Assembly: GCA_943736015.1 (NCBI GenBank)
Contig: OX031058.1
Location: 16,827,001 to 16,891,000 of the forward strand
Origin: Tridacna crocea
Lineage: Eukaryota; Mollusca; Bivalvia; Cardiida; Cardiidae
Length of the DNA stretch: 64,000 nucleotides
Reading direction: 5' to 3'
The notes under the pieces are model-generated. The model worked only from the letters and a program-made list of their open reading frames with translations, was not told where the DNA came from and made no database searches. This document shows positions 1 through 64,000 of this stretch, one piece after another (position 1 is the first letter of the stretch; each line of letters starts with the position of its first letter). The position numbers and the translations under genes were made by a program.

Positions 1-301
1 GGCTGACAGAAAGAATGTGATCTAATCCAGACCCTGAGGGAATCTGATTTTAGAGCGAGTGCCTTGAAATGAAACAAGAGCAATGATCTGCGATGCTTAC
101 TTTCACCAAATGACCTAAGCTGTTACAATGGAGTTAGATTCCAATACAATTCAACTTATATATAATTATCGTCATACTTGTATTCGTAAAAGCGCTTATG
201 AAATTATACAAGAGCATGACATGAGGGTACCAACACTTGCCTGCAGTTGCTTGATATTTAATAGTGAAAAAAATCTAAGTCTAAAGGGGACATAAAATCT
301 A
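1..301. other. No recognisable feature
   Basis: AT-rich sequence; I see no gene, tandem repeat or TH element before the first TTAA at 302. Confidence 0.5.
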
Positions 302-529
302 TTAACACTTTACCAAACAATCCCTGGTTTTTACTACCCTGAGAAAGAAGCCTTTTGAAAACATTGTGGGAAAAGGAGAAAATGCTGGTAACCAGCATTT
401 TCTCCTTTTCCACAATGTTTTCTGCCCTGCTGGAAACAAATTTCGATTTTTGAGTAATATCTTTTGTGTCATCTGCAAGTGCTTTCAATTTGTAGTTGTC
501 TACAATTTTGTCGTTTGGTAAAAGGTTAA
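302..529 (-). mobile_element. TH element, complete
   Basis: TTAA at 302-305 and 526-529; short arm first (ccctggtttttactaccctgag). The hairpin spans about 355-425 with nearly perfect arms and the core ctggtaaccag. The right end ggtaaaaggttaa carries one extra A. Confidence 0.85.
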
Positions 530-905
530 CCAGATGACAAAATTTTAGATATTTTCAAAATGTCACCATTTACTGACCACCATTTAAATAATGATAGGGA
601 GTTACCTTTGACAGGGCAGACATGGAGAAAATGCTGGTTACCAGCCCTTTCCTTCTTTCACACACTAATTATTTTCGGGTTAAAACTCTGGATTAAGTGG
701 TACATGGTCCACATTTATCCACACAATCCAACTTTTAATGACTTCATGAAGAAGCCTTTTGAAAATGTTGTCGAAAAAGAAGAAAATGTTGGTAACCAGT
801 TTTCTACTCTCTCACAGACAAATCCCACTACTTGAGCAACATTAAGTTTGTCACCCACAAAATTAATGCTATGGAAGACATGTCTAAAATTCTCTCCTGT
901 GGTGG
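526..905. mobile_element. Two decayed TH elements
   Basis: 526-695 starts ttaaccagatgacaaaattttag and keeps the core gctggttaccagc. 700-905 starts with the short-arm text cacacaatccaacttttaatgac and keeps gaaaatgttggtaaccag. Ends and stems are eroded, so boundaries are approximate. Confidence 0.55.
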
Positions 906-1712
906 AGGGATAAGACACATAGAGATATTATCTCTGATGAATCAGACTGCAGTATTCCTAGCACAAAATGACTTAATTGCCTCACATGTGCACTATGGAA
1001 AGCCATTTCCAATTTAGCTAGAATGGTCAGTTATGGTCAGTGGTCACTGTGGGTTCAGAACAATAACCCCACTAATCTAATCATCACTGACCAATGACCA
1101 CAATATTATGATATTGATATTTCAGAAGGCAGGGAACGATAGGGGTCATTAAGGTCACCAAAAACTGCTAACATGGTTTTGCACTAAAGTCCCATAGATA
1201 TGATTGTTTCTTAGTCACCCATCCTGCAGTTTACTTGATGGTAGTTTTATGTTCATGGGATACACAAATCAAAAGTGTCAGACTTGGAAACAAGATATCA
1301 AACTTCCCCCATCAAATATTTACCATATAAGGGGAATTTTATCACCAAGAAAACATAACAGCAATAAGAGTTTCCCTAAATTTTTTTCTTTAAGTTTATT
1401 GTACCATACCATAACAAATAAGCCTTAGTTGTGCTCTTACTGGAATATATGGACATAAACATTTTGATACCATCAACCCTCAAATCAGAAAAAAATGTTT
1501 TGGACAATATTGTATTAGTATTTGGACAATACTGCATTAGTATTGTCAGAAACTTTTTTTTCTGTTTGGAAAGTTGATGCTATCAGAATGTTAATGTCCT
1601 AATATTCCAGAAAGATACTTAGATACTTGATCTAAGCTTCCTGAGGTCCTTTTGGAAAGCTTTGTTGGACAAACAGTAGGCATAGATGCTTGATTTTTTT
1701 GAATTTGTACTG
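906..1712. other. Non-coding, small repeats only
   Basis: No gene is seen. Around 1499-1545 the phrase ttggacaata-ttgyattagta is repeated twice in tandem. Around 1027-1105 the words ggtcagt/ggtcact recur on both strands as a weak imperfect palindrome. Confidence 0.4.
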
Positions 1713-1716
1713 CTAA

Positions 1717-2258
1717 AGGTGGCCCTCCAGATTTTGGGACAAAAATTTTACAAAAATACAACAAAAAAATCACTCTTATACTCCCAAAGCCTTACAATAT
1801 CCATCCATAAAACCACACTAGTCGAAAACCATCCGACAACATGAGAAATTAGAGATTTACTACAGCCACAGTCGACACCGAAGAGAAACATGGTCTATTT
1901 TTACATCAGCAGCTCGCTCATTTATATACCGAAAATATACAGACGAAGCTTCAAACATAGCGTCCGCAGTTCTAGACATTTTGGAAAATTATTACATGTA
2001 TGTAATTATGGAATTTAAGAGTCATTAGTCACGTGCCAGTCACTTAACATTCCCACAATGCTTTTTTGAATTTTGGCGGGAAATCTAAAAATAGCTTAAG
2101 AGGCTACGTAGCCTTTTAAGGGAATACCATCCAAAAAATTTATTTTGTGATTTTATGATTCTTAATTATTGATGCTTTGTATTGTTTTTTCATATTAATT
2201 TCAGTGATATATATTTTTTTAAATTTGGTGCTATATGAAAAAATCTAAATACCCACCT
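1717..2258. mobile_element. Second TTAA-flanked family, copy 1 (542 bp)
   Basis: The element begins aggtggccctccag and ends taaatacccacct, giving short inverted ends AGGTGG/CCACCT. Flanks are ctaa (1713-1716) and ttaa (2259-2262). The body is collinear with 7693-8194 and 26414-26953, including aagaggctacgtagcctttt and cgtgccagtcactt. It has no ORF that looks like a transposase, so it is a non-autonomous element, by its target probably piggyBac-like. Confidence 0.75.
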
Positions 2259-2483
2259 TTAAGGCAGGCCTGACAGTTTTATTTTGAGGGCGAGTATTTT
2301 GGGGTTCCCATGATGGTGCTTCTTTCATGGAACACTGATGCATTTACTCTACCAAACTATAAATTTTTTGTCTTGTGCAAATTCATATGGGTTAAACATA
2401 TTTATTTTACATCAATTGAGAAACAAGTTCTTACAACACTTATTCTAATCTCTTTCGATTCTGCTTCCTGCAAACTGCACCAG

Positions 2484-2590
2484 TACTCGCGCTGAATGTG
2501 TGGGCCGATGAAAAATCCCTTAGTTGACACTCGCTCCCTGGTATTGAACTCAGGACCTTATGGTTACAAGGCCGACGCTCTACCTCACAC
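2484..2590 (-). mobile_element. tRNA-derived SINE head fragment
   Basis: On the minus strand the text reads as a tRNA-like promoter: a B-box-like stretch (rc of tattgaactcaggacc) preceded by an A-box-like gtagagcgtcgg. No tail is recognisable. Confidence 0.5.
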
Positions 2591-2638
2591 TAAAAGTACG
2601 AATTCACAGAAGTTGCATACAGCAAACTTAACAGTGAC

Positions 2639-2834
2639 TTAACTCTTTACCACACAATCCCGACTTTTAACAACCCAAAGAAAGAAGCCTTTTAAAAACA
2701 TTGTAGGAAAAGGAGAAAATGCTGGTAACCAGCATTTTCTCCTTTTCCCACAATGTTTTCTACCCTTTATTTTGTCCTCTACAAATGCTTTGAATTTGGA
2801 CAGGTCAAAAATTTTGTTGTTTGGTAAAGAAATA
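2639..2834 (-). mobile_element. TH element, worn right end
   Basis: TTAA at 2639-2642, short arm first, full hairpin with core ctggtaaccag at about 2720-2730. The right end reads ggtaaagaaataa instead of gtaaagagttaa. Confidence 0.8.
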
Positions 2835-2975
2835 AAACTTTACATATGCTGATGAAAGGGTAGGAAATATTGTGTGAAAAGGATTAAAATGTTGGTTATC
2901 AGCATTTTCTCCTTTTTCCATGATATTTTCAAAAGCCTTCTTTCTCAGGGTTGCTTGGTGATGTATAAAAGTTAC
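2835..2975 (+). mobile_element. TH element fragment
   Basis: Hairpin with core tggttatcagca, then the short-arm text ttttcaaaagccttctttctcagggttg; both termini are lost. Confidence 0.6.
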
Positions 2976-3220
2976 TATACAAAACCTCTTCATCTGTTGT
3001 TCATTCCACCCAAAAAACAGTTACAACTAAATAATACCACCTGGTCACAGTTTATATGACAATAGCTTGGGTCAAAATCTAGTGAAGTAAGCTTAAAATG
3101 TGCAAAATTATTATCGTGGAGAAGTTTTCTTTATTGCTCCTAAAAAAGAAAAGTGAAAAAAAAAACTGTAGGAACAACTTTCATCTGTGTGTCTGGTCTG
3201 TTGAGAAAGCACTGTGACCA

Positions 3221-4902
3221 ATACATGGATCCGTGGAAATCGATATTTGACCAATCAGGACATCGCATTTATTCTACCCGATGTCCTACCTTGGTTTCTG
3301 CTATTTCGGCTCACAAATAAACGACTGTTAACGTTGGAAGAATGCATTTCTCTTTATTTATGTTGTGTTTTTAACGTTTGAATTTAAAAAAAAAGCTTAA
3401 AATATGGGCTTTGCGAACGTGTACCGATGACGTGAGATCACGCAGAGGCTATAGACAAGTTTAAATTGTGATGATTACTGAAAATTTGAACTTATGCAAA
3501 GAGTTGATCAGCGCTGGATAATGGATTAATTCAAAGTATTCTATAATTTTCCCTCTCTGAAAGAGAAAACTGAAAAAGAGGTAAAAATAGACCTATATGA
3601 AGTATTAATAAAAAAAAATACTTTTACTTGAATATTAAACTTGTTCAATAACCTATGCACATCCAAAAAGTGGCCGCGTAACTTGTTTCCAATGTTTCAA
3701 TTTGACATTAATCTTAACCCATGGTGCATGAAGAACATGCTGAATGTGTACTGGGATCGTATATACGATCTCTGATGTGTAGATATAGATCAGATTTCAA
3801 ATTACATGATGATTAGTCTTGGATTTAAAGAACCTGCTGATTACAATAAGCAGTTTGGCGTGTAGTTCTTCCTCACTAGGAGTATATTTCAATTTTAAAA
3901 AAAGTCTAACTTCTGATGTGGTGGAACTTGGAAATTTTTCTTTTGACTTGATGTTTTAACCGTTTACCACATAACACCGAGTTTTAACGACATGTAGAAA
4001 GCTTTTAAAAGCATTGCGGATGAAGGAGAAAATGCTTGTAACATTCATTTTATCCTTTTCTCACTGTGTTTTGCGCTCTTTCAAAAACAAATTTCAATTT
4101 TTGAATCATTTATTTTGTTGTCTGCAAATATTTGAGTTTGGATTGCTCTAAAAATTTTGTAATTTGGTGACGAGTTTAAATGCATTAGCACATCTGCACA
4201 TTAGCACAAAGGGTGTGTTGGTAAACTGTTAATTTGATAGGAAGTGTGTTTGATTGCGAAGCAAATTACCGCTCTAATCAACTTGACCACCCGTTGTCAT
4301 CAGTATATCATATACTACCGTCAATGATATTAACAATTTTCTTAATTGACAACACACTTAACGCATTTTATAATCATCAGACAACCCTTTTCCCCCTAAC
4401 ATAATATTGAAATTTTTCATTAACTTAAACGTCTCTGTTGAATCAGACATTCTATAAACTTTTCGAAAGGCTGGTAATTCAGTGTTATTTAATTTGGTAT
4501 GATGCTGAGATGACTTTACTAGCCCAACGAAAGCAATAAGTATCGTTAATTCTATTACTCTGTGGCCAAACGGAGATTTGTTGATGTTTTTTATATGTTC
4601 AAATTTTTGTTTAAACATGTAAATCTGTTATATTGTACGTCGCCCCCGTAATTCGCCCTTTTAATACATCTCCGTTTGTAAATTAGTTAAGCATCTTTAA
4701 ATTGCCTACTGAGAATTTATCATCGATAGAAATATATGATTAAAGTACTTTTTCAGGAATTTTATTAAGAGAAACAGGCATGACAGCACGATTTAAGTAG
4801 CCTATCTGCTATACTGTATATGTATTGACTACGTTTGTTTGTGAGACCTTGGCAACAGTAACTAAGGTAGTCTGTTTATCTTATCGCCACGGATCCATGT
4901 AT
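3221..4902. other. Region bounded by a 16-bp inverted repeat
   Basis: The 16 bases at 3221-3236 (atacatggatccgtgg) recur exactly inverted at 4887-4902. Between them lie unique AT-rich sequence and one TH copy. It may be a decayed transposon, but no target duplication is visible. Confidence 0.3.
3956..4179 (-). mobile_element. TH element, diverged
   Basis: TTAA at 3956-3959 and 4176-4179. The hairpin is eroded: the centre reads aaatgcttgtaacattcatttt, so core pairing is partly lost. Confidence 0.75.
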
Positions 4903-5129
4903 GCCAGAAATTGCTCATCATGACTGATTCTTCATTTGTCAAAATCGTCTTAAGACCCGAAGCATTATGACCCTATGCATATTTTCTGCATGAAGTACAA
5001 GGTTTATCGAGGAGAGAGAGAATGTGCAACAACTGGTTCCTTCGAAGACTGAAGACCATGTCTCTAGTGGGTAATTTATCCATTAGATTGGCTTTAAAGA
5101 GCCGTTTAGACCCTTCTTCTTTAAGTTCA

Positions 5130-5965
5130 GTTCTCCTTCTTCATGGATTCCCAGTGCTGCCTAGCCATAAACATACATACCCACAAAAGAAAAACTAAAC
5201 TATCTTTATGGCTTCTGAGTCCCTACTTGTAACTATATATTATCTTCATGACCTCCCAGCACTTACTTGTTACTTATATACCTATAACATCTTCTTTGCT
5301 TCCCAGTGTTTCCCTTTTACCATACCATTTTCATGGCTTCCAAGTGCTAACACATAAATATAGCTATCTTCATGGCTTCAAAGTGCTTACCTATAACTAT
5401 TCAATCCTGAGACATGGCTTCCCAGTCCTTACCTATAACTGTAGTATCTTCATGGCTTCCCAGTCCTTACCTGTAACTATACTATCTTCATCGCTTCCCA
5501 GTGCTTCCCTTTTAACACATCATTTTCATGGCTTCATAGTGCTTACCTGTAACTATACTATCTTCATCGCTTCCCAATGCTTCCATTTTAACATACTATT
5601 TTCATGACTTCCCAGTGCTTACCTGGAACTGTACTATCTTTATTGCTTTCTAGTGATTCCCTTTTAACATTCTATTTTCATGACTTCCCAGTGCTTACTT
5701 GTAATTATACTATCTTCATCGCTTCCCAATGCTTCCATTTTAACATACTATTTTCATGACTTCCCAGTGCTTACCTGGAACTGTACTATCTTTATTGCTT
5801 TCTAGTGGTTCCCTTTTAACATTCCATTTTCATGACTTCCCAGTGCTTAGCTGTAACTATACTATCTTCATCGCTTCCCTGTGGTTCCCTTTTAAGATTC
5901 CGTTTTCATGACTTCCCATTGCTTACCTGTAACTATACTATTTTCATGACTTTACTATGCTTACT
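5130..5965. repeat. Minisatellite, ~50-bp unit in ~152-bp blocks
   Basis: Imperfect tandem units such as catgacttcccagtgcttac and cttcatcgcttcccagtgc repeat for over 800 bp. The block with ttcccaatgcttccatttta recurs at about 5571 and 5723, a period near 152 bp, suggesting a three-unit higher-order repeat. The long reading frame at 5248-5607 is produced by the repeat. Confidence 0.8.
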
Positions 5966-6744
5966 TAAAAGGATACTATTACAAAGCCAATTGTTTACAT
6001 GCTGCAACTAATCACATATAGGTTTCCTGGCTCATTAGCATTGGTGCTGCTGGTATATTTGTTTCTTTGTCAATAAAAGTCTTTAACAAGTGACACAATT
6101 TTAGGCAGCTCCATAATTATTGAAAGGATTTGCTAATTAAAGATCAACTAGCTCAATACAACAATGCTTTCAAGTCTTCTTCCTCAGGACCGTAATTATA
6201 AGGACATTACTTGGTATAAGATTAAGGTGAAAAAAATTCCTTTTATTTTATCATGATAAAAAAATTAAGGTATCAAGATACATTACTTTCCACCCACAAG
6301 GCATCAAAACTGTTTCAGATACCTAGAGATCAACGATTTCAAGATCTATTCCATTTTTGTAGGAAATATTCATGTATCATATATCTTTATTAGATACCAA
6401 ATGAGTTCTGAAGGTTAGAAATTTGTTATACAAATTACTATGTCCAAACGCAAAGGGAATAAATGCCCATAATAGTTTCTTGACATGAAAACATTGTTAG
6501 GAAATCTGTTATTTCACTTATTCCCTCATGAGAAATTGTTATGTTTCTATTTGTGGAGCAATACATTTCCAATTTATCTGGCTTTCATTTACCATTGCAA
6601 TACAAGCTACAAAAACTAGTAAAATGAATGACACAATGTGAAACATTTCGAGGTAAGGAAAACACTATTTTCTGAATTGCATGAAAGAGGTTGAGAAAGG
6701 AAAAATTGGAAAAAGCAAGCAATTCTTCAGTTTCCCATAATTCT
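5966..6744. other. No recognisable feature
   Basis: AT-rich, apparently unique sequence; no gene or repeat structure seen. Confidence 0.4.
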
Positions 6745-6880
6745 TTAACCCTTTATCCCATGGTCACCCATTTTAATGATCTTAAGAAAGACTGTTTCTG
6801 AAAATATAACAGGAAAAGACAAAAATGCTGGTTACCAGCATTTACCCCTTTTGCCAAAATTTTTTCTGCCCTATATCGAG
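6745..6880 (-). mobile_element. TH element, right end missing
   Basis: TTAA at 6745-6748, diverged short arm, core ctggttaccagca; the similarity stops after ctgccctatatcgagac. Confidence 0.6.
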
Positions 6881-7086
6881 ACAAATATCATGAATGATAA
6901 AGCTGTTATTCACATTCATAATCAAACCCCTTTTTTGGATTAAAGGAATGCAACTGCTTTGTCATATTATGAGTAAATCTAATTCACAGAAAAAGCCACA
7001 AATATGGGACGGTAGTTCTTTAAAACTAATAGATTAATTGAATGAATGGTGTTTTAAGCCACCTTCTATATTATTTCAGTCATATT

Positions 7087-7252
7087 TTAGCAATAGCCCC
7101 ATGTGAATCCTAGGAGTCACCTGTTATAGGCTGGGGCTATGACTTTACTTTGTGAGGGACACTGACAAAAACTTCAGTACTTTGATTGAGGCTTGAACTC
7201 TGGAGCAAAAGTTTATTGATTATACAGTTGCATCAACTGAGCCATGCTGGAC
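7087..7252 (-). mobile_element. Probable SINE, minus strand
   Basis: The right end reads, on the minus strand, as a tRNA-like head (ccagcatggctcagttgatg, then a B-box-like rc of gcttgaactctgg). The body is too diverged to classify. Confidence 0.45.
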
Positions 7253-7256
7253 ATTT

Positions 7257-7480
7257 TGAACCTTTTACTCCATAGATACTCATTTTGACGTATCAACAAC
7301 AGACAACTTTTGAAAACATTGTGGGAAAAGGAGAAATTGCTCGCAATGAGCAATTTCTCCTTTTCCCACAATGTTTTCCACTCAGTCAGATATTTGTATC
7401 CTCATTTGTCCATATTTTTGACATCATATCTTTATTTGCTGCCGAAGACCCTCAAATTTGCATATCAGGTAAAGAGTTAA
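7257..7480. mobile_element. TH-c subfamily element
   Basis: The right TTAA is at 7477-7480; the left is mutated (ttga). The left arm reads ccttttactccatagatactc, unlike the main family. The hairpin core is gctcgcaatgagc with paired arms (aaggagaaattgct/agcaatttctcctt), so core and arms differ together from the main family. Confidence 0.75.
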
Positions 7481-7551
7481 ACTCTTAAGAATGGCAATAT
7501 GTTAGACTGTTCCAATTTGAAAGCAGAAGCACACAACAAATTAAATAGGAC

Positions 7552-7688
7552 TTAATTATGGGACTTGTCCTTGAAATGGCAGAACACACTTTTGGAAAAA
7601 GATAGAATGCTGATCAGTAGCATTTTATCTTTTTTCCACAATATTTGAAAAGCAGGGTTTTTACAACTTGGTATTGTATGGTGAAGTA
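7552..7688 (+). mobile_element. TH element, decayed
   Basis: Contains gacttgtcc, a degraded hairpin (agaatgctgatcagtagcatttt) and the right-end text ggtgaag, which abuts the second-family element that starts at 7693. Confidence 0.5.
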
Positions 7689-7692
7689 TCAA

Positions 7693-8194
7693 AGGTGGTC
7701 CTTCAGATTTTGAGACTAAAATTTTACAAAAATACATAAAAATTATCCTTTTACTCCCAAAGTAAAAAGATTTACTACGGCCCAGGCGGACACCGATGGG
7801 AAACACATTCTATTTCTACATGAGCAACTTGCTCATTTACATACCAGAAATACACATACGAAGCTTCAAACATAACATCCGAAGAAGATAGTATGCAAAA
7901 ATAATTACGTGTTTGTTATGTTATGGAATTTAAGTGTCATTAGTCCCGTGCCAGTCACTTAAAATTCCCACAATGCTTTTTTTATTTTTGGCGCGAAATC
8001 TAAATATAGCTTAAGAGGCTATGTAGCCTTTTAATGGAATACCATCAAACCTTTTTTTTGGGGGGGTGGGGGGGGGGGGGTAATTTTATGATTCTTAATT
8101 ATTGATGATTTGTAGTATTGTTTTTTTCATTTAAATTTCAGTGATATACATATTTTTCAATTTGGTGTGATGTGAAAATTCTAAATACCCTCCT
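7693..8194. mobile_element. Second TTAA-flanked family, copy 2
   Basis: Collinear with 1717-2258. It is flanked by tcaa on both sides (7689-7692 and 8195-8198), a matching 4-bp duplication at a TTAA-like site. It contains a long G run near 8056-8082. Confidence 0.75.
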
Positions 8195-8222
8195 TCAAAA
8201 CAAAATCAAATCTCCAGTAGCA

Positions 8223-8432
8223 CTAACCCTTATCACACAATCTGGAGTTTTAATGGTCCTGTGGAAGACAGCTTTTGAAAACATTTTGGAAAAAGTAGAA
8301 AATATTCCTTCTCCAACAGTTTTTTCTACCATTTCTAAGAGAACTTTTCCCTTTTGAGTGACGTTTAATGAGTCCCATGCAAGTGCTCTTTATATGTACA
8401 AGTCAAAATTTTGTCATTTACCAAAGGGTTAA
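8223..8432 (-). mobile_element. TH element, core lost
   Basis: Left end ctaacccttatcacacaatc, right TTAA at 8429-8432. The hairpin core is deleted (aaaatattccttctccaac), leaving no strong stem. Confidence 0.65.
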
Positions 8433-8500
8433 AAGTTAACTTGAGATACAAGTGAAGGGTGATCACTGATGAATCACATCAAGCCTCTCAAACAAGGGCC

Positions 8501-8728
8501 TTAACCCTTTCCCAAACGACAAATTTTAGACTCTTCCAAACTCAAAGAGGTTGCAGACGAGAATTTCAAATTTGATAAAAATGGCAGAAAGTTCTCCAAA
8601 TAGGTAGAAAACACTATGGGAAAAGGAGAAATTGCTCATTACGAGCAATTTCTCCTTTTTCCACAGTGTTTTCAAAAGACTAGTAATGCAGACACGTAAA
8701 AACAAGGGCTTGATTGGGAAAGGGTTAA
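8501..8728 (+). mobile_element. TH-b subfamily element, complete
   Basis: TTAA at 8501-8504 and 8725-8728. The termini are ccctttcccaaac/tgggaaaggg rather than ctttacc/ggtaaag. The hairpin core is gctcattacgagc with paired aaattgct/agcaattt arms. Confidence 0.85.
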
Positions 8729-9047
8729 ACAAGGGCCATATCTGATTTTTTTTTATGACCACCATAATCGTATGATTCCACTCTCTCAATGGCTATTATC
8801 CACTCTTGCCTTTCTTCAATGAAAGAGAGCAAGATAAAACAGCAACTCCAGCTGCAGTACTTGCTTCGTTTTCTACAATGTTTTATGAAGATGTCCACAG
8901 AAAGAGCATTAGTAGCTAAGTTCTTGCAATAAAAATAACCATGGAGAGGGACTATGTTTCATACCAATGGTTCTCTATAGAGCATGAAAAGTTGCTTCAT
9001 TTCTACAGTAAAGAAATAAATATGGCCATGCTCTGGCAAAAAGGGGC

Positions 9048-9273
9048 TTAACTCTATACAGAACAATTTCTAGTTTTAACGACCCTGAGATAGAAGCCTT
9101 TTGAAAACACTGTGGGAAAAGGAGAAAATGCTGGTAACCAGCATTTTCTCCTTTTTCCACAATGTTTTCTACCCTTCCCATAACAAATTTCAACTTTAGA
9201 GTCACTTTAATTTTGTCGTCTGCAAAATTAATGCTTTGAATTTGGACCAGTCTCATGTTTGGTAAAGAGTTAA
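9048..9273 (-). mobile_element. TH element, complete
   Basis: TTAA at 9048-9051 and 9270-9273; near-perfect hairpin with core ctggtaaccag; one arm carries cactg where the other has caatg. Confidence 0.85.
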
Positions 9274-9316
9274 TGTATTTCCATGATACAAGATACCATC
9301 CCATGTCGTCACATAA

Positions 9317-9545
9317 TTATCCCATTACCACACAATAACTACTTTTGACGACCCTGAGAAAGAAGCCCTTAGAATACATTGTGGGAAAAGGAGAAAATGC
9401 TGGTAACCAGCATTTTCCCGTTTTCCCACAATTTTTTCTACCCTTCACAAAACAAATTTCAAATTTTCAGTCACTTTTATTTTGTCGTCTGCGAATGCTT
9501 TCGATTTGGACAAGCCTAAAATATTATAGTTTGGTAAAGAGTTGA
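9317..9545 (-). mobile_element. TH element, complete
   Basis: Ends ttat and ttga are mutated TTAA sites. The stem runs aaaaggagaaaatgctggt/accagcattttcccgtttt with one arm altered (cccg). Confidence 0.8.
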
Positions 9546-9627
9546 AGAACCGTTAGAACCACATTCTAAAACAACCAACTTAATCAAGAAGTAGACAGGT
9601 CCTTTGACATACAGAAAATGACAAATG

Positions 9628-9697
9628 GCAAAAAGTTTTGACCCATTGTCAGCCTGCGAGGAATGCACAGGCTCAGACCGGGGTCAAAACTTTTTGC
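9628..9697. repeat. Hairpin repeat
   Basis: Exact 17-bp arms (9628-9644 gcaaaaagttttgaccc and its complement at 9681-9697) enclose a second small inverted repeat agcctg/caggct. It looks like a small palindromic element or a remnant of one. Confidence 0.6.
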
Positions 9698-10944
9698 AGA
9701 TGCATTAAGCCTCCTTTTCACAGAACACATCTCATATGAAATAGTCCGGTCTGTTAGCTCAAAAATGTTTACTCGCCGGACGAAAGTGTGAAAATTTTAT
9801 ATGATGTAAACAATACGTTTCTTAAACGAAAAAAAGGGGTGTGCCCGATTTTAAGTCCCTAGATCAATTTTTATTGCGATTTGAAATTCGGATAACTGTA
9901 CTGTCCGAATACTCTTCCTTTTTAGAACAGTAATTTGGTTGTTTCCCGTTTAGTCACAATGTATGATCGACAAAAAATGGTGTTTCAGAAGTATTTTGCC
10001 ATTTTAAAGGCACATCTATATTTAGGGATTGATTTTATGAATATTCTATATGTTTTTCGTATCTGTGTGTTTATCTGTCCGTCCATTTGCCTGTCATTTG
10101 CTTGCACTTTATATACTTAAAAAGAACTGACTTTGAATTTCGCGTTTAGGATTCCTTTGAATTTGGTCGATCGGCAGGACAAATCAAATTGCCTTCAGAT
10201 TTCCGCATACAATGCAATAGACGATTTGCTGATTACATTTGATGTAACGCATATTTTCTTTTAATCCAAAGCATTTTTTTTTCAGTGACAAATGCTGTAT
10301 TTCCCGTTCGCAAACCCTTTAAATTTGGACAAATTCACAACTGAAAAGAAAATGACATAGCAAAAAATCTAGAGGAAATAAATTCTATCTCAATTTAGTA
10401 ATATTTCGTGGTATTGCTTTTGAAAAAAAATAATCATAAACAGACAAAATATGCATTTTATGAGATCGTATTGAAATAAAGAGCATATAGAGACTAAGGA
10501 TGAATCCTCTGTAACCTGTGTATAATTCAAAATCCCGTCCATTAATGATCACCACAATTAATTAATATAAAACAAAAGATACGGAAGAGTCAGTTTATTG
10601 TGACACATGTTTGTAAATCTGTAAGAAGACAGTACATTACAACTCTTCTAAAGGTCACCCACCCTGCAGTGCGATACCGAGATCAAAGGAAAACCGAGTT
10701 AACCCTTTACCCATTTTTCACATCTTTAAATGCTCAAAATGAAGTTTGAATAAATATTTTGGGAAGACGGTATGGAAGGTTTGAAATTTGATCTGAAGCC
10801 ACGTTTCTTTTGCTCATGATTTATAGCATGAAGTTATTCGTCAATAGGAACATGCCTGAAAACGCCACAAAGACGGTTTGATAATAGTGCTGTAATATCA
10901 GTAAATGGACTGTCCCTGTCTCTCTGAAGACACTGGACAGCTAT

Positions 10945-11250
10945 TTAACCTTTTACCAAAGTATTTCGTGTTTTGGCAAACTGAAAAAAAGGGTCACACG
11001 TGCTGATTTGTCCAACTTTCTATTTTTTGTCTCACATCCCCAACCTCAACACCACCCCCACCCCCCGCAAAAAAATAAGTAATCAATGTATAGTTCAAAA
11101 ATATCTGTGAAAAATAAATTTTCAAAGTGTGAGGAAAATCTTGGGGGAAAAAAAGCAATCTTTCTCCAGCTTCAACAATATGTTTTACTTTTTCAAGGAC
11201 AATTACAACCATTTGAACCACCTTTACTCTATCGTCTCCATATGCTGGGT
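10945..11250 (-). mobile_element. Decayed TH remnant
   Basis: Starts ttaaccttttaccaaag and later has ccatttgaaccacctttactctatcgtctcc, resembling a TH arm; the hairpin is unrecognisable. Another isolated left end (ttaaccctttaccc) lies at 10699. Confidence 0.35.
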
Positions 11251-11252
11251 AT

Positions 11253-11702
11253 AGGACAAAAACCCAATGGAACAAAAGCCCACTGGACAAAAGCCCACTA
11301 GGTCAAAAACTCACTGGGACAATAGCCCAATAGAACTTTTAGTTCTAATCATGTATGGAATTAATAAGTTTCGTATATACTTTGTGACTTGTCTCTACAA
11401 ATAGCAGAAAACGTTATGTGAAAAGCAGAAAATGCTGATAAGCAGCATTTTCTTCTTCTTTCACATGGTTGTTATCAGAGTAGGAAATGTTGCAGAGAAT
11501 TAAACACTGAGAAGAAAAAAAAAGCAATTTGATCATTCTGATCATTAAATCTCTGTGTTTTTTCTACAAAAATGATTAAAAAAAATTTTTTATACACTTC
11601 TTTTTATAAGCAGTGGGCATTAATTTTGTCCTCCCTGTCAAAATTAGAAGTGAGCTTTTGCCCAGTGGGCTTTTGTCCAGTGGACTTTTGTCCGTTGCCC
11701 AT
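11253..11702. mobile_element. Element with repeated-motif inverted ends
   Basis: The left end carries four or five tandem copies of acaaaagcccactgg-like units (11255-11335). The right end carries the inverse, cagtgggcttttgtccagtgg (11650-11700). A degraded TH hairpin (gaaaatgctgataagcagcattttc) lies inside at 11405-11470. Confidence 0.6.
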
Positions 11703-11750
11703 ATACTAAGTATATGGACGTCGTCGAGTGAAAACATTCACCGTAACTAT

Positions 11751-11971
11751 TTAAAACCCTATCCCGCATAACACAAGCTTTTCACGACCCTGAGAAATAT
11801 AGTTTTTAAAAATGTTGTAGAAAAGTGATAAAGTTCTGGTAACCACCTTTTTCTCCTTTTCCATTTGCTATCCTTCTTACAAACAATTTCATTTTTTCAG
11901 GTCACATTCAAATTGTCTGGAAAGGCTTGCAATTATGGCAAGTCTCAAATTTTCGTTTGGTAAAGAGTTGA
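11751..11971 (-). mobile_element. TH element, diverged
   Basis: TTAA at 11751-11754, right end gtaaagagttga. The hairpin is weakened (aagttctggtaaccaccttttt). Confidence 0.7.
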
Positions 11972-12784
11972 TGAAGATTCAGTATTGTAAGAAATTGTGG
12001 AAAAGAGAGAAAAGTAACATTAATATAACTGCAGTAGACCTTTCCTATTTTTATGTCTGATTGATCAACTAATGTTTGCCGAATTCCGTGGCTAAGTTTT
12101 TTAACGTACTGGCTCGAAATCCAGGAATCGGTAGTTTGATTTATTTAAACTATTAAAGTAATAATTTTTGTTTAAAAAAAGAAATCGTTCCAGTATTCTG
12201 CAAATAGACAGAGACAGTTTATTTACCAAAAAAACTGGGATATTATACATTTTCAAGTTACAGCGAAAATCCTGACTTTGAAATAATATTTAAGGTCTCT
12301 ATAGTTGCATTTTTGTCATGTTCCTGTTTGAACTACCTTATAAATTTACTATCGTAATAACAAAATTCAATTGAAATCTCAAACCTCCCATTTCTTCTAG
12401 AAAAAAACAGAAGTTCGAGCACCGACTAACACACAAGTGTCATAATTAAGCGTTTATCCCGTTCAGCCGTACGTTGATATCACTTATAAAGGTTTGGAAT
12501 GATTAAAATCTGTTACAGGGGATAAGTCTGTTCTAATTACTGGACCTAAAACATGCATTTTTCTGTCCGAGCATTTTTTTTTTCGGTTTTCAAATGCATT
12601 ATTATGTAACCTGATTTAATCGGCCCCAGTTTAACTGTATATCTGCACTTATTTCTTTCGGAATGGGCTGCGGGATTTGTTTTCAAATTATTAAACCTTA
12701 TCCTACTAATTAAATGACACTTTAAAGCCGATCGTAAAATCCCAAATGTTATTTCAGAGGAATATCTCGAGGAAAAATATCTCC

Positions 12785-12890
12785 CTATCGGACAGTGTAG
12801 ATGATCTAGGATCAGACTGCACGTTCTTCGTAGTCTGATCTTAGTCTATATTGTCTGCAAAAGATCATTAAGTCGCGCTTGGCAGCCTAA
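12785..12890. repeat. GATC-palindrome repeat
   Basis: ggatcagactgcacgttcttcgtagtctgatcttagtcta is a near-palindrome on the core gatcagactgc/gtagtctgatc. It lies inside the 3.77-kb element. Nine related copies are listed below. Confidence 0.65.
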
Positions 12891-13719
12891 GGGTTAATGC
12901 AGTCTGCATACTAAAAGTTCTATCAACACGCCCGACAGAAAATAGCGCTTATGGTACTGCTTTACTCTCTGAAGTCTACCTAAAGATTGATAAAACGACA
13001 TGTATTTTTTTTGTGTGTTTGTATCTTCGAAAAAGATGATTAATAAAACTACCGGCACAGCCGTTTTAGGTTTTTTTGATCTTTCAAAAATTTCGGAACT
13101 TCATATAAAAGTGAAAAAATTACTAAAATGCCCATTCTGGGTATCATTTCGGATTTATTCATATCTCTATTACTGAAAATAAACCAAAATCCACCTACAA
13201 AGTAAACAAAAAAACAAATTTTCGATAAAGAAACGAAGTTCTCTCAAATTTGAAAGCGTTTTGATCGACCCTCAGTGATCAAATCATTGTGAGATACTAA
13301 TATATGTGTTCTGATAAAATACAAAGGAAGAGTATTCGGACACTACATCTATCCGAATATATAATAGGCAGTAATTAATGAACTAGGCCACTAAAATCGG
13401 GCACACCAGGCACAAATGGTTCGGAATGATGTCTATTAACTGTATGCAAAATTTGTTGCTTTCGTCCGGAGTGTAAACATTTTGCTAAAAAATCGAGTTA
13501 ACAGACCGGACTAAAATAGGAAGGCTGTGGAATCATATCCCTGGTCAAAGATGGGGATTCTATTACAGTTTAGACACAGTGGTGTAAAAAAGTTATTGCC
13601 CTCCTGTCCATTCTTCTTGTTTGTAATTAGACGACTAAAAAGAATATGGAATCATCTGTAAAAATGCTGGCGGTTATATGATAGGAAGGTAATAAAATAC
13701 CATAGAGAGAATATAAGAC

Positions 13720-13870
13720 TGATATTGCTAAACCCTTGGCACAGTGAACCCAGATTTAGTTGCTTGTGTGGACAGTGTACATCAAGATCGGACTTCACAG
13801 AATGTGCAGTCTGATCCGAGTCTACACTGTTTGCTTCTTTGCCACCTCTTCTGATAAAAAAGCCTTGAAA
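13720..13870. repeat. GATC-palindrome repeat
   Basis: Inverted core gatcggacttcaca-gaatgtgcagtctgatc, with the family's flanking words gacagtgtac and tacactgtttgc, and a downstream gccttgaaattt shared with other copies. Confidence 0.65.
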
Positions 13871-13911
13871 TTTAATAATAAACAAGGTCTCCATCAGTTC
13901 TAATTATAGCT

Positions 13912-14070
13912 CTAAGAGGTTTGGCACTTTGCAATCTTTGGCAACTTCATGAGCATCTTAAGGAAGATTAGATATCACAAATTGTGCAGTCTGATCATTC
14001 ATCTATACTGTCCACTATTTTTGATATTTTCTGGCCAAAGTAGCCTAGAAAACTTAGAAAGGATCATGTT
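13912..14070. repeat. GATC-palindrome repeat, decayed
   Basis: Contains gtgcagtctgatcattcatctatactgtcc; only one half of the palindrome is clear. Confidence 0.5.
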
Positions 14071-14099
14071 GTCATAAACCTTGATTTAGTTACTGAGCA

Positions 14100-14304
14100 G
14101 GCTTTACCATCTTTCACAGGAAGACATTTGAAAACATTGTGGGAAAAGGAAAAATGCCTATATACAATAATTATTTCTACAAAGCATTAATTTTACCTTT
14201 CTCTAGAAATTTTGATCGCATCAATAAAGCAAAAGTTGATCTGTCTGCAACAGATCGATTTCAATTAGGAAAACTAAAATATTTGTTGCCCGGTACAGAG
14301 TTAA
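14100..14304 (-). mobile_element. TH element, strongly decayed
   Basis: Keeps gaaaacattgtgggaaaagg on one side and the right-arm text ctgtctgcaacag-atcgatttcaat...acagagttaa; TTAA at 14301-14304. The hairpin centre is replaced by unrelated AT-rich sequence. The 96-codon frame at 14139-14429 is therefore not a gene. Confidence 0.55.
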
Positions 14305-14595
14305 GAATTAATATTCCAGGGAGAGTAATAAATACAAATGGTGGTGGGGTAATAACCTTACCGGGACAAGCAAGGCTATTCTTTTGGATTTTCTTTTTAT
14401 TTTCTTACAAAATTTGTATGGAAAAATAGCCCTTGCCCAGTCACTGGCTAGACATGAGAATAACCAGTGGATAAAATGAGCTTTGGTCTCAAATACCAGA
14501 GCAACAATTTTTTTTTTCACATAAATGAAAGACAGATTTGTAACTTAATTTCTGAAAAGCACAATTTCTTATACATACTATGAAGAACTGATCCT

Positions 14596-14819
14596 TTAAC
14601 CCTTCACCAAACAATAACTGGTTTCATTAACCTTGAGATAGAGGCCTTTTGAATACATTGTGAGAAAAGCAGCTAAGCAGCATTTTCTCCTTTTCCCACA
14701 ATGTTTTCTACCCTGCTGGACACAAATTTCAATTTTTGCGCTACATTTAATTTGTTGTCTGCAACAGTTGTTTTCAATTCAGACCAGTCTAAGATTTTTG
14801 TCATTTGGTAAAGAGATAA
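14596..14819 (-). mobile_element. TH element, partial hairpin
   Basis: TTAA at 14596-14599; right end gtaaagagataa. The left half of the core is deleted (gcagctaagcagcattttctcc). Confidence 0.75.
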
Positions 14820-14872
14820 AATTTTCTTTTTCTATAACTATTATTGAACAAAGACATTTTCATAATTCTTCA

Positions 14873-15296
14873 CTAAATTACAAAATTTTAGACAGGTCCA
14901 AATTGAAAGCATTTGCATAGGAAACATGAGTTGTGGCTGAAATGTTGGATTTTGTATTTGATAGGTGAAAAGCATCATGCAGAAAAAAGGAAATGTTGCC
15001 AGCATTTCTTCTTTTCACACAATGTTTCAAAAAGACTTCTTTATTGGTTGTTTAACTCTTTTATCACACAATCCTGGGAAAAAAGTCTTTTGAAATCACT
15101 GTGGGAAAAGTAGAAAATGCTGGTAACCAGCATTTTCTCCTTTGCCAACAGTATGTTCTACTCTTCCAAGGTCATGTTTCCACTTTTGAGTCACATTTAT
15201 TTTGTTGTCTGCAAATGCTTTTAGTTTGGACCAAACTAAAATTAATTTTAGTCATTTGGTAAAGAGTTTAGTTAGAATTGTCTAGTTAAGGGTTAC
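14873..15296 (+). mobile_element. TH element split by another TH element
   Basis: Long arm at 14873-14920, hairpin at about 14985-15025, then interrupted at the short-arm TTAA (15052) by a second copy. The expected remainder gttagaattgtctagttaagggtta follows at 15271-15296. Confidence 0.65.
15052..15270 (-). mobile_element. TH element nested in a TH element
   Basis: ttaactcttttatcacac at the left, gtaaagagttta at the right; core ctggtaaccag. It sits in the internal TTAA of the copy at 14873-15296. Confidence 0.75.
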
Positions 15297-15702
15297 TGAA
15301 ACTTTTGGAAAGTATGGGAACATATGCCAAGATATACATGTAAATGAAATGGCATTTCAAACCAAAGAAGTGCAGGAAAAGCAGCTGAGTGGCAACCAAG
15401 GGGCAAAGGATTTAGGCAGCAACAGTTGTAAAGATAAAGTTTCTTTGATTTCCAAGTCAATATTTATATACCAAGTTCTAACTACCTAGGATTGTCTTTA
15501 GAAATAACGGAAATGTATGCCAAACATGTAAATAAAACATGATCTGATATATTACTGGGTCCCTATGCTATCTCAACTATGTAAATCTTCCCAAAATGAT
15601 GGTCTTAAATTGTCACGTTAAATTTTCAAAGATGTTTACCATTGCAATAAAAATGTCAAAATGATGTGGTATGTGGCCAATACAATCGTAATTTTACTTT
15701 TT

Positions 15703-15914
15703 ACTTACTCCTTACCAAACAAACATGTGATAGAAGAATTCTGGAGAAAAATGCTTCTGAAAATCATTGTGGCAAACCAACATTTTATCCTTGACCCACA
15801 AGGTTTAATGTACCATCTTAGGACAGAAATTAACTTTAGAGCAACATTTAAACTGTTTTCCATAAGTGCTTTTTTAATTTCATCCAGTCAATTTTTTGTC
15901 ATTTGGTAAAGAAG
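15703..15914 (-). mobile_element. TH element, decayed
   Basis: Left end ttactccttaccaaac, right end tcatttggtaaagaa; the hairpin is reduced to attgtggcaaaccaacattttatcc. Confidence 0.55.
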
Positions 15915-16011
15915 GACAGAGATATGCTAATTGACTTTGATTTGGATTATTTTTTTCAGGGGAAAAAACAGAATACATTATTTTACTTGTTCAGAATTAT
16001 CTAGCCATGTA

Positions 16012-16241
16012 TTAACTCTTTACCACACAAGAAAATGTTAAACTGGTCCAAACTGAAAGCATTTGCAGACAACAAAATAAAGGTGACTGAAAAATTGGAA
16101 TTTGTTCTGGGAAGGGCAGAAAACACCGTGGGAAAAGGAGAAAATGCTGGTTACAAGCATTTTCTCCTTTTCCTACAGTGTTTTCAAAACGGCTTCTTTC
16201 TCAGAGGCGTCAAAAGTAGGGATTGTGTGGTAATGGGTTAA
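16012..16241 (+). mobile_element. TH element, complete
   Basis: TTAA at 16012-16015 and 16238-16241. Stem caccgtgggaaaaggagaaaatgctgg against its near complement ending ctacagtg. The 68-codon frame inside is a by-product. Confidence 0.85.
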
Positions 16242-16464
16242 ACTTGTCTGTATCAAAGTATTGTTTAACATATCCATACTTATCTTTCCTTGGATGATGC
16301 TTCTCTCAGTTCTGTTTCAACTCATACCTCCTGCAGACAATGTTTTCAAATTAATATAGTCTTGCTGTTTTTTCCCCAAAACTACCCATTTGCCTATTCT
16401 GAATTAGTATGTAAAGCATATTTCTTGGTGCATTGGATTTATTTTGTTTGATATTTACAGTTGT

Positions 16465-16680
16465 TTAACTCATTACCAAACGACAAAAGTTTAGACTGGT
16501 CCATATTCAAAGCATTTGCAGACGACAAAATAAGTGTGACTGAAAATTTGAAATTTGTTATATGAAGGGTAGAAAACATTGTGAGAAAAGGAGAAAATGC
16601 TGGTTACCAGCATTTTCTCCTTTTCCCACAATGTTTTCTAAAGGCTTCTTCCTCAGGGTCGTCAAAAGTAGGGATTGCGT
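16465..16680 (+). mobile_element. TH element, right tip missing
   Basis: TTAA at 16465-16468; perfect 17-base core region atgctggttaccagcat. It breaks off after agtagggattgcg, where a second short-arm piece begins. Confidence 0.75.
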
Positions 16681-16951
16681 TTTCAAAAAGGCTTCTTTCT
16701 TGGGGTTGTTTAGCTGTTTACCACATGATAAAATTTTAAACTGGTCCAAATTGAAAACATTTGCAGAGGACAAAATAAAGGCGACTGAAAAATTAAAATT
16801 TGGTTTGGGAAGGGTAGAAAACACTGTGGGAAAAGGAGAACCAGCATTTTCTCCTTTTCCCACAGTGTTTTCAAAGGGCTTCTTTCTCAGGGTCATTAAA
16901 AGTTGGGTTTGTGTGGTAAAGAGTTATAAGTCAAGATTGTGTGGTAACGGG
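16681..16951 (+). mobile_element. TH short-arm piece hosting a TH element
   Basis: 16681-16710 is ttttcaaaaaggcttctttcttggggttgt and 16928-16951 is aagtcaagattgtgtggtaacggg, the two sides of one short arm, separated by the insertion 16709-16927. Confidence 0.6.
16709..16927 (+). mobile_element. TH element nested in a TH short arm
   Basis: Left ttagctgtttaccacatg, right gtaaagagttat. One hairpin arm lost about 10 bp (aaggagaaccagcattttctcc), breaking the symmetry. Confidence 0.75.
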
Positions 16952-17099
16952 TAAAACAGAGCTAAAATTATGTTCTGTCTTATTAAAATAAGAATGCTTC
17001 CAGTGTTAAACCACATGCCACCAATCTTCTGAACAAGTTTTGTGGCTGGGAAATAAACATGTAGTCCATGGTTAGCAACCTGTTTTCCTGTTTGTATAC

Positions 17100-17318
17100 T
17101 GATTAACACCATTTTCAACTTTATTTCTTTTCCACTACAGCAGCAAGTGCACCTATCCAAGCTTTCTTGGATTTCAGTGCTTCACCCAATATTCTTACCT
17201 AGCCAATGGAGACAGGAATGAATCCAGTTTCAGAGACAGTTATCAATTCCTGGAAAGAAATTGGAAACCTCTAGATTTGAGAGATGACTCTCATTTCAAG
17301 TCCTGTGCCCAATGGACA
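17100..17318 (-). mobile_element. SINE-B, minus strand
   Basis: Shares with the copy at 24190-24511 the text ttaacaccattttcaac, cctatccaagctttcttgga and gaaagaaattgg; the tRNA-like head is poorly kept. Confidence 0.55.
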
Positions 17319-17518
17319 CAGCCGTTTACCAAACATCCAGACTTTCAATGACCCCGAGAAGAAAGCTTCTGAAAATGCTGGTGACCAGCCTTTTCTTCTT
17401 TTCCCAGTTATTTCTATCATTCCCAAAACAAATTTCAATTTTTCAGTCACTTTTTATTGCCGTCTGCTAATGCCTTTAATCATGAATAGTCTAAAATTTT
17501 GTCATTTGGTAAAGAGCA
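17319..17518 (-). mobile_element. TH element lacking TTAA ends
   Basis: gccgtttaccaaacatccag at left, tcatttggtaaagagc at right; one hairpin arm is lost (gaaaatgctggtgaccagccttttc). Confidence 0.65.
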
Positions 17519-17585
17519 AGGTACCTAGCTTGTCCTCTTGATTACAAGCCCTTCGCAAAATATGGAGATAACTGAACACCACAAA

Positions 17586-17664
17586 TCGATAGGCGAGTGC
17601 AACACTATTCTAAGTGCCTGTACATTGTACAGGCACTTAGAATAGTGTTGCACTCACCTATCGA
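17586..17664. repeat. Long hairpin
   Basis: About 36-bp arms (cgataggcgagtgcaacact... and its complement) around the 3-base centre att at 17625-17627; one mismatch (gcgagt/actcac). A related hairpin is at 58683-58742. Confidence 0.75.
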
Positions 17665-18401
17665 AATAGACATGAGGGAGATGATCTGCCCTATTGGCAA
17701 GTCAAGGTACATACTGTTAAATATGTTAATGACAGCCCTATTGAAATATACGACCCATTAAAATGCACATAAAATGTAAATTATCCTTGACACAGACTAG
17801 CTTACTGTACATGTGATTCTCCAATATTTCATAGCTTGTCTCTTTGCTCCTTACCAATCCATCTTCAGTTTTAATGATAATAAGAGGAAAAAGGCTTCTG
17901 AAAAAAGAGGAAAAGGAGAAAACCAGCATTTTCTCAATTCTTGTAATGTCTTTTACCCTCTTAACCCTTTACCACACAATGACGACTTTTAACAACCCTG
18001 GGAAAGAAGCATTTTACAGGCACTTAGAATAGTGTTGCACTCACCTATCGAAATAGACATGAGGGAGATGATCTGCCCTATTGGCAAGTCAAGGTACATA
18101 CTGTTAAATATGTTAATGACAGCCCTATTGAAATATACGACCCATTAAAATGCACATAAAATGTAAATTATCCTTGACACAGACTAGCTTACTGTACATG
18201 TGATTCTCCAATATTTCATAGCTTGTCTCTTTGCTCCTTACCAATCCATCTTCAGTTTTAATGATAATAAGAGGAAAAAGGCTTCTGAAAAAAGAGGAAA
18301 AGGAGAAAACCAGCATTTTCTCAATTCTTGTAATGTCTTTTACCCTCTTAACCCTTTACCACACAATGACGACTTTTAACAACCCTGGGAAAGAAGCATT
18401 T
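17628..18401. repeat. Tandem duplication of 387 bp, two units
   Basis: 17628-18014 and 18015-18401 appear identical; even the frames at 17738-17929 and 18125-18316 (minus strand) encode the same 63 residues. The unit runs from the right arm of the hairpin above through a decayed TH copy into the first ~54 bp of a TH element, so the first unit ends in a truncated TH start (17961-18014). Confidence 0.9.
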
Positions 18402-18578
18402 TGAAAACATTTTGGGAAAAGAAGAAAATGCTGGTAACCAGCATTTTCTCCTTTTCCAAAAATATTTTCTACTCCATCAAAAAAAGATTGCACTGTTTTA
18501 ACCACATTGAAATTGTCATCTGTGAATGTTTTTTTAATTTGAACAAGACTTACAATTTGTCCCCTGGTAAAGGGTTAA
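18348..18578 (-). mobile_element. TH element, complete
   Basis: TTAA at 18348-18351 and 18575-18578; core ctggtaaccag. Its first 54 bp belong to the duplicated unit. Confidence 0.85.
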
Positions 18579-18689
18579 ACACAAAAGTAGTAACTGGAGC
18601 CAAAATGCATTTGTCTTCCTGAAATGCTTTTTATTTTGAGAAGTCTGAAGTCCGGTAAAGGGTTACTTGATTTTTTCTTCTTCTCTCAC

Positions 18690-19255
18690 AACTTTTAACC
18701 TTTCAGTATCAAACAGGACTTTTTTTATTTGTTTTGTGTTAAACCACACTTTCAACTTTATTTCAGTCATACCGTGTCAAGCAGTGCAGCTATCGATGTG
18801 TCCCTGGAGTTTCTTACACCGGCACTTGGCAGAGTTCTTGCATAGCCATTGGATAGTTCAACTCTTTACCATACCACAAAATTTTAGACTTGTTCAAGTT
18901 GAAAGCCTTTGCAGATGACAAAAGTAATGCTACTGAAAAATTGAAATTCGTACTAGGAAGGGTGAAAAACATTGTGGGAAAAGGAGAAAATGCTGGTAAC
19001 CAGCATTTTCTCCTTTTCCAACAATGTTTTCAAAAGGCTTCTTCCTCAGGGCCGTGAAAACCAATGATTATTTAGTAAAGGGCTAAGGTCAAAACATCGA
19101 AACGTTATTCAGCAATGATGGTGGAATTAATCTGCTGCCATGACTATCATCAATCCTTGTAAAAAGAGTGGCAAAAACCAGGAGTCACAACCTCGCATTT
19201 CCTGTTGCACAAGCCGTGTATGTTACAGACTGGTGTTACCAGGCTCTAGTTGCCT
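18690..19255 (-). mobile_element. SINE-B interrupted by a TH element
   Basis: 18720-18856 holds ttaaaccacactttcaactttatttcagtcatacc and tccctggagtttcttacaccgg; 19087-19255 continues with aatgatggtgg...atcatcaatcc and a tRNA-like end. The TH copy 18857-19086 separates the halves. Confidence 0.6.
18857..19086 (+). mobile_element. TH element inside a SINE
   Basis: Ends ttca and ctaa (mutated TTAA); long arm then hairpin with core ctggtaaccag, the opposite central base from most '+' copies. Confidence 0.85.
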
Positions 19256-19372
19256 CAAATCATAGCAGACTATGAAATAACTGTGAATTTGAGAATTTGA
19301 GAAGGGTTACTGTTTCATACTAGGGCCTGTATTCACACACCTTTCTAAAGTAAGAGCTATAACTAAACATGA

Positions 19373-19515
19373 TTATCACTTTACCAAACGACAAAATATC
19401 AGACTGGTCCAAATCGAAAGCATTTGCAGACGACAAAATAAAAGTGACTGGAAATCTGAAATTTTTTTTTGGAAGGGAAGAAAACATTTTGGGAAAAGGA
19501 GAAAATGCTGGTAAC
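19373..19515 (+). mobile_element. TH half-element ending at the hairpin centre
   Basis: Long arm and left hairpin arm only, ending aaatgctggtaacc, immediately followed by SINE-A sequence. Confidence 0.7.
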
Positions 19516-19760
19516 CTTGCTCAGTGGTAAAATGCCAGGAGTATGACCTGGTGCCTTTGAGCAGCACCGAACCCATTGATTTTTTTTTTTTTGTGGGAGT
19601 GTCCTTGGGCAAGACACTTTAGAGCCCAAGCGTACTACTGGGGAAACCCAGGAAATACTTTAATATGTGAGCTGCTGCCGTGGTATAACTGAAATAACTG
19701 AAATAATGTTGAAAGTGAAATAATACACCATTCAATCAATCAATCAATCAAATCTCACAT
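19516..19760 (+). mobile_element. SINE-A with AATC tail
   Basis: tRNA-like start ttgctcagtggtaaaatgcc, body gtgggagtgtccttgggcaag ... ccaggaaatactttaatatgtgagctg ... gtataactgaaata, and a tail of aatc repeats. Collinear with the minus-strand copy 47456-47705. Confidence 0.8.
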
Positions 19761-19829
19761 TGTTGAGGCAAAAGCAGAAGCGAGACACTAATTTTCATAT
19801 TGAGCCAGCCATGCTTGACAACTGTTGAA

Positions 19830-20047
19830 TTAACCCTTTACAATCCCGAGTTTACACATGCCTGAAAGAGAAGTTTTTCGAAAAAATAATATGGGAAAAG
19901 GAGAAAACCAGCATTTTCTCCATTTCCCACAATATTTTCTATCCTATCAAAGACAAATTTCATCATTCGTGGCACATTCTTAATTGTCATCTGCAAATGC
20001 TTTGAGTTTGAATAAGTCTAAGATTTTGTCATGTGGTAAAGAATTAA
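19830..20047 (-). mobile_element. TH element, tandem with next
   Basis: TTAA at 19830-19833 and 20044-20047. Core partly deleted (ggagaaaaccagcattttctcc). Confidence 0.8.
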
Positions 20048-20273
20048 CCCTTTACCCCATAATGCATTTCTATGGTATCTCTGATTGACCCTAAATAATA
20101 GCAAGGATGAAGCTGTTTCTTATATGTGTATATGACAACTTTTGATAGCATAGAAAATATTGTGGCAAAAGGTGAAATTCCTCGTCCCATGCAATTTCAC
20201 CTTCTGCCACAATGTTTTCCAAAGGCTCCTACAAGCAATTCATAGAAATTAGTATCTATGGAGTAAAGGGTAA
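20044..20273. mobile_element. TH-c subfamily element
   Basis: Shares TTAA 20044-20047 with its neighbour. Ends ccctttaccccataatgc / ctatggagtaaaggg; arms ttgtggcaaaaggtgaaatt and aatttcaccttctgccacaa are changed on both sides relative to the main family, so pairing is kept. Confidence 0.75.
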
Positions 20274-20468
20274 AGAGACAAAAAAATGAAAAAGGATCAA
20301 GAGATTGCCAATATCTGACTGATCAAACTGGATGAAATATTAGGACCAGTCTGTCCAGATCCATATTTCATGAATTAAGCGGAATGATTGCGATTAAATT
20401 AGTGGTCCAAACTATTTGATTGACAGCTCACAGCAGCAGGTTAAAACACAGTCACTGATTGGTTCTGA

Positions 20469-20688
20469 TTAACCTTTTACCAAACAATACATGTTCAAAC
20501 TGGCCATTTGAAAGCATTGTTGGGCCAAATCTTACATAAACCTCAAATAGTGTAATTTTAAATTGTATAAATCATCAAGGGAAAAAAGGCACAGTTCTAG
20601 TTACCAGTATTTTCTCTTTTTTTTCACAATGTTTTCAAGTCTTCTACTCAGGATCTGAGGAACACTGGACTGTTTGATAAAGGTTTAA
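20469..20688 (+). mobile_element. TH element, diverged, tandem with next
   Basis: TTAA at 20469-20472 and 20685-20688; degraded core (cacagttctagttaccagtattttctc). Confidence 0.7.
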
Positions 20689-20912
20689 CCCTTTCCCAAA
20701 CAATCTCTGGTTTTCAAGACCATGGAAAAGAAGCCATTTGAAAACATTGTGGGAAAAGGAGAAAATGCTGGTAACCAGCATTTTCTCCTTTTCCCACAAT
20801 GTTTTCTACCCTCCTAGAACAAATTTCAACTTTTGAGTCATGTTAATTCTGTTGTCTGCAAATGTTTTCAATTAGGACCAGTTTAAAATTTTATTGTTTG
20901 GTAAAGGTTTAA
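20685..20912 (-). mobile_element. TH element, complete
   Basis: TTAA at 20685-20688 and 20909-20912; hairpin arms apparently perfect (gaaaacattgtgggaaaagg to its complement). Confidence 0.9.
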
Positions 20913-21292
20913 CTCTGGTCTGGGTATGAATATTTCCTTCTAGTAGTTGCTTTGAGACCCTTTTGAATGCAAACAAGAGGTATATTAATTGTTCAGAAAA
21001 AACAATGCTTACATTTCAACACAAATAAAAGACATTAGGATATGACTTCAGAACGTGTACGGCTTTCAGTACTACATAATTACTCACATTTCATCTCAGT
21101 TTGAAATTAGCCAATCAGAAAAAGGGTTACATGTCAGTCCAGACAACTAGCCCATGTTATCTGATGAAATTTCACCCCTACAAAATAGTGGACACTTTAA
21201 TCTGATTGAATCAATCATTTTATTGTCATCCTGATTCAAATTGTATGCTCAACAAGACTAAGCAGTGAAACTAATCTCTACCATGAAAATAA

Positions 21293-21386
21293 AGGTTACC
21301 AGCATTTTCTCCTTCTCCTTAGCTGTTTTCAAAATGCTTTCTTTCTCAGAGTCATTAAAAGTCGAGATTGTGTGGTAAAGAGTTAA
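21293..21386 (+). mobile_element. TH right-half fragment
   Basis: Begins at ggttaccagcattttctcc and runs through the short arm to ggtaaagagttaa (TTAA 21383-21386). Confidence 0.7.
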
Positions 21387-21528
21387 GCAAATACATATAA
21401 GCAGAAGAAAGAATAAGAAAATTTCGTTCAAAAGAGAAAGAAGACTGCTAGAGAAGATCATGTTACTTGAAAATGAGACGAGAAGACCATCATGTAAAGC
21501 ATAATGAGGTTTCTACCCGGTGGCTTTT

Positions 21529-21924
21529 TTACTGTTTTGTTAAAGAAAGTTTTTCTTCTTTTTCATGGAAGCCAACTTGTCTAATTTTTACAGCTGCAGG
21601 TGACATTAGTTTATTTTGTGAATGACATATCAAGATAAGACAGCATGTAGCAGAGCCTGATCTTGGATCTACAGTGGCCACAACTTCATAATGAGCTATG
21701 AAGGGGTCCCAATGTGCTGTGCTATTGTATGAAATCGAAAGCATTTTTGTGGTATTTGTCGAAGACAATACCACTATGAGTTCAAGATTGAATTCTGATA
21801 ACCATGTATCTTTTTTTGTGCAAAGCCGAAGGAAATAAACCCAGTTAAACTCATTTTTTCTCAGGCAAATGAGTTTTTCGGTGGCACTCAGATATGTAAT
21901 TTGAAATGGCATATTAAAATACAT
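21529..21924 (-). other. 131-codon open frame, doubtful
   Basis: The longest apparently unique open frame on the minus strand outside repeats. I recognise no domain; low-complexity and splice evidence are both absent. It may be a remnant of a coding repeat or chance. Confidence 0.2.
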
Positions 21925-22454
21925 TGGGCGAAGCCATCGATTGTTAAGATACTTATTTTTGATTGAAAATAGCTTCTCTCGCTAATAGCCTTTTATTGGC
22001 GCAACAATACAAATTTGCCTACTGACTCTGGGCTTTTTCGTTCCAAAACCAATTCGTTCCATGGCTTGTTCGTCCTAAGATAGCGCGCTACTCCATTTGA
22101 TTGCTCATGAATATTTATAGATCGAAGTAATTGATTGTAATATTGGAAATCAAATGTAAAAGGCTAAAGATATTTCAAAATTATAGTTATAGGGTACATG
22201 GGTACTCTCCTTTCTACCGATAAGGTTTCATTTGCTTAGTGGGTTGACTTTTAAGCCAATATTTGACTAATATGTCTCTTTTTTTTTCAAACTATAATTC
22301 CACACAATGGGTTTCCTTGACAAATATGTCTTCAGCGTTCTCAACGCTTTGATTCTCTAATGTAAGTAATAGAATTATCATGTTTAGAACAGTCCCTCAT
22401 TCTTATAAATTTATCCTATAATCCTCAAAGGGCATTTAAAATATATACCTGCCC
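21925..22454. other. No recognisable feature
   Basis: AT-rich unique-looking DNA with a short CpG-bearing word (gatagcgcgctac) near 22080; nothing else seen. Confidence 0.4.
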
Positions 22455-22560
22455 TTGAGGCTGGTATAGATCAAGATTAGGCTATAGAAAAAAAGCTGTC
22501 TGATTTGTACTGTCCACTTTGCTGTGATAGGATGGACAATAGTAACACAGAGATAGCAAC
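22455..22560. repeat. GATC-palindrome repeat, decayed
   Basis: ggtatagatcaagattaggct...gtctgatttgtactgtcca keeps the order of the family words but the palindrome is eroded. Confidence 0.5.
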
Positions 22561-22631
22561 ACAGAGATTGCATTAACTTGGACTTCATTAAAATTTTTCT
22601 TCATTTCTGTTGGGTTTTTCAGGCTTACAGG

Positions 22632-22850
22632 TTAATTCTTTACTTCCACAAATCCCCACTCTTAATGACTCTGAGAAACAAGCCTGTTGAAAACATTGTG
22701 GGAAAAAGTGAAAATGCTGGTAACCAGCATTTTCTCCTTTAACCACAATGTTTCTATCCTTCACAAACCAAATTTAAATTTTTTGCTCAATTTTATTTTT
22801 GACATCTGCAAAATTTAATGCTTTCAATTTGGACCAGTCCATAATTTTAA
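22632..22850 (-). mobile_element. TH element, right tip missing
   Basis: TTAA at 22632-22635; core ctggtaaccag; similarity ends after ggaccagtccataatttt. Confidence 0.75.
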
Positions 22851-23279
22851 AATAATATCCACCGACAGATCCATCAACACCCTAAGTTAGGGGTACTAAA
22901 TTTAGGCTATGCCAACCCACAAAATTTAGGCTGCTCCATATACTCTCACATTTTAATACTTAAGTCATAATGTCCATTAAATCGTCAAAATAATTTGCAC
23001 TTTTTGGTATAATTATGAATTTTGAAATATCTTATACATTGCATGCTTTGAAATGAATTTGTAACAGCCATTGAGATAGGGTGCTTAAAAAATTATGTCA
23101 AAGAAAACTGCTGTTCTGTTCTGTTCACATCTATTTTTTTGTTTGATATAGATTTAAGACTTGGGTAAAAGCAAGTTACATGCATGTACAAATATGACAT
23201 AAAGGGAGTTCAGGATGGAGTTGTATTTCAGTATAGACATTTTTCTGCCACAATTCTTGACTGTAAAACCTCAAACTTG

Positions 23280-23730
23280 TTAACTCTTTATCAATAGACA
23301 AAATTTCAAACTCTTCAAAACTGAAAGCATTTGCAGAGGACAAAATAAATGTAGCTCAAACAATGATTTCTGTCTTTGACAAAGTAGAAAATATTGTGGG
23401 AAAAGGAGAAAATGCTGTTTACAGCATTTTCTCCTTTTACCACAATGTTTTAAAAAGCCACTGTCCTAAGGGTTGTTAACCCATTACCACTCAATCCCTA
23501 CTTTTGATGCCCCTGAGAAAGAAGCCTTTTGAAAACACTGTAGGAAAAGGAGAAAATGCTGGTAACCAGCATTTTCTCCTTTTCCCACAGTGTTTTCTAC
23601 CTTTTCCAGAACAAATTCCAATTTTTCAGTCACCTTTAATTTGTCGTGTGCAAATGCTTTCAATTTGAACCAGTCTAACATTTCGTTGTTTGGTAAAGAT
23701 TTAAAGTTCAGGATTTTGTGGTAGATTGTG
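23280..23730 (+). mobile_element. TH element split by a TH element
   Basis: Left part 23280-23479 ends inside the short arm (ctaagggttgttaa); the right part 23705-23730 resumes agttcaggattttgtggtag. Confidence 0.75.
23476..23704 (-). mobile_element. TH element nested in a TH short arm
   Basis: TTAA at 23476-23479 and 23701-23704. The stem has cactgtagg/cccacagtg: both arms carry the ACTG/CAGT variant. Confidence 0.85.
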
Positions 23731-23888
23731 AATGACTGCTCTCATATCACTTTGACATTTTACAAATATTCTAGGTCTATCTCTCATTCATAAATATAAC
23801 CACATCACCATGACTAATGATTTGGGCAAGTTCAAATAAAACTCTTTATTAAACATCAAAACCTTAGACTTGTCTGAATTAACAGCAT

Positions 23889-24117
23889 TTAACCCTTTAA
23901 GAAACAATCCCTGGGTTTTACAAACCTGAGATAGAAGCCTTTTGAAAACATTGTGGGAAAAGGGGAAAATGCTGGTAACCAGCATTTTCTCCTTTCCCCA
24001 CTTAGTTTTGTACCCTACTGGAAACAAAGTTCAATTTTTGAGTTACATCTATTTTGCTTTCTGCAAATGCTTTCAATGTGGACCAGTCTAAAATTTTGTC
24101 GTTAGGTAAAGGGTTAG
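23889..24117 (-). mobile_element. TH element, complete
   Basis: Left TTAA 23889-23892, right ttag 24114-24117; core ctggtaaccag; right stem shortened (ctttccccacttag). Confidence 0.8.
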
Positions 24118-24189
24118 CAGCATTTACAGAGGACAATTCAAATACATCTGAAATGATGGACAATGTTATTTGAAAAGATAGAAAACAAC

Positions 24190-24511
24190 TGATTGATTGA
24201 TTGATTGACTGTATGGTGTTTAACGCCATTTTCAACACTATTACAGTTGTATGGCAGTAGCCAGTGCAATTATCCATGCTTTCCTGGAGTTTCTTTTACC
24301 AGTACTCAGCACTATATTTTTTCCAAGCTACTGGCTGCTTTTCCACATAACCATCAACAAAACAATGATCAATGGTGGAAGAGGAATGAATCCTGTGCAA
24401 TGAATATCATCAATCCTCGGAAAGAAATTGGCCAGGCCAGGGATCAAATTTGTGACCCCTTGTTCTCAAGTCCTTGACACTTCCTACTGAGCTATCAGGG
24501 CTCACCTGTGC
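24190..24511 (-). mobile_element. SINE-B, minus strand, with target duplication
   Basis: A tgat tail at the left, body ttaacgccattttcaacactattac and ctttcctggagtttctttta, tRNA-like head at the right (rc of agggatcaaatttgtgacc). The flanking word aaaacaa occurs at 24182-24188 and 24512-24518. Confidence 0.75.
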
Positions 24512-24531
24512 AAAACAAGGTGGGAAAGGGG

Positions 24532-24759
24532 TTGACTCATTACCAAACGACAATATTTTAGGCTTGTCCAAATCAAAAGCATTTGCAGACGGCAAAATAA
24601 AAGTGATTGAAAATTTGAAATTTGTTTTGTGAAGAGTAGAAAACATTGTGGAAAAGGAGAAAATGCTGGTTACCAGCATTTTCTCCTTTTCCCACAATGT
24701 TTTCTAAAGGTTTCTTTCTCAGGGTCGTCAAAAGTAGGGATTGTGTGGTAATGGGTGAA
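24532..24759 (+). mobile_element. TH element, complete
   Basis: Ends ttga and tgaa; near-perfect stem; core ctggttaccag. Confidence 0.85.
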
Positions 24760-24988
24760 CTCTTTACCAAACAAACAAATTTTTGACTAGTCCAAATTGA
24801 AAGCATTAATTTTGCAGACCACAACATAAATGTTAATCAAAAATTGACTTTTGACTTTAGAAAGGGTAGAAAACATGGTGGGAAAAGGAAAAAATGCTGA
24901 TTACCAGTATTCTCTTTTTCCCACAATATTTTCTAAAGGCTTCTTTCTCAGGGTCATCAAAAGTAGGGATTGTGTGTAAATGGGTTAA
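24756..24988 (+). mobile_element. TH element, tandem with previous
   Basis: Right TTAA 24985-24988; core eroded (atgctgattaccagtattctc). Confidence 0.8.
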
Positions 24989-25085
24989 ATGATGGTCACC
25001 AGCATTTCCACTTTTCCCACATATTTGAAAGCCCTAATCATCAGGGTAGTCAAAGTATTGTATTATCAGGTACGGGGTAAAGAAG
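24989..25085 (+). mobile_element. TH right-half fragment
   Basis: ggtcaccagcatttccacttttcccac followed by short-arm text to aggtacggggtaaag. Confidence 0.55.
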
Positions 25086-25215
25086 TTTTCTAACTTGTTA
25101 ACAAGTGGTTGAAATTCTTTACCCATCCATACTGAAAGGATTTTTAGGCAAAAAATTCAATACCAGAGTAATTCATACCAACTACATACATCTCAAGCCC
25201 AGTGGCTAATAGATG

Positions 25216-25290
25216 AACCTTAATCTTTTTACAAAACAACAAAAATTTAGTCTTGTCCATGTGGAAGGTACTTGCAGACATCAAATGTTA
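25216..25290 (+). mobile_element. TH left-end fragment
   Basis: cttaatctttttacaaaacaacaaaaatttagtcttgtcc, the long-arm start only. Confidence 0.45.
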
Positions 25291-25486
25291 TACAAATTGT
25301 TTTTCTATCTTGATTCATCAACAGCATTTTCAGCTATTAGGAAAAGTAACTCTGTCAAACTACATCCAATCCTGATTCCCACTAATATAAAGAACCCAAC
25401 AGTAGTCTCCCTTGTTAATTTTAATCCCTTTTCAAACAGTATCTGATACACCAGTGAATGCCTTATTTCCACTTTCATTGACTTAA

Positions 25487-25721
25487 TTTACCCTTTAACA
25501 ATCCAGTTTTTTCTTGACCCAGACACAGGTTTTTGAGAACATTGTATTAAAAAGGAGAAAACACAGGTAACATCTCTTTCTTTTTTCCCAGCACGTCTTC
25601 AATTTCATCTAATCCAATCATTGCAGATTTGTGTTGTCTGCAAAACCTTTCTGCCACATTCATTGGGCAATCTGTCAGCACCTTTGGTTTGGGTAAGCCT
25701 AAAATTTCAGGTAAGCAGTTA
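25487..25721 (-). mobile_element. TH element, strongly diverged
   Basis: Left ttaccctttaacaatccag, right ggtaagcagtta; hairpin reduced to ggagaaaacacaggtaacatctctttc. Confidence 0.5.
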
Positions 25722-25754
25722 CAACGTAGGTTTGCATCTTACATATATCAGACA

Positions 25755-25820
25755 AGCTCACAGACGGGTCAGACAGACAGATGAATGGACAGACAGATGA
25801 ATGGACAGACAGAGAGACCC
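25755..25820. repeat. Short tandem repeat
   Basis: Three copies of a 16-bp unit like gacagacagatgaatg. Confidence 0.75.
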
Positions 25821-26007
25821 CTAAATACTTGCAGGTGCACAAATGAGCAATTATATTCCATTTCCTAATAAGATTCCATTGATTTTGCATTCTTGTTCCT
25901 GAATCACTTATCATACCAAATTAACTGTCATTATTGAATTATGACATTTTTACATATAATAATACTTCAAAAGAATTTTGATAAACTGTGTAACCCTTAC
26001 AGGGCCT

Positions 26008-26239
26008 TTAACAAATTACCACATAGTCCAGACTTTTAGCACCCCTGTGAAAGAAGCCTTTTGAAAACATTGTGGGGGAAAAAGGAGAATATGCTGGTAA
26101 CCAGCATTTTCTCCTTTTCCCACAATGTTTTCCACCCTTCACAAACCAAGTTTCAAATTTTCAGTCACTTTCATTTTATCGTCTGTAAATGCTTTTGATT
26201 TGGACAAACCTAAAACTTTGTAGTTTGGTAATGAGTTAA
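26008..26239 (-). mobile_element. TH element, complete
   Basis: TTAA at 26008-26011 and 26236-26239; stem with two extra bases (gtgggggaaaaagg) in one arm. Confidence 0.85.
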
Positions 26240-26254
26240 CAAGCCTAATTGCCT

Positions 26255-26350
26255 ATGCAGCCCCTCTAGATCACAGATCAAGCATACTGTCTGATCTTTG
26301 ATGGACACTGCCTGCTTTGCAGAGACACTGTTAACAGAAGGAACCTTGAA
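26255..26350. repeat. GATC-palindrome repeat
   Basis: ctagatcacagatcaagcatactgtctgatctttgatggacactgcctgctttg, with the usual following words. Confidence 0.55.
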
Positions 26351-26413
26351 TTTTCAGCTACTTTTTTTTTTCTCTGGACAGAATGTATCTGTACAATTTA
26401 TTCAGGGCTTTAA

Positions 26414-26953
26414 AGGTGGCCCTTCAGATATTGGGACAAAATTTTTACAAAAATACAAAGAAATCATCCTTATACTCCAAAGGCCTTATAATTTCCATTC
26501 ATAAAACCCCAGTTGTCGAAAACCGTCCGACAACATGAGAAATTTGAGATTTACTACAGCCCAGGTTGACATCAAAGGGAAACACAGTCTATTTTTACAT
26601 CAGCAGATCGCTCATTTACATACCGGAAATATACAGACAAAGCTTCAAACATAGCGCTCATTGTTTTAGACATTATGGAAAATAATTACATGTTTGTTAT
26701 TATGGAATTTAAGAGTCATCTGGTCACGTGCCAGTCACTTAACATTCCCACAAGGCTTTTTTGGTTTTTGGTGTGAAATCTAAAAATAGCTTAAGAGGCT
26801 ATGTAGCCTTTTAAGGGAATACCGCCATGATTTTTTTTTTGTAATTTTATGATTCTTAACTATTGATGATTTGTATTGTTTTTTCATATTAATTTCTGTG
26901 ATAAATATATTTTTTTCAATTTGGTGTGATGTGAAAAATCTAAATACCCACCT
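26414..26953. mobile_element. Second TTAA-flanked family, copy 3
   Basis: Exact TTAA on both sides (26410-26413, 26954-26957), ends aggtggcccttcag / taaatacccacct. This copy sets the target duplication. Its right TTAA is also the left TTAA of the next TH copy. Confidence 0.85.
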
Positions 26954-27190
26954 TTAACTCTTTACTAACGACAAAATTTTAGGTTTGTCCAAATTGAAAG
27001 CAAATTAATATATTGCAGACGTCAAAATCAATGTGACTGAAAATTTGAAATTTGTATTAAATAGGAGAGAAAACAATGTGGAACCAGGAGAAAATGCTGG
27101 TTACCAGCATTTTCCTCTTTTCCCACAATGTTTACAATAGGCATCTGTCTCAGGGTCATCAAAAGTAGGCATTGTGTGGGAAAGGGTCAA
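26954..27190 (+). mobile_element. TH element abutting the second family
   Basis: TTAA at 26954-26957, right end gggtcaa. It carries an extra aaattaatatat in the long arm after attgaaagc. Confidence 0.8.
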
Positions 27191-27323
27191 TTCCTTACCG
27201 AAGTTTTGATGACCCTGTATACATGGAAAACATTTGCAGACGACAAAATAAAAGTGACTGAAAATTAGAAATTTGTTTTGAGAAGGTTTGAAAACATTGT
27301 GGGAAAGGAGAAAATGCTGGTTA
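27187..27323 (+). mobile_element. TH half-element ending at the hairpin centre
   Basis: tcaattccttacc, long arm, stem to aaaatgctggtta, then unrelated sequence. Confidence 0.65.
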
Positions 27324-27379
27324 TTTATATAATTAAATTTTAGGGTTCATTGACAAAATCATAATTACTGGTATAAATG

Positions 27380-28915
27380 AACAAGAGGACCATGATGGTC
27401 CTATATCGCTCACCAGAGTACCAAGCAGCAAAAGTCTAAAATAAAGATAAATACCAAATATCATGGTTCAAGGCCAAATGATAATGAAACAAGAGCAGCA
27501 AATTGTCGCAATTTAACTTTGGACTTCGAAGTTCAATTCCTGAAAAGCAAGAAATACTGTAAAAATGAAGATCAAAGTGGAATTACTCAAAATTCGGGCT
27601 AGGTAGAGTTATTGTTCTTGAGCACTGTACTCCGTAATATTGCAACAAACATGCATATCAAGTTTTAAGTAGTTCTGACTTGAGATGACAATTTATTTCT
27701 GACATGCACTAAATGCTGTAAAAATGACATTCAAAGGGAAATAATTCAAAGAAAGTACGAGGTAGAGTTACACTTCTTAGCCACTGCACTTCAAAATATT
27801 GTAACAAATAAGCATACCATATTTCAAATTTCAAGTCATTCCTACTTAAGATGACAAAGTTTTGCTCTTGACAAGCAAGAAATGCTATAAAAATGAAGGT
27901 CAAAGACGGAATAACTCAAAATTTGTGCAAGGAGGAGTAATGGTTCTTGTGCACTGTACTCCGTAACTTTTCAACAATCATGCATATCAAATTTGAAGAT
28001 GTTCAGGCTGTAGATGACAAAGTTATATTCCAGACATTCAGAAAATGCTGTAAAAATGACAAAGGGAAATAACTCAAAAACAGTATGAGGTAGAGTTATG
28101 GTTCTTCCACACTGCACTCTGTATTATTGTAACAAACACAAATGCCAAGTCAATCGGACTGGAGATGACAGAGTTATGCTCCGGACTAAGAACTATTCTA
28201 AAGAACTTTCTAATTCAAGGGCAAATAACTCTAGTTGTTCTTATTCGATTACACCCAAAATCGAACTCATTTCAGATCTTATGGTCATGTATATTTTGAC
28301 CAAGTTTGGAACTAATTGGTTGATATTTGTAGATGTTAGAGTGTAAACAAAGTGAAATATAGCAATTTTTTTTATTCATGGGTAAATAACTCCAGTCATT
28401 CTGATCAGATTTGACCCATAATCAAACTTATTCAAGATCTTATGGTTATATATATTTTGGCCAAGTTTGGTGCTCATTGGGTAGATGCTAGAGAGTAAAC
28501 AAAGTGAAACATAGCAAGTTTTCTAATTCAAGGGCAAATAACTCCAGTCGTTCTTGTCCGATTAGACCCATAATCATACTCATTTGGGATCTTATGGCCG
28601 TATATATTTTTTTGTGGTGCCGATTCGTTGATATTTGTAGATGCTAGAGTGTAAACAATGTGAAATATAGCAATTTCTCTAATTCAAGGGAAAATAACTC
28701 CAGATGTTCTGGTGCGATTGGACCCATAATTGAACTCATTCGAGATCTTATGGTCATATATATTTTGACCAAGTTTGGTGCTGACTGGTTGATATTTGTA
28801 GATGCTAGAGTGTAAACAAGGAAATGAGAAGGGATGACGGACGGACAATGGACACCGACCTATGGTGAGTGATCACAAAAGCTCACTCTGAGCACTTTGT
28901 GCTCAGATGAGCTAA
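27380..28915 (+). mobile_element. Pearl/Helitron-like element with two tandem-module arrays
   Basis: Starts aacaagaggaccatgatggtc and ends with a hairpin (tctgagcactttgtgctcaga, 28887-28907) and ctaa at 28912-28915. Inside are four ~158-169-bp modules (ctgtaaaaatgaa/c near 27557, 27715, 27884, 28048), then four ~150-160-bp modules (ctaattcaagggcaaataactc near 28208, 28367, 28518, 28674). No RepHel protein is encoded. The hairpin plus CTAA end fits a non-autonomous Helitron; the 5' end lacks a clear TC. Confidence 0.65.
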
Positions 28916-28994
28916 AAATATGATACAGGAGTTTCTTTGACTCTTTGCTAAATCAAATATCTGACTACTTCACATGAGATATGGCAGAAAGGGT

Positions 28995-29219
28995 TTAACT
29001 CTTTACCACACAATCCCGACTTTTAACAACCCTGAAAAAGACGCCTTTTGAAAACATTGTGGAAAAAGAAGAAAATGCTGATAACCATAGTAACCAGCAT
29101 TTTCTCCTTTTCCCGCAATGTTTTCCACCCTACCAAAGAAAAATGGCACCTTTTCAGCCACATTGAAAATGTCGTCTTCAAATGCTTTCAATGCTTTCAA
29201 TTGGACAAGGCTAAAATTA
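28995..29219 (-). mobile_element. TH element fused to next
   Basis: TTAA 28995-28998; the core is extended by a short repeat (gctgataaccatagtaaccagc). The right tip is lost at the junction (ctaaaattacccgtata). Confidence 0.75.
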
Positions 29220-29425
29220 CCCGTATAGTCTGGTCCAAATCAAAAGCATTTGCAAACGACAAAATAAAAGTGACTGAAAATTTGAAATATCTTTTGTAAA
29301 GGGTAGAAAACATTGTGGGAAAAGGAGAAAATGCTGGTTACCAGAATTTTCTCCTTTTCCTACAATGTTTTCTAAGGCTTCTTCCTCAGGGTTGTCAAAA
29401 GTAGGGACTGTGTAGTAATGGGTTA
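29220..29425 (+). mobile_element. TH element lacking its left tip
   Basis: Starts within the long arm at tagtctggtccaaatc; TTAA 29422-29425 at the right. A deletion across the shared end probably joined the two copies. Confidence 0.75.
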
Positions 29426-29454
29426 ATGCATCTCTATTTAACTCACAGAGCTTT

Positions 29455-29690
29455 ACCATCTCAGCTAGTTTGATACTTAGTTGGGGCAAAGTTTCTTTCC
29501 AGCGATTTTTCGCCTCTCACCTCTGATACATGTGGAAAAGCAGCCGGTGACTTGGAAAGAAAGTTGTGTCAGTGCTCCAATGTGAGGAAGTTAGGAAACA
29601 CATGAGTAGGTGCACTGACCTCCATGATATAAACTAAGCTGGTGAAACAATGTAAAACTCCAATCAGTCATCAATCAATCAAGTCTACCA
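29455..29690 (+). mobile_element. SINE-B, plus strand
   Basis: agtttctttccagcgatttttcgcctctcacctctgatacatg, gaaagaaagttgtgtcagtg and a final aatc tail; the inverse of 34834-35100. Confidence 0.7.
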
Positions 29691-29768
29691 TCTAAAAGAC
29701 AGATATCATCTTTAGAGCTACATTCTTAGTTGTCTACAAATGCTTACAAGTTGGACAATTTTCTGTCC

Positions 29769-29950
29769 GTAACCCTCTACCACACTGTCCCAAGTTAAAG
29801 AAGAATACTTAAGAGCACTCTGGTAAATAGTATTTCCTTCTTTTCCCACAATGTTTTCTACTCTTTCAAAAGCAAATTTTAAATCTGTCAGTCATGTTCA
29901 TCTTATCACCTGCAAATGCTTTAAATCTGCTCATGTCTAGAATTTTGTAA
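29769..29950 (-). mobile_element. TH array member 1
   Basis: Starts gtaaccctctaccac. Internal part shortened (aagagcactctggtaaatagtatttcc), right tip missing. Confidence 0.65.
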
Positions 29951-30159
29951 ACTCTATACCAAACAACTCAATTTTGAATTTGTCCAACTACAAGGCATTT
30001 CAGACAACAAAATGACTCAAAAATTCCAATTTGTTGAATACATTGTGGGAAAAGTAAAAAATAATGGTTACCGGCATTACAAAACATTTTCTCATAATGT
30101 TTTCAAACTGCATCTTTCTCGGGGTCATCAAAATTGGGGACTGTGTGGTAAACAGTTAA
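29947..30159 (+). mobile_element. TH array member 2
   Basis: Shares gtaa with member 1 and TTAA (30156-30159) with member 3; diverged hairpin. Confidence 0.7.
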
Positions 30160-30397
30160 CCCTTTACCACACAATGTCGACTTCTGCAGACTTTGACAAC
30201 CCTGGATAAGATTTTAGCATTTTGAAAACAATATGGGAAAAGGAGAAAATGCTGGTAGCCAGCATTTTCTCCTTTTCCCACAATGTTCTCTACCATATCA
30301 AAGAAAATTTGCAGCATTTGAACCACACTGAAACTGTCGTCTGCAAATGCTTTCAATTTAGACAAGTCTAAAATTTCGTCATTTGGTAAATAGTTAA
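30156..30397 (-). mobile_element. TH array member 3
   Basis: TTAA on both sides; near-perfect stem around gctggtagccagc. Confidence 0.85.
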
Positions 30398-30622
30398 CTC
30401 TTTACCAAGCGACAAAATTTCAGACTGGTCCAAAATAAAAGAATTTGCAGACCACAAAATAAATGTGATAAAAAAATGGAAATTTGCTTTGGGAAGAGTA
30501 GAAAACATTTTGGGAAAAGGAGAAAATGCTGGTTACCAGCATTTTCTCCTTTTCCCATAATATTTTCAGAAGGCTTCTCTCTCAAGGTTGTTAAAAGTAG
30601 GGATTGTGTGGTGAAGAGTTAA
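30394..30622 (+). mobile_element. TH array member 4
   Basis: TTAA 30394-30397 and 30619-30622. Orientation alternates -,+,-,+ along 29769-30622. Confidence 0.85.
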
Positions 30623-30791
30623 AGGCAAATAGTTTTTCTCTGCACAATCATTCAGTTTTTCCCTCATTAGACAGGTGTATTTTCTCCTGTTCACTTTAAA
30701 GTGTAACACTGATTTCTGATAACCAAAAAACATTCCTTTCAAATTTGATTATAGGTTTCAAATCAGTAATTCAACCCTTCCAGATAAGAGC

Positions 30792-30972
30792 TTAAGCCAT
30801 TACCACACAATCCCGACTTTTAACGACCCTAACAGAAGAAACCTCTTGAAAACATTGTATGAAAAGGAGAAAATGCTGGTAACCAGCATTTTCTCCTTTT
30901 CCCACAATGTTTTCTACCCTTCCCAAAACGAATTTCATGTTTGAGCCACGTCTATTTTGTCATCTGTAAAGA
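30792..30972 (-). mobile_element. TH element, right end missing
   Basis: TTAA 30792-30795; intact stem; ends at tttgtcatctgtaaag, after which aagcagcatgtaaaaga is repeated twice. Confidence 0.75.
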
Positions 30973-31168
30973 GAAGCAGCATGTAAAAGAAAGCAGCATG
31001 TAAAAGAGTGGGAACATTCCGTCTTCACCTGTATTTTCTCAAAAATCTAATTCCTACTTAGCTTACAATTTTTGGCACTTGTCTACAATGAAAGAATTTG
31101 CAGAAAACGAATTGAACATAGCTAAAACATACTTAAATCTGGACTGGTCCTAAACTGTATTACTTTGA

Positions 31169-31264
31169 TTAACCCATTACAACACAATCCCTACATTTGA
31201 CAATCCTGAGAAAGAAGCCTTTAAAAAACATTGTGGTTCAAGGAGAAAACGCTTGTAACCTGCA
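31169..31264 (-). mobile_element. TH half-element
   Basis: TTAA 31169-31172, short arm, and the stem up to gcttgtaacctgcat; the rest is gone. Confidence 0.65.
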
Positions 31265-31668
31265 TAGGGTTTTACACAGAAATAATGGATTTAGAATAAT
31301 GTCACCCCTCTTATCTAAAGCTCTGCTTTAGTATTCTTTTAGCCAGAGCTGTACAATGTCTAAACCTAAAAGGTATCCCAGGTTAGTCTATTACTCAAAT
31401 AGCTACTTTTCCTTTTTTCTAGCATCATGTATAACAACAGTAACAAAATTACCATTCGTGAGTATCTTATTACCAAGATGGAACAAAATCAATCAGTTCA
31501 ATCTTATCGGAGGATGAATCTGGTTTTTACACTTTACCACAAGAGGACTACCTTTTGTCTTACATAAAACTTTCTTGTAAGAACATTGTGAAATCAGACT
31601 ATATTGCTTGTTACATATAATTTCTCATTTTCAGGAAACGTTTATCACTGTATTCAAGTACTTAGACT
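31265..31668. other. Unique sequence with a weak exon candidate
   Basis: A pyrimidine tract ending in tag (31404-31422) precedes a 46-codon open frame at 31427-31567 (plus). No homology is recognised and no matching donor is clear. Confidence 0.2.
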
Positions 31669-32026
31669 CTTATTCATATAAAATTAGCAATATTCTTGAA
31701 GGATGTTTTTGATCTTGTCTGAAAATTTGTTTAACCCTTTCCCAAACAAGCCCTTATTTTTACGTGTCTGCAGTATAAGTCTTTTGAAAACACCATGGGA
31801 AAAGGAGAAATTGCTCGTAACGAGCAATTTCTCCTTTTCCCACAGTGTTTTCTACCCTTTCTGAGAACTTTCTGCCATTTTCTACAAATCAAAAATTGTC
31901 ATCTGCAAACTCTTTCAGTTTGGAAGGGTCCAAAATTTGTCGTTTGGGAAAGGGTTACACCCTTATTCATATAAAATTAGCAATATTCTAGAAGGATGTT
32001 TTCGATCTTGTCAGAAAATTTGTTTA
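31669..32026. repeat. 65-bp direct repeat flanking a TH element
   Basis: 31669-31733 and 31962-32026 (cttattcatataaaattagc...) differ at about three positions and bracket the TH copy at 31731-31958. Confidence 0.8.
31731..31958 (-). mobile_element. TH-b subfamily element, complete
   Basis: TTAA left, ttac right; termini ccctttcccaaac; hairpin core gctcgtaacgagc with near-perfect arms. Confidence 0.85.
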
Positions 32027-32029
32027 CAG

Positions 32030-32540
32030 AGGTAACAAATATCTTTATTTGGATCTTGACCTTGACAGCAACTGATATCCTTCTTGTGAGGAAACATTCT
32101 TTGATTGTTGAGCCAAATACAAGATTTCTATAGGGTCTGAGAGTTGGAATGACATTGAACATATTGATAACTAAATCAGAGAAGTGTCATCAGATTTACT
32201 TGATACCTTTTGAAATCAAGTGAGCCATGATTGCCCTGGATCTTTCACCTCTGAGGAAGTGGGTGGGGTACCATTACAATTGGTAATTATTTTAGCATTA
32301 TCTCCCGCTAGATGGCATTCTATAAATACTCATCTAATTTGGGCATCCTGGGTACAGAATCGAACCACTTTCCTACGCGATAACCATTACTTTGAATTTC
32401 AAACTGAAATAAATGCTACCTTGTGCAATTCACTCTCAGCTATGATCAGCAGTTTAGAGAAATCTGGAGCTCAAACAGGTCTCATTTCTCCTCAAACGTA
32501 TTGATAAAAGCTATTTTCTACATTGCTACTTTATAGAGCG
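32030..32540. other. No supported gene
   Basis: A 94-codon open frame at 32220-32504 has no recognisable domain and reads across ordinary AT-rich sequence; nothing else is seen. Confidence 0.3.
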
Positions 32541-32545
32541 TAATA

Positions 32546-33166
32546 CAGGGTGTCTGGAAAGTAAGGTAACACTAACTTTTGAACAAACGTAATATGTCTT
32601 TATAAATGAGATGAAAAGATAGAAACAAAAGTATGTGTATATAATATATGTAAGTTTTTTTCTGTATGGTAATTTCATTTATTTTTCATAACAACACACA
32701 TTATTATACGAATTTCAAATAAGAAGTACCTTTTAGTCATTGGCATCATTTTAGCAATTAAAGACGTTTTCAATTTGACGGCCTTTTATTCTCTTTCCTA
32801 TCCAAACACACACTATGAAAATTTCACTCACTTTCAATATGATTGATATTTAAAATGCATTCAAATATCAATCATATTGATTTCACTAGAAGGGTTTTTT
32901 TATCGACATGTCTGTGCTGTCTAGGTTGGGATCTGCTGTCTCAAAGAAAACATAATTAATTGTAAAATGACGCCTATGACGGAAAAAGGACGTTTAAATT
33001 GAAATCTGTGTAAGAGCGCAAAATGTTATGAAAATTGAATTAAATTATAACACAAAAAAACTTTCACGTTTTATTTACATGAATATATATTTTTCATCTC
33101 GTTATCTTACATTATAAGCCAAAATATAAATGTACGAAAGTGTTACCTTACTTTCCAGACACCCTG
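32546..33166. mobile_element. Mariner-like MITE, 621 bp
   Basis: 29-bp exact inverted ends (cagggtgtctggaaagtaag...) with TA on both outer sides (32544-32545, 33167-33168). An internal hairpin tcaatatgattgatattt/complement sits at 32832-32884. The TA target and CAGGGTGTC ends fit Tc1/mariner-type elements; no ORF. Confidence 0.85.
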
Positions 33167-33207
33167 TACTACAGTTTCCCAATATCAGGGCTAGTGATAT
33201 TTACCCA

Positions 33208-33406
33208 TTAGCCTTTTATTGCACAATCAGCCTGAATTACCCTGAGAAAGAAGCCTTTTGAAAACATTTTTGACAGCAGCATTTTCTTCTCTTCAACAAT
33301 ATTTTCTACTCCATCAAAAGCAAATTTCAGTTTTTGAGCCACAGTTGTCTTCTCATCCATGAGTGCTTTCACTTTGGACATGTCTAAAATTTTGTCATAT
33401 ATTTAA
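33208..33406 (-). mobile_element. TH element, decayed
   Basis: ttagccttttattgcac at left, ttaa 33403-33406 at right; hairpin reduced to gacagcagcattttcttc. Confidence 0.65.
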
Positions 33407-33437
33407 TTGTTGGGAGATCCCGCACATTAGTTTGTAT

Positions 33438-33855
33438 TTAATTCTTTACTAAGTGACAAAATTTTAGACTTTAAGACTTGCTAAATATTTGCAGACATTA
33501 ACCCTTTACCAGACGACAAAATTTTAGCTCTGTCCAAATTGAAAGCATTTGCAGGCAACAATTTCAGTGTAGCTCAAATGGTGCAATTGTTTATTGATTA
33601 TGTACAAAACATTGTGGGTAAAGGAGAAAATGCTGGTTACCAGCATTTTCTCCTTTTCCCACAATGTTTTCAAAAGGCTTCTTTTCCATGGGCGTCAAAA
33701 GTAGGGATTGAGTGGTAAAGAGTTAAAATAAATGTAGCGCAAGTGATTATTTCTGTCTTTGACAGGATAGAAAACAGTGTGGTAAATAGAAAATGCTGGT
33801 TGCCAGCATTCTCTCCTTGTCCTATGTTTCAAAAGGCCTTCTTCTTTTAGGTTAA
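33438..33855 (+). mobile_element. TH element split by a TH element
   Basis: Long arm 33438-33497 to gcagaca; continues at 33727 with aataaatgtagcgcaag and its own hairpin (gctggttgccagc). Confidence 0.7.
33498..33726 (+). mobile_element. TH element nested in a TH long arm
   Basis: TTAA 33498-33501 and 33723-33726; near-perfect stem. Confidence 0.85.
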
Positions 33856-34090
33856 ATGTCAAAGGATGTATTCCCTGTGATCTATCTAATACTGTAACAT
33901 TATGTTTTTCTCCTTTTGCAGATCAGAGTTACATCCCCTTGTGCAGAACATTTTTATGTTGTGCAGAACCAAGAGTGGAAATCATCTTGAAAATTAGCAG
34001 GTTAAAGACATTTTTTTTTTTCTTTTTGAGAAATGAATATGAATCAGTTTTCTGTCATTAATTTTGGCTCCAATTTGTCAGGTTTCCCTC

Positions 34091-34305
34091 TTAACTCTTT
34101 AAGAAACAACAAAATTTTAGACATATCCAAATTGAAAGCATTTGCAGACGACAAAATAAAAGTGACTGAAAAATTGAAACTTGACTTTAGAAGAGTAGAA
34201 AACGTGGGAAAAGGAGAAAATACATTTTCTCCTTTTCCCACTATGTTTTCAAAAGGCTTCTTTTTCAGGGTCGTGAAAACCAGGGATAGTTTCGGAAAGA
34301 GTTAA
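34091..34305 (+). mobile_element. TH element, shortened core
   Basis: TTAA at both ends; the core gctggttaccagc is deleted, leaving ggagaaaatacattttctcc as the loop. Confidence 0.85.
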
Positions 34306-34554
34306 ACAGAATTCTGAAACCCTTTTCTGACATGATGGAAATTTCTAAAACGTAGTAACATTATTCTGGTCTAAACCAGGTGCACTGCAATTATTTTGTC
34401 ATTGATGGAATTGATGGAGAGAAATTGCAAAAACAAGCAAAAGTTATTGTGTAAAATCACTATCTTATTCAGTGTCTTCTTCTCAACAATTAATCCTTTC
34501 AAAGATATAAAATAGAAGCATAATGGTGGAGAAAACTGAAGAAAGTCTGAGCTC

Positions 34555-34759
34555 ATTCACTCTTTCGCAAATGATAGTTTTAGACTTGTCCCAATTACAG
34601 GATTTGTAGACTATGAATTATGGGTATCTAAAATGACAGTGGAGAAAACACTGTGGGCATAGGAGAATGCTTAGTAAAAGCATTTTCTCCTTTTCCCATA
34701 GTTTTTTTGTTATCAAGTCTTTTTTCTCAGGGTCGTTAAAACTTGTGGTATAGCATTAA
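34555..34759 (+). mobile_element. TH element, diverged
   Basis: Left ttca, right TTAA shared with the next copy; hairpin aggagaatgcttagtaaaagcattttctcc. Confidence 0.7.
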
Positions 34760-34833
34760 CTCTACACTACATAAATGCTTAGTTATAACCATCATAGAGC
34801 AGTGGCAGATGACAATATACATGTTGCTAAAAT

Positions 34834-35100
34834 TGGTTGGTTGGTTGTATTGGAGTTTAACACCACTTTAACAGCTAAGGTCATACCATGGCGGTCAGTG
34901 ACGCACATGTGTTTCCTGGCTTTCTCACACCGGTACTAATACAACTTTCTTTCCAAAGCCACCAACTACTTTTCTTACATGCTTCAGCACAGGTGAGAGG
35001 CGAAAATACGCCGTAAAGAAAGTTCGCCTCAACTGGGAATCAAACTCACAACCACCAGATCATGAGTGGAACACGCTCAACACTGAGCCACCCGGCCTGG
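34834..35100 (-). mobile_element. SINE-B with 14-bp target duplication
   Basis: catgttgctaaaat occurs at 34820-34833 and 35101-35114. A ttgg tail at left; tRNA-like head at right (minus-strand ggtggctcagtgttgagcg and gagtttgattccc). Confidence 0.9.
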
Positions 35101-35230
35101 CATGTTGCTAAAATGATTGGAATTTTCTACGAAAGATTGGAAAACTTTGTTGGATAAGGAGAAAATACTGGCTATCAGCATTTTCTCGATTCCCCCACAA
35201 TGTTTTGAAAAGGCTTCTCTAGCAGCGTCA

Positions 35231-35454
35231 TTAACACTTTACCAAACGCCAAAATTTTAGACTTGTCCAAATTGAAAGTATTTGCAGACGACAAATAAAA
35301 GAAACTCAAAAAGTGAAATTTGTTTCCAGCAGGTTAGAAAACATAGTGAGAAAAGGAGAAAATGCTGGTTACCAGCATTTTTCTCCTTTTCCCACAATGT
35401 TTTCAAAAGGCATCTTTCTCAGGGTCGATAAAAGTTTGTGTGGTAAAGGGTTAA
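35231..35454 (+). mobile_element. TH element, first of nested pair
   Basis: TTAA 35231-35234 and 35451-35454; the stem has one extra T (gcatttttctcc). Confidence 0.9.
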
Positions 35455-35678
35455 CCCATTACCACACAATCACTACTTTTGACGCCCCTGAGAAAGAAGC
35501 CTTTAGAAAACATTGTGGGAAAAGGAGAAAATGCTGGTAACCAGCATTTTCTCCTTTTCCCACAATGTTTTCTACCCTTCACAAAACAAATTCAAGTTTT
35601 AAGTCACTTTTATTTTGTTGTCTGCAAATGTTTTCCATTTGAACCAGTCTAAAATATTGTCGTTAGGTAATGGGTTAA
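35451..35678 (-). mobile_element. TH element, second of nested pair
   Basis: TTAA 35451-35454 and 35675-35678; perfect core; opposite orientation to its partner. Confidence 0.9.
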
Positions 35679-35799
35679 ACCTGGGAATGTGTGGTGAAGT
35701 TTTAAAGTAAAAATCATGTGGTATGGGGTCATCTCAAAGACCATGAAATAATAAAAATTGTTTGATTCAGCAATGAAATACCCACCTGTAGTGATTTCT

Positions 35800-35960
35800 G
35801 CACTCAACCAAATTGCCTATCTCCCAAGCTATCAAACAGTGAGGATCAATGATCAAACTGCATGTTCTGTGCAGTCTGATCTTGATCTACACAGTCTGCC
35901 CAAGCTGCTTATTTTGCCAGTGGCAAGTGAAGAGTCACCTATTGTAGAAATCTGATCAAC
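35800..35960. repeat. GATC-palindrome repeat
   Basis: gatcaaactgcatgttctgtgcagtctgatcttgatctacacagtctgc: the clearest palindrome of the family. Confidence 0.75.
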
Positions 35961-36089
35961 TATAGAGATTATTGCTCACTGATTGGACTTCATTTAGTTT
36001 TTCTCAGACAGAGAGACTAGGCAGGAAACACATGGGAACAGTCTGGGAATATTGAGGCAACCCTTTTTACGAACCCAAACTTTTGTCTT

Positions 36090-36220
36090 TGTCTATTCGG
36101 TTGCTTTTGTGTCCTTGGGCATGGCATCTCACAGCCAAACCCATGTACTGACAAAACCCAGGAAATATACAAATGACCTGTCACCCTGTTATGACTAAAA
36201 TAATGTTAAAAGTTTCATAA
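36090..36220 (+). mobile_element. SINE-A fragment
   Basis: gtgtccttgggcatggca ... acccaggaaatatacaaatgacctg ... atgactaaaataatgtt, without tRNA head or tail. Confidence 0.6.
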
Positions 36221-36227
36221 AAAGAAC

Positions 36228-36510
36228 TTAACCCTATACCAAATGGCAAAATTGTAGGCTGGTCCAAATTGAAATCACTTACAGTTGACACAATGAACGT
36301 AACTCAAAAAATTGAAATTTGTTCCCAGCAGGATAGAAAACATTGTGGGAAAAGGAAAAAATGCTGGTTACCAGCATTTTTTCCTTTTCCCACAGTGTTT
36401 TCTATCCTTCCCAGATCAAATTTCAATTTTTCAATCACCTTTATTTTGTCGTCTGCAAATGCTTTCAATTTGAAACAAGTATAAAATTTTGTCATTTGGT
36501 AAAGAGTTAA
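36228..36510. mobile_element. Fully palindromic TH element (two long arms)
   Basis: TTAA 36228-36231 and 36507-36510. Both sides carry the long arm: left ccaaatggcaaaattgtaggctgg, right (inverted) ccaaatgacaaaattttatac, each with gcagacgacaaaat-like and gaaatttg words. It is 283 bp, longer than normal copies, which have one short arm. Confidence 0.85.
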
Positions 36511-36744
36511 GACCCTGAGAAAAAAAAATCTTTTGAAAACATTGTATTCGATGGAGATATTGCTGGTAACAAGCAATTTCTTCTTTAATTTACAATAATC
36601 TCTTTAACCAGCATTTTCTCCTGCTCCCTTTACGTTTCTACCCCATCAAGGCAAATTGTACTGGTTAAGCTACTCTGAAATTTTCATCTACAAATGGTTT
36701 CAATACGGACAGGTCTAAAATTTAGTCATGTGGTAAAGGCTTAA
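36511..36744 (-). mobile_element. TH element without left tip
   Basis: Begins at gaccctgagaaa; the core region is disordered, with the hairpin motif caagcaatttctt/accagcattttctcc partly repeated; TTAA 36741-36744 at right. Confidence 0.6.
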
Positions 36745-36747
36745 GAG

Positions 36748-37239
36748 TTAACTCTTTACCACACAAACCAGAGTTTTAACAACCCATGAGGTTCAAGAAG
36801 CCTTTTGAAAACATTCTAGAAAAGGGCGAAATGCTGGTAACCATCATTTTCTCCTTTTCCAACATTTTCAAACCAATCAAAGACAAAGACCATCATTTGA
36901 GACACATTTGAATAGTTGTCTGCCATTGCTTTCAAATTGCCCCTTTGAAAGGTAGTTCTTGAGTTCATGAACAATTCCTGAACTACAGTTCATGAACAAC
37001 CAATCCCTTGAACAGCAAATGGCCAGTTCATTAACTTTTTTTTTTTTCATGAACCTTGGTTTTGGTTCTATAAACTGTTCTACCAGTTGACAGTTCAAAA
37101 AATTTCTTACCAGTTCTTGCATAGTGCATGAACACTTCATGAACTGAAAACATATACTGTGAACTGTTCATGAACTCAAGAACTACTTTTCGCAGGGGCG
37201 GACAAGTCTATACATTTTTGTCCTGCAGTAAAGTGTTAA
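36748..37239 (-). mobile_element. TH element hosting another element
   Basis: TTAA 36748-36751 and 37236-37239. The right arm ttgctttcaaatt|ggacaagtctatac is interrupted by 36939-37199. Confidence 0.8.
36939..37199. mobile_element. Inverted-repeat element rich in GTTCATGAAC
   Basis: 34-bp ends: gcccctttgaaaggtagttc... against the inverse of ...gaactacttttcgcaggggc. The word gttcatgaac and its variants recur inside. No clear target duplication beyond possibly g. Confidence 0.75.
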
Positions 37240-37317
37240 ACAATGGCAGTTTCATTAAGTCAAGTACAAGATGATACAACAATAAATCAATTTGCAATAA
37301 ATCAAATTGAAAGCATT

Positions 37318-37547
37318 TTAACCCTTTACCACACAATCCAGACTTTTAACATCCCTGTGTAAGAAGCCTTTACAAAACATTGTGGGAAAAGCAGAAAATG
37401 CTGGTAACCAGCATTTTCTCCTTTTCCCACAATGTTTTCTTACCTTTCTAAAACAAATTTTATTTCTTTAGTCACTTTCTTCTTGTCATCTGCAATGGCT
37501 TTTCCATTTGGACCTATCTAAAATTTTGTTGTTTGGTAAAAAGTTAA
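37318..37547 (-). mobile_element. TH element, complete
   Basis: TTAA 37318-37321 and 37544-37547. Just before it lies a stray long-arm phrase (caaattgaaagcatt), so it may sit in an older copy. Confidence 0.85.
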
Positions 37548-37777
37548 CCCTTCACTGCAACAACAACATTTTAGACTAGTTCAGAAAGGAAAAGGTTGCA
37601 GACAACAGATCCAATGTGGCTGAGATAATGGATCCCTCATTCAAATGGTAGAAATCATTGTGTGAAAATGACAAAACTGCAATGGTTTAATGTTTATTTT
37701 CATCTTTTCCCACAAAGTTATCAGACACCTTCATCCTCAGGATCATAAAACCGTGGTATTGTGAGGTGAAGGGGTAA
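37544..37777 (+). mobile_element. TH element, diverged, tandem with previous
   Basis: Shared TTAA left, gtaa right; hairpin largely lost. Confidence 0.65.
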
Positions 37778-37996
37778 ATAATTAGTACTGCTTCCTGCAT
37801 TCCCATTGTAAGCTCAATTGTGTTACTAAACTATCCTTGATCTTGTGATTTTTTTTCTTAAGAAAAAAGTACTAGGGAGACAAAGAAATACCAAGAGAAA
37901 AAGAGAGACGGCATGTAACAAGCAATGTGTTTGTGTTCCAAAAGCAGTGAACAGCAGAGGCATAAAAAGTCATAATAGTATGGTAGAAAATTCTCA

Positions 37997-38228
37997 CTAA
38001 AATTTTTTACCAAACGCCAAATTTTTAGAGTTGTTCAAATTGAAAGTGTTTGCAGATGACAGAATAAAAGTAACTGAAAATTTGAAAATTGTTTTGTGAA
38101 AGGTAGAAATCATTGTGGGAAGAGGAAAAAAGTGCTGGTTACCCGCATTTTCTTCTTTTCCCTCAATGTTTTCAAAAGTCTTCATTTCAGTTTCGTAAAA
38201 ACCAGGGGATTGTTCGGTAAAGGGTTAA
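37997..38228 (+). mobile_element. TH element
   Basis: Left ctaaaattttttaccaaacgcc, right TTAA 38225-38228; core gctggttacccgc with one mismatch. Confidence 0.75.
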
Positions 38229-38755
38229 ACTTTTTTACCAAATCAAACCAGTTTACTCTCACAAAGTCTTTGCAAAATCACTCCATTTCCCTCAAAGTTC
38301 TTAAAGTCGATAAGTATTGAGCTGGGGGGGAACTCAAAGAAAAAGCAAATATTATGGAGGAAAATATGTGAATATGATTTCAAAATCTCACCTGCAACTT
38401 CCAAAGAATCTAACTCCAAAATTTCACACGACCTCTGCACACTTTTTATCTAAAATATAACTTGCATTAAAATTTTACTAATCACTTTTGATATATTTCC
38501 TTTCATGAGAGTATTATAACTGTATCAATTCATGGCATAGATGTCATTTGTTCATATCATATATCCATTTCGACACTAATATAAATCCACTTCAGTAACA
38601 TAGTGATCTTGAAATGAAAAGATTCCACTAGTTTCATTGGTTGTAACATAAAAAGTCTATCCTGTAACAATACTGTTCTTACACAATTAATTCATTTTAA
38701 TGATTCTGGCAAATAAAACACTAATTCCTAACTGAAAAAAATAATAGTTTTTACT
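38229..38755. other. No recognisable feature
   Basis: AT-rich unique-looking sequence; no gene. Confidence 0.4.
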
Positions 38756-38964
38756 CAAAAGTATTTGCAAATGATTAACTGAATGTAGCTCCGATGATGT
38801 AAGTTGTCTAAAAGGAGGGAAGAGATTGAGGTAAAAGGAGAAAATGATGATTAAAGCATTTTGGAGAAAATGCTGATTAAAGCATTTTCTCCTTTTCCCT
38901 GCATTGTTTCCAAAAGTATTATTCTTTGGGTCATTAGATATTGGGATTTTCTGACAAGGGTTAA
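38756..38964 (+). mobile_element. TH element with internal 26-bp duplication
   Basis: Left tip missing. ggagaaaatgmtgattaaagcatttt occurs twice in tandem (about 38838-38890). TTAA 38961-38964. Confidence 0.65.
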
Positions 38965-39184
38965 CTCTTTTACCACACAATCCCAGTTTTCACACCCCTG
39001 AAGAAATAGCCTTTTGAAAACCCTGTGGGAAAAGGAGAAAATGTTGGTTGCAACCAGCAATTTCTCCTTTTCCCACAGCATTTTTTACACTTTCATAAAC
39101 ACTAACATTTAAGCCAAATTTTATTGTGTGCAAATGCTTCCAATATAGATCAGTCTAAAATTCTGTCATTTAGTACAGAGCTAA
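38961..39184 (-). mobile_element. TH element
   Basis: TTAA left, ctaa right; core extended to ttggttgcaaccagcaa. Confidence 0.75.
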
Positions 39185-39417
39185 AAGAAAAACGTGAAAG
39201 TTACAAAAATAACCATTTTAGAAATTTCATCCATAGAAATATCTAAACCGACAAAACCATTGCAATGTCAAGGGCCTTTATGTCAAACTGCCAATGAAAA
39301 TAGCAAAATCCAAGATCAACCGCGCACTCTGATCATTATCCATACTTTCTCACAAATGCTCCGGATGTTGTTCTCAATACTGAAAGGATTAGCCTATAAC
39401 AAAGCAATAATAATTAC

Positions 39418-39634
39418 GGCTCTTTATCCACCTTGAGAAAGAAGCCTTTTGAAAACATTGAGGGACAAGAAGAAAATGCTGGTAAACAGCATTTTCTTCT
39501 TGTTCCACAATGTTTTCTGACTTCTTTTAACATAAGTCTTACTATTCAAAGCTACAATTCAAACCAATCTTGTCGTCTGCAAATGCCTTTTGTATGAAAT
39601 AGTCTAAAATTCTGTCATCTAAAAAAGAGTAAAG
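39418..39634 (-). mobile_element. TH element, left tip missing
   Basis: Starts ggctctttatccaccttgag. Stem arms both variant: ggacaagaagaaaat/attttcttcttgttcc, so pairing is kept. Confidence 0.7.
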
Positions 39635-40109
39635 CATGTCACAAATTCTGTGCTGATAATCCAAAATTGATCCCATCTAAAATGCTGCCATGAGCAATTC
39701 TTCTCTCACCAAGAGAATAAATTTAATAGCAGGCATTAACGATATATGAAGCATTAAAACGCACATTGCCTCTCAAATACTTTATTGGGAGAAAAAAGTC
39801 CAGTCACACAACGAGCTGTCGTTAATATCCTTACGCCACTCAACTAGATATCAATGACAGTCAAATACTACACTGGCAAGTTTACATATTCGAGATCTCT
39901 AATACCAGTGGTTTATCTGTCCCACTGTCCCTGTAACCTGCTCATCCTCAATTAGCACCTTTACTCACCTGGAACCATTTTCTTTACATCTTCCTACATA
40001 CAATTTTTGGAAACATTGAGGCAAGAGAAGAATTATTTTTTACCACAGAGCAATAGATCTCTACCTTTGACAAGAATTTGGGTTTTATTTCATACCCTTT
40101 CACCCTTAT
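39635..40109. other. No recognisable feature
   Basis: Unique-looking sequence without coding signal. Confidence 0.4.
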
Positions 40110-40820
40110 GCTGCTTTGTGATGAAACTTTCTGGCCAATAGTAAAAATCAAGATTTTGCTTGTTCAAAGGTTTTGTTGGGCCAAAGACATCTCCTTATTG
40201 GACAGTGAAGATCCCAGAATAGACTGCATGTTCTGATCTTGGTCTACATTGTCAGAAAAAGGTCTGTGACAGGGCCGTAGGAACGGGGAAAGGGGGGAGG
40301 GGGGGTGCGTGCCTGCTGCCCCCTCCCCAATAATTTGATCACCAATAACATGACTGTGGCAGTGTTTGGCCGAATTGGCCGAATATTGCTAGACAATCAT
40401 TGTGTATAAAGAAGATGAAATAATATTTCAGAGTAGCTTACTTACGATACCCTGATTGAAAATTTCAAACGAATTAGAATAGTTTTAAACAAATGGAGGC
40501 CAGCCACGGAATGTTTTCTTCTACTTTTGTTATCTGACAGACACCAAACAATTTATGATTTCACATTTCATTCAGTGTGATTTTCTGCTTTATTTTTTCT
40601 CAAAATCTTGTAATTCACCACATTTTTGAACAAATTTCCTTCTATTTTGGTCCCTAGTATTAGTAGGTGGGTTATTTCTCACTGCATAACCAAACGCAAT
40701 ATATATGTCAAATAGGGACAAGTCGATCCTGAAAGTTTTGGGCCCCCCCCCCATCCAAAATTTGCTTCCTATGGGCCTGTGTGAGACGCACTCAGCAGCC
40801 TAAAGGTTAATTATGTTCTA
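40110..40820. repeat. GATC-palindrome repeat split by an insertion
   Basis: 40195-40269 has cttattggacagtgaagatcccagaatagactgcatgttctgatcttggtctac. The family's next words (gcagcctaaaggtta) resume at 40796 after the insertion 40270-40779. Confidence 0.6.
40270..40779. mobile_element. CAGGGCC-ended element, 510 bp
   Basis: Ends cagggccgtaggaacg / (inverse of) cttcctatgggcctg, with tgtga on both sides (40265-40269, 40780-40784). G/C-homopolymer runs lie inside each end. The ends recall hAT-type termini, but the 5-bp duplication is shorter than the usual 8. Confidence 0.7.
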
Positions 40821-40847
40821 TTTGAAACCATTAAATTTTGCATGTGA

Positions 40848-40971
40848 CAAATGTAGCTGAATTGATTGTTTTGTCCTCGTATCGATAAAAAACATAGCGG
40901 GAAAAGGAGAAAACATTTTCTTTTCAAAAACTTTCAAAGACCTTCTTAAAACCCCTGCTTCCCTGCAGTTT
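40848..40971 (+). mobile_element. TH fragment
   Basis: tgtagctgaattgattg ... gcgggaaaaggagaaaacattttctttt ... ccttcttaaaacccctgc; core deleted. Confidence 0.5.
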
Positions 40972-41198
40972 TTAACCCTTTACCAAGCAGTGACCAGTTT
41001 TGACGCCCTAAGGAAAGAAGCCTTATGAAAAATTTGGGGGAAAAGGAGAAAATGCTGGTAACCAGCATTTTCTCTTTTTCCCACAACATTTTCTACTCTA
41101 TCAAAGACCAACTGCAGCATTTGATCCAGATTGAAATTGTCCACTGCAACTGCTTACAATCTGGACAAGGCTGAAATCTTGTCGTCTGCTACGGGTTG
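40972..41198 (-). mobile_element. TH element, complete
   Basis: TTAA left, ttga right; core ctggtaaccag. Confidence 0.8.
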
Positions 41199-41488
41199 AA
41201 ACAAGAGCACCGCATGCTCAGCTGTAGTTGCTATGACAATAACTCAATGTGTCTTCAAAAACAACCAACCTAAAGAGTCAGGTTGTTTAGGAAAGAGTTT
41301 AACCACACATGTCTAAAGATTTCTGTTTGAAAAAAAGTTGATGTATTTGGCTGAGAGTCTCCATAAAAAGGCTAATTTGTCTTTTTCATAAATAATCCAG
41401 CTTATCTGTCATTTTGATATTAGCCAATCAAGTGGAAGGTTCTTCAAAATTCAAACCACATATTTATCAATGATGGTCAAAACTGATC

Positions 41489-41718
41489 TCAACTCTTTAC
41501 AAAACGACAATATTTTTGACTGGTCCAAATTAAAAGCACTTGCAGATAACAAAATTAACATAATTGTAAAAATGAAATTTGTTTCCAGCAGGGTAGAAAA
41601 CATTGTGGGAAAAGGAGAAAATGCTGGTTACCAGCATTTTCTCCTTTTCCCACAATGTTTTTTAAAGGGCTTTTATCTTGGGGTCGTAAAAAGCAGGGAT
41701 TGTTTGGTATAGGGTTAA
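41489..41718 (+). mobile_element. TH element, complete
   Basis: Left tcaa, TTAA 41715-41718; apparently perfect stem cattgtgggaaaagg... and a single central T. Confidence 0.85.
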
Positions 41719-41835
41719 ATGGTACTAAGGCCATTTCTTTCGATTGATCTTCATCATGGTACTTTTAAAATCAACCTTAGTCCTGTAGCTAATTGGTTGA
41801 TTGACTGAATGATTGGAATGTGGCAACCCAACCTT

Positions 41836-42065
41836 TTAACTCATTACCACACGAGAAAATTTTAGACTGGTCCAAATTGAAAGCATTTGCAGACGACAAA
41901 ATAAAGGTGACTAAAAAATAGAAATTTGTTCTGGGAAGTGTATAAAACACTGTGGTAAAAGGAGAAAATGCTGGTTACCAGCATTTTCTCCTTTTCTCAC
42001 AGTGTTTTCAATAGGGCTTCTTTCTTAGGGGCGTCAAAAGTAGGGATTGTGTCGTAATGGGTTAA
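41836..42065 (+). mobile_element. TH element, typical reference copy
   Basis: TTAA 41836-41839 and 42062-42065. Order: terminal ctcattaccac; long arm with ttttagactggtccaaattg and gcagacgacaaaat; stem cactgtggtaaaaggagaaaatgctgg; single unpaired T; return arm; short arm ggcgtcaaaagtagggattg; end gtaatgggttaa. Confidence 0.9.
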
Positions 42066-42070
42066 AATTG

Positions 42071-42280
42071 ATTTAGTTGGAGTGAGATGGCTAGATCACC
42101 TATCCATGCTTTGCTAGAATCTCTTTTAGCAGTATTTTGCGCAGAGTTCTTTCAAAACCAGCGGCAACTTTGCCCAATAAAGTTCATCAAAAAATGCTCT
42201 CTGGTTAGAGAATCCCATATATTCTGTTCAAATCACCCATCAATCCTGGATAGAATTTGACCCAGCTAGGAATTGGGCAA
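42071..42280 (-). mobile_element. SINE-B, degraded, minus strand
   Basis: cacctatccatgctttgctagaat ... ccagcggcaac ... catcaatcctggatagaatttgaccc. Flanked by gttaaaattg (42061-42070) and gttaaattg (42283-42291). Confidence 0.6.
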
Positions 42281-42292
42281 AAGTTAAATTGT

Positions 42293-42522
42293 TTAACCCA
42301 TTACCACACAATCCCTACTTTTGACGCCCCCTGAGAAAGAGGCCTTTTGAAAACACTGTGGGAAAAGGAGAAAATGCTGGTAACCAGCATTTTCTCCTTT
42401 TCACACAGTGTTTTCTACCCTTCACAAAAGAAATTTCAAATTTTCAGTCACTTTAATAATGTCGTCTGCAAATGCTTTCAATTTGGACCAGTCTAAAATA
42501 GTGTCGTTTGGTAATGGGTTAA
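42293..42522 (-). mobile_element. TH element, complete
   Basis: TTAA 42293-42296 and 42519-42522; both stem arms carry the ACTG/CAGT variant. Confidence 0.9.
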
Positions 42523-42542
42523 TCCTTGACAAAACATGTCCC

Positions 42543-42675
42543 TTAACCTTTTACCAAGCAATTCCTGGTTCTGGAAATATTGTGGGAGAAGAAGAAAATG
42601 CTGTTCACCAACATAATAAATAAATTATGCTTTCCATTTGAACCTCTCTAAAATGGTTCTGTGTGGTAGAGTTAA
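42543..42675 (-). mobile_element. TH element with internal deletion (133 bp)
   Basis: TTAA at both ends, but most of both arms and half the stem are missing (aaatgctgttcaccaacataataaataaa). Confidence 0.75.
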
Positions 42676-42903
42676 CTCTTTCCCAAATGACAAATTTATA
42701 GACTGATCCAAATTTGCAGTATTTACAGATGGCAAAATAAATGTGACTGAAAAGTTAAAATTTGCTATGTGAAGGGTATAAAACGTTGTTGGAAAAGGAG
42801 AAAATACTGGTAACCAGCATTTTCTCCTTTTCCAACAGTGTTTTCAAAAGGATAAATCTACCTCAGCGTTGTCAAAAGTAACCATTGTGTAGTGAAGGGT
42901 TGA
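42672..42903 (+). mobile_element. TH element, tandem with previous
   Basis: Shared TTAA; stem tgttggaaaagg/ccttttccaaca: both arms changed together. Confidence 0.85.
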
Positions 42904-43322
42904 AGACCCCAACTATTACAATAGTATGTGCAATTGGTATCTTTTTTGGACCAACAATTTTTCCTACCATTTCAAAGACTAATTTCATCAAATAAATAAG
43001 AAACTGTGTGGTCTGGTAAAGTCACAGTAAAGAGAAAAAAATTCAATAGATCAGAAAGAAGTATAGTGATGCCCCAAAGTTTATGCAAACCTCATATTTT
43101 CAGAGATCTCCAAAATAGATGGCAATGCCATTACATTTTTTTTGGATACAACATCAAATTTGATGGGAAGAAAATTCCCGTCTCCCATTAATTATTTAGT
43201 TGTAACCTTTTCCTGTTTCATGTAATTTCAAGGCCACTGAGCACCAACTGTCAAACATTATGACCTCATAAATGGAGACAAACGAGTACATGGTCAAATT
43301 TTACTTAACCAGTTTTAGAAGA

Positions 43323-43560
43323 CCAGCCTCAGCATAGCTCATTTGGTAGAGCGTAGTACTTGTGAACAAGATGTTTCTAGTCACTTGAGGGTGTTGGTTT
43401 AATTCCCACGGCTGGCCATCAGATTTACTGATAGTCTTTTGGATGCGATGTTAAACCGTGGTTTGTGTGATGTTGCTTTACAACGAGCACCTAAAAGGAC
43501 CAGGCTAAAGAGAAAAACACTAATGACAGGATTCACCCTGTTTCTGCACTATATCCGCTT
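43323..43560 (+). mobile_element. SINE-C (tRNA-derived)
   Basis: A-box-like tagctcatttggtagagcg, B-box-like gttggtttaattccc, then body ggatgcgatgttaaaccgtgg ... gttgctttacaacgagcac. It looks like a tRNA pseudogene head and cannot fold as a functional tRNA. Confidence 0.7.
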
Positions 43561-43943
43561 TAACAATACAAACAGCCATCCAGACCCATATGGGCAACCA
43601 ATGAGGATGACAAATGCAAATTTAATCAATTCAAGTTTTAGTATGGTCCAACTGGAAAGCAATTGCAGACTACTTCATATTTGATCTGCAAAGGTTTTAC
43701 GATGGACTAGTCTAAAATTTAGCCCTTTGCTGAAGAGTAATGAGTAAGAAAAAAGCTTTGGGATGGAAGGTGCAAGAGACATTATGGGATGTCTTGCAGA
43801 GAGTGGGAAGACAGAATTACGGCACAGCCTGATTTATGATGGACCAATATGTTATCAAAGTATCCTTTTCAGGCCGTCATAGATATTGATTAACAAAAAA
43901 AATGCAAAAGTGTCCCAATCGGTCTTCACACTTTACCATCGCT

Positions 43944-44156
43944 CCAGAGTTTACCATACGACAAAATTTTAAACGAGTCCAAATTGAAAATACTGGCTGA
44001 CAACAAAATAAACATAACAAAAAATAGAATTTGTTTCCAGCAGGGTAGAAGACATTGTGGGAAAAGGAGAAAATTTTCTCCTTTTCCCAGAATGTTTTCA
44101 AAAGGCTTCTACCCCAAGGTCTTCAGAAGTAAGGATTATATATGGTAATGGGTTAA
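43944..44156 (+). mobile_element. TH element, core deleted
   Basis: Left gagtttaccatacgac, TTAA 44153-44156; hairpin shortened to ggagaaaattttctcc. Confidence 0.75.
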
Positions 44157-44345
44157 CCCTCAACGAAACGACAAAATTTAAAATGGTCTAAACTGAAGGT
44201 GTTTACAGACGCCAAAGTGAATGTAAATAAAGAAATAAAATTTATTTTAGGAAGGGAAGAAAATATTTTCAGAAAAGGAGAAAATGCTAAAAACCAGCAT
44301 TTTTTTCCTTTTTTCCCACAAAGTTTTCTTTCCTTTAAAAGACTA
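44153..44345 (+). mobile_element. TH element, right end missing
   Basis: TTAA 44153-44156 shared with the previous copy; stem weakened (gaaaatgctaaaaaccagcattttt). Confidence 0.65.
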
Positions 44346-44796
44346 TGTTCGATCCCTGAATTGTGGAAACCCAAAAAACACTTTGATTTTTTGTGTACCT
44401 CCACTTTCACCACATACCACAGGGCGAGTACAATATGCAGCTGTGTTTGCACTTCAACTTTTGTAGCAAAAATGTCTGAATACTTTCAAGATCATCATTT
44501 TGGACTAAAAATATTTTTAGCTTTTAATCTGATTGTAAAGCTTCGGACGGCAAATGGTCCATGATTTTGGCATTCTCTCCTCTTCCTGAAACCGTCCTAA
44601 ACCAAACAATTTGCAATTCAGCAATTAATGGATGTGTGAAATCAGAGAAAATGGATTATTTTTTAAAATAAAATCTGCGGAGCAAACAGAGTGTAAAAAA
44701 TTTAAGAAATCTGAGACCTTGGAACCATCCGTATGCACTAACAAAGTCATGCATGTAAAATGTTCTGTGACAAGAAATATGAAAAGAAAGTGCCTT

Positions 44797-45028
44797 TTAA
44801 CCCATTACCACACATCAGATTTTAGACCTATCCAAATTAAAAGCATTTGCAGACGACAATTTCAAAGTGGCTCAAATGGTTCAATTTTGCTTTGATAGGG
44901 TAGAAAACTTTGTGGGAAAAAGAGAAAATGCTGGTTAGCAGTATTTTCTCCTTTTCCCACAATGTCTTAATTCAAAAGGCTTCTTTCCCAGCAGCATCAA
45001 AAGTCAGCATTGTGTGGTAAAAGGTTAG
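44797..45028 (+). mobile_element. TH element, complete
   Basis: TTAA left, ttag right; core gctggttagcagt. Confidence 0.8.
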
Positions 45029-45104
45029 ATGAGGTACGGTTGAATGCATTCTGGGGGGGGGGGGCTCAAGTAAGCCACATTGGTCGACAAAAGGACTTTC
45101 GCGA

Positions 45105-45315
45105 TTTACTTGTCTGTGGACAAGTAGAAATATCTAAGATTTCCACACTTCTGTTGACTCAATATAAAAACAGAAATTTGTCTTTGGAAGGGTAGAAAGT
45201 ATTGTGGGAAAAACTTGGTAATGCTGATTACCAGCAATTTCTCCTTTTCCAACAATTTTTACGGCAACCCTTCCTATTGGGATTTTCAAGATGACAGAAT
45301 TGTGAGGTAGTGATA
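45105..45315 (+). mobile_element. TH element, decayed
   Basis: Starts within the long arm (ggacaagtagaaatatc); stem interrupted by acttggt; right end gaggtagtgata. A run of 13 G lies just upstream at 45052-45064. Confidence 0.5.
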
Positions 45316-45347
45316 GGATTCCCAGGGTGGATATAACTATACCTTGG

Positions 45348-45576
45348 TTAACCCATTACCACACAATCCCTACTTTTGACCCCCCTGAGAAAAAAGCCTT
45401 TAGAAAACATTGTGAGAAAAGGAGAAAATGCTGGTAACCAGCATTTTCTCCTTTTTCCACACAGTTTTCTACCCTTCACAAAACAAATTTCAAATTTTCA
45501 GTCACTTTTATTTTGTCGTCTACAAAAGCTTTCGGTTTGGACAAATCCAAAATTTTGTCATTTGGTAATGAGTTAA
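45348..45576 (-). mobile_element. TH element, complete
   Basis: TTAA 45348-45351 and 45573-45576; core ctggtaaccag. Confidence 0.9.
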
Positions 45577-46189
45577 GGGTTAAATAGATTCACAGACAGG
45601 TTTCTCCATGTCTTGAGCCCATTTCATTCTTCATCCTTTGGGTATTTAAAATTTACATTGAATAATGTTTACATTAACACCTTGTATGTTACTGATAACC
45701 AGTCTGTCTTCAATGGGAATGGTTCATGCCACATTCAATGCTTCAACAGAAAACGAAATTGTAGATTTGTCCATACTTAAAAAGGCCTTTATACTCATTT
45801 TGAAGTCTTAACTCATTTTGTATTTATTTTATCAAAATATAGTCATTCTTATATATTTGTGCCAAATATTGCGCCTGGCGATTGCAAGGTTGCGTAGATT
45901 ACGGTCAATAGAAAATGCATTTCGCTGAGTATCCGACTGTAGGCGGACACCAACGATAAATCTCCGTGATGCACCGCCATTGTTTACAGCTTCGATCATC
46001 AGCCAGTTTCCTTCTGACCAATTTTCGGTTTCTAATACTAACCTCCGTGTTTCTTTTTTTAGTTACACCATATATGTCAGTAATTTATCCTTGTGTACAC
46101 AAAGGACAGATTTCTGGACCATTCTAGTTTTTTTTTGAAATTGAACAGCGTTTCTGCTCACCAGCTGTAGACGGGCATCTTTAAAGGTT
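45577..46189. other. Unique stretch with CpG-richer segment
   Basis: 45845-46060 has many more CpG words than its surroundings. On the minus strand a 43-codon frame (45980 down to 45849) opens with aaacaatggcgg, a good Kozak context. No domain recognised; could be a 5' exon or a transposon piece. Confidence 0.3.
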
Positions 46190-46478
46190 TTGCAGACAAC
46201 AACTTTTGAATTTGGTTCTAATTCTGGGATTTGTCTGTGAAAAAGTAGTAAATTTTGTGGGAAAAGGAAGAAATGCTGGCTACCAATAGTGTCTCCTTGT
46301 TCTCCTAGGTTTTCTACCCTTTCAGACACAAATTCCAACATTTAAGCCCCATTTTCATTGCTTCTTTGATGGTTATGGAAGAAATGATACCTACAAACAG
46401 TTTCTCCTTGTTCCTCTATGTTGTCTACCAATTTCAGACACAAAAATCCAACATTTAAGCCATATTGTCATTGCTTGG
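46190..46478 (+). mobile_element. TH remnant with ~110-bp tandem duplication
   Basis: A decayed TH hairpin (aagaaatgctggctaccaatagtgtctcc) and the following caaattccaacatttaagcc...cattgctt are repeated: about 46266-46362 and 46378-46478. Confidence 0.55.
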
Positions 46479-46489
46479 GAGGGTACTTG

Positions 46490-46556
46490 TAAAGAAACTC
46501 CAGGAAAGCAAAAATATAATGTGTTGGCTACTACGATGTAACTGAAATAATGTTGA
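46490..46556 (+). mobile_element. SINE-A 3' fragment
   Basis: ccaggaaagcaaaaatataatgtgttggctactacgatgtaactgaaataatgttg matches the SINE-A 3' body. Confidence 0.6.
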
Positions 46557-46895
46557 CTTATCATCTAGCAATATTTTCAATTTGGATGAGAACACTTTTT
46601 GTTTTCCTGGTAGAAAATCAACAAAGAACTAGCTATAAAGATTCCTACCAGTGTACATGAGATACATAAATATGTCCAAGTTTGTTTATATGATTAGCTT
46701 CACAGTTTCCTTGATGCATTCTTCATTAAAATTTCATCATTCTCCTTATTTCTATTGTTGTCAGGGGAATTGTAGGTAAAACCATTTTTCCCAAATGGAC
46801 AAGGTTTTCATAGATACTGGTCGCCAATGATACCCAGCAGTGTATTGGATGTTTGACTACAATGTCTTTTGGATTTTTTGCAAAAAAGTGTATCA

Positions 46896-47053
46896 GGGCC
46901 TGTACCCGTATTCACCAACCATTCTTAAGAACGTTCTTTGTCTTATTCTACAGAATTTTCTACATATTGTAAGTAACACAATTTCTGATTGGCTAAACCA
47001 TTTGGAGAATAAGACTAAGAATATTCTCAGGAATGGTTAGTGAATACGCGCCC
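46896..47053. mobile_element. Palindromic MITE with GGGCC ends
   Basis: gggcctgtacccgtattcaccaaccattcttaag pairs with the inverse of ctcaggaatggttagtgaatacgcgccc; arms ~48 bp. Confidence 0.7.
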
Positions 47054-47251
47054 AGGTAAATGCACAAAGTGTATCAGGTAAATGTACAGAGTCTCAGGTA
47101 CTCATCTACAAAGTGTGTCAAATTTTTACATGTTTCAGATGTTTGACTACAGAGTCTTTAGGATGTTTGGCATCAGAGTGTTTGATACAAAGTGTTTCAG
47201 GTATTTTGCAATGAGTTAAGTGGGTCAGATGTTTGAATTCAGCATGTTTTA

Positions 47252-47282
<31 letters not shown>

Positions 47283-47455
47283 GTTTCACACCTCTGGTAA
47301 AAAAGGTAGGGTATTCATACACAAAGTGTGACATGTTTCAGATGTTAGACTACAAATTCTTCAGGATGTTTGGATTCAAAGTGTTTCAGATATGGAGTGT
47401 TTCAGGTATTTTGCAATGAGTTAAGTGGGTCATATGCTTGAATTCAGCATGTTTT

Positions 47456-47705
47456 AGATTGATTGATTGATTGATTGATGTATGTTTCACACCTCTATCA
47501 ACATCTTTTCAGTTATACCACGGTGACAGCTCACATATTCATGTATTTACTGGGTTTCACCAATATTAGGTTAGGGCTCTGACATGTCTTGCTCAAAAAC
47601 ACTCCCATGAAAACAAAGTGGATCAGGTGAGGCTTGAACCCAGTGCCTTCAGATTACGAGTCCCATACTTTACCTTTGAGCCATGCAGGTTAGGACCCTA
47701 CATGT
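47456..47705 (-). mobile_element. SINE-A, minus strand
   Basis: gatt tail at left; body inverse of ggtataactgaaaagatgttg, gagcaagacatgtcagagccc and gggagtg; tRNA-like head at right (minus-strand catggctcaaaggtaaag and gggttcaagcctc). Confidence 0.8.
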
Positions 47706-48386
47706 TTAAGATGTCTCTGGCCTATAAATGCTTCAAATATCTCTCTTTAATTAGAGTATTTTAGTTATGTTGCTATAAAAGGTTTCAAAATATTTCGAGA
47801 CAGAAATATGTGCAAAAAGTGTTTCAGATGTGGAATACAAAGTTGCACCCGTTTCTCTGCCAAGTGTTTCAGAAATTCTGTAACACATCATTTTATGTAT
47901 TTTGCTTCCCAAAGTGTGTCAGAAATATGGCGACCATATGAAAAAGAGCATTTCAGATATTTTGCCAAAAAATTATCTCTGTGTTAAAATGCTGGTGACC
48001 ATCATTTTTTGCTTTTCTCACAATGTTTAAAAAAAGTGGGGAAAAGAGATTGAGTATAGGAAAGGATTATACCCTCAACAAATCATCTTTCCATATTTTT
48101 TTGTTAATATGCATTTACACAGTTGCAAGCCTATTTCAAAATACAAAATCATTTTAGGAATTTACGCTCAAGAAAGCATTGACATCATTTCAGAACAGTT
48201 TACAGATAGTAGATTTTATCACATGATAAAGCATGTCATCAGTTTGTCAGACATACACTGATCCCCATCAATCATCAAATAAATTAGGGATTCTGCTCAC
48301 ATTATAATAATGTCTGAAAAGAGTACCTGTAACAGCTATCATGGCTTACTTAGTTTGAGAAGATTTAAATCACAAAATGATAGAGT

Positions 48387-48615
48387 TTAACCCTTTCCCA
48401 AACGACAAACTTTTGGACTAGGCCAAATTGAAAGCATTTGCAGACGACAATTCAACTCTTGCTGAAAAGATGATTTCTGTCTATAATAGGGTAGAAAACA
48501 TTGCGGGAAAAGGAGAAAATGCTGGTTACCAGCATTTTCTCCTTTTCCCACAATGTTTTCAAAAGGCTACTTTTCCAGACCCGTAAAAACCAGGGATTGT
48601 TTGGGAAAGGGTTAA
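48387..48615 (+). mobile_element. TH element, complete, b-type ends
   Basis: TTAA 48387-48390 and 48612-48615; termini ccctttcccaaac/gggaaaggg of TH-b, but the a-type core gctggttaccagc: a mosaic of the two subfamilies. Confidence 0.9.
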
Positions 48616-48923
48616 CAACCCTGAAGAACAAGTCAGTTCAAAGCATTGTGAACAATATGGACAAGATAGGCTTGATGGCCATGAATCACTCACCTGAGCC
48701 TGTTTGCCTGTGAACATGTAAAACAAAGTATTATCAGTGGTTTTTCACTGATAAAACTTATTAACATTGTACTTTACTCCGCCAACCCGTTTTCAAAACT
48801 ATTTATGATGTCATCGAGACAAATATTTATTTTTTTTACCCAATTAAATGAACATCAGATTGAAAATTTGGTCTAAACAGATTTGTCCCAGCCACCTACT
48901 ATTGCTTCCCATGAGATCAATAT

Positions 48924-49143
48924 TTAACTCATTACCAAACGGCAAAATTTTAGGCTTGTCCAATTGAAAGCATTTGCAGACGACAAAATAAAAGTGGCTG
49001 AAAATTTGAAATTTGTTTTGTGAAGCATAGAAAACAGTGTGGGAAAAGGAGAAAATGCTGGTTACTAGCATTTTCTCCTTTTCCCACAATGTTTTCTAAA
49101 GGCTTCATTCTCAGGGTCGTCAAAAGTAGGGATTGTGTGGTAC
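48924..49143 (+). mobile_element. TH element running into a minisatellite
   Basis: TTAA 48924-48927; the right end stops at ggattgtgtggta where the 36-bp repeat starts. Confidence 0.85.
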
Positions 49144-49588
49144 TCTATTACCTCTATGTCGATGATAAAATGACAGAAGGGTATTACCTCCATGTCGATG
49201 ATAAAATGACAGAAGGGTATTACCTCCATGTCGATGATAAAATGACAGAAGGGTATTACCTCCATGTCGATGATAAAATGAAAGAAGGGTATTACCTCTA
49301 TGTTGATGATAAAATGACAGAAGGGTATTGCCTCAATGTCTACCTCCATGTCGATGATAAAATGAAAGGATATTACCTCTATGTTGATGATAAAATGACA
49401 GAAGGGTATTTTCTCTATGTCGACGATAAAATGACAGAAGGGTATTACCTCTATGTCGATGATATGTTGATGATAAAATGACAGAAGGGTATTACCTCTA
49501 TGTCGACGATAAAATGACAGAAGGGTATTACCTCTATGTCAATGCTAAAATGACAGAAAAGTATTACCTCTATGTCGATGATAAAATG
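49144..49588. repeat. 36-bp minisatellite, about 12 copies
   Basis: Unit tattacctcyatgtcgatgataaaatgacagaaggg. Being a multiple of three, it leaves an open frame repeating YYLHVDDKMTEG on the plus strand (49020-49481) and another on the minus strand. The last unit runs straight into TH long-arm text (gacagacttgtccatgttgaaag). Confidence 0.9.
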
Positions 49589-49775
49589 ACAGACTTGTCC
49601 ATGTTGAAAGCATTTGCAGATGACAAAGTACATGTGGCCAGTAGTATTGCTTTAGAATGATAAAAAACATTGTATGAAATGGATGAAGTGCTGGCTGGAA
49701 AACATTTTTGACTTTTCCATATTTTATTAGCCTTTTCCTAGTGGTCAGTAAAACCCAAGATTGTTTGGTATAGAA
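49589..49775 (+). mobile_element. TH element, left tip replaced by minisatellite
   Basis: acttgtccatgttgaaagcatttgcagatgac, eroded hairpin, right text caagattgtttggtatag. Confidence 0.65.
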
Positions 49776-50457
49776 ATAGTAAACACATGAAAGCGTCTAT
49801 CTTTATAAGTGATAGAAAAAAGTAAAAAATACAAGCCATTACTATTTAGGTTAACTCACATCAGAAAAAGATTAACATTACAAAAACTTGAGGTGAGTGA
49901 CACCTTGGTTCATACTTATTTTTTACAATCTGACACCTTCCTATTTATAATAATATCTCCATAACCATTTTACATGGGAAGGTGATATGAAACGATAAAT
50001 CATATCACTATGGGATATTCATTATTATCATTCAAGATGATGGAAAACAAACATGACGTTTAATACAAAATTATTTTGACTATAACACCTTCAGCGATGA
50101 GACCACCTACCTCATGACAGTGTTAATACATGTCCATGTGTGCTTTTTTTTTTCAAATGATCAAAGCACCAAAAGTCCTGGTTCCTCTACATATTCAGTC
50201 AAAGCTAATTTTTTTAGAATAATTTTGCAAGTGTGTCGTATTAATGAAAGAAGTTTAAAGAATGGAATTGCAATAATCCTAGTTGTCTGTTAATTTAAAC
50301 ACTCAAAATATCAAAAAGGTACATTAAAAACAAAACTGTGCTTGATTCAAGAGCTCTGGATGCATAGAGTGCTGACACTCTTGAACAAAAGAATCAATTA
50401 GTTGTTGTGTATCATTAATATAAAAGAGGTTAACAGACTGAAAGTGAAGTTCCTTGT

Positions 50458-50682
50458 TTAACTCATTACCAAACGACAATATTTTAGGCTTGTCCAAACC
50501 GAAAGCTTTTGCAGACGACAAAATAAAAGTGAAAATTTGAAACTTGTTTTGTATAAGGTAGAAAACATTGTGGGAGAAGGAGAAAATCCTGGTTACCAGC
50601 ATTTTCTCCTTTGCCCACAATGTTTTCTAAAGGCTTCTTTCCCAGGGGCGTCAAAAGTAGGGATTGTGTGGTAATGGGTTAA
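50458..50682 (+). mobile_element. TH element between the duplicates
   Basis: TTAA 50458-50461 and 50679-50682; core gctt loss: aatcctggttaccagcatt. Confidence 0.85.
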
Positions 50683-50785
50683 TTGATCAAAGCACCAAAA
50701 GTCATGTTGGTTCCTCTACATATTCAGTCAAAGCTAATTTTTTTTTTGCATTATTTTGCAATTGTGTCATATTAATTAAAGAAGT

Positions 50786-50994
50786 TTAACTCTTTACCAC
50801 ACAGTCCTGAGTTTTAACTATCATTAGAGCAGGCTTTTTGAAAACATTGTGGGAACCAGCATTTTCTGCTTTCCCAAAATCTTATATATACTATCTTATA
50901 CAAATCCTATCATTTATGCCATGTAAATTTTGTTGTCTGCTAGTGTTATCATTTTGGACCAGTCTAAAAATATTGTTGTTTGGTAAAGAGTTAG
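50786..50994 (-). mobile_element. TH element at a site with a paralogous empty site
   Basis: TTAA 50786-50789, ttag 50991-50994; left stem arm deleted (attgtgggaaccagcattttctgc). Confidence 0.85.
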
Positions 50995-51165
50995 AGAATG
51001 AAATTGTAATAATCGTAGTTGCCAGTTTCAATTTTTTAGTTACTTTTATTTTGTTGTCTGCAAATGCTTTCAATTTAGACCAGTTTGGGGTTAAACAATC
51101 AGAATAATCAAAACATGATTATGGATCAAGTCATTTCACTATCCCATTAATTTTTTTCTGTATTT

Positions 51166-51375
51166 TCTTGTCAAGCAGTTTCAAAGCCTCTGCAGACAAC
51201 AAATTATATCTTAGTTATACGATGATTTCTGACTTTGATAGGGAAGAAAATATTGTGGGAAAAGGAGGAAATGCTGGTTAATGCTGGTTATCAGCATTTT
51301 CTCCTTTTCCCAGAATGTTTTCTATAGGCTTCTTTTTCAGGGTTTTTAAGTCAGGATTGTGTGGAAAAGCATAAA
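51166..51375 (+). mobile_element. TH element, both tips missing
   Basis: agcagtttcaaagcctctgcagacaac to gtgtggaaaagc; the core is tripled (atgctggttaatgctggttatcagcat). A right long-arm fragment also lies at 51025-51095. Confidence 0.65.
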
Positions 51376-51566
51376 ATTTAGTCATTTGAAGTTAAAGTGA
51401 ACTAAGTTCAAACTAAAAAATTCAATGGCAATAAACAGCTACTATGAAAAGCCACACCAAAAGCACCCAATAACTGATAAGACCACCAAGATGAACACAT
51501 GAACATGTGTCTGTCTGCCAGACCTTTAGAATCAAACAGTACCAGCTAGACAACATTCTGTGGCTT

Positions 51567-51700
51567 TCAACCCTTTGCCAAACACCAAAATTTTTAAATT
51601 AACCAAACTGAAAGTATTTGCGACAGCATACTCTCCTTTTCTTACAATGTTACAAAGTCTGGTCCTTGAGAGTTGTTGAAACTTGGGATTGTGTGCTTAA
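51567..51700 (+). mobile_element. TH element with internal deletion
   Basis: Left tcaaccctttgcc, right TTAA 51697-51700; the middle, including most of the left stem, is gone. Confidence 0.7.
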
Positions 51701-51927
51701 CTCTTTACCAAATGACAAAATAATGAATAACACCAAATTGAAAGAAATTACAGATGACAAACTTAATATTGCCAAAATGATGATTTCTGTCTTTGATAGA
51801 GTAGAAAATATTGTTTGATAAAAGGATAAAATGCTGGCTACCAGCATTTTCTCCTTTTCCCCACAGTGTTTTCAAAAGCTTTCACTATCAGGGTCGTTAA
51901 AACTCTGATTGTGTGGTAAAGGGTTAA
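51697..51927 (+). mobile_element. TH element, tandem with previous
   Basis: Shared TTAA; TTAA 51924-51927; stem slightly eroded (attgtttgataaaaggataaaatg). Confidence 0.85.
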
Positions 51928-52029
51928 CAGGTAAATTCAAAGGTCCCTTAGCTGATTACCCGAGAAAAAATACTATGTAGAATGATTAAATTTAAAAGTA
52001 TTATAATGTACATAACAAATTGGCGTTCA

Positions 52030-52188
52030 CTTTCAAGAATGCAACATGCCTTCAAGAGGGTAGACAATATTATTGGTAGAGGAGAAGCTTGATGCTGGTT
52101 GCAAGTACTTTCTCCACATTCAAAATGTTTTCAAACGGCTTTTTCTCTCAAAGTCATTAAAATACAGCGTTGTATTGCACAAGGTTAA
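52030..52188 (+). mobile_element. TH element, decayed
   Basis: gggtagacaatattattgg ... gatgctggttgcaagtactttctcc ... ctctcaaagtcattaaaatac. Confidence 0.5.
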
Positions 52189-53049
52189 TTCCTGATTACA
52201 CTGATTGCAAAGCAAGCCAAACAGCCAACTAATACAATTGAAGGTAGTAGACCCCTAATGCCTCTAGTGCTGCATTGCATAAAGTTTTCTTGATAGCAGA
52301 TAATTGCAGATTTACACAGGTATAACACTTTTGCACATTTTTAATGGACTAGAAATTTCTATATGCCTATCTTGAAATTATTTGTAGATATTTTAGTTAG
52401 CTTCCAGAAAAGGGAATGAAAACATAGTGGTTTAGATTTATAAATGACAATTCTAGAAAAGACAAAAAGAGAAAAGACAAAAAGGGAAAAGTGGCTTGGT
52501 TAAAGCAGTACAACAACACTTTTTTAATCATAGCAAATTTTGAAGGATAATATTATTGTGGAAATAGCTGTTTTCTAATTAAGGGTCTACTACTTTAATA
52601 TGTCAAAGACTTGATTTTGGTAGGAAGATCTTACAACTGGGGTGAACATTGCAGATTCAAAACTTTGGTAAATACTTTCTTACCATTCTAAATCTTATTC
52701 AGGGTCTTTTTCTAGACAGTTTTCCAAGCAACGCTACTTCTGAAGATTTAGAATTTAAGATTATGAGTGGTTGGTGAATACAAATGCAGAAATTGCTCTT
52801 TCTGTGTGGTCCTAACTACCCTAGATCATTACTAAGAATTTTATTGGTTAAAAGCAGATTGTTCAAAATGCTGAGAAAAATGTTACAGGTTTACTTCTGT
52901 ACCAGGCAACATGCTGTGGCCATTCAATTCAAAAGGTAAGTTACCTTTATGATAACAATCAAACTTTCTTTGAATAAAATACACCCAGTATAGTTGGCTC
53001 ATCCTAATTTTCTTATCTCTTTTACCTAGAAGATTAGCCTGGCTTATCT
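52189..53049. other. No supported gene
   Basis: Unique-looking DNA. At 52670-52790 ttaccattctaaatcttattc and gagtggttggtgaata loosely resemble the palindromic MITE at 46896-47053. Confidence 0.4.
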
Positions 53050-53278
53050 GTTCAACCCTTTATCAAATAAGTCTGAATTTAAATGATGCCACTAAAGAAA
53101 TCTTTTGAAAAGCCATGGAAAGGAAGAAGATGCTGGTAACCAGCATTTTCTCCTTTTCCCATGACAATTTTTTATCCTTTCTAAGACAAATTTCAATCAT
53201 TAAAGCAACATTTAGATGACTGTCCCAAATGCTTTTGACTTTTGAAAAGTCTAGACATTAATAATTTGATAAAGAGTC
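53050..53278 (-). mobile_element. TH element, diverged
   Basis: ttcaaccctttatcaaat at left, ttgataaagagtcc at right; core ctggtaaccag kept. Confidence 0.7.
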
Positions 53279-53501
53279 CTAAGTCAGTACAAAAGATAAT
53301 CAGTCCTATGAATAAACTACAAATTCTTTACCAAACTAATCACAGTTAAGTCTATGTTGAAACAAAAATATCCAACTTTGAAAACATTGCAACAAAGGCT
53401 TGTAATCTTCATTCTTTTTTTACACCTTCTAGCATTTCAATCATTTGAACCATGTTTGATTATGTTGTCCGGAACTGCTTTAACTCTTTACTCCATAATT
53501 A

Positions 53502-54075
53502 CAGTGTTGTGCCTAGGCCGCGGGATTGCGGGATTCCCGCAATTTTTTTAACAATGTCCCTTAAAATTTAAGCCATTGCGGGATGTCGGGCGCGCTCACG
53601 AAAATCCGACAAATTTTCCTTATCTGGAGTCCATTTCGGTATTTACATACATTGCGTTAATTACAATGGGCACCTGCACAACGTAGATTGTGACCGCGAA
53701 ATTTACTGAGATAAAGTCGCTTAGGGATATCCGATATTTAAACCAGTCTTACTGTTGTCAATAAAACAATATGGCGAAACGCCGGATGCGGTTGACCAAC
53801 TCTATGTCGGGAAAGGTTAAAAATAGAAAAGTTGCAGACGAAATTGAATCGCAGTGGACTGTGAAAACCTCAAATCGATCGCGGCTTCTTCGACCTCCGG
53901 CACAAGTAAGAAAAAGGACGAAAATTTGAGAAAAAATCGGCTCATAAAATTTCCGTGATTACAAGAGTCGGATGGAAGTATGAAATGTGTCCCCTAGATT
54001 TTTCTAATGTCCCCATGACATTAAGGTAGGGGGACACCTGTGTCCCCCAAAAATTTTGGCCTAGGCACAACACTG
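53502..54075. mobile_element. CAGTGTTG-ended element, 574 bp
   Basis: 18-bp exact inverted ends (cagtgttgtgcctaggcc), flanked by taatta on both sides (53496-53501, 54076-54081). Markedly richer in CpG than its surroundings. Ends are hAT-like, but the apparent duplication is 6 bp or, if the palindromic target misleads, 2 bp. Confidence 0.8.
53771..53929 (+). CDS. 52-codon ORF in CAGTG element, possible first exon
   Basis: Begins atggcgaaacgccgg and encodes a short, very basic protein (MAKRRMRLTNSMSG at the start, RKRTKI at the end). Within it ggcacaagtaagaa is a good 5' splice donor, so the frame could be the first exon of a transposase or a captured host gene. I do not recognise the family. 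Its CpG-rich codon use differs from all neighbours. It may also be non-coding. Confidence 0.3.
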   Translation: MAKRRMRLTNSMSGKVKNRKVADEIESQWTVKTSNRSRLLRPPAQVRKRTKI

Positions 54076-54261
54076 TAATTATATACTCATTTTGATGTAT
54101 CAACAACAGACAGCTTTTGAAAACATTGTGGGAAAAGGAGAAATTGCTCGTTTTCCACTCAATCAGATATTTGTATCCTCATTTGTCCATATTTCTGACA
54201 TCATATATCTTTATTTGCAGCTGAAATGGAAGAGCCTCATATTGGCATATCAGGTAAGGGG

Positions 54262-54490
54262 TTAACCCATTCCCAAACAATCCCTGGTTTTTACGACCCT
54301 GAGATAGAAGCCTTAAGAAAACATTGTGGGAAAAGGAGAAAATGCTGGTAACCAGCATTTTCTCCTTTTCCCACAATGTTTTCTACCCTGCTGGATACAA
54401 ATTTCAATTTTTGAGTTTCAATGATTTTGCCGTCTGCAAGTGCTTTTCAATTTGGACCAGTCTAAAATTTGACGTTCGGTAAAGGGTTAA
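54262..54490 (-). mobile_element. TH element, complete
   Basis: TTAA 54262-54265 and 54487-54490; apparently perfect stem; tandem with the TH-c copy. Confidence 0.9.
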
Positions 54491-54530
54491 ATTTTGACAG
54501 GTCAAAAAGTCTATGTGGGAAAAACTGGAC

Positions 54531-54770
54531 CCTTACCTCCTTACTACACAATCACAAGTTTTAACAACCCTGAATAAGAAGGCTTTTTGAAAAAAAAAAA
54601 ATGTGGCAAAAGAAGAAAATGCTGGTAACTAGCAATTTCTCCATTTCCCATAATGTTTTCTAACCTTCCCTAAATAGATTTCATATTTTAAGACACATTT
54701 ATTTTGTCAGATGCAATTGCATTAAAATTGGATTTATCTAATATTTTGTTGTTATAGTGAAGAATTATTA
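54531..54770 (-). mobile_element. TH element, diverged
   Basis: ccttacctccttactacac at left; oligo-A replaces part of the stem; core gctggtaactagc. Confidence 0.6.
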
Positions 54771-54809
54771 GATCAGATTTTGTCAAGCAAGATAAATAAT
54801 CTAATGACC

Positions 54810-55034
54810 TTAACTCGTTACCAAACAAATTCCTGGTTTTCATGACCCAGATGAAGACGCCTTCATGGTGGGAAAAGGAGAAAATGCTGGTAACCAGCAT
54901 TTTCTCCTTTTTCCCACAATGTTTTCTACCCTTTCCAAAACATATTCAAATATTTGATTTACTTTTATTTACTTGTCTGCAAGTGCTTTCAATTTTGGAC
55001 AAGTCTGGAATTTTGTTGTTTGGTAAAGAGTTAA
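54810..55034 (-). mobile_element. TH element
   Basis: TTAA 54810-54813 and 55031-55034; the left stem base is shortened (ccttcatggtgggaaaagg). Confidence 0.85.
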
Positions 55035-55351
55035 ATCTTTAAAAATTGTGAGTAAAGAAGAAAGGGCTGTATTGCCTTCTTTTTCCGTAATATTTTCAAC
55101 CCTTTTCAAAACAATTTCCAAGTCACATTTTATCTGTTAATCTGTTCTATTCAATTCTTTACTTGGGCAGTCTTTGTTTCCTAACTTAAAGAAAGACTTC
55201 CAAAAATAGCAACCAAAATCATTAGTTATAACCCTGTGGGGTACGAGTTAAAGATCTAAAGCAATTTACCAGTTCTACAAAGAATTTCAAACAGCTGTTA
55301 TTTCTGGTCATTAGATCAATCGATAATCAGCATGCACTCATTGTACATAAT

Positions 55352-55530
55352 CTTTACTAAAAAACGTTATGATTTAACGACCCTGAGGAGAAAGGCTTTT
55401 GAAAACGTTCTGAGAAAAGGAGAAAATGACAGCTACCCTTTCATATCCAAAATGCTGGTTACAGTGTATTCAGGCCTTTCTCTTTGGGTTGTCATCAAAA
55501 CTCCAGAATGCCTGGTAAAAGGTTTAAATG
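55352..55530 (-). mobile_element. TH mosaic, decayed
   Basis: gaccctgaggagaaaggcttttgaaaac at left and cctggtaaaaggtttaa at right; both halves resemble short arms, hairpin lost. Confidence 0.45.
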
Positions 55531-55567
55531 CACCCAGGTAGAAGGTTGACCCTTTTTCAAGTTCATA

Positions 55568-55783
55568 TCTGTACCACATAACCAAATGTCAGCGTTGTCC
55601 AAATGAAAGCTTTTAAGACGAAAAGTTTTATTTGGCCCATGACTGCATTAATTTTGCTTTCAAAAGGATAGAAAACATTCTGGGAAAAGGGAACAATACT
55701 GGTTACTGATATTTTCTCGTTTTTCAACAATGCTTTCAAAAGTCTTCCAGGGTTGTTTGAGGCTATGAGGTAAAGGGATAATC
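55568..55783 (+). mobile_element. TH element, diverged
   Basis: ctgtaccacataaccaaatg ... ctgggaaaagggaacaatactggttactgatattttctc ... gaggtaaaggga. Confidence 0.6.
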
Positions 55784-55800
55784 CTGAGTGCATTTTGTCC

Positions 55801-56090
55801 CATCCTCGGATACCCCGGCGTCTCCCTATTTGCTACGCTACATCGAACCCTGGGACAATTAATTGAATTTCCCTCGCTTTACTGCTGGCCGAATGCTGGC
55901 TTTTCATTGGTTCCATCATCAGAATGCTGGCTTTTCATTGGTTCCATCATCATTTTGTGATGGGCGAGTGGACTGTACGCTATGACGTTTCGTATCGATT
56001 TTCGGCAGCTGATTCAAAGTTTTATTAGTCAATTGTCCCAGGGGTCGATGTAGCGAAGCAAATAGGGAGACCCCGGGGTATCCGAGGATG
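55801..56090. mobile_element. MULE-like MITE, 290 bp
   Basis: ~59-bp inverted ends (catcctcggataccccgg...) with few mismatches. attttgtcc flanks both sides (55792-55800, 56091-56099), a 9-bp duplication as in Mutator-like elements. A 31-bp unit gaatgctggcttttcattgg... is duplicated inside (55891-55921, 55922-55952). Confidence 0.85.
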
Positions 56091-56228
56091 ATTTTGTCCC
56101 AATTATTTGGACAGTGTCCCGTATCTCTACAACTGTATGGGACAGCTATCCCCTCTCTGAATAATCCTCAGAAGAACATGGACTCATATTTTGTTTTCCT
56201 ACAGGAAAGTTACAAGAAACTTACCCAC

Positions 56229-56434
56229 TTAACCCTTTCCCAAATAATCCCCTGTTTTCACCACCTTTAGAAAGACGCCTTCTGAAATCATTGCTGGTAA
56301 CCAGCATTTTCTCCTTTTCCCACAATGTTTTCTACCCTTCCAAAAACAAATTTCCATTTTTCAGTCACATTTGTCATCTGCAAATGTTTTGAATGTGGAC
56401 CAGTCTAAAATTTTGTCATTTGGTAGTGAGTTAA
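56229..56434 (-). mobile_element. TH element, left stem arm deleted
   Basis: TTAA both ends; ctgaaatcattgctggtaaccagc skips the first ~20 stem bases. Confidence 0.8.
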
Positions 56435-56454
56435 GTACCTTTCATACCTTTCAT

Positions 56455-56560
56455 ATCCTATACTGTTTGAGGAGAGCATAGATCAAGACCAGGCTGCAAA
56501 ACTTGTGTAGCTTGATCTTGGATCTACTTTATCTGATATGTAGAGATATTCTTCTGTCTT
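56455..56560. repeat. GATC-palindrome repeat
   Basis: agatcaagaccaggctgcaaaacttgtgtagcttgatcttggatctac, with weakened inverted core. Confidence 0.6.
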
Positions 56561-56615
56561 TGGAAGCCTTTGAAATTGCAACATTGGGTCTCTTTTTTCT
56601 AGCTTTATGTAAGCT

Positions 56616-56819
56616 CTAACTCTTTACCAAACAATCACTGATTTTCATGACCCTAATATAGAAGCCTTCCAATGTTGGCAACCAGCATTTTCTCCTTTTC
56701 TGATAATGTTTTCTACCCTATCAGAGAGCTCATGTTCATTTGCAGTATTGAATCTATCATCTGAAGAATTGTTTCTGAAATATGAAGAGTCCAAAATTCT
56801 ACCTATGGGAAAGGGTTAA
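56616..56819 (-). mobile_element. TH element, left stem arm deleted
   Basis: ctaa left, TTAA 56816-56819 right (tgggaaagggttaa, b-type end); stem left arm gone (gccttccaatgttggcaaccagc). Confidence 0.75.
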
Positions 56820-56950
56820 AGGGCCTTTCACCATTTTAAATTCCTATGTGACTGGTATAGATCAAGATCAGATGGCATAATGTGCAGTCTGACCTTAACC
56901 TTCACTGTCTGCTTTGTTGAAACAATTTTGACAAGAGCATAATTATATGG
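56820..56950. repeat. GATC-palindrome repeat
   Basis: tagatcaagatcagatggcataatgtgcagtctgaccttaaccttcactgtctgctttg. Confidence 0.65.
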
Positions 56951-57059
56951 CTCTTATTTCTGCAATTAAATTGTCTGTTGGATTTATTCTATTTGTACCA
57001 GACCACCAAATTTTATACAAGTTTATATCAATTGAAAGAATTGAAAGACTAAACGCATC

Positions 57060-57287
57060 TCAACCCTTTCCCAAATGATAAATTTTGGACCCTTGCAAAC
57101 CGAAAGAGTTTGCAGACGACAATTTTAGATTTGGAGAAAATGGCAGAAGGTTCTCGAAAAGGGTAGAAAACACTGTGGGAAAAGGAGAAATTACCTGTTA
57201 CGAGCAATTTCTCCTTTTCCCACTATGTTTTCAAAAGACTTTTACTGCAGACATGTAAAAACCTGGGCTTGTTTGGGAAAGGGTTAA
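57060..57287 (+). mobile_element. TH-b subfamily element, complete
   Basis: tcaa left, TTAA right; core cctgttacgagc; same arms as the copy at 8501-8728. Confidence 0.85.
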
Positions 57288-57400
57288 ATGATTGGATATA
57301 TCCTTGAGAAGATAGAAACCAATTTGGAAAACGAGAAACTGCTGGTAATCAACATTTTCTTCTTTTCCCACAATGTTTCATAAAGCCTTCCAACTCGACT
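57288..57400 (+). mobile_element. TH fragment
   Basis: gatagaaaccaatttggaaaacgagaaactgctggtaatcaacattttcttc, short-arm remnant after it. Confidence 0.5.
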
Positions 57401-57455
57401 CTGTTCAATTCAGAATCATTTAGTTTGTTTACTTGTTTTAGAGTACACATCCATT

Positions 57456-57693
57456 TTAACCTTTTACCACACAATCCCTTCTTTTGATGACCCTAAGTAA
57501 GAAGCCTTTAAGAAAATATTGTGGGAAAAGGAGAAAATGCTGGTATGCTGGTAACCAGCATTTTCTCCTTTTCCAACAATGTTTTCTACTCCGCTAAAGT
57601 CAAATTTCAGTTTTTGATTCACATTTATTTTGTCGTCTGCAAATGCTTTCAATTTGGACCTGTCCAAAATATTGTCATTTGGTAATGAGTTAA
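57456..57693 (-). mobile_element. TH element with duplicated core
   Basis: TTAA 57456-57459 and 57690-57693; atgctggtatgctggtaaccagcat repeats the core once. Confidence 0.85.
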
Positions 57694-57704
57694 CACCTTA
57701 GATC

Positions 57705-57905
57705 ATATCACATGCACCTATGCATAATTATGTTTTTGCTGGCTTTCCCACACCAGTACTGAGCACAACATTCTATCCAAGTCAGCAACTTATTTTGTCA
57801 CATGCATCAGAGATGAGAGGCGAACAATAGCCGTAATGAAAGTTTACCTCTGGTAGGTATTGAACACACAACCACAAGGTCGCAGGTCTAATAAACTACC
57901 TAGGC
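57705..57905 (-). mobile_element. SINE-B, minus strand
   Basis: ggctttcccacaccagtactgagcac, atgagaggcgaacaatagccg and a tRNA-like end (inverse of ggtattgaacacacaacc). Confidence 0.7.
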
Positions 57906-57928
57906 AGGCAGAACTGTTTAGTAAAGTA

Positions 57929-58156
57929 TTAACCCATTACTATACAATCCTTACTTTTGACCACCCTGAGAAAGAAACCTTTAGAAAACACTGTGGGAAA
58001 AGAAGAAAATGCTGGTAACCAGCATTTTCTCCTAACCACACTATGTTTTATACCCTTCACAAAACAAATTTCAAATTTTCAGTCACTTTTATTTTGTTGT
58101 ATGCAAATGCTTTTTATTTGGACAAACCTAAAATATTGTCGTTAAGTAATGAGTTC
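57929..58156 (-). mobile_element. TH element
   Basis: TTAA left, ttca right; one stem arm altered (ctcctaaccacactatg). Confidence 0.8.
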
Positions 58157-58373
58157 ACCCATTTCCACACAATCCCTACTTTTGGCACCCCTGAGAAAGA
58201 AGCCTTTAGAAAACATTGTGGAAAAAGGAGAAAATGCTGGTAACCAGCATTTTCTCCTTTTCCCACAATGTTTTCTACCCTTCACAAAACAACTTTCAAA
58301 TTTTCAGTCACTTTTTTGTCATTATTAAAATGCTTCTTATTTGGACAAACCTAAAATATTGTCTTTTGGTAAT
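58153..58373 (-). mobile_element. TH element, tandem and same orientation
   Basis: Shares ttca with its neighbour; near-perfect stem; right tip ggtaatgtcag lacks TTAA. Confidence 0.8.
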
Positions 58374-58564
58374 GTCAGTAAAGAGGTAGATATCAAATAC
58401 AAGTTTTGTAAACTGAGTATTATATGTATCAACCATTTGTCAACAAACCGGTTTCTTTGCCAAGTATTTTGATTCTGATTCGGAGATATCATAATATTAA
58501 TGCTAAATCATTGCTACTAAGCTAGCTTCTTACCTTTTATTTCAGACAAATACATTATTCACCC

Positions 58565-58675
58565 TTAACCTTTACCAAACAACTTTGAGTTTTAATGTCA
58601 CTTATGATGAAGGCTCTTTATAAACATTGTGGAAAAGAAGAAATTCAGCATTTTCTCCAACTCTGACAATATTCA
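58565..58675 (-). mobile_element. TH half-element
   Basis: TTAA 58565-58568, short arm, stem to agaaattcagcattttctcc, cut by the hairpin below. Confidence 0.55.
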
Positions 58676-58682
58676 AGGGGTT

Positions 58683-58742
58683 AGTGTAAGACTATTGTAA
58701 GTGCATATACAATGCATATGCACTTACAATAGTCTTGCACTA
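58683..58742. repeat. Long hairpin, relative of 17586-17664
   Basis: tagtgtaagactattgtaagtgcatat and its near-exact complement around acaatgc. Shares with the other hairpin the order gc(a)aga/cactatt...aagtgc. Confidence 0.75.
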
Positions 58743-59169
58743 AGTACCCATCGAATTATGTTCTAATTTTTCAAAAATGATCATGTTGATTTTGATTTCT
58801 TCAAATACTTGCTGTTTGGATGCATGAAAAGTTTTATACCAAGGTAAAGATGTAAAAGAAGAGACTTCAAAGGGTATGAATTCATATTCTGTAGCCTCTG
58901 CAGGTTGTAGGAATTGCATGACAGCATGACAAATCATAGTTGATCATGACTTAGATATGAACTGTTACACACTATTTGTCTGCTCTTTGTTCAGAATATC
59001 AAATAAAGTATGGAACATTATTCAGGGTTAACAACCTACATCATAGCATACATCATCGGAGACATTTTAAATCTGCCATTTTCATTTAAATAGGTAAGTT
59101 TTTCAGCTCCCCCCCCCCAAAAAAAAACACTCATAAAGTTGTCTTAGTATCAAAGGGTAAAGAGTATTA

Positions 59170-59310
59170 GCAACTAAAGGTGGCATTACAGTCAGTGTAT
59201 ATCATGATCTGTAAAGTCTGATCTTTGATTCACAATGTCAACTTTGTTTTGACATTCTTCAAACGAGCAACCTTGAAATTACAATTCATTTGATTCTTAT
59301 TTCTCGCTGA
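59170..59310. repeat. GATC-palindrome repeat
   Basis: tatatcatgatctgtaaagtctgatctttgattcacaatgtcaactttg, with the usual gagcaaccttgaaatt following. Confidence 0.6.
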
Positions 59311-60297
59311 TCACGTTTAGTAGGTTTACTCCACCCTACTATGCAATCTCCGAGCAGAGTTGTCGTTCGTTACCTCACATACATCTCTGCGATGGGCTAA
59401 ATGACAAGAATCTTGTCAAACCGAGGAAAAGATGTTTTGTTACTGTTTAACTGTTTCATATGTAAAATTGTAAGTTAGACAAAGGAAATATGATTCTGGG
59501 TACATTATAGGTGCGTTCAAACTGATGAATTTGCCTGTATTAAATGGAACTATTTTTCTTTTAGCCTCTTCACTTTTAAGAATCTTACGCCGATTGTAAC
59601 AAAAATAGATGCGCCCATCAATGATGACAACTGATTTGACACACCGCTGGATCTAAGTTTGTACGATTAAAAATCAAGTTATCATCCTATAAAGATATTT
59701 AGGCTTTTCAGAAAGTCCCTCTTGTGTTCATTAACTATCGTTTAAGTCTGATTGGTCCCATGCTGTTTAAACAGCACACGAAACAATCGGTATTGGTCTT
59801 TCTTTCACCGGCGTTTGTGTAGCTATTTTGAGTTATGGTCATGTGACAAAAATATGACGTAATAACGGTCTACTTTCTGAGCCCACTACAGAGGTAAATG
59901 TAATGATCCGGAGTGCAAGAGAGTGCCTACTATGGTTAAAAGAAAAACGTTAGAGGGGAATAAACCATATCTAACTAAATATATGCAAAAATCTTTAACA
60001 TAATCACGAATACTAAATATGGAAGATATAAATTTTCATTGGTTCATTATGATAATGTAAAGATTGTTTATCATGACACCATAAAAAAGTTTCTAATTAA
60101 AGTGAGAAATGTGTGTAAATCTTACACTCAATCACCTGATCTGACAGTTATGATCCCACCTATCATCTACAGATGGCACCCATGTCTCCTTGTCAAACAT
60201 CAAAATTATAAAAGCTTCCACATTACGGGATTTGCTGACAACCAACTTCATGTACATAATATGACAGCATTAAATCTTCTCTTCGATAGTGTACAGA
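59311..60297. other. Unique sequence, no supported gene
   Basis: 59330-59900 has somewhat more CpG than its neighbours. The 89-codon frame at 60039-60308 (plus) has no recognisable domain. Confidence 0.3.
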
Positions 60298-60485
60298 GCT
60301 CCAGATAAGAAGGAATGATGGTATTCTAAATCTATTATTTCTCCTTGAAATCCTATGTTGTAGGTACTCAGTAGAATCATCTCATTGAGACAACTCTAAT
60401 GAGTACCCACAACATAAGGTTTAGTGGAGAATAATCAATATGTTTAATTTGAAATCAAAAGTCACTCCATCTATTTGGAGCTCTC
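60298..60485. mobile_element. Palindromic MITE, copy 1
   Basis: Ends agctccagataag / atctatttggagct; central inverted repeat tatgttgtaggtactcagtag / ctaatgagtacccacaacata. Confidence 0.65.
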
Positions 60486-60496
60486 AGAGTGTAAGA

Positions 60497-60613
60497 ATCA
60501 TTATCGAAGAAGAAGAAATTGCTGGTTACTAGCATTTTCCTCATTTACCATAATACTATCAAAACCTTCATTTCTAAGGGTTGTTAAAACACAGGATTGT
60601 CTGGTAAAGGGTT
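60497..60613 (+). mobile_element. TH right-part fragment
   Basis: gaagaagaaattgctggttactagcattttcc, then the short arm to ggtaaagggttg. Confidence 0.6.
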
Positions 60614-60631
60614 GCAGATGGCACTTTCCAC

Positions 60632-60718
60632 TGCAAGTTGTCATTTTCATAGAGACAGCTTGTGTGTCCTGGGTTTCACCAGTGCTAGGCCAGGACGTCA
60701 AAGTTTCTAGCCTGTTGA
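60632..60718 (-). mobile_element. SINE-A fragment
   Basis: gtcctgggtttcaccagtgctaggccaggacgtc, the inverse of the SINE-A mid-body. Confidence 0.45.
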
Positions 60719-60886
60719 CATTTTGACTAAAAACCAAGTTTCTAAAAGGGGAATATCATGTTGGTCTTCAAATTGTGAATACCATAACATCATGAGATAC
60801 AAAACAAAGTATCTTTTAGCTTGAATTTGCCCAAAAATAGACCAGCAGGCGCTTCAGACAGAATTTTGTTGTTTGGTATGTATGAG

Positions 60887-61125
60887 TTAACTCTTTACCC
60901 AACAACAAAATGTTAGGTTTGTCCAAATCGAAAGCATTTGCAGACAACAAAATAAAAGTGACTAAAAATTTGAAATTTCTTTTGTGAAGGGTAGAAAGCT
61001 TTGTGGAAAAAGGAGAAAATCCTGGTAACCAGCATTACCAGCATTTTCTCCTTCTCCCAGAATGTTATCTAACAGCTTCTTTCTCAGGTTCCTCAAAAAG
61101 TAGGGATCCTGTGGTAATGGGTTAA
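60887..61125 (+). mobile_element. Intronic TH element next to the exon
   Basis: TTAA 60887-60890 and 61122-61125; the core contains a short duplication (taaccagcattaccagcat). It ends only 23 bp before the 5' splice site of the exon at 61149-61411. Confidence 0.85.
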
Positions 61126-61148
61126 AACCAAATCATAAATGCACCTAC

Positions 61149-61411
61149 CTCATATGTGGTCCATTAGATGAGCTGACTTTCCTTGTAGATGGTGGCAGGT
61201 TGATGGATCCAATCAGATTGGGCAGGTTTGTAGCTAGAGCTGTAGAGTTATCACTTTGAGCTTTCTGTATACTTTGTACCATACTAACAGCTTCTCTCTT
61301 GAGCTGATTTATATGGGTGTCACAGACCTCACACTGACCACCAGATGTAAACCTGTACCCATTCTCTGAAACCTGTAGCTTCTCTTCAAAGTTTTCAATG
61401 GATTCGATGGG
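61149..61411 (-). CDS. Internal exon, KIF26-like kinesin N-terminal region
   Basis: On the minus strand an open 263-bp segment lies between a textbook acceptor (ttttctattttcag, 61425-61412) and donor (ag|gtaggt, 61148-61143). It is open throughout in the frame starting at its first base and ends two bases into a codon. The predicted 87 residues start PIESIENFEEKLQVSENG. Residues 25-42 read GQCEVCDTHINQLKREAV, a Cys-x-x-Cys followed by a His and a basic helix; the rest is Ser/Asn/Pro-rich. From memory of the family, vertebrate KIF26A/B have a very similar Cys-x-x-Cys-x-Thr-His ... Arg-Glu-Ala segment upstream of an atypical, non-ATPase kinesin motor involved in signalling. No ATG-initiated gene model fits; upstream exons should lie beyond 61425 and downstream ones below 61140, but I found none in the window. 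The exon call is firm, the family name tentative. Confidence 0.7.
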
Positions 61412-61567
61412 CTGAAAATAGAAAAATCATTTATTGTATCTCCAAAATGCATGCATAATTATGAAAAAATTAATATGGTTTTGTAAGCCTTTGCACTCTT
61501 TCACTAAACAAATCTTTGCCAGGATAGTCTATGTAACCTTTCCGTTACTTTACCTTATACATCATTT

Positions 61568-61652
61568 TAGCAAACAATCCCATGTTTTATTAACCCTTAA
61601 AACCAAAAGGCTTTGGAAAACATTATGGGAAGAGGAGAAAATGCTGGTAGCC
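61568..61652 (-). mobile_element. TH half-element
   Basis: agcaaacaatcccatgttttattaaccc, stem ttatgggaagaggagaaaatgctggtagcc, then divergence near the hairpin centre. Confidence 0.55.
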
Positions 61653-61809
61653 ATTTTGTGAAAGCATTAGCTGCATTTTGGTGTATAGAAAAATAGAATT
61701 TTAATCATAGGTCATGAACATCGCATGTATATGTAAATAACTAGAGGAGTAAGCAAGGGCATGAAAAGTCAGTTACTCTACCAATTGGACTGCATGCTAA
61801 CTCAGGGGT

Positions 61810-61998
61810 TCCAGATAGGAGGGGGGGTGATAGTATTCTAAAATCATTATTTCTTTTTTAAATCCTATGTTGTGGGTACTCATTAGAACCGTCTCAATGA
61901 GGCAATTCTAATGAGTACCCATAACACAGGGTTAAACTGAGAATAATTAATATTTTCAATTTTGTAATCAAAATCACCGGCTCTGTCCGGAGCTCAGG
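61810..61998. mobile_element. Palindromic MITE, copy 2
   Basis: Collinear with 60298-60485; central arms cctatgttgtgggtactcattagaa / ttctaatgagtacccataacacagg. Confidence 0.7.
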
Positions 61999-62578
61999 TA
62001 CCTGTTATCTTACAAGTTGTTGAGGAGTAGCAATTTGATCCATCATTCTGATGCAGATTTCTTCTCTGGTCTAAGATTTAGTGCAAAAAAGCAAGGTTTG
62101 GGTGTACTACTTAAAACTAAGGGTAGAACGAGTTGTTTGCAAGCCTGTATGACAGTATTGGTTCTAGTCAGTACCATCACAGTAAGCAGACTTGCTACTC
62201 AAATCCACAACAAACATTTTGTAATTTTGTATCCAGATATTTGACGATAATTCTATAGTCTTTTTACAATTCAACAGTATATGGTACGGCTTGAAAATAA
62301 ACTCCCTGTTTAACAGGGGAAAAAAAAAGGTGACTCATACTCTGTAAATAAGGATTTTAATGTAAAGCAACAAGTAACAACCTCATATGTTTGCCTGTGC
62401 AGTCCTGGCAAGCTGACATGAATCAAAACTCTTTGCTCTTTGTAAAGTTTATGCAATTCCAAGGACAAGAACTATACTACCAAATGATTCCATCAGTTGT
62501 AATACACAACGACTTTATGGGTCCATAGCTGTAATGATGATGATTTCTTGGTATAATGTATCACTCAAAAGCATTAAT
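61999..62578. other. No supported gene
   Basis: A 75-codon plus-strand frame at 62017-62244 shows no domain; searched by eye for further exons of the 61149 gene without success. Confidence 0.3.
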
Positions 62579-62715
62579 TTAACCCATTACCATACAATGC
62601 CTACTTTTGATGACCCTGAGAAAGAAGCCTTCAGAAAACATTGTGGGAAAAGGAGAAAATGCTGATAACCAGTATTTTCTCCTTTTTCCAGAATGTCTTC
62701 TACAGTTAAAGCCCT
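62579..62715 (-). mobile_element. TH element, right end missing
   Basis: TTAA 62579-62582; core gctgataaccagt; ends after gaatgtcttctac. Confidence 0.7.
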
Positions 62716-62847
62716 TTTGCCGCAGCACAGCTCATTATACTGTACTCTCAATTTTTACCCCTCCATTTTAGCTCTTTTCTAGTAGCAAAGTATTTGGTGC
62801 AAACTCTAAGATAGCGGTCTGTTCAGCCTGATTTCTGAAGGAATTAC

Positions 62848-63054
62848 TTAACCCTTTACTCCATAGATACTCATTTCTACACATTGCTTGTAGGTGCCTT
62901 TGGAAAACATTGTGACGTGCAATTTCACCTGTTGCCACAATGTTTTCTATGCTATCAAAAGGTGTCATATACACGTAAGAAACAGCTTCATCTTTGCTGT
63001 TATTTAGGGTCAAATAGAGATATCATAGAAATGCCTTATGGGGTAAAGGGTTAA
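62848..63054. mobile_element. TH-c subfamily element
   Basis: TTAA both ends; ctttactccatagatactc / ccttatggggtaaaggg. Left stem arm shortened (aacattgtgacgtgcaatttcacctgttgccacaatgtt). Confidence 0.75.
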
Positions 63055-63162
63055 CGCAGGCAATAGGTGCATTTGGTTTTTTTTTTTTCTTTTCTTGACT
63101 GCTCCCACAAAATGATATCATTTTGTCCTAAATGTTTCAGTTTTTTCTTAGAGACTCTTTTC

Positions 63163-63366
63163 CGGATGACAATGTTTCACAGACTTGTCCAAATTGAAAG
63201 TTATTGTAGATTATGTATTAAATGTGGCTCAGATGAAGACATTTGATATCTAAAGGGTAGACAACAATGCGAGAAAAGGAGAAAATGCTGCTCTCTGGCA
63301 TTTTCTCCTTTTCCATCAATGTTTTTGGGATCATTTGGCCAAAGGTGTGACTCAAAGGGTAAAGGC
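63163..63366 (+). mobile_element. TH element, decayed ends
   Basis: ccggatgacaatgtttcacagacttgtcc at left, tcaaagggtaaagg at right; hairpin core gctgctctctggc. Confidence 0.6.
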
Positions 63367-63538
63367 AATTCTTACAGAGATCTCTCACAAAGTGCCTCAA
63401 ACATATATCAATTTAATGGATGTTTTTGCACACTCAGCTCAGAAAACCTTTTACAGAGTCTCTAATTGTTACAGCTTTGACAAAACTGATTCTTCTGTAC
63501 CATAAGTGCTTGAGACAGCCCTATTTGGTTTGAAACAC

Positions 63539-63660
63539 TCAACCCTTTACCAAACAATCCATGGTTTTTACAACCCTCGTAAAGAAGGTTTTTGATTTAA
63601 AACCAATTTCCCCCCAGTGCTTTCTACCCTATCTAAGGAAACTCCGGACCCCCAGTCCCC
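63539..63660 (-). mobile_element. TH element, mostly lost
   Basis: tcaaccctttaccaaacaatccatgg and gtgctttctaccctatc; no hairpin. Confidence 0.5.
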
Positions 63661-64000
63661 CCTCTGGATCCACCCTTGAGAATGTTTTCAAGATACTTAC
63701 TGTCAATTGGTATGGTTTTGCGATGACCCGTAAAACCAGTTAATTGGCATAACAAGAATTTGATTGGTTCTGCACTTCTTGTGTATCCCTACGCCTGATC
63801 ATTTATAGACATGTTTCGCGGGCTTCTGCACAGTTTGTTTAACTAGTGAAGACAGTCAGTCTCTTGAAATTTTTTAAATTGATTCTGAACAAAGGGTTAG
63901 CTGTGTCTTTGTTCTATAACTACGATAGATTTAATATTGTATGCTGAAGAGAACCTTGATTATAGTGGACTAATTCTTTTTGTACTTCAATGGGACTCCA
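63661..64000. other. No recognisable feature
   Basis: Unique-looking sequence to the window end. Confidence 0.4.

Follow-up and report, generated by a model that had tools for sequence, protein, structure and literature searches.

A gene-less TTAA element estimated at about one million copies in Tridacna crocea carries a hairpin that evolves as a paired structure

The closest described counterparts of the element analysed here, termed TH, are the CMITE elements of Acropora corals, the source also of a definition of piggyBac-type MITEs as having terminal inverted repeats (TIRs) of 12–19 bp with a CC[C/T]T tip (PMC2872659). As described in that paper, CMITE resembles TH in its TTAA duplications, its CCCTTT-type tips, the presence of piggyBac-like autonomous elements in the same genome, and an internal region that is better conserved across families than the TIRs. 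CMITE is, however, ∼100 bp long, its copy number in A. millepora being put at an estimated 1,600, compared with 229 bp and about a million copies for TH, and forms full-size tandem arrays whereas adjoining TH copies have mixed orientation. The TIR of CMITE family I is that of AmiPB1, while no such partner of TH was found among three autonomous groups with readable ends; the word stems hairpin and palindrom are absent from the CMITE text (PMC2872659). The Angel MITE of zebrafish is a stem-and-loop element for which a fold-back amplification model was put forward by Izsvak et al. (as described in PMC12628747), and TH is likened to it by description rather than by sequence. No named family matching TH was found in the open literature, a search that lay outside Repbase and Dfam, and a literature search with exact TH strings returned unrelated papers only. 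The kind of element is known; a compensated hairpin common to several families, and its scale, are new to us.

The window, a stretch of 64,000 bp, contains 138 non-overlapping TH matches (iterated nhmmer, E≤1e-3) that occupy 24,251 bp or 37.9% of it, and none was found in five Markov-shuffled windows. Ninety-nine have E≤1e-20 and 77 span at least 90% of the model, with 71 on the forward and 67 on the reverse strand. These matches confirm the dense family of TTAA hairpin MITEs described in a sequence-only reading, whose count of about 100 copies in a quarter to a third of the window was a slight underestimate. The anatomy given there (TTAA flanks, CYCTTTACC tips, one long and one short arm, and a stem of ∼33 bp around one unpaired base) is supported by the consensus, which is 229 bp long including both TTAA (225 bp plus one target site duplication) and consists of TTAA, a 51-bp arm (L), a 67-bp palindrome of exactly 33 pairs with one central base, a 103-bp arm (R) and TTAA. 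The termini are CCCTTTACC and CYCTTTACC, and the TIRs of the main TH form are imperfect (CCC(T/A)TTACC versus CYCTTTACC). At the 3′ tip the second position is T in 88 copies and C in 43, so CC[C/T]T is often not matched there. Folded as RNA the stem has an energy of −53.2 kcal/mol (z=−14.9), and the median K2P distance of 80 window copies to the consensus is 0.17. TH is short, homogeneous and non-coding: a Pfam scan of one translated stretch and of 10 window ORFs detected no transposase, and no PF13843 match lies in the window among the genome matches listed. A tRNA search and a viral-contig scan with the palindrome gave no matches. A few of the 138 matches represent related families, namely the two family B elements and the lone variant of Table 1, and the TH-dense region is probably in or beside a KIF26A/B-like gene, whose exon also points to an animal as the host.

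Table 1. Positions of TH elements and associated features in the window.
Feature	Positions	Strand	Remarks
TH family spread	302..63641	.	138 matches, 24,251 bp, iterated nhmmer; 0 in 5 shuffled windows
TH copy near full length, first copy of the sequence-only reading	302..532	+	TTAA both ends; 221.5 bits
Central palindrome of the 302..532 copy	357..423	+	33-pair stem, one central base, in consensus
TH full-length copy	9317..9547	+	229.6 bits
TH full-length copy	16009..16241	-	232.1 bits
TH copy split at internal TTAA by the 23476..23706 copy	23278..23479	-	model 29-231; joined flanks give continuous TH
TH copy nested in internal TTAA of another TH copy	23476..23706	+	
TH copy adjoining next TH copy	24530..24758	-	
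TH copy head to head with the 35451..35681 copy	35229..35454	-	one TTAA common to both
TH copy with top score of window	35451..35681	+	241.2 bits
TH full-length copy	41833..42065	-	228.0 bits
TH full-length copy	42293..42525	+	240.2 bits
TH full-length copy	48384..48615	-	229.7 bits
TH full-length copy	54262..54492	+	232.2 bits
R-P-R isoform, palindrome between two long arms	36228..36510	.	283 bp; TTAA both ends
Subfamily A9 member	8498..8728	-	other TIR, compensated palindrome changes
Subfamily A9 member	31731..31960	+	
Subfamily A9 member	57058..57287	-	
Family B element	20042..20273	-	homologous palindrome, arms almost unrelated
Family B element	62848..63057	+	
Lone variant	7259..7482	+	palindrome intact and symmetric; arms not recognized by TH arm models in whole-set scan
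KIF26A/B-like kinesin exon	61148..61426	-	PF23081 E 3.7e-6; two relatives, 58 and 67% identity

TTAA is found near 61 of 97 5′ ends and 51 of 94 3′ ends, where about 10% is expected by chance, and of the 63 copies in the window that align at both termini, 44 have kept an exact TTAA at the 5′ end, 35 at the 3′ end and 28 at both. Empty sites carry a single TTAA, which indicates that TTAA is duplicated upon TH insertion: a tandem repeat with three units unfilled by TH, an unfilled relative in another stretch (L014), and a TH copy nested in TH whose host copy is continuous once the flanks are joined. Together these bear out the TTAA target proposed earlier. Thirteen adjoining TH pairs have both ends intact (4 head to head, 3 tail to tail and 6 head to tail) and 15 more have one end intact. 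Random use of TTAA predicts from 20 (100 insertions) to 33 (138 insertions) such pairs, and tandem duplication or special clustering was rejected as the cause of the density because the 13 pairs do not exceed this expectation and orientations are mixed. Nor is the window a unique hotspot, as 2 of 20 spaced genome stretches are denser, the window having about twice the mean of the 20.

Those 20 spaced 10-kb stretches have a TH coverage of 17.2%, from which about one million copies are estimated for the host genome of 1.05 Gb. A 31-bp hairpin pattern occurs at 245,726 genome sites and its reversed control at none, while an exact 104-bp match to the main TH subfamily occurs at 27. The closest pair of TH copies, 0.5% apart, is probably part of a larger repeat that was duplicated; at least 2.7% separates the other nearest pairs, and very recent activity is not supported.

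Subfamily A9 has the TIR CCCTTTCCCAAAC at both ends and family B has the TIR CCCTTTACYCCATA, each with the CC[C/T]T tip of a piggyBac-type MITE. The internal region is conserved among main TH, A9 and B despite their differing TIRs, and family B is 85% like TH in the palindrome (z=13) versus 51% in the long arm (z=2.1). The hairpin is kept in both A9 and B, with both sides of pairs changed together. The short arm of the lone variant matches weakly (E=0.024) in a window scan with TH arm models. Elements in which the palindrome lies between two short arms (L-P-L) or two long arms (R-P-R) were also found, and these are TTAA-ended.

The palindrome changes more slowly than its surroundings. Among 72 window copies its identity is 90.7%, compared with 79.5–79.8% in the arms and 84–86% in the TIRs, and changes per site on internal branches number 0.78 versus 3.9 in the arms, about five times fewer. 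On terminal branches the figures are 6.9 versus 12.1–12.9, a deficit that is unexpected in dead copies unless changes belonging to subfamilies spill over into the terminal branches. In 160 unique palindromes, complementary changes on both sides of a pair number 126 versus 43.8±7.9 in permutations, a null that ignores relatedness, and subfamilies have inherited some of the covariation. Non-complementary double changes number 56 versus 50.7 expected. The excess is seen in A-type palindromes alone (n=146; 75 versus 35.8±6.7) and is small in B-type palindromes alone (n=14; 51 versus 45.6±2.4); 38 chosen rows contain 64 such cells versus 19.3±3.1. When changes were placed on tree branches the excess was small, with complementary doubles numbering 20 on terminal and 4 on internal branches versus 14 and 1 non-complementary, and slid controls gave 7–21 terminal doubles of any kind. 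The first 100 core-pattern sites listed, all located at the start of contig C1, were counted by hand: symmetry at the three free pairs holds in 93, and a mixture of A and B forms is seen in none. The two hairpin arms do not change independently but evolve as one paired structure.

The host genome contains 118 matches to the piggyBac transposase domain PF13843, of which 19 loci were read. The genes include open frames, some elements are up to 99.9% identical, and one transposase matches piggyBat and piggyBac in the PDB. Three groups have readable ends (PB1, 2.77 kb; PB2, 2.61 kb; PB3, 2.69 kb), with the TIRs CCCTTTATATAC, CCCT(A/T)GTCATGC and CCCTTTCAGYGC. Like TH they have TTAA flanks and CCCT tips, but they carry the transposase, their TIRs diverge from that of TH after 4–7 bases, none having the CCCTTTACC tip, and neither a short-loop palindrome nor similarity to the TH arms was found inside them. 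A candidate 5′ end upstream of a transposase (L047, position 452) proved to be a complete TH copy. Hence the piggyBac-type transposition suggested by the sequence-only reading agrees with the TTAA sites, the anatomy and the open transposase frames, whereas the search it recommended for a transposase gene with ends matching the TH tips found none in the 19 loci read of the 118 matches.

We consider it likely that TH elements are MITEs of piggyBac type in which the hairpin at the centre serves as a conserved cis module, with a symmetry renewed by fold-back copying or conversion. TH would be mobilized in trans by a piggyBac transposase and would fill many TTAA sites, including the ends and interiors of its own copies, to occupy roughly one-sixth of the genome as sampled. 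The 67-bp palindrome would be kept while the arms diverge, and may work as DNA during mobilization or copying, either as a symmetric binding site or as a cruciform. Its symmetry could be renewed by strand fold-back or by arm-to-arm conversion at the palindrome, and we propose that such events also yield the L-P-L and R-P-R forms, as fold-back copying according to the Angel model would. A bolder version, in which selection keeps the hairpin core as a portable module of several otherwise unrelated TTAA MITE families, and amplification by fold-back copying or with help of the hairpin, not solely by cut-and-paste, drove the rise to about a million copies, is possible but doubtful. That conversion or fold-back copying alone maintains the symmetry of a functionless hairpin is rather unlikely. 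The arm-swapped forms and compensated pairs unique to single copies (for example, L022:475-541 and L016:7296-7362) would fit such mechanics, but unbiased conversion would not slow divergence from the ancestor, so the fivefold deficit of internal-branch changes counts against them, as does the 85% palindrome likeness of families that resemble each other in the long arm little more than by chance.

Selection might instead act on RNA, if transcribed copies, such as those in introns, fold into long hairpins that supply small-RNA, editing or transposon-splicing pathways with substrates, escape them or take advantage of them. In animals, an RNA surveillance route is reportedly triggered by inverted repeats of DNA transposons (work cited in PMC13155455), the 33-pair stem of main TH, A9 and B folds at −52 to −55 kcal/mol, G-U wobbles occur in the stems, and TH copies lie near the KIF26 exon. 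We regard this as unlikely, as Rfam yields no match at gathering score, both strands are equally symmetric, and the primary sequence is also conserved, as expected of a DNA site. It is similarly improbable that the palindrome, in whole or in part, is a high-affinity palindromic site for a dimer of the C-terminal domain of a piggyBac-type transposase, placed asymmetrically with respect to the two tips. The CRD dimers of piggyBac and piggyBat bind palindromes of ∼12–19 bp near asymmetric ends (PMC11707139), and the palindrome arm contains a string like a 5′ TIR (score 20, shuffle P=0.009). However, 67 bp far exceeds such a site, neither a palindrome nor a TH-like stretch was found in the interior of the three autonomous groups whose ends could be read, and the likeness holds for one of the two TIRs tested (P=0.42 for the other); a score of 20 is also not rare, since the 3′ TIR scores 20 against the reversed long arm. 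Membership of TH in another TTAA superfamily, such as Kolobok, is very improbable. Kolobok too duplicates TTAA, and the Xenopus T2 (Kolobok) MITEs reportedly share the TTAA target with TH and are long-lived, but T2 tips are AGGRR-like and those of TH are CCCTTT. The mollusc comparison in PMC10294476 reports Kolobok from almost no group but bivalves, and CCCTT is given as the most conserved start of piggyBac TIRs (PMC10813416).

With about 1.2 million copies, Alu makes up 11% of the human genome, and TH, a single 229-bp element without a gene, would rank with it in copy number. The TH hairpin provides a case where compensatory change can show a base-paired structure inside a MITE, and the roughly quarter-million core-pattern sites make the reason for its retention testable by counting. 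The origin of MITE success, whether in cis modules or in fold-back copying, is thereby directly testable within one genome.

Iterated nhmmer searches of the window, seeded with the copy at 302 and run to convergence, returned 138 non-overlapping matches to TH, a gene-less, TTAA-flanked MITE family with a central hairpin, covering 24,251 bp (37.9%) of the window; the same model found no TH match in five Markov-shuffled windows. A later combined scan counted 134 copies in the window, since E-values scale with the amount of sequence searched. The TH consensus (229 bp) is composed of a short arm, L (51 bp), a palindrome, P (67 bp, with 33 perfect pairs and one central base), and a long arm, R (103 bp), bounded at both ends by TTAA, and copies diverge from it by K2P distances of 8–39% (median 17%, 80 copies). 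The presence of a KIF26A/B-like exon identifies the window as animal DNA, and we infer that its TH copies sit within an intron of that gene.

Features of the window and of stretches read elsewhere in the same genome (L labels)
Feature	Location	Length or unit	Remarks
KIF26A/B-like exon	window 61148-61426		minus strand
L-P-L form	L028:953-1129	177 bp	TTAA and recognisable tips
R-P-R form	window 36228-36510	283 bp	TTAA and recognisable tips
Second R-P-R form	L021		decayed
Tandem duplication	window 17623-18402	387 bp	99% matches; unit 1 contains a TH copy truncated after about 55 bp; unit 2 continues into a full TH copy at 18348-18580
Minisatellite	window 49146-49593	36 bp	starts where a TH copy ends; yields long open frames
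Minisatellite	window 5282-5952	38/76 bp	
Inverted repeat unrelated to TH	window 55801-56090	60-nt arms, spacing 170 nt	arms 95% complementary; 31-bp tandem duplication between them; perhaps another MITE

TTAA exceeds chance at the ends of TH in the window about six-fold (5′) and about five-fold (3′). The flanks of 96 TH insertions were joined and the joined sites searched for continuous matches, which were found for 26, many of these explained merely by neighbouring TH copies. Three of four inspected cases were clean; the site at window 33498-33726 was not. In a local tandem repeat, the copy at L028:3731-3959 fills a single unit, and three other units are unfilled, each with a single TTAA; an unfilled relative of the insertion at L004:1501-1730 was found in L014, and the copy at window 23476-23704 is nested in an internal TTAA of another TH copy. 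Abutting TH pairs share one TTAA or its remnant; as they are of mixed orientation and no commoner than expected if TTAA sites were used at random, the density of TH looks like heavy filling of such sites.

The family is genome-wide (1,048.8 Mb in 31 contigs): TTAACCCTTTACC was counted 66,634 + 66,849 times and its reversed control 28 + 20 times, and a 31-bp core pattern occurs at 245,726 sites, its reversed control at none. Sampling of six contigs (C1-C6) at preset intervals, in twenty stretches of 10 kb each, yielded 190 TH copies, equal to 17.2% of the 200 kb. Coverage per stretch ranged from 0 to 54%, and three of the twenty (L013, L014 and L023) were without any TH match, so density along the genome is very uneven. 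Bootstrapping over stretches gave a coverage of 11–24% and 0.63–1.40 million copies, and scaling of the core pattern (43 sites observed in the sample, 47 expected from the genome count) gave 1.09 million, these genome-wide counts taking in fragments and related families. One sampled stretch, L011, holds a tandem array (unit about 1.67 kb, six units seen) with the same TH-like copy in each unit, comprising a short arm and palindrome with the long arm not recognised; this is a MITE passively multiplied inside a larger tandem repeat.

Judged by its target site, tips and size, TH is a piggyBac-type MITE. The genome contains at least 118 matches to the piggyBac transposase domain PF13843, a minimum because scoring covered 116 of the 196 candidates. 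Many have open frames some 460–670 aa long, and 19 transposase loci were read for their ends. Three autonomous groups emerged, all flanked by TTAA and all with proteins matching PF13843: PB1 (four loci, mutual identity 98.0–99.9%; TIR CCCTTTATATAC), whose protein has piggyBat and piggyBac as PDB matches, PB2 (L033 and L044, related at 75%; TIR CCCT(A/T)GTCATGC) and PB3 (L034, its 5′ end identical in L037; TIR CCCTTTCAGYGC). The other loci read had no clear TIR pair. None of PB1, PB2 and PB3 has the CCCTTTACC of TH, and a search of all three for short-loop palindromes found none. The autonomous partner of TH may have died out, have escaped the sampling or accept altered TIRs, as PMC2872659 argues for CMITEs, MITE families of Acropora corals. 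The CMITEs are the closest described relatives of TH in kind, and in them, as in TH, an internal region is retained by families whose TIRs differ. We found no report in the open-access literature of a hairpin like that of TH, of compensation in one, or of copy numbers on this scale, although a named family may exist.

The palindrome changes more slowly than the rest of the element. Among 72 window copies, identity to the consensus is 90.7% in P, 79.5–79.8% in the arms and 84–86% in the TIRs. The P/arm distance ratio is about 0.7 for close pairs of copies, a value that binning on arm distance biases upward, and drops to 0.45 for distant pairs. On a tree of 123 TH copies, internal branches carry 0.78 changes per site in P versus 3.9 in the arms, and terminal branches 6.9 versus 12.1–12.9; the terminal deficit is either unexplained or due to subfamily change leaking into terminal branches. 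Within the palindrome arm, CCTTTTCC-CACAAT is similar to the 5′ TIR of TH, CCTTTACCACACAAT (shuffle p 0.009), with no such likeness to the 3′ TIR (p 0.42), and TH may have been assembled from nested TIR-like pieces.

Change in P is also paired. Clustering separated a subfamily, A9 (7 copies, 3 of them in the window), with the TIR CCCTTTCCCAAAC at both ends and three palindrome pairs altered on both sides. Another family, B, comprises 14 elements, with 10 matches to its long arm in the 200-kb sample. It has the layout of TH, but the arms are only 61% (L, z 4) and 51% (R, z 2.1) alike. The palindromes are 85% alike (z 13); in B, both sides are altered at four pairs, a G-U step occurs and the central base differs. 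In 160 unique gapless palindromes, both-sided complementary changes numbered 126 against 43.8 ± 7.9 on permutation, and non-complementary double changes 56 against 50.7 expected. The corresponding complementary counts were 75 against 35.8 ± 6.7 for A-type palindromes alone and 51 against 45.6 ± 2.4 for the B-type (n = 14). Thirty-eight hand-chosen rows showed both-sided change at 11 pairs, in 64 cells against 19.3 ± 3.1 shuffled and 2–7 slid. Among the first 100 core-pattern matches listed, all near the start of C1, a hand count gave 85 A-type, 12 B-type and 3 A9-type; 93 were symmetric at three free pairs and none mixed the two sides. When changes are counted branch by branch on the tree, the signal weakens: internal branches have four complementary doubles and one other versus 0–1 when slid, and terminal branches 34 doubles, 20 of them complementary, versus 7–21 when slid. 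Shared ancestry accounts for part of this paired change, yet the differences between the family-consensus palindromes are themselves paired, except for the G-U step.

The window and sample together (264 kb) contain 277 P modules, 134 with L and R on opposite sides, one with two L, two with two R, and 140 in which at least one side has no recognised arm. A further, weakly supported R-P-R form at window 46180-46360, from the scan of the window, did not recur in a stricter one. The L-P-L and R-P-R forms could be products of fold-back copying at P, or of recombination between inverted copies there. Taken with the paired change, these arm-swapped forms suggest that the symmetry of P is renewed by fold-back copying or by arm-to-arm conversion, and the slow change of its sequence speaks for a function of the palindrome, as DNA or as RNA.
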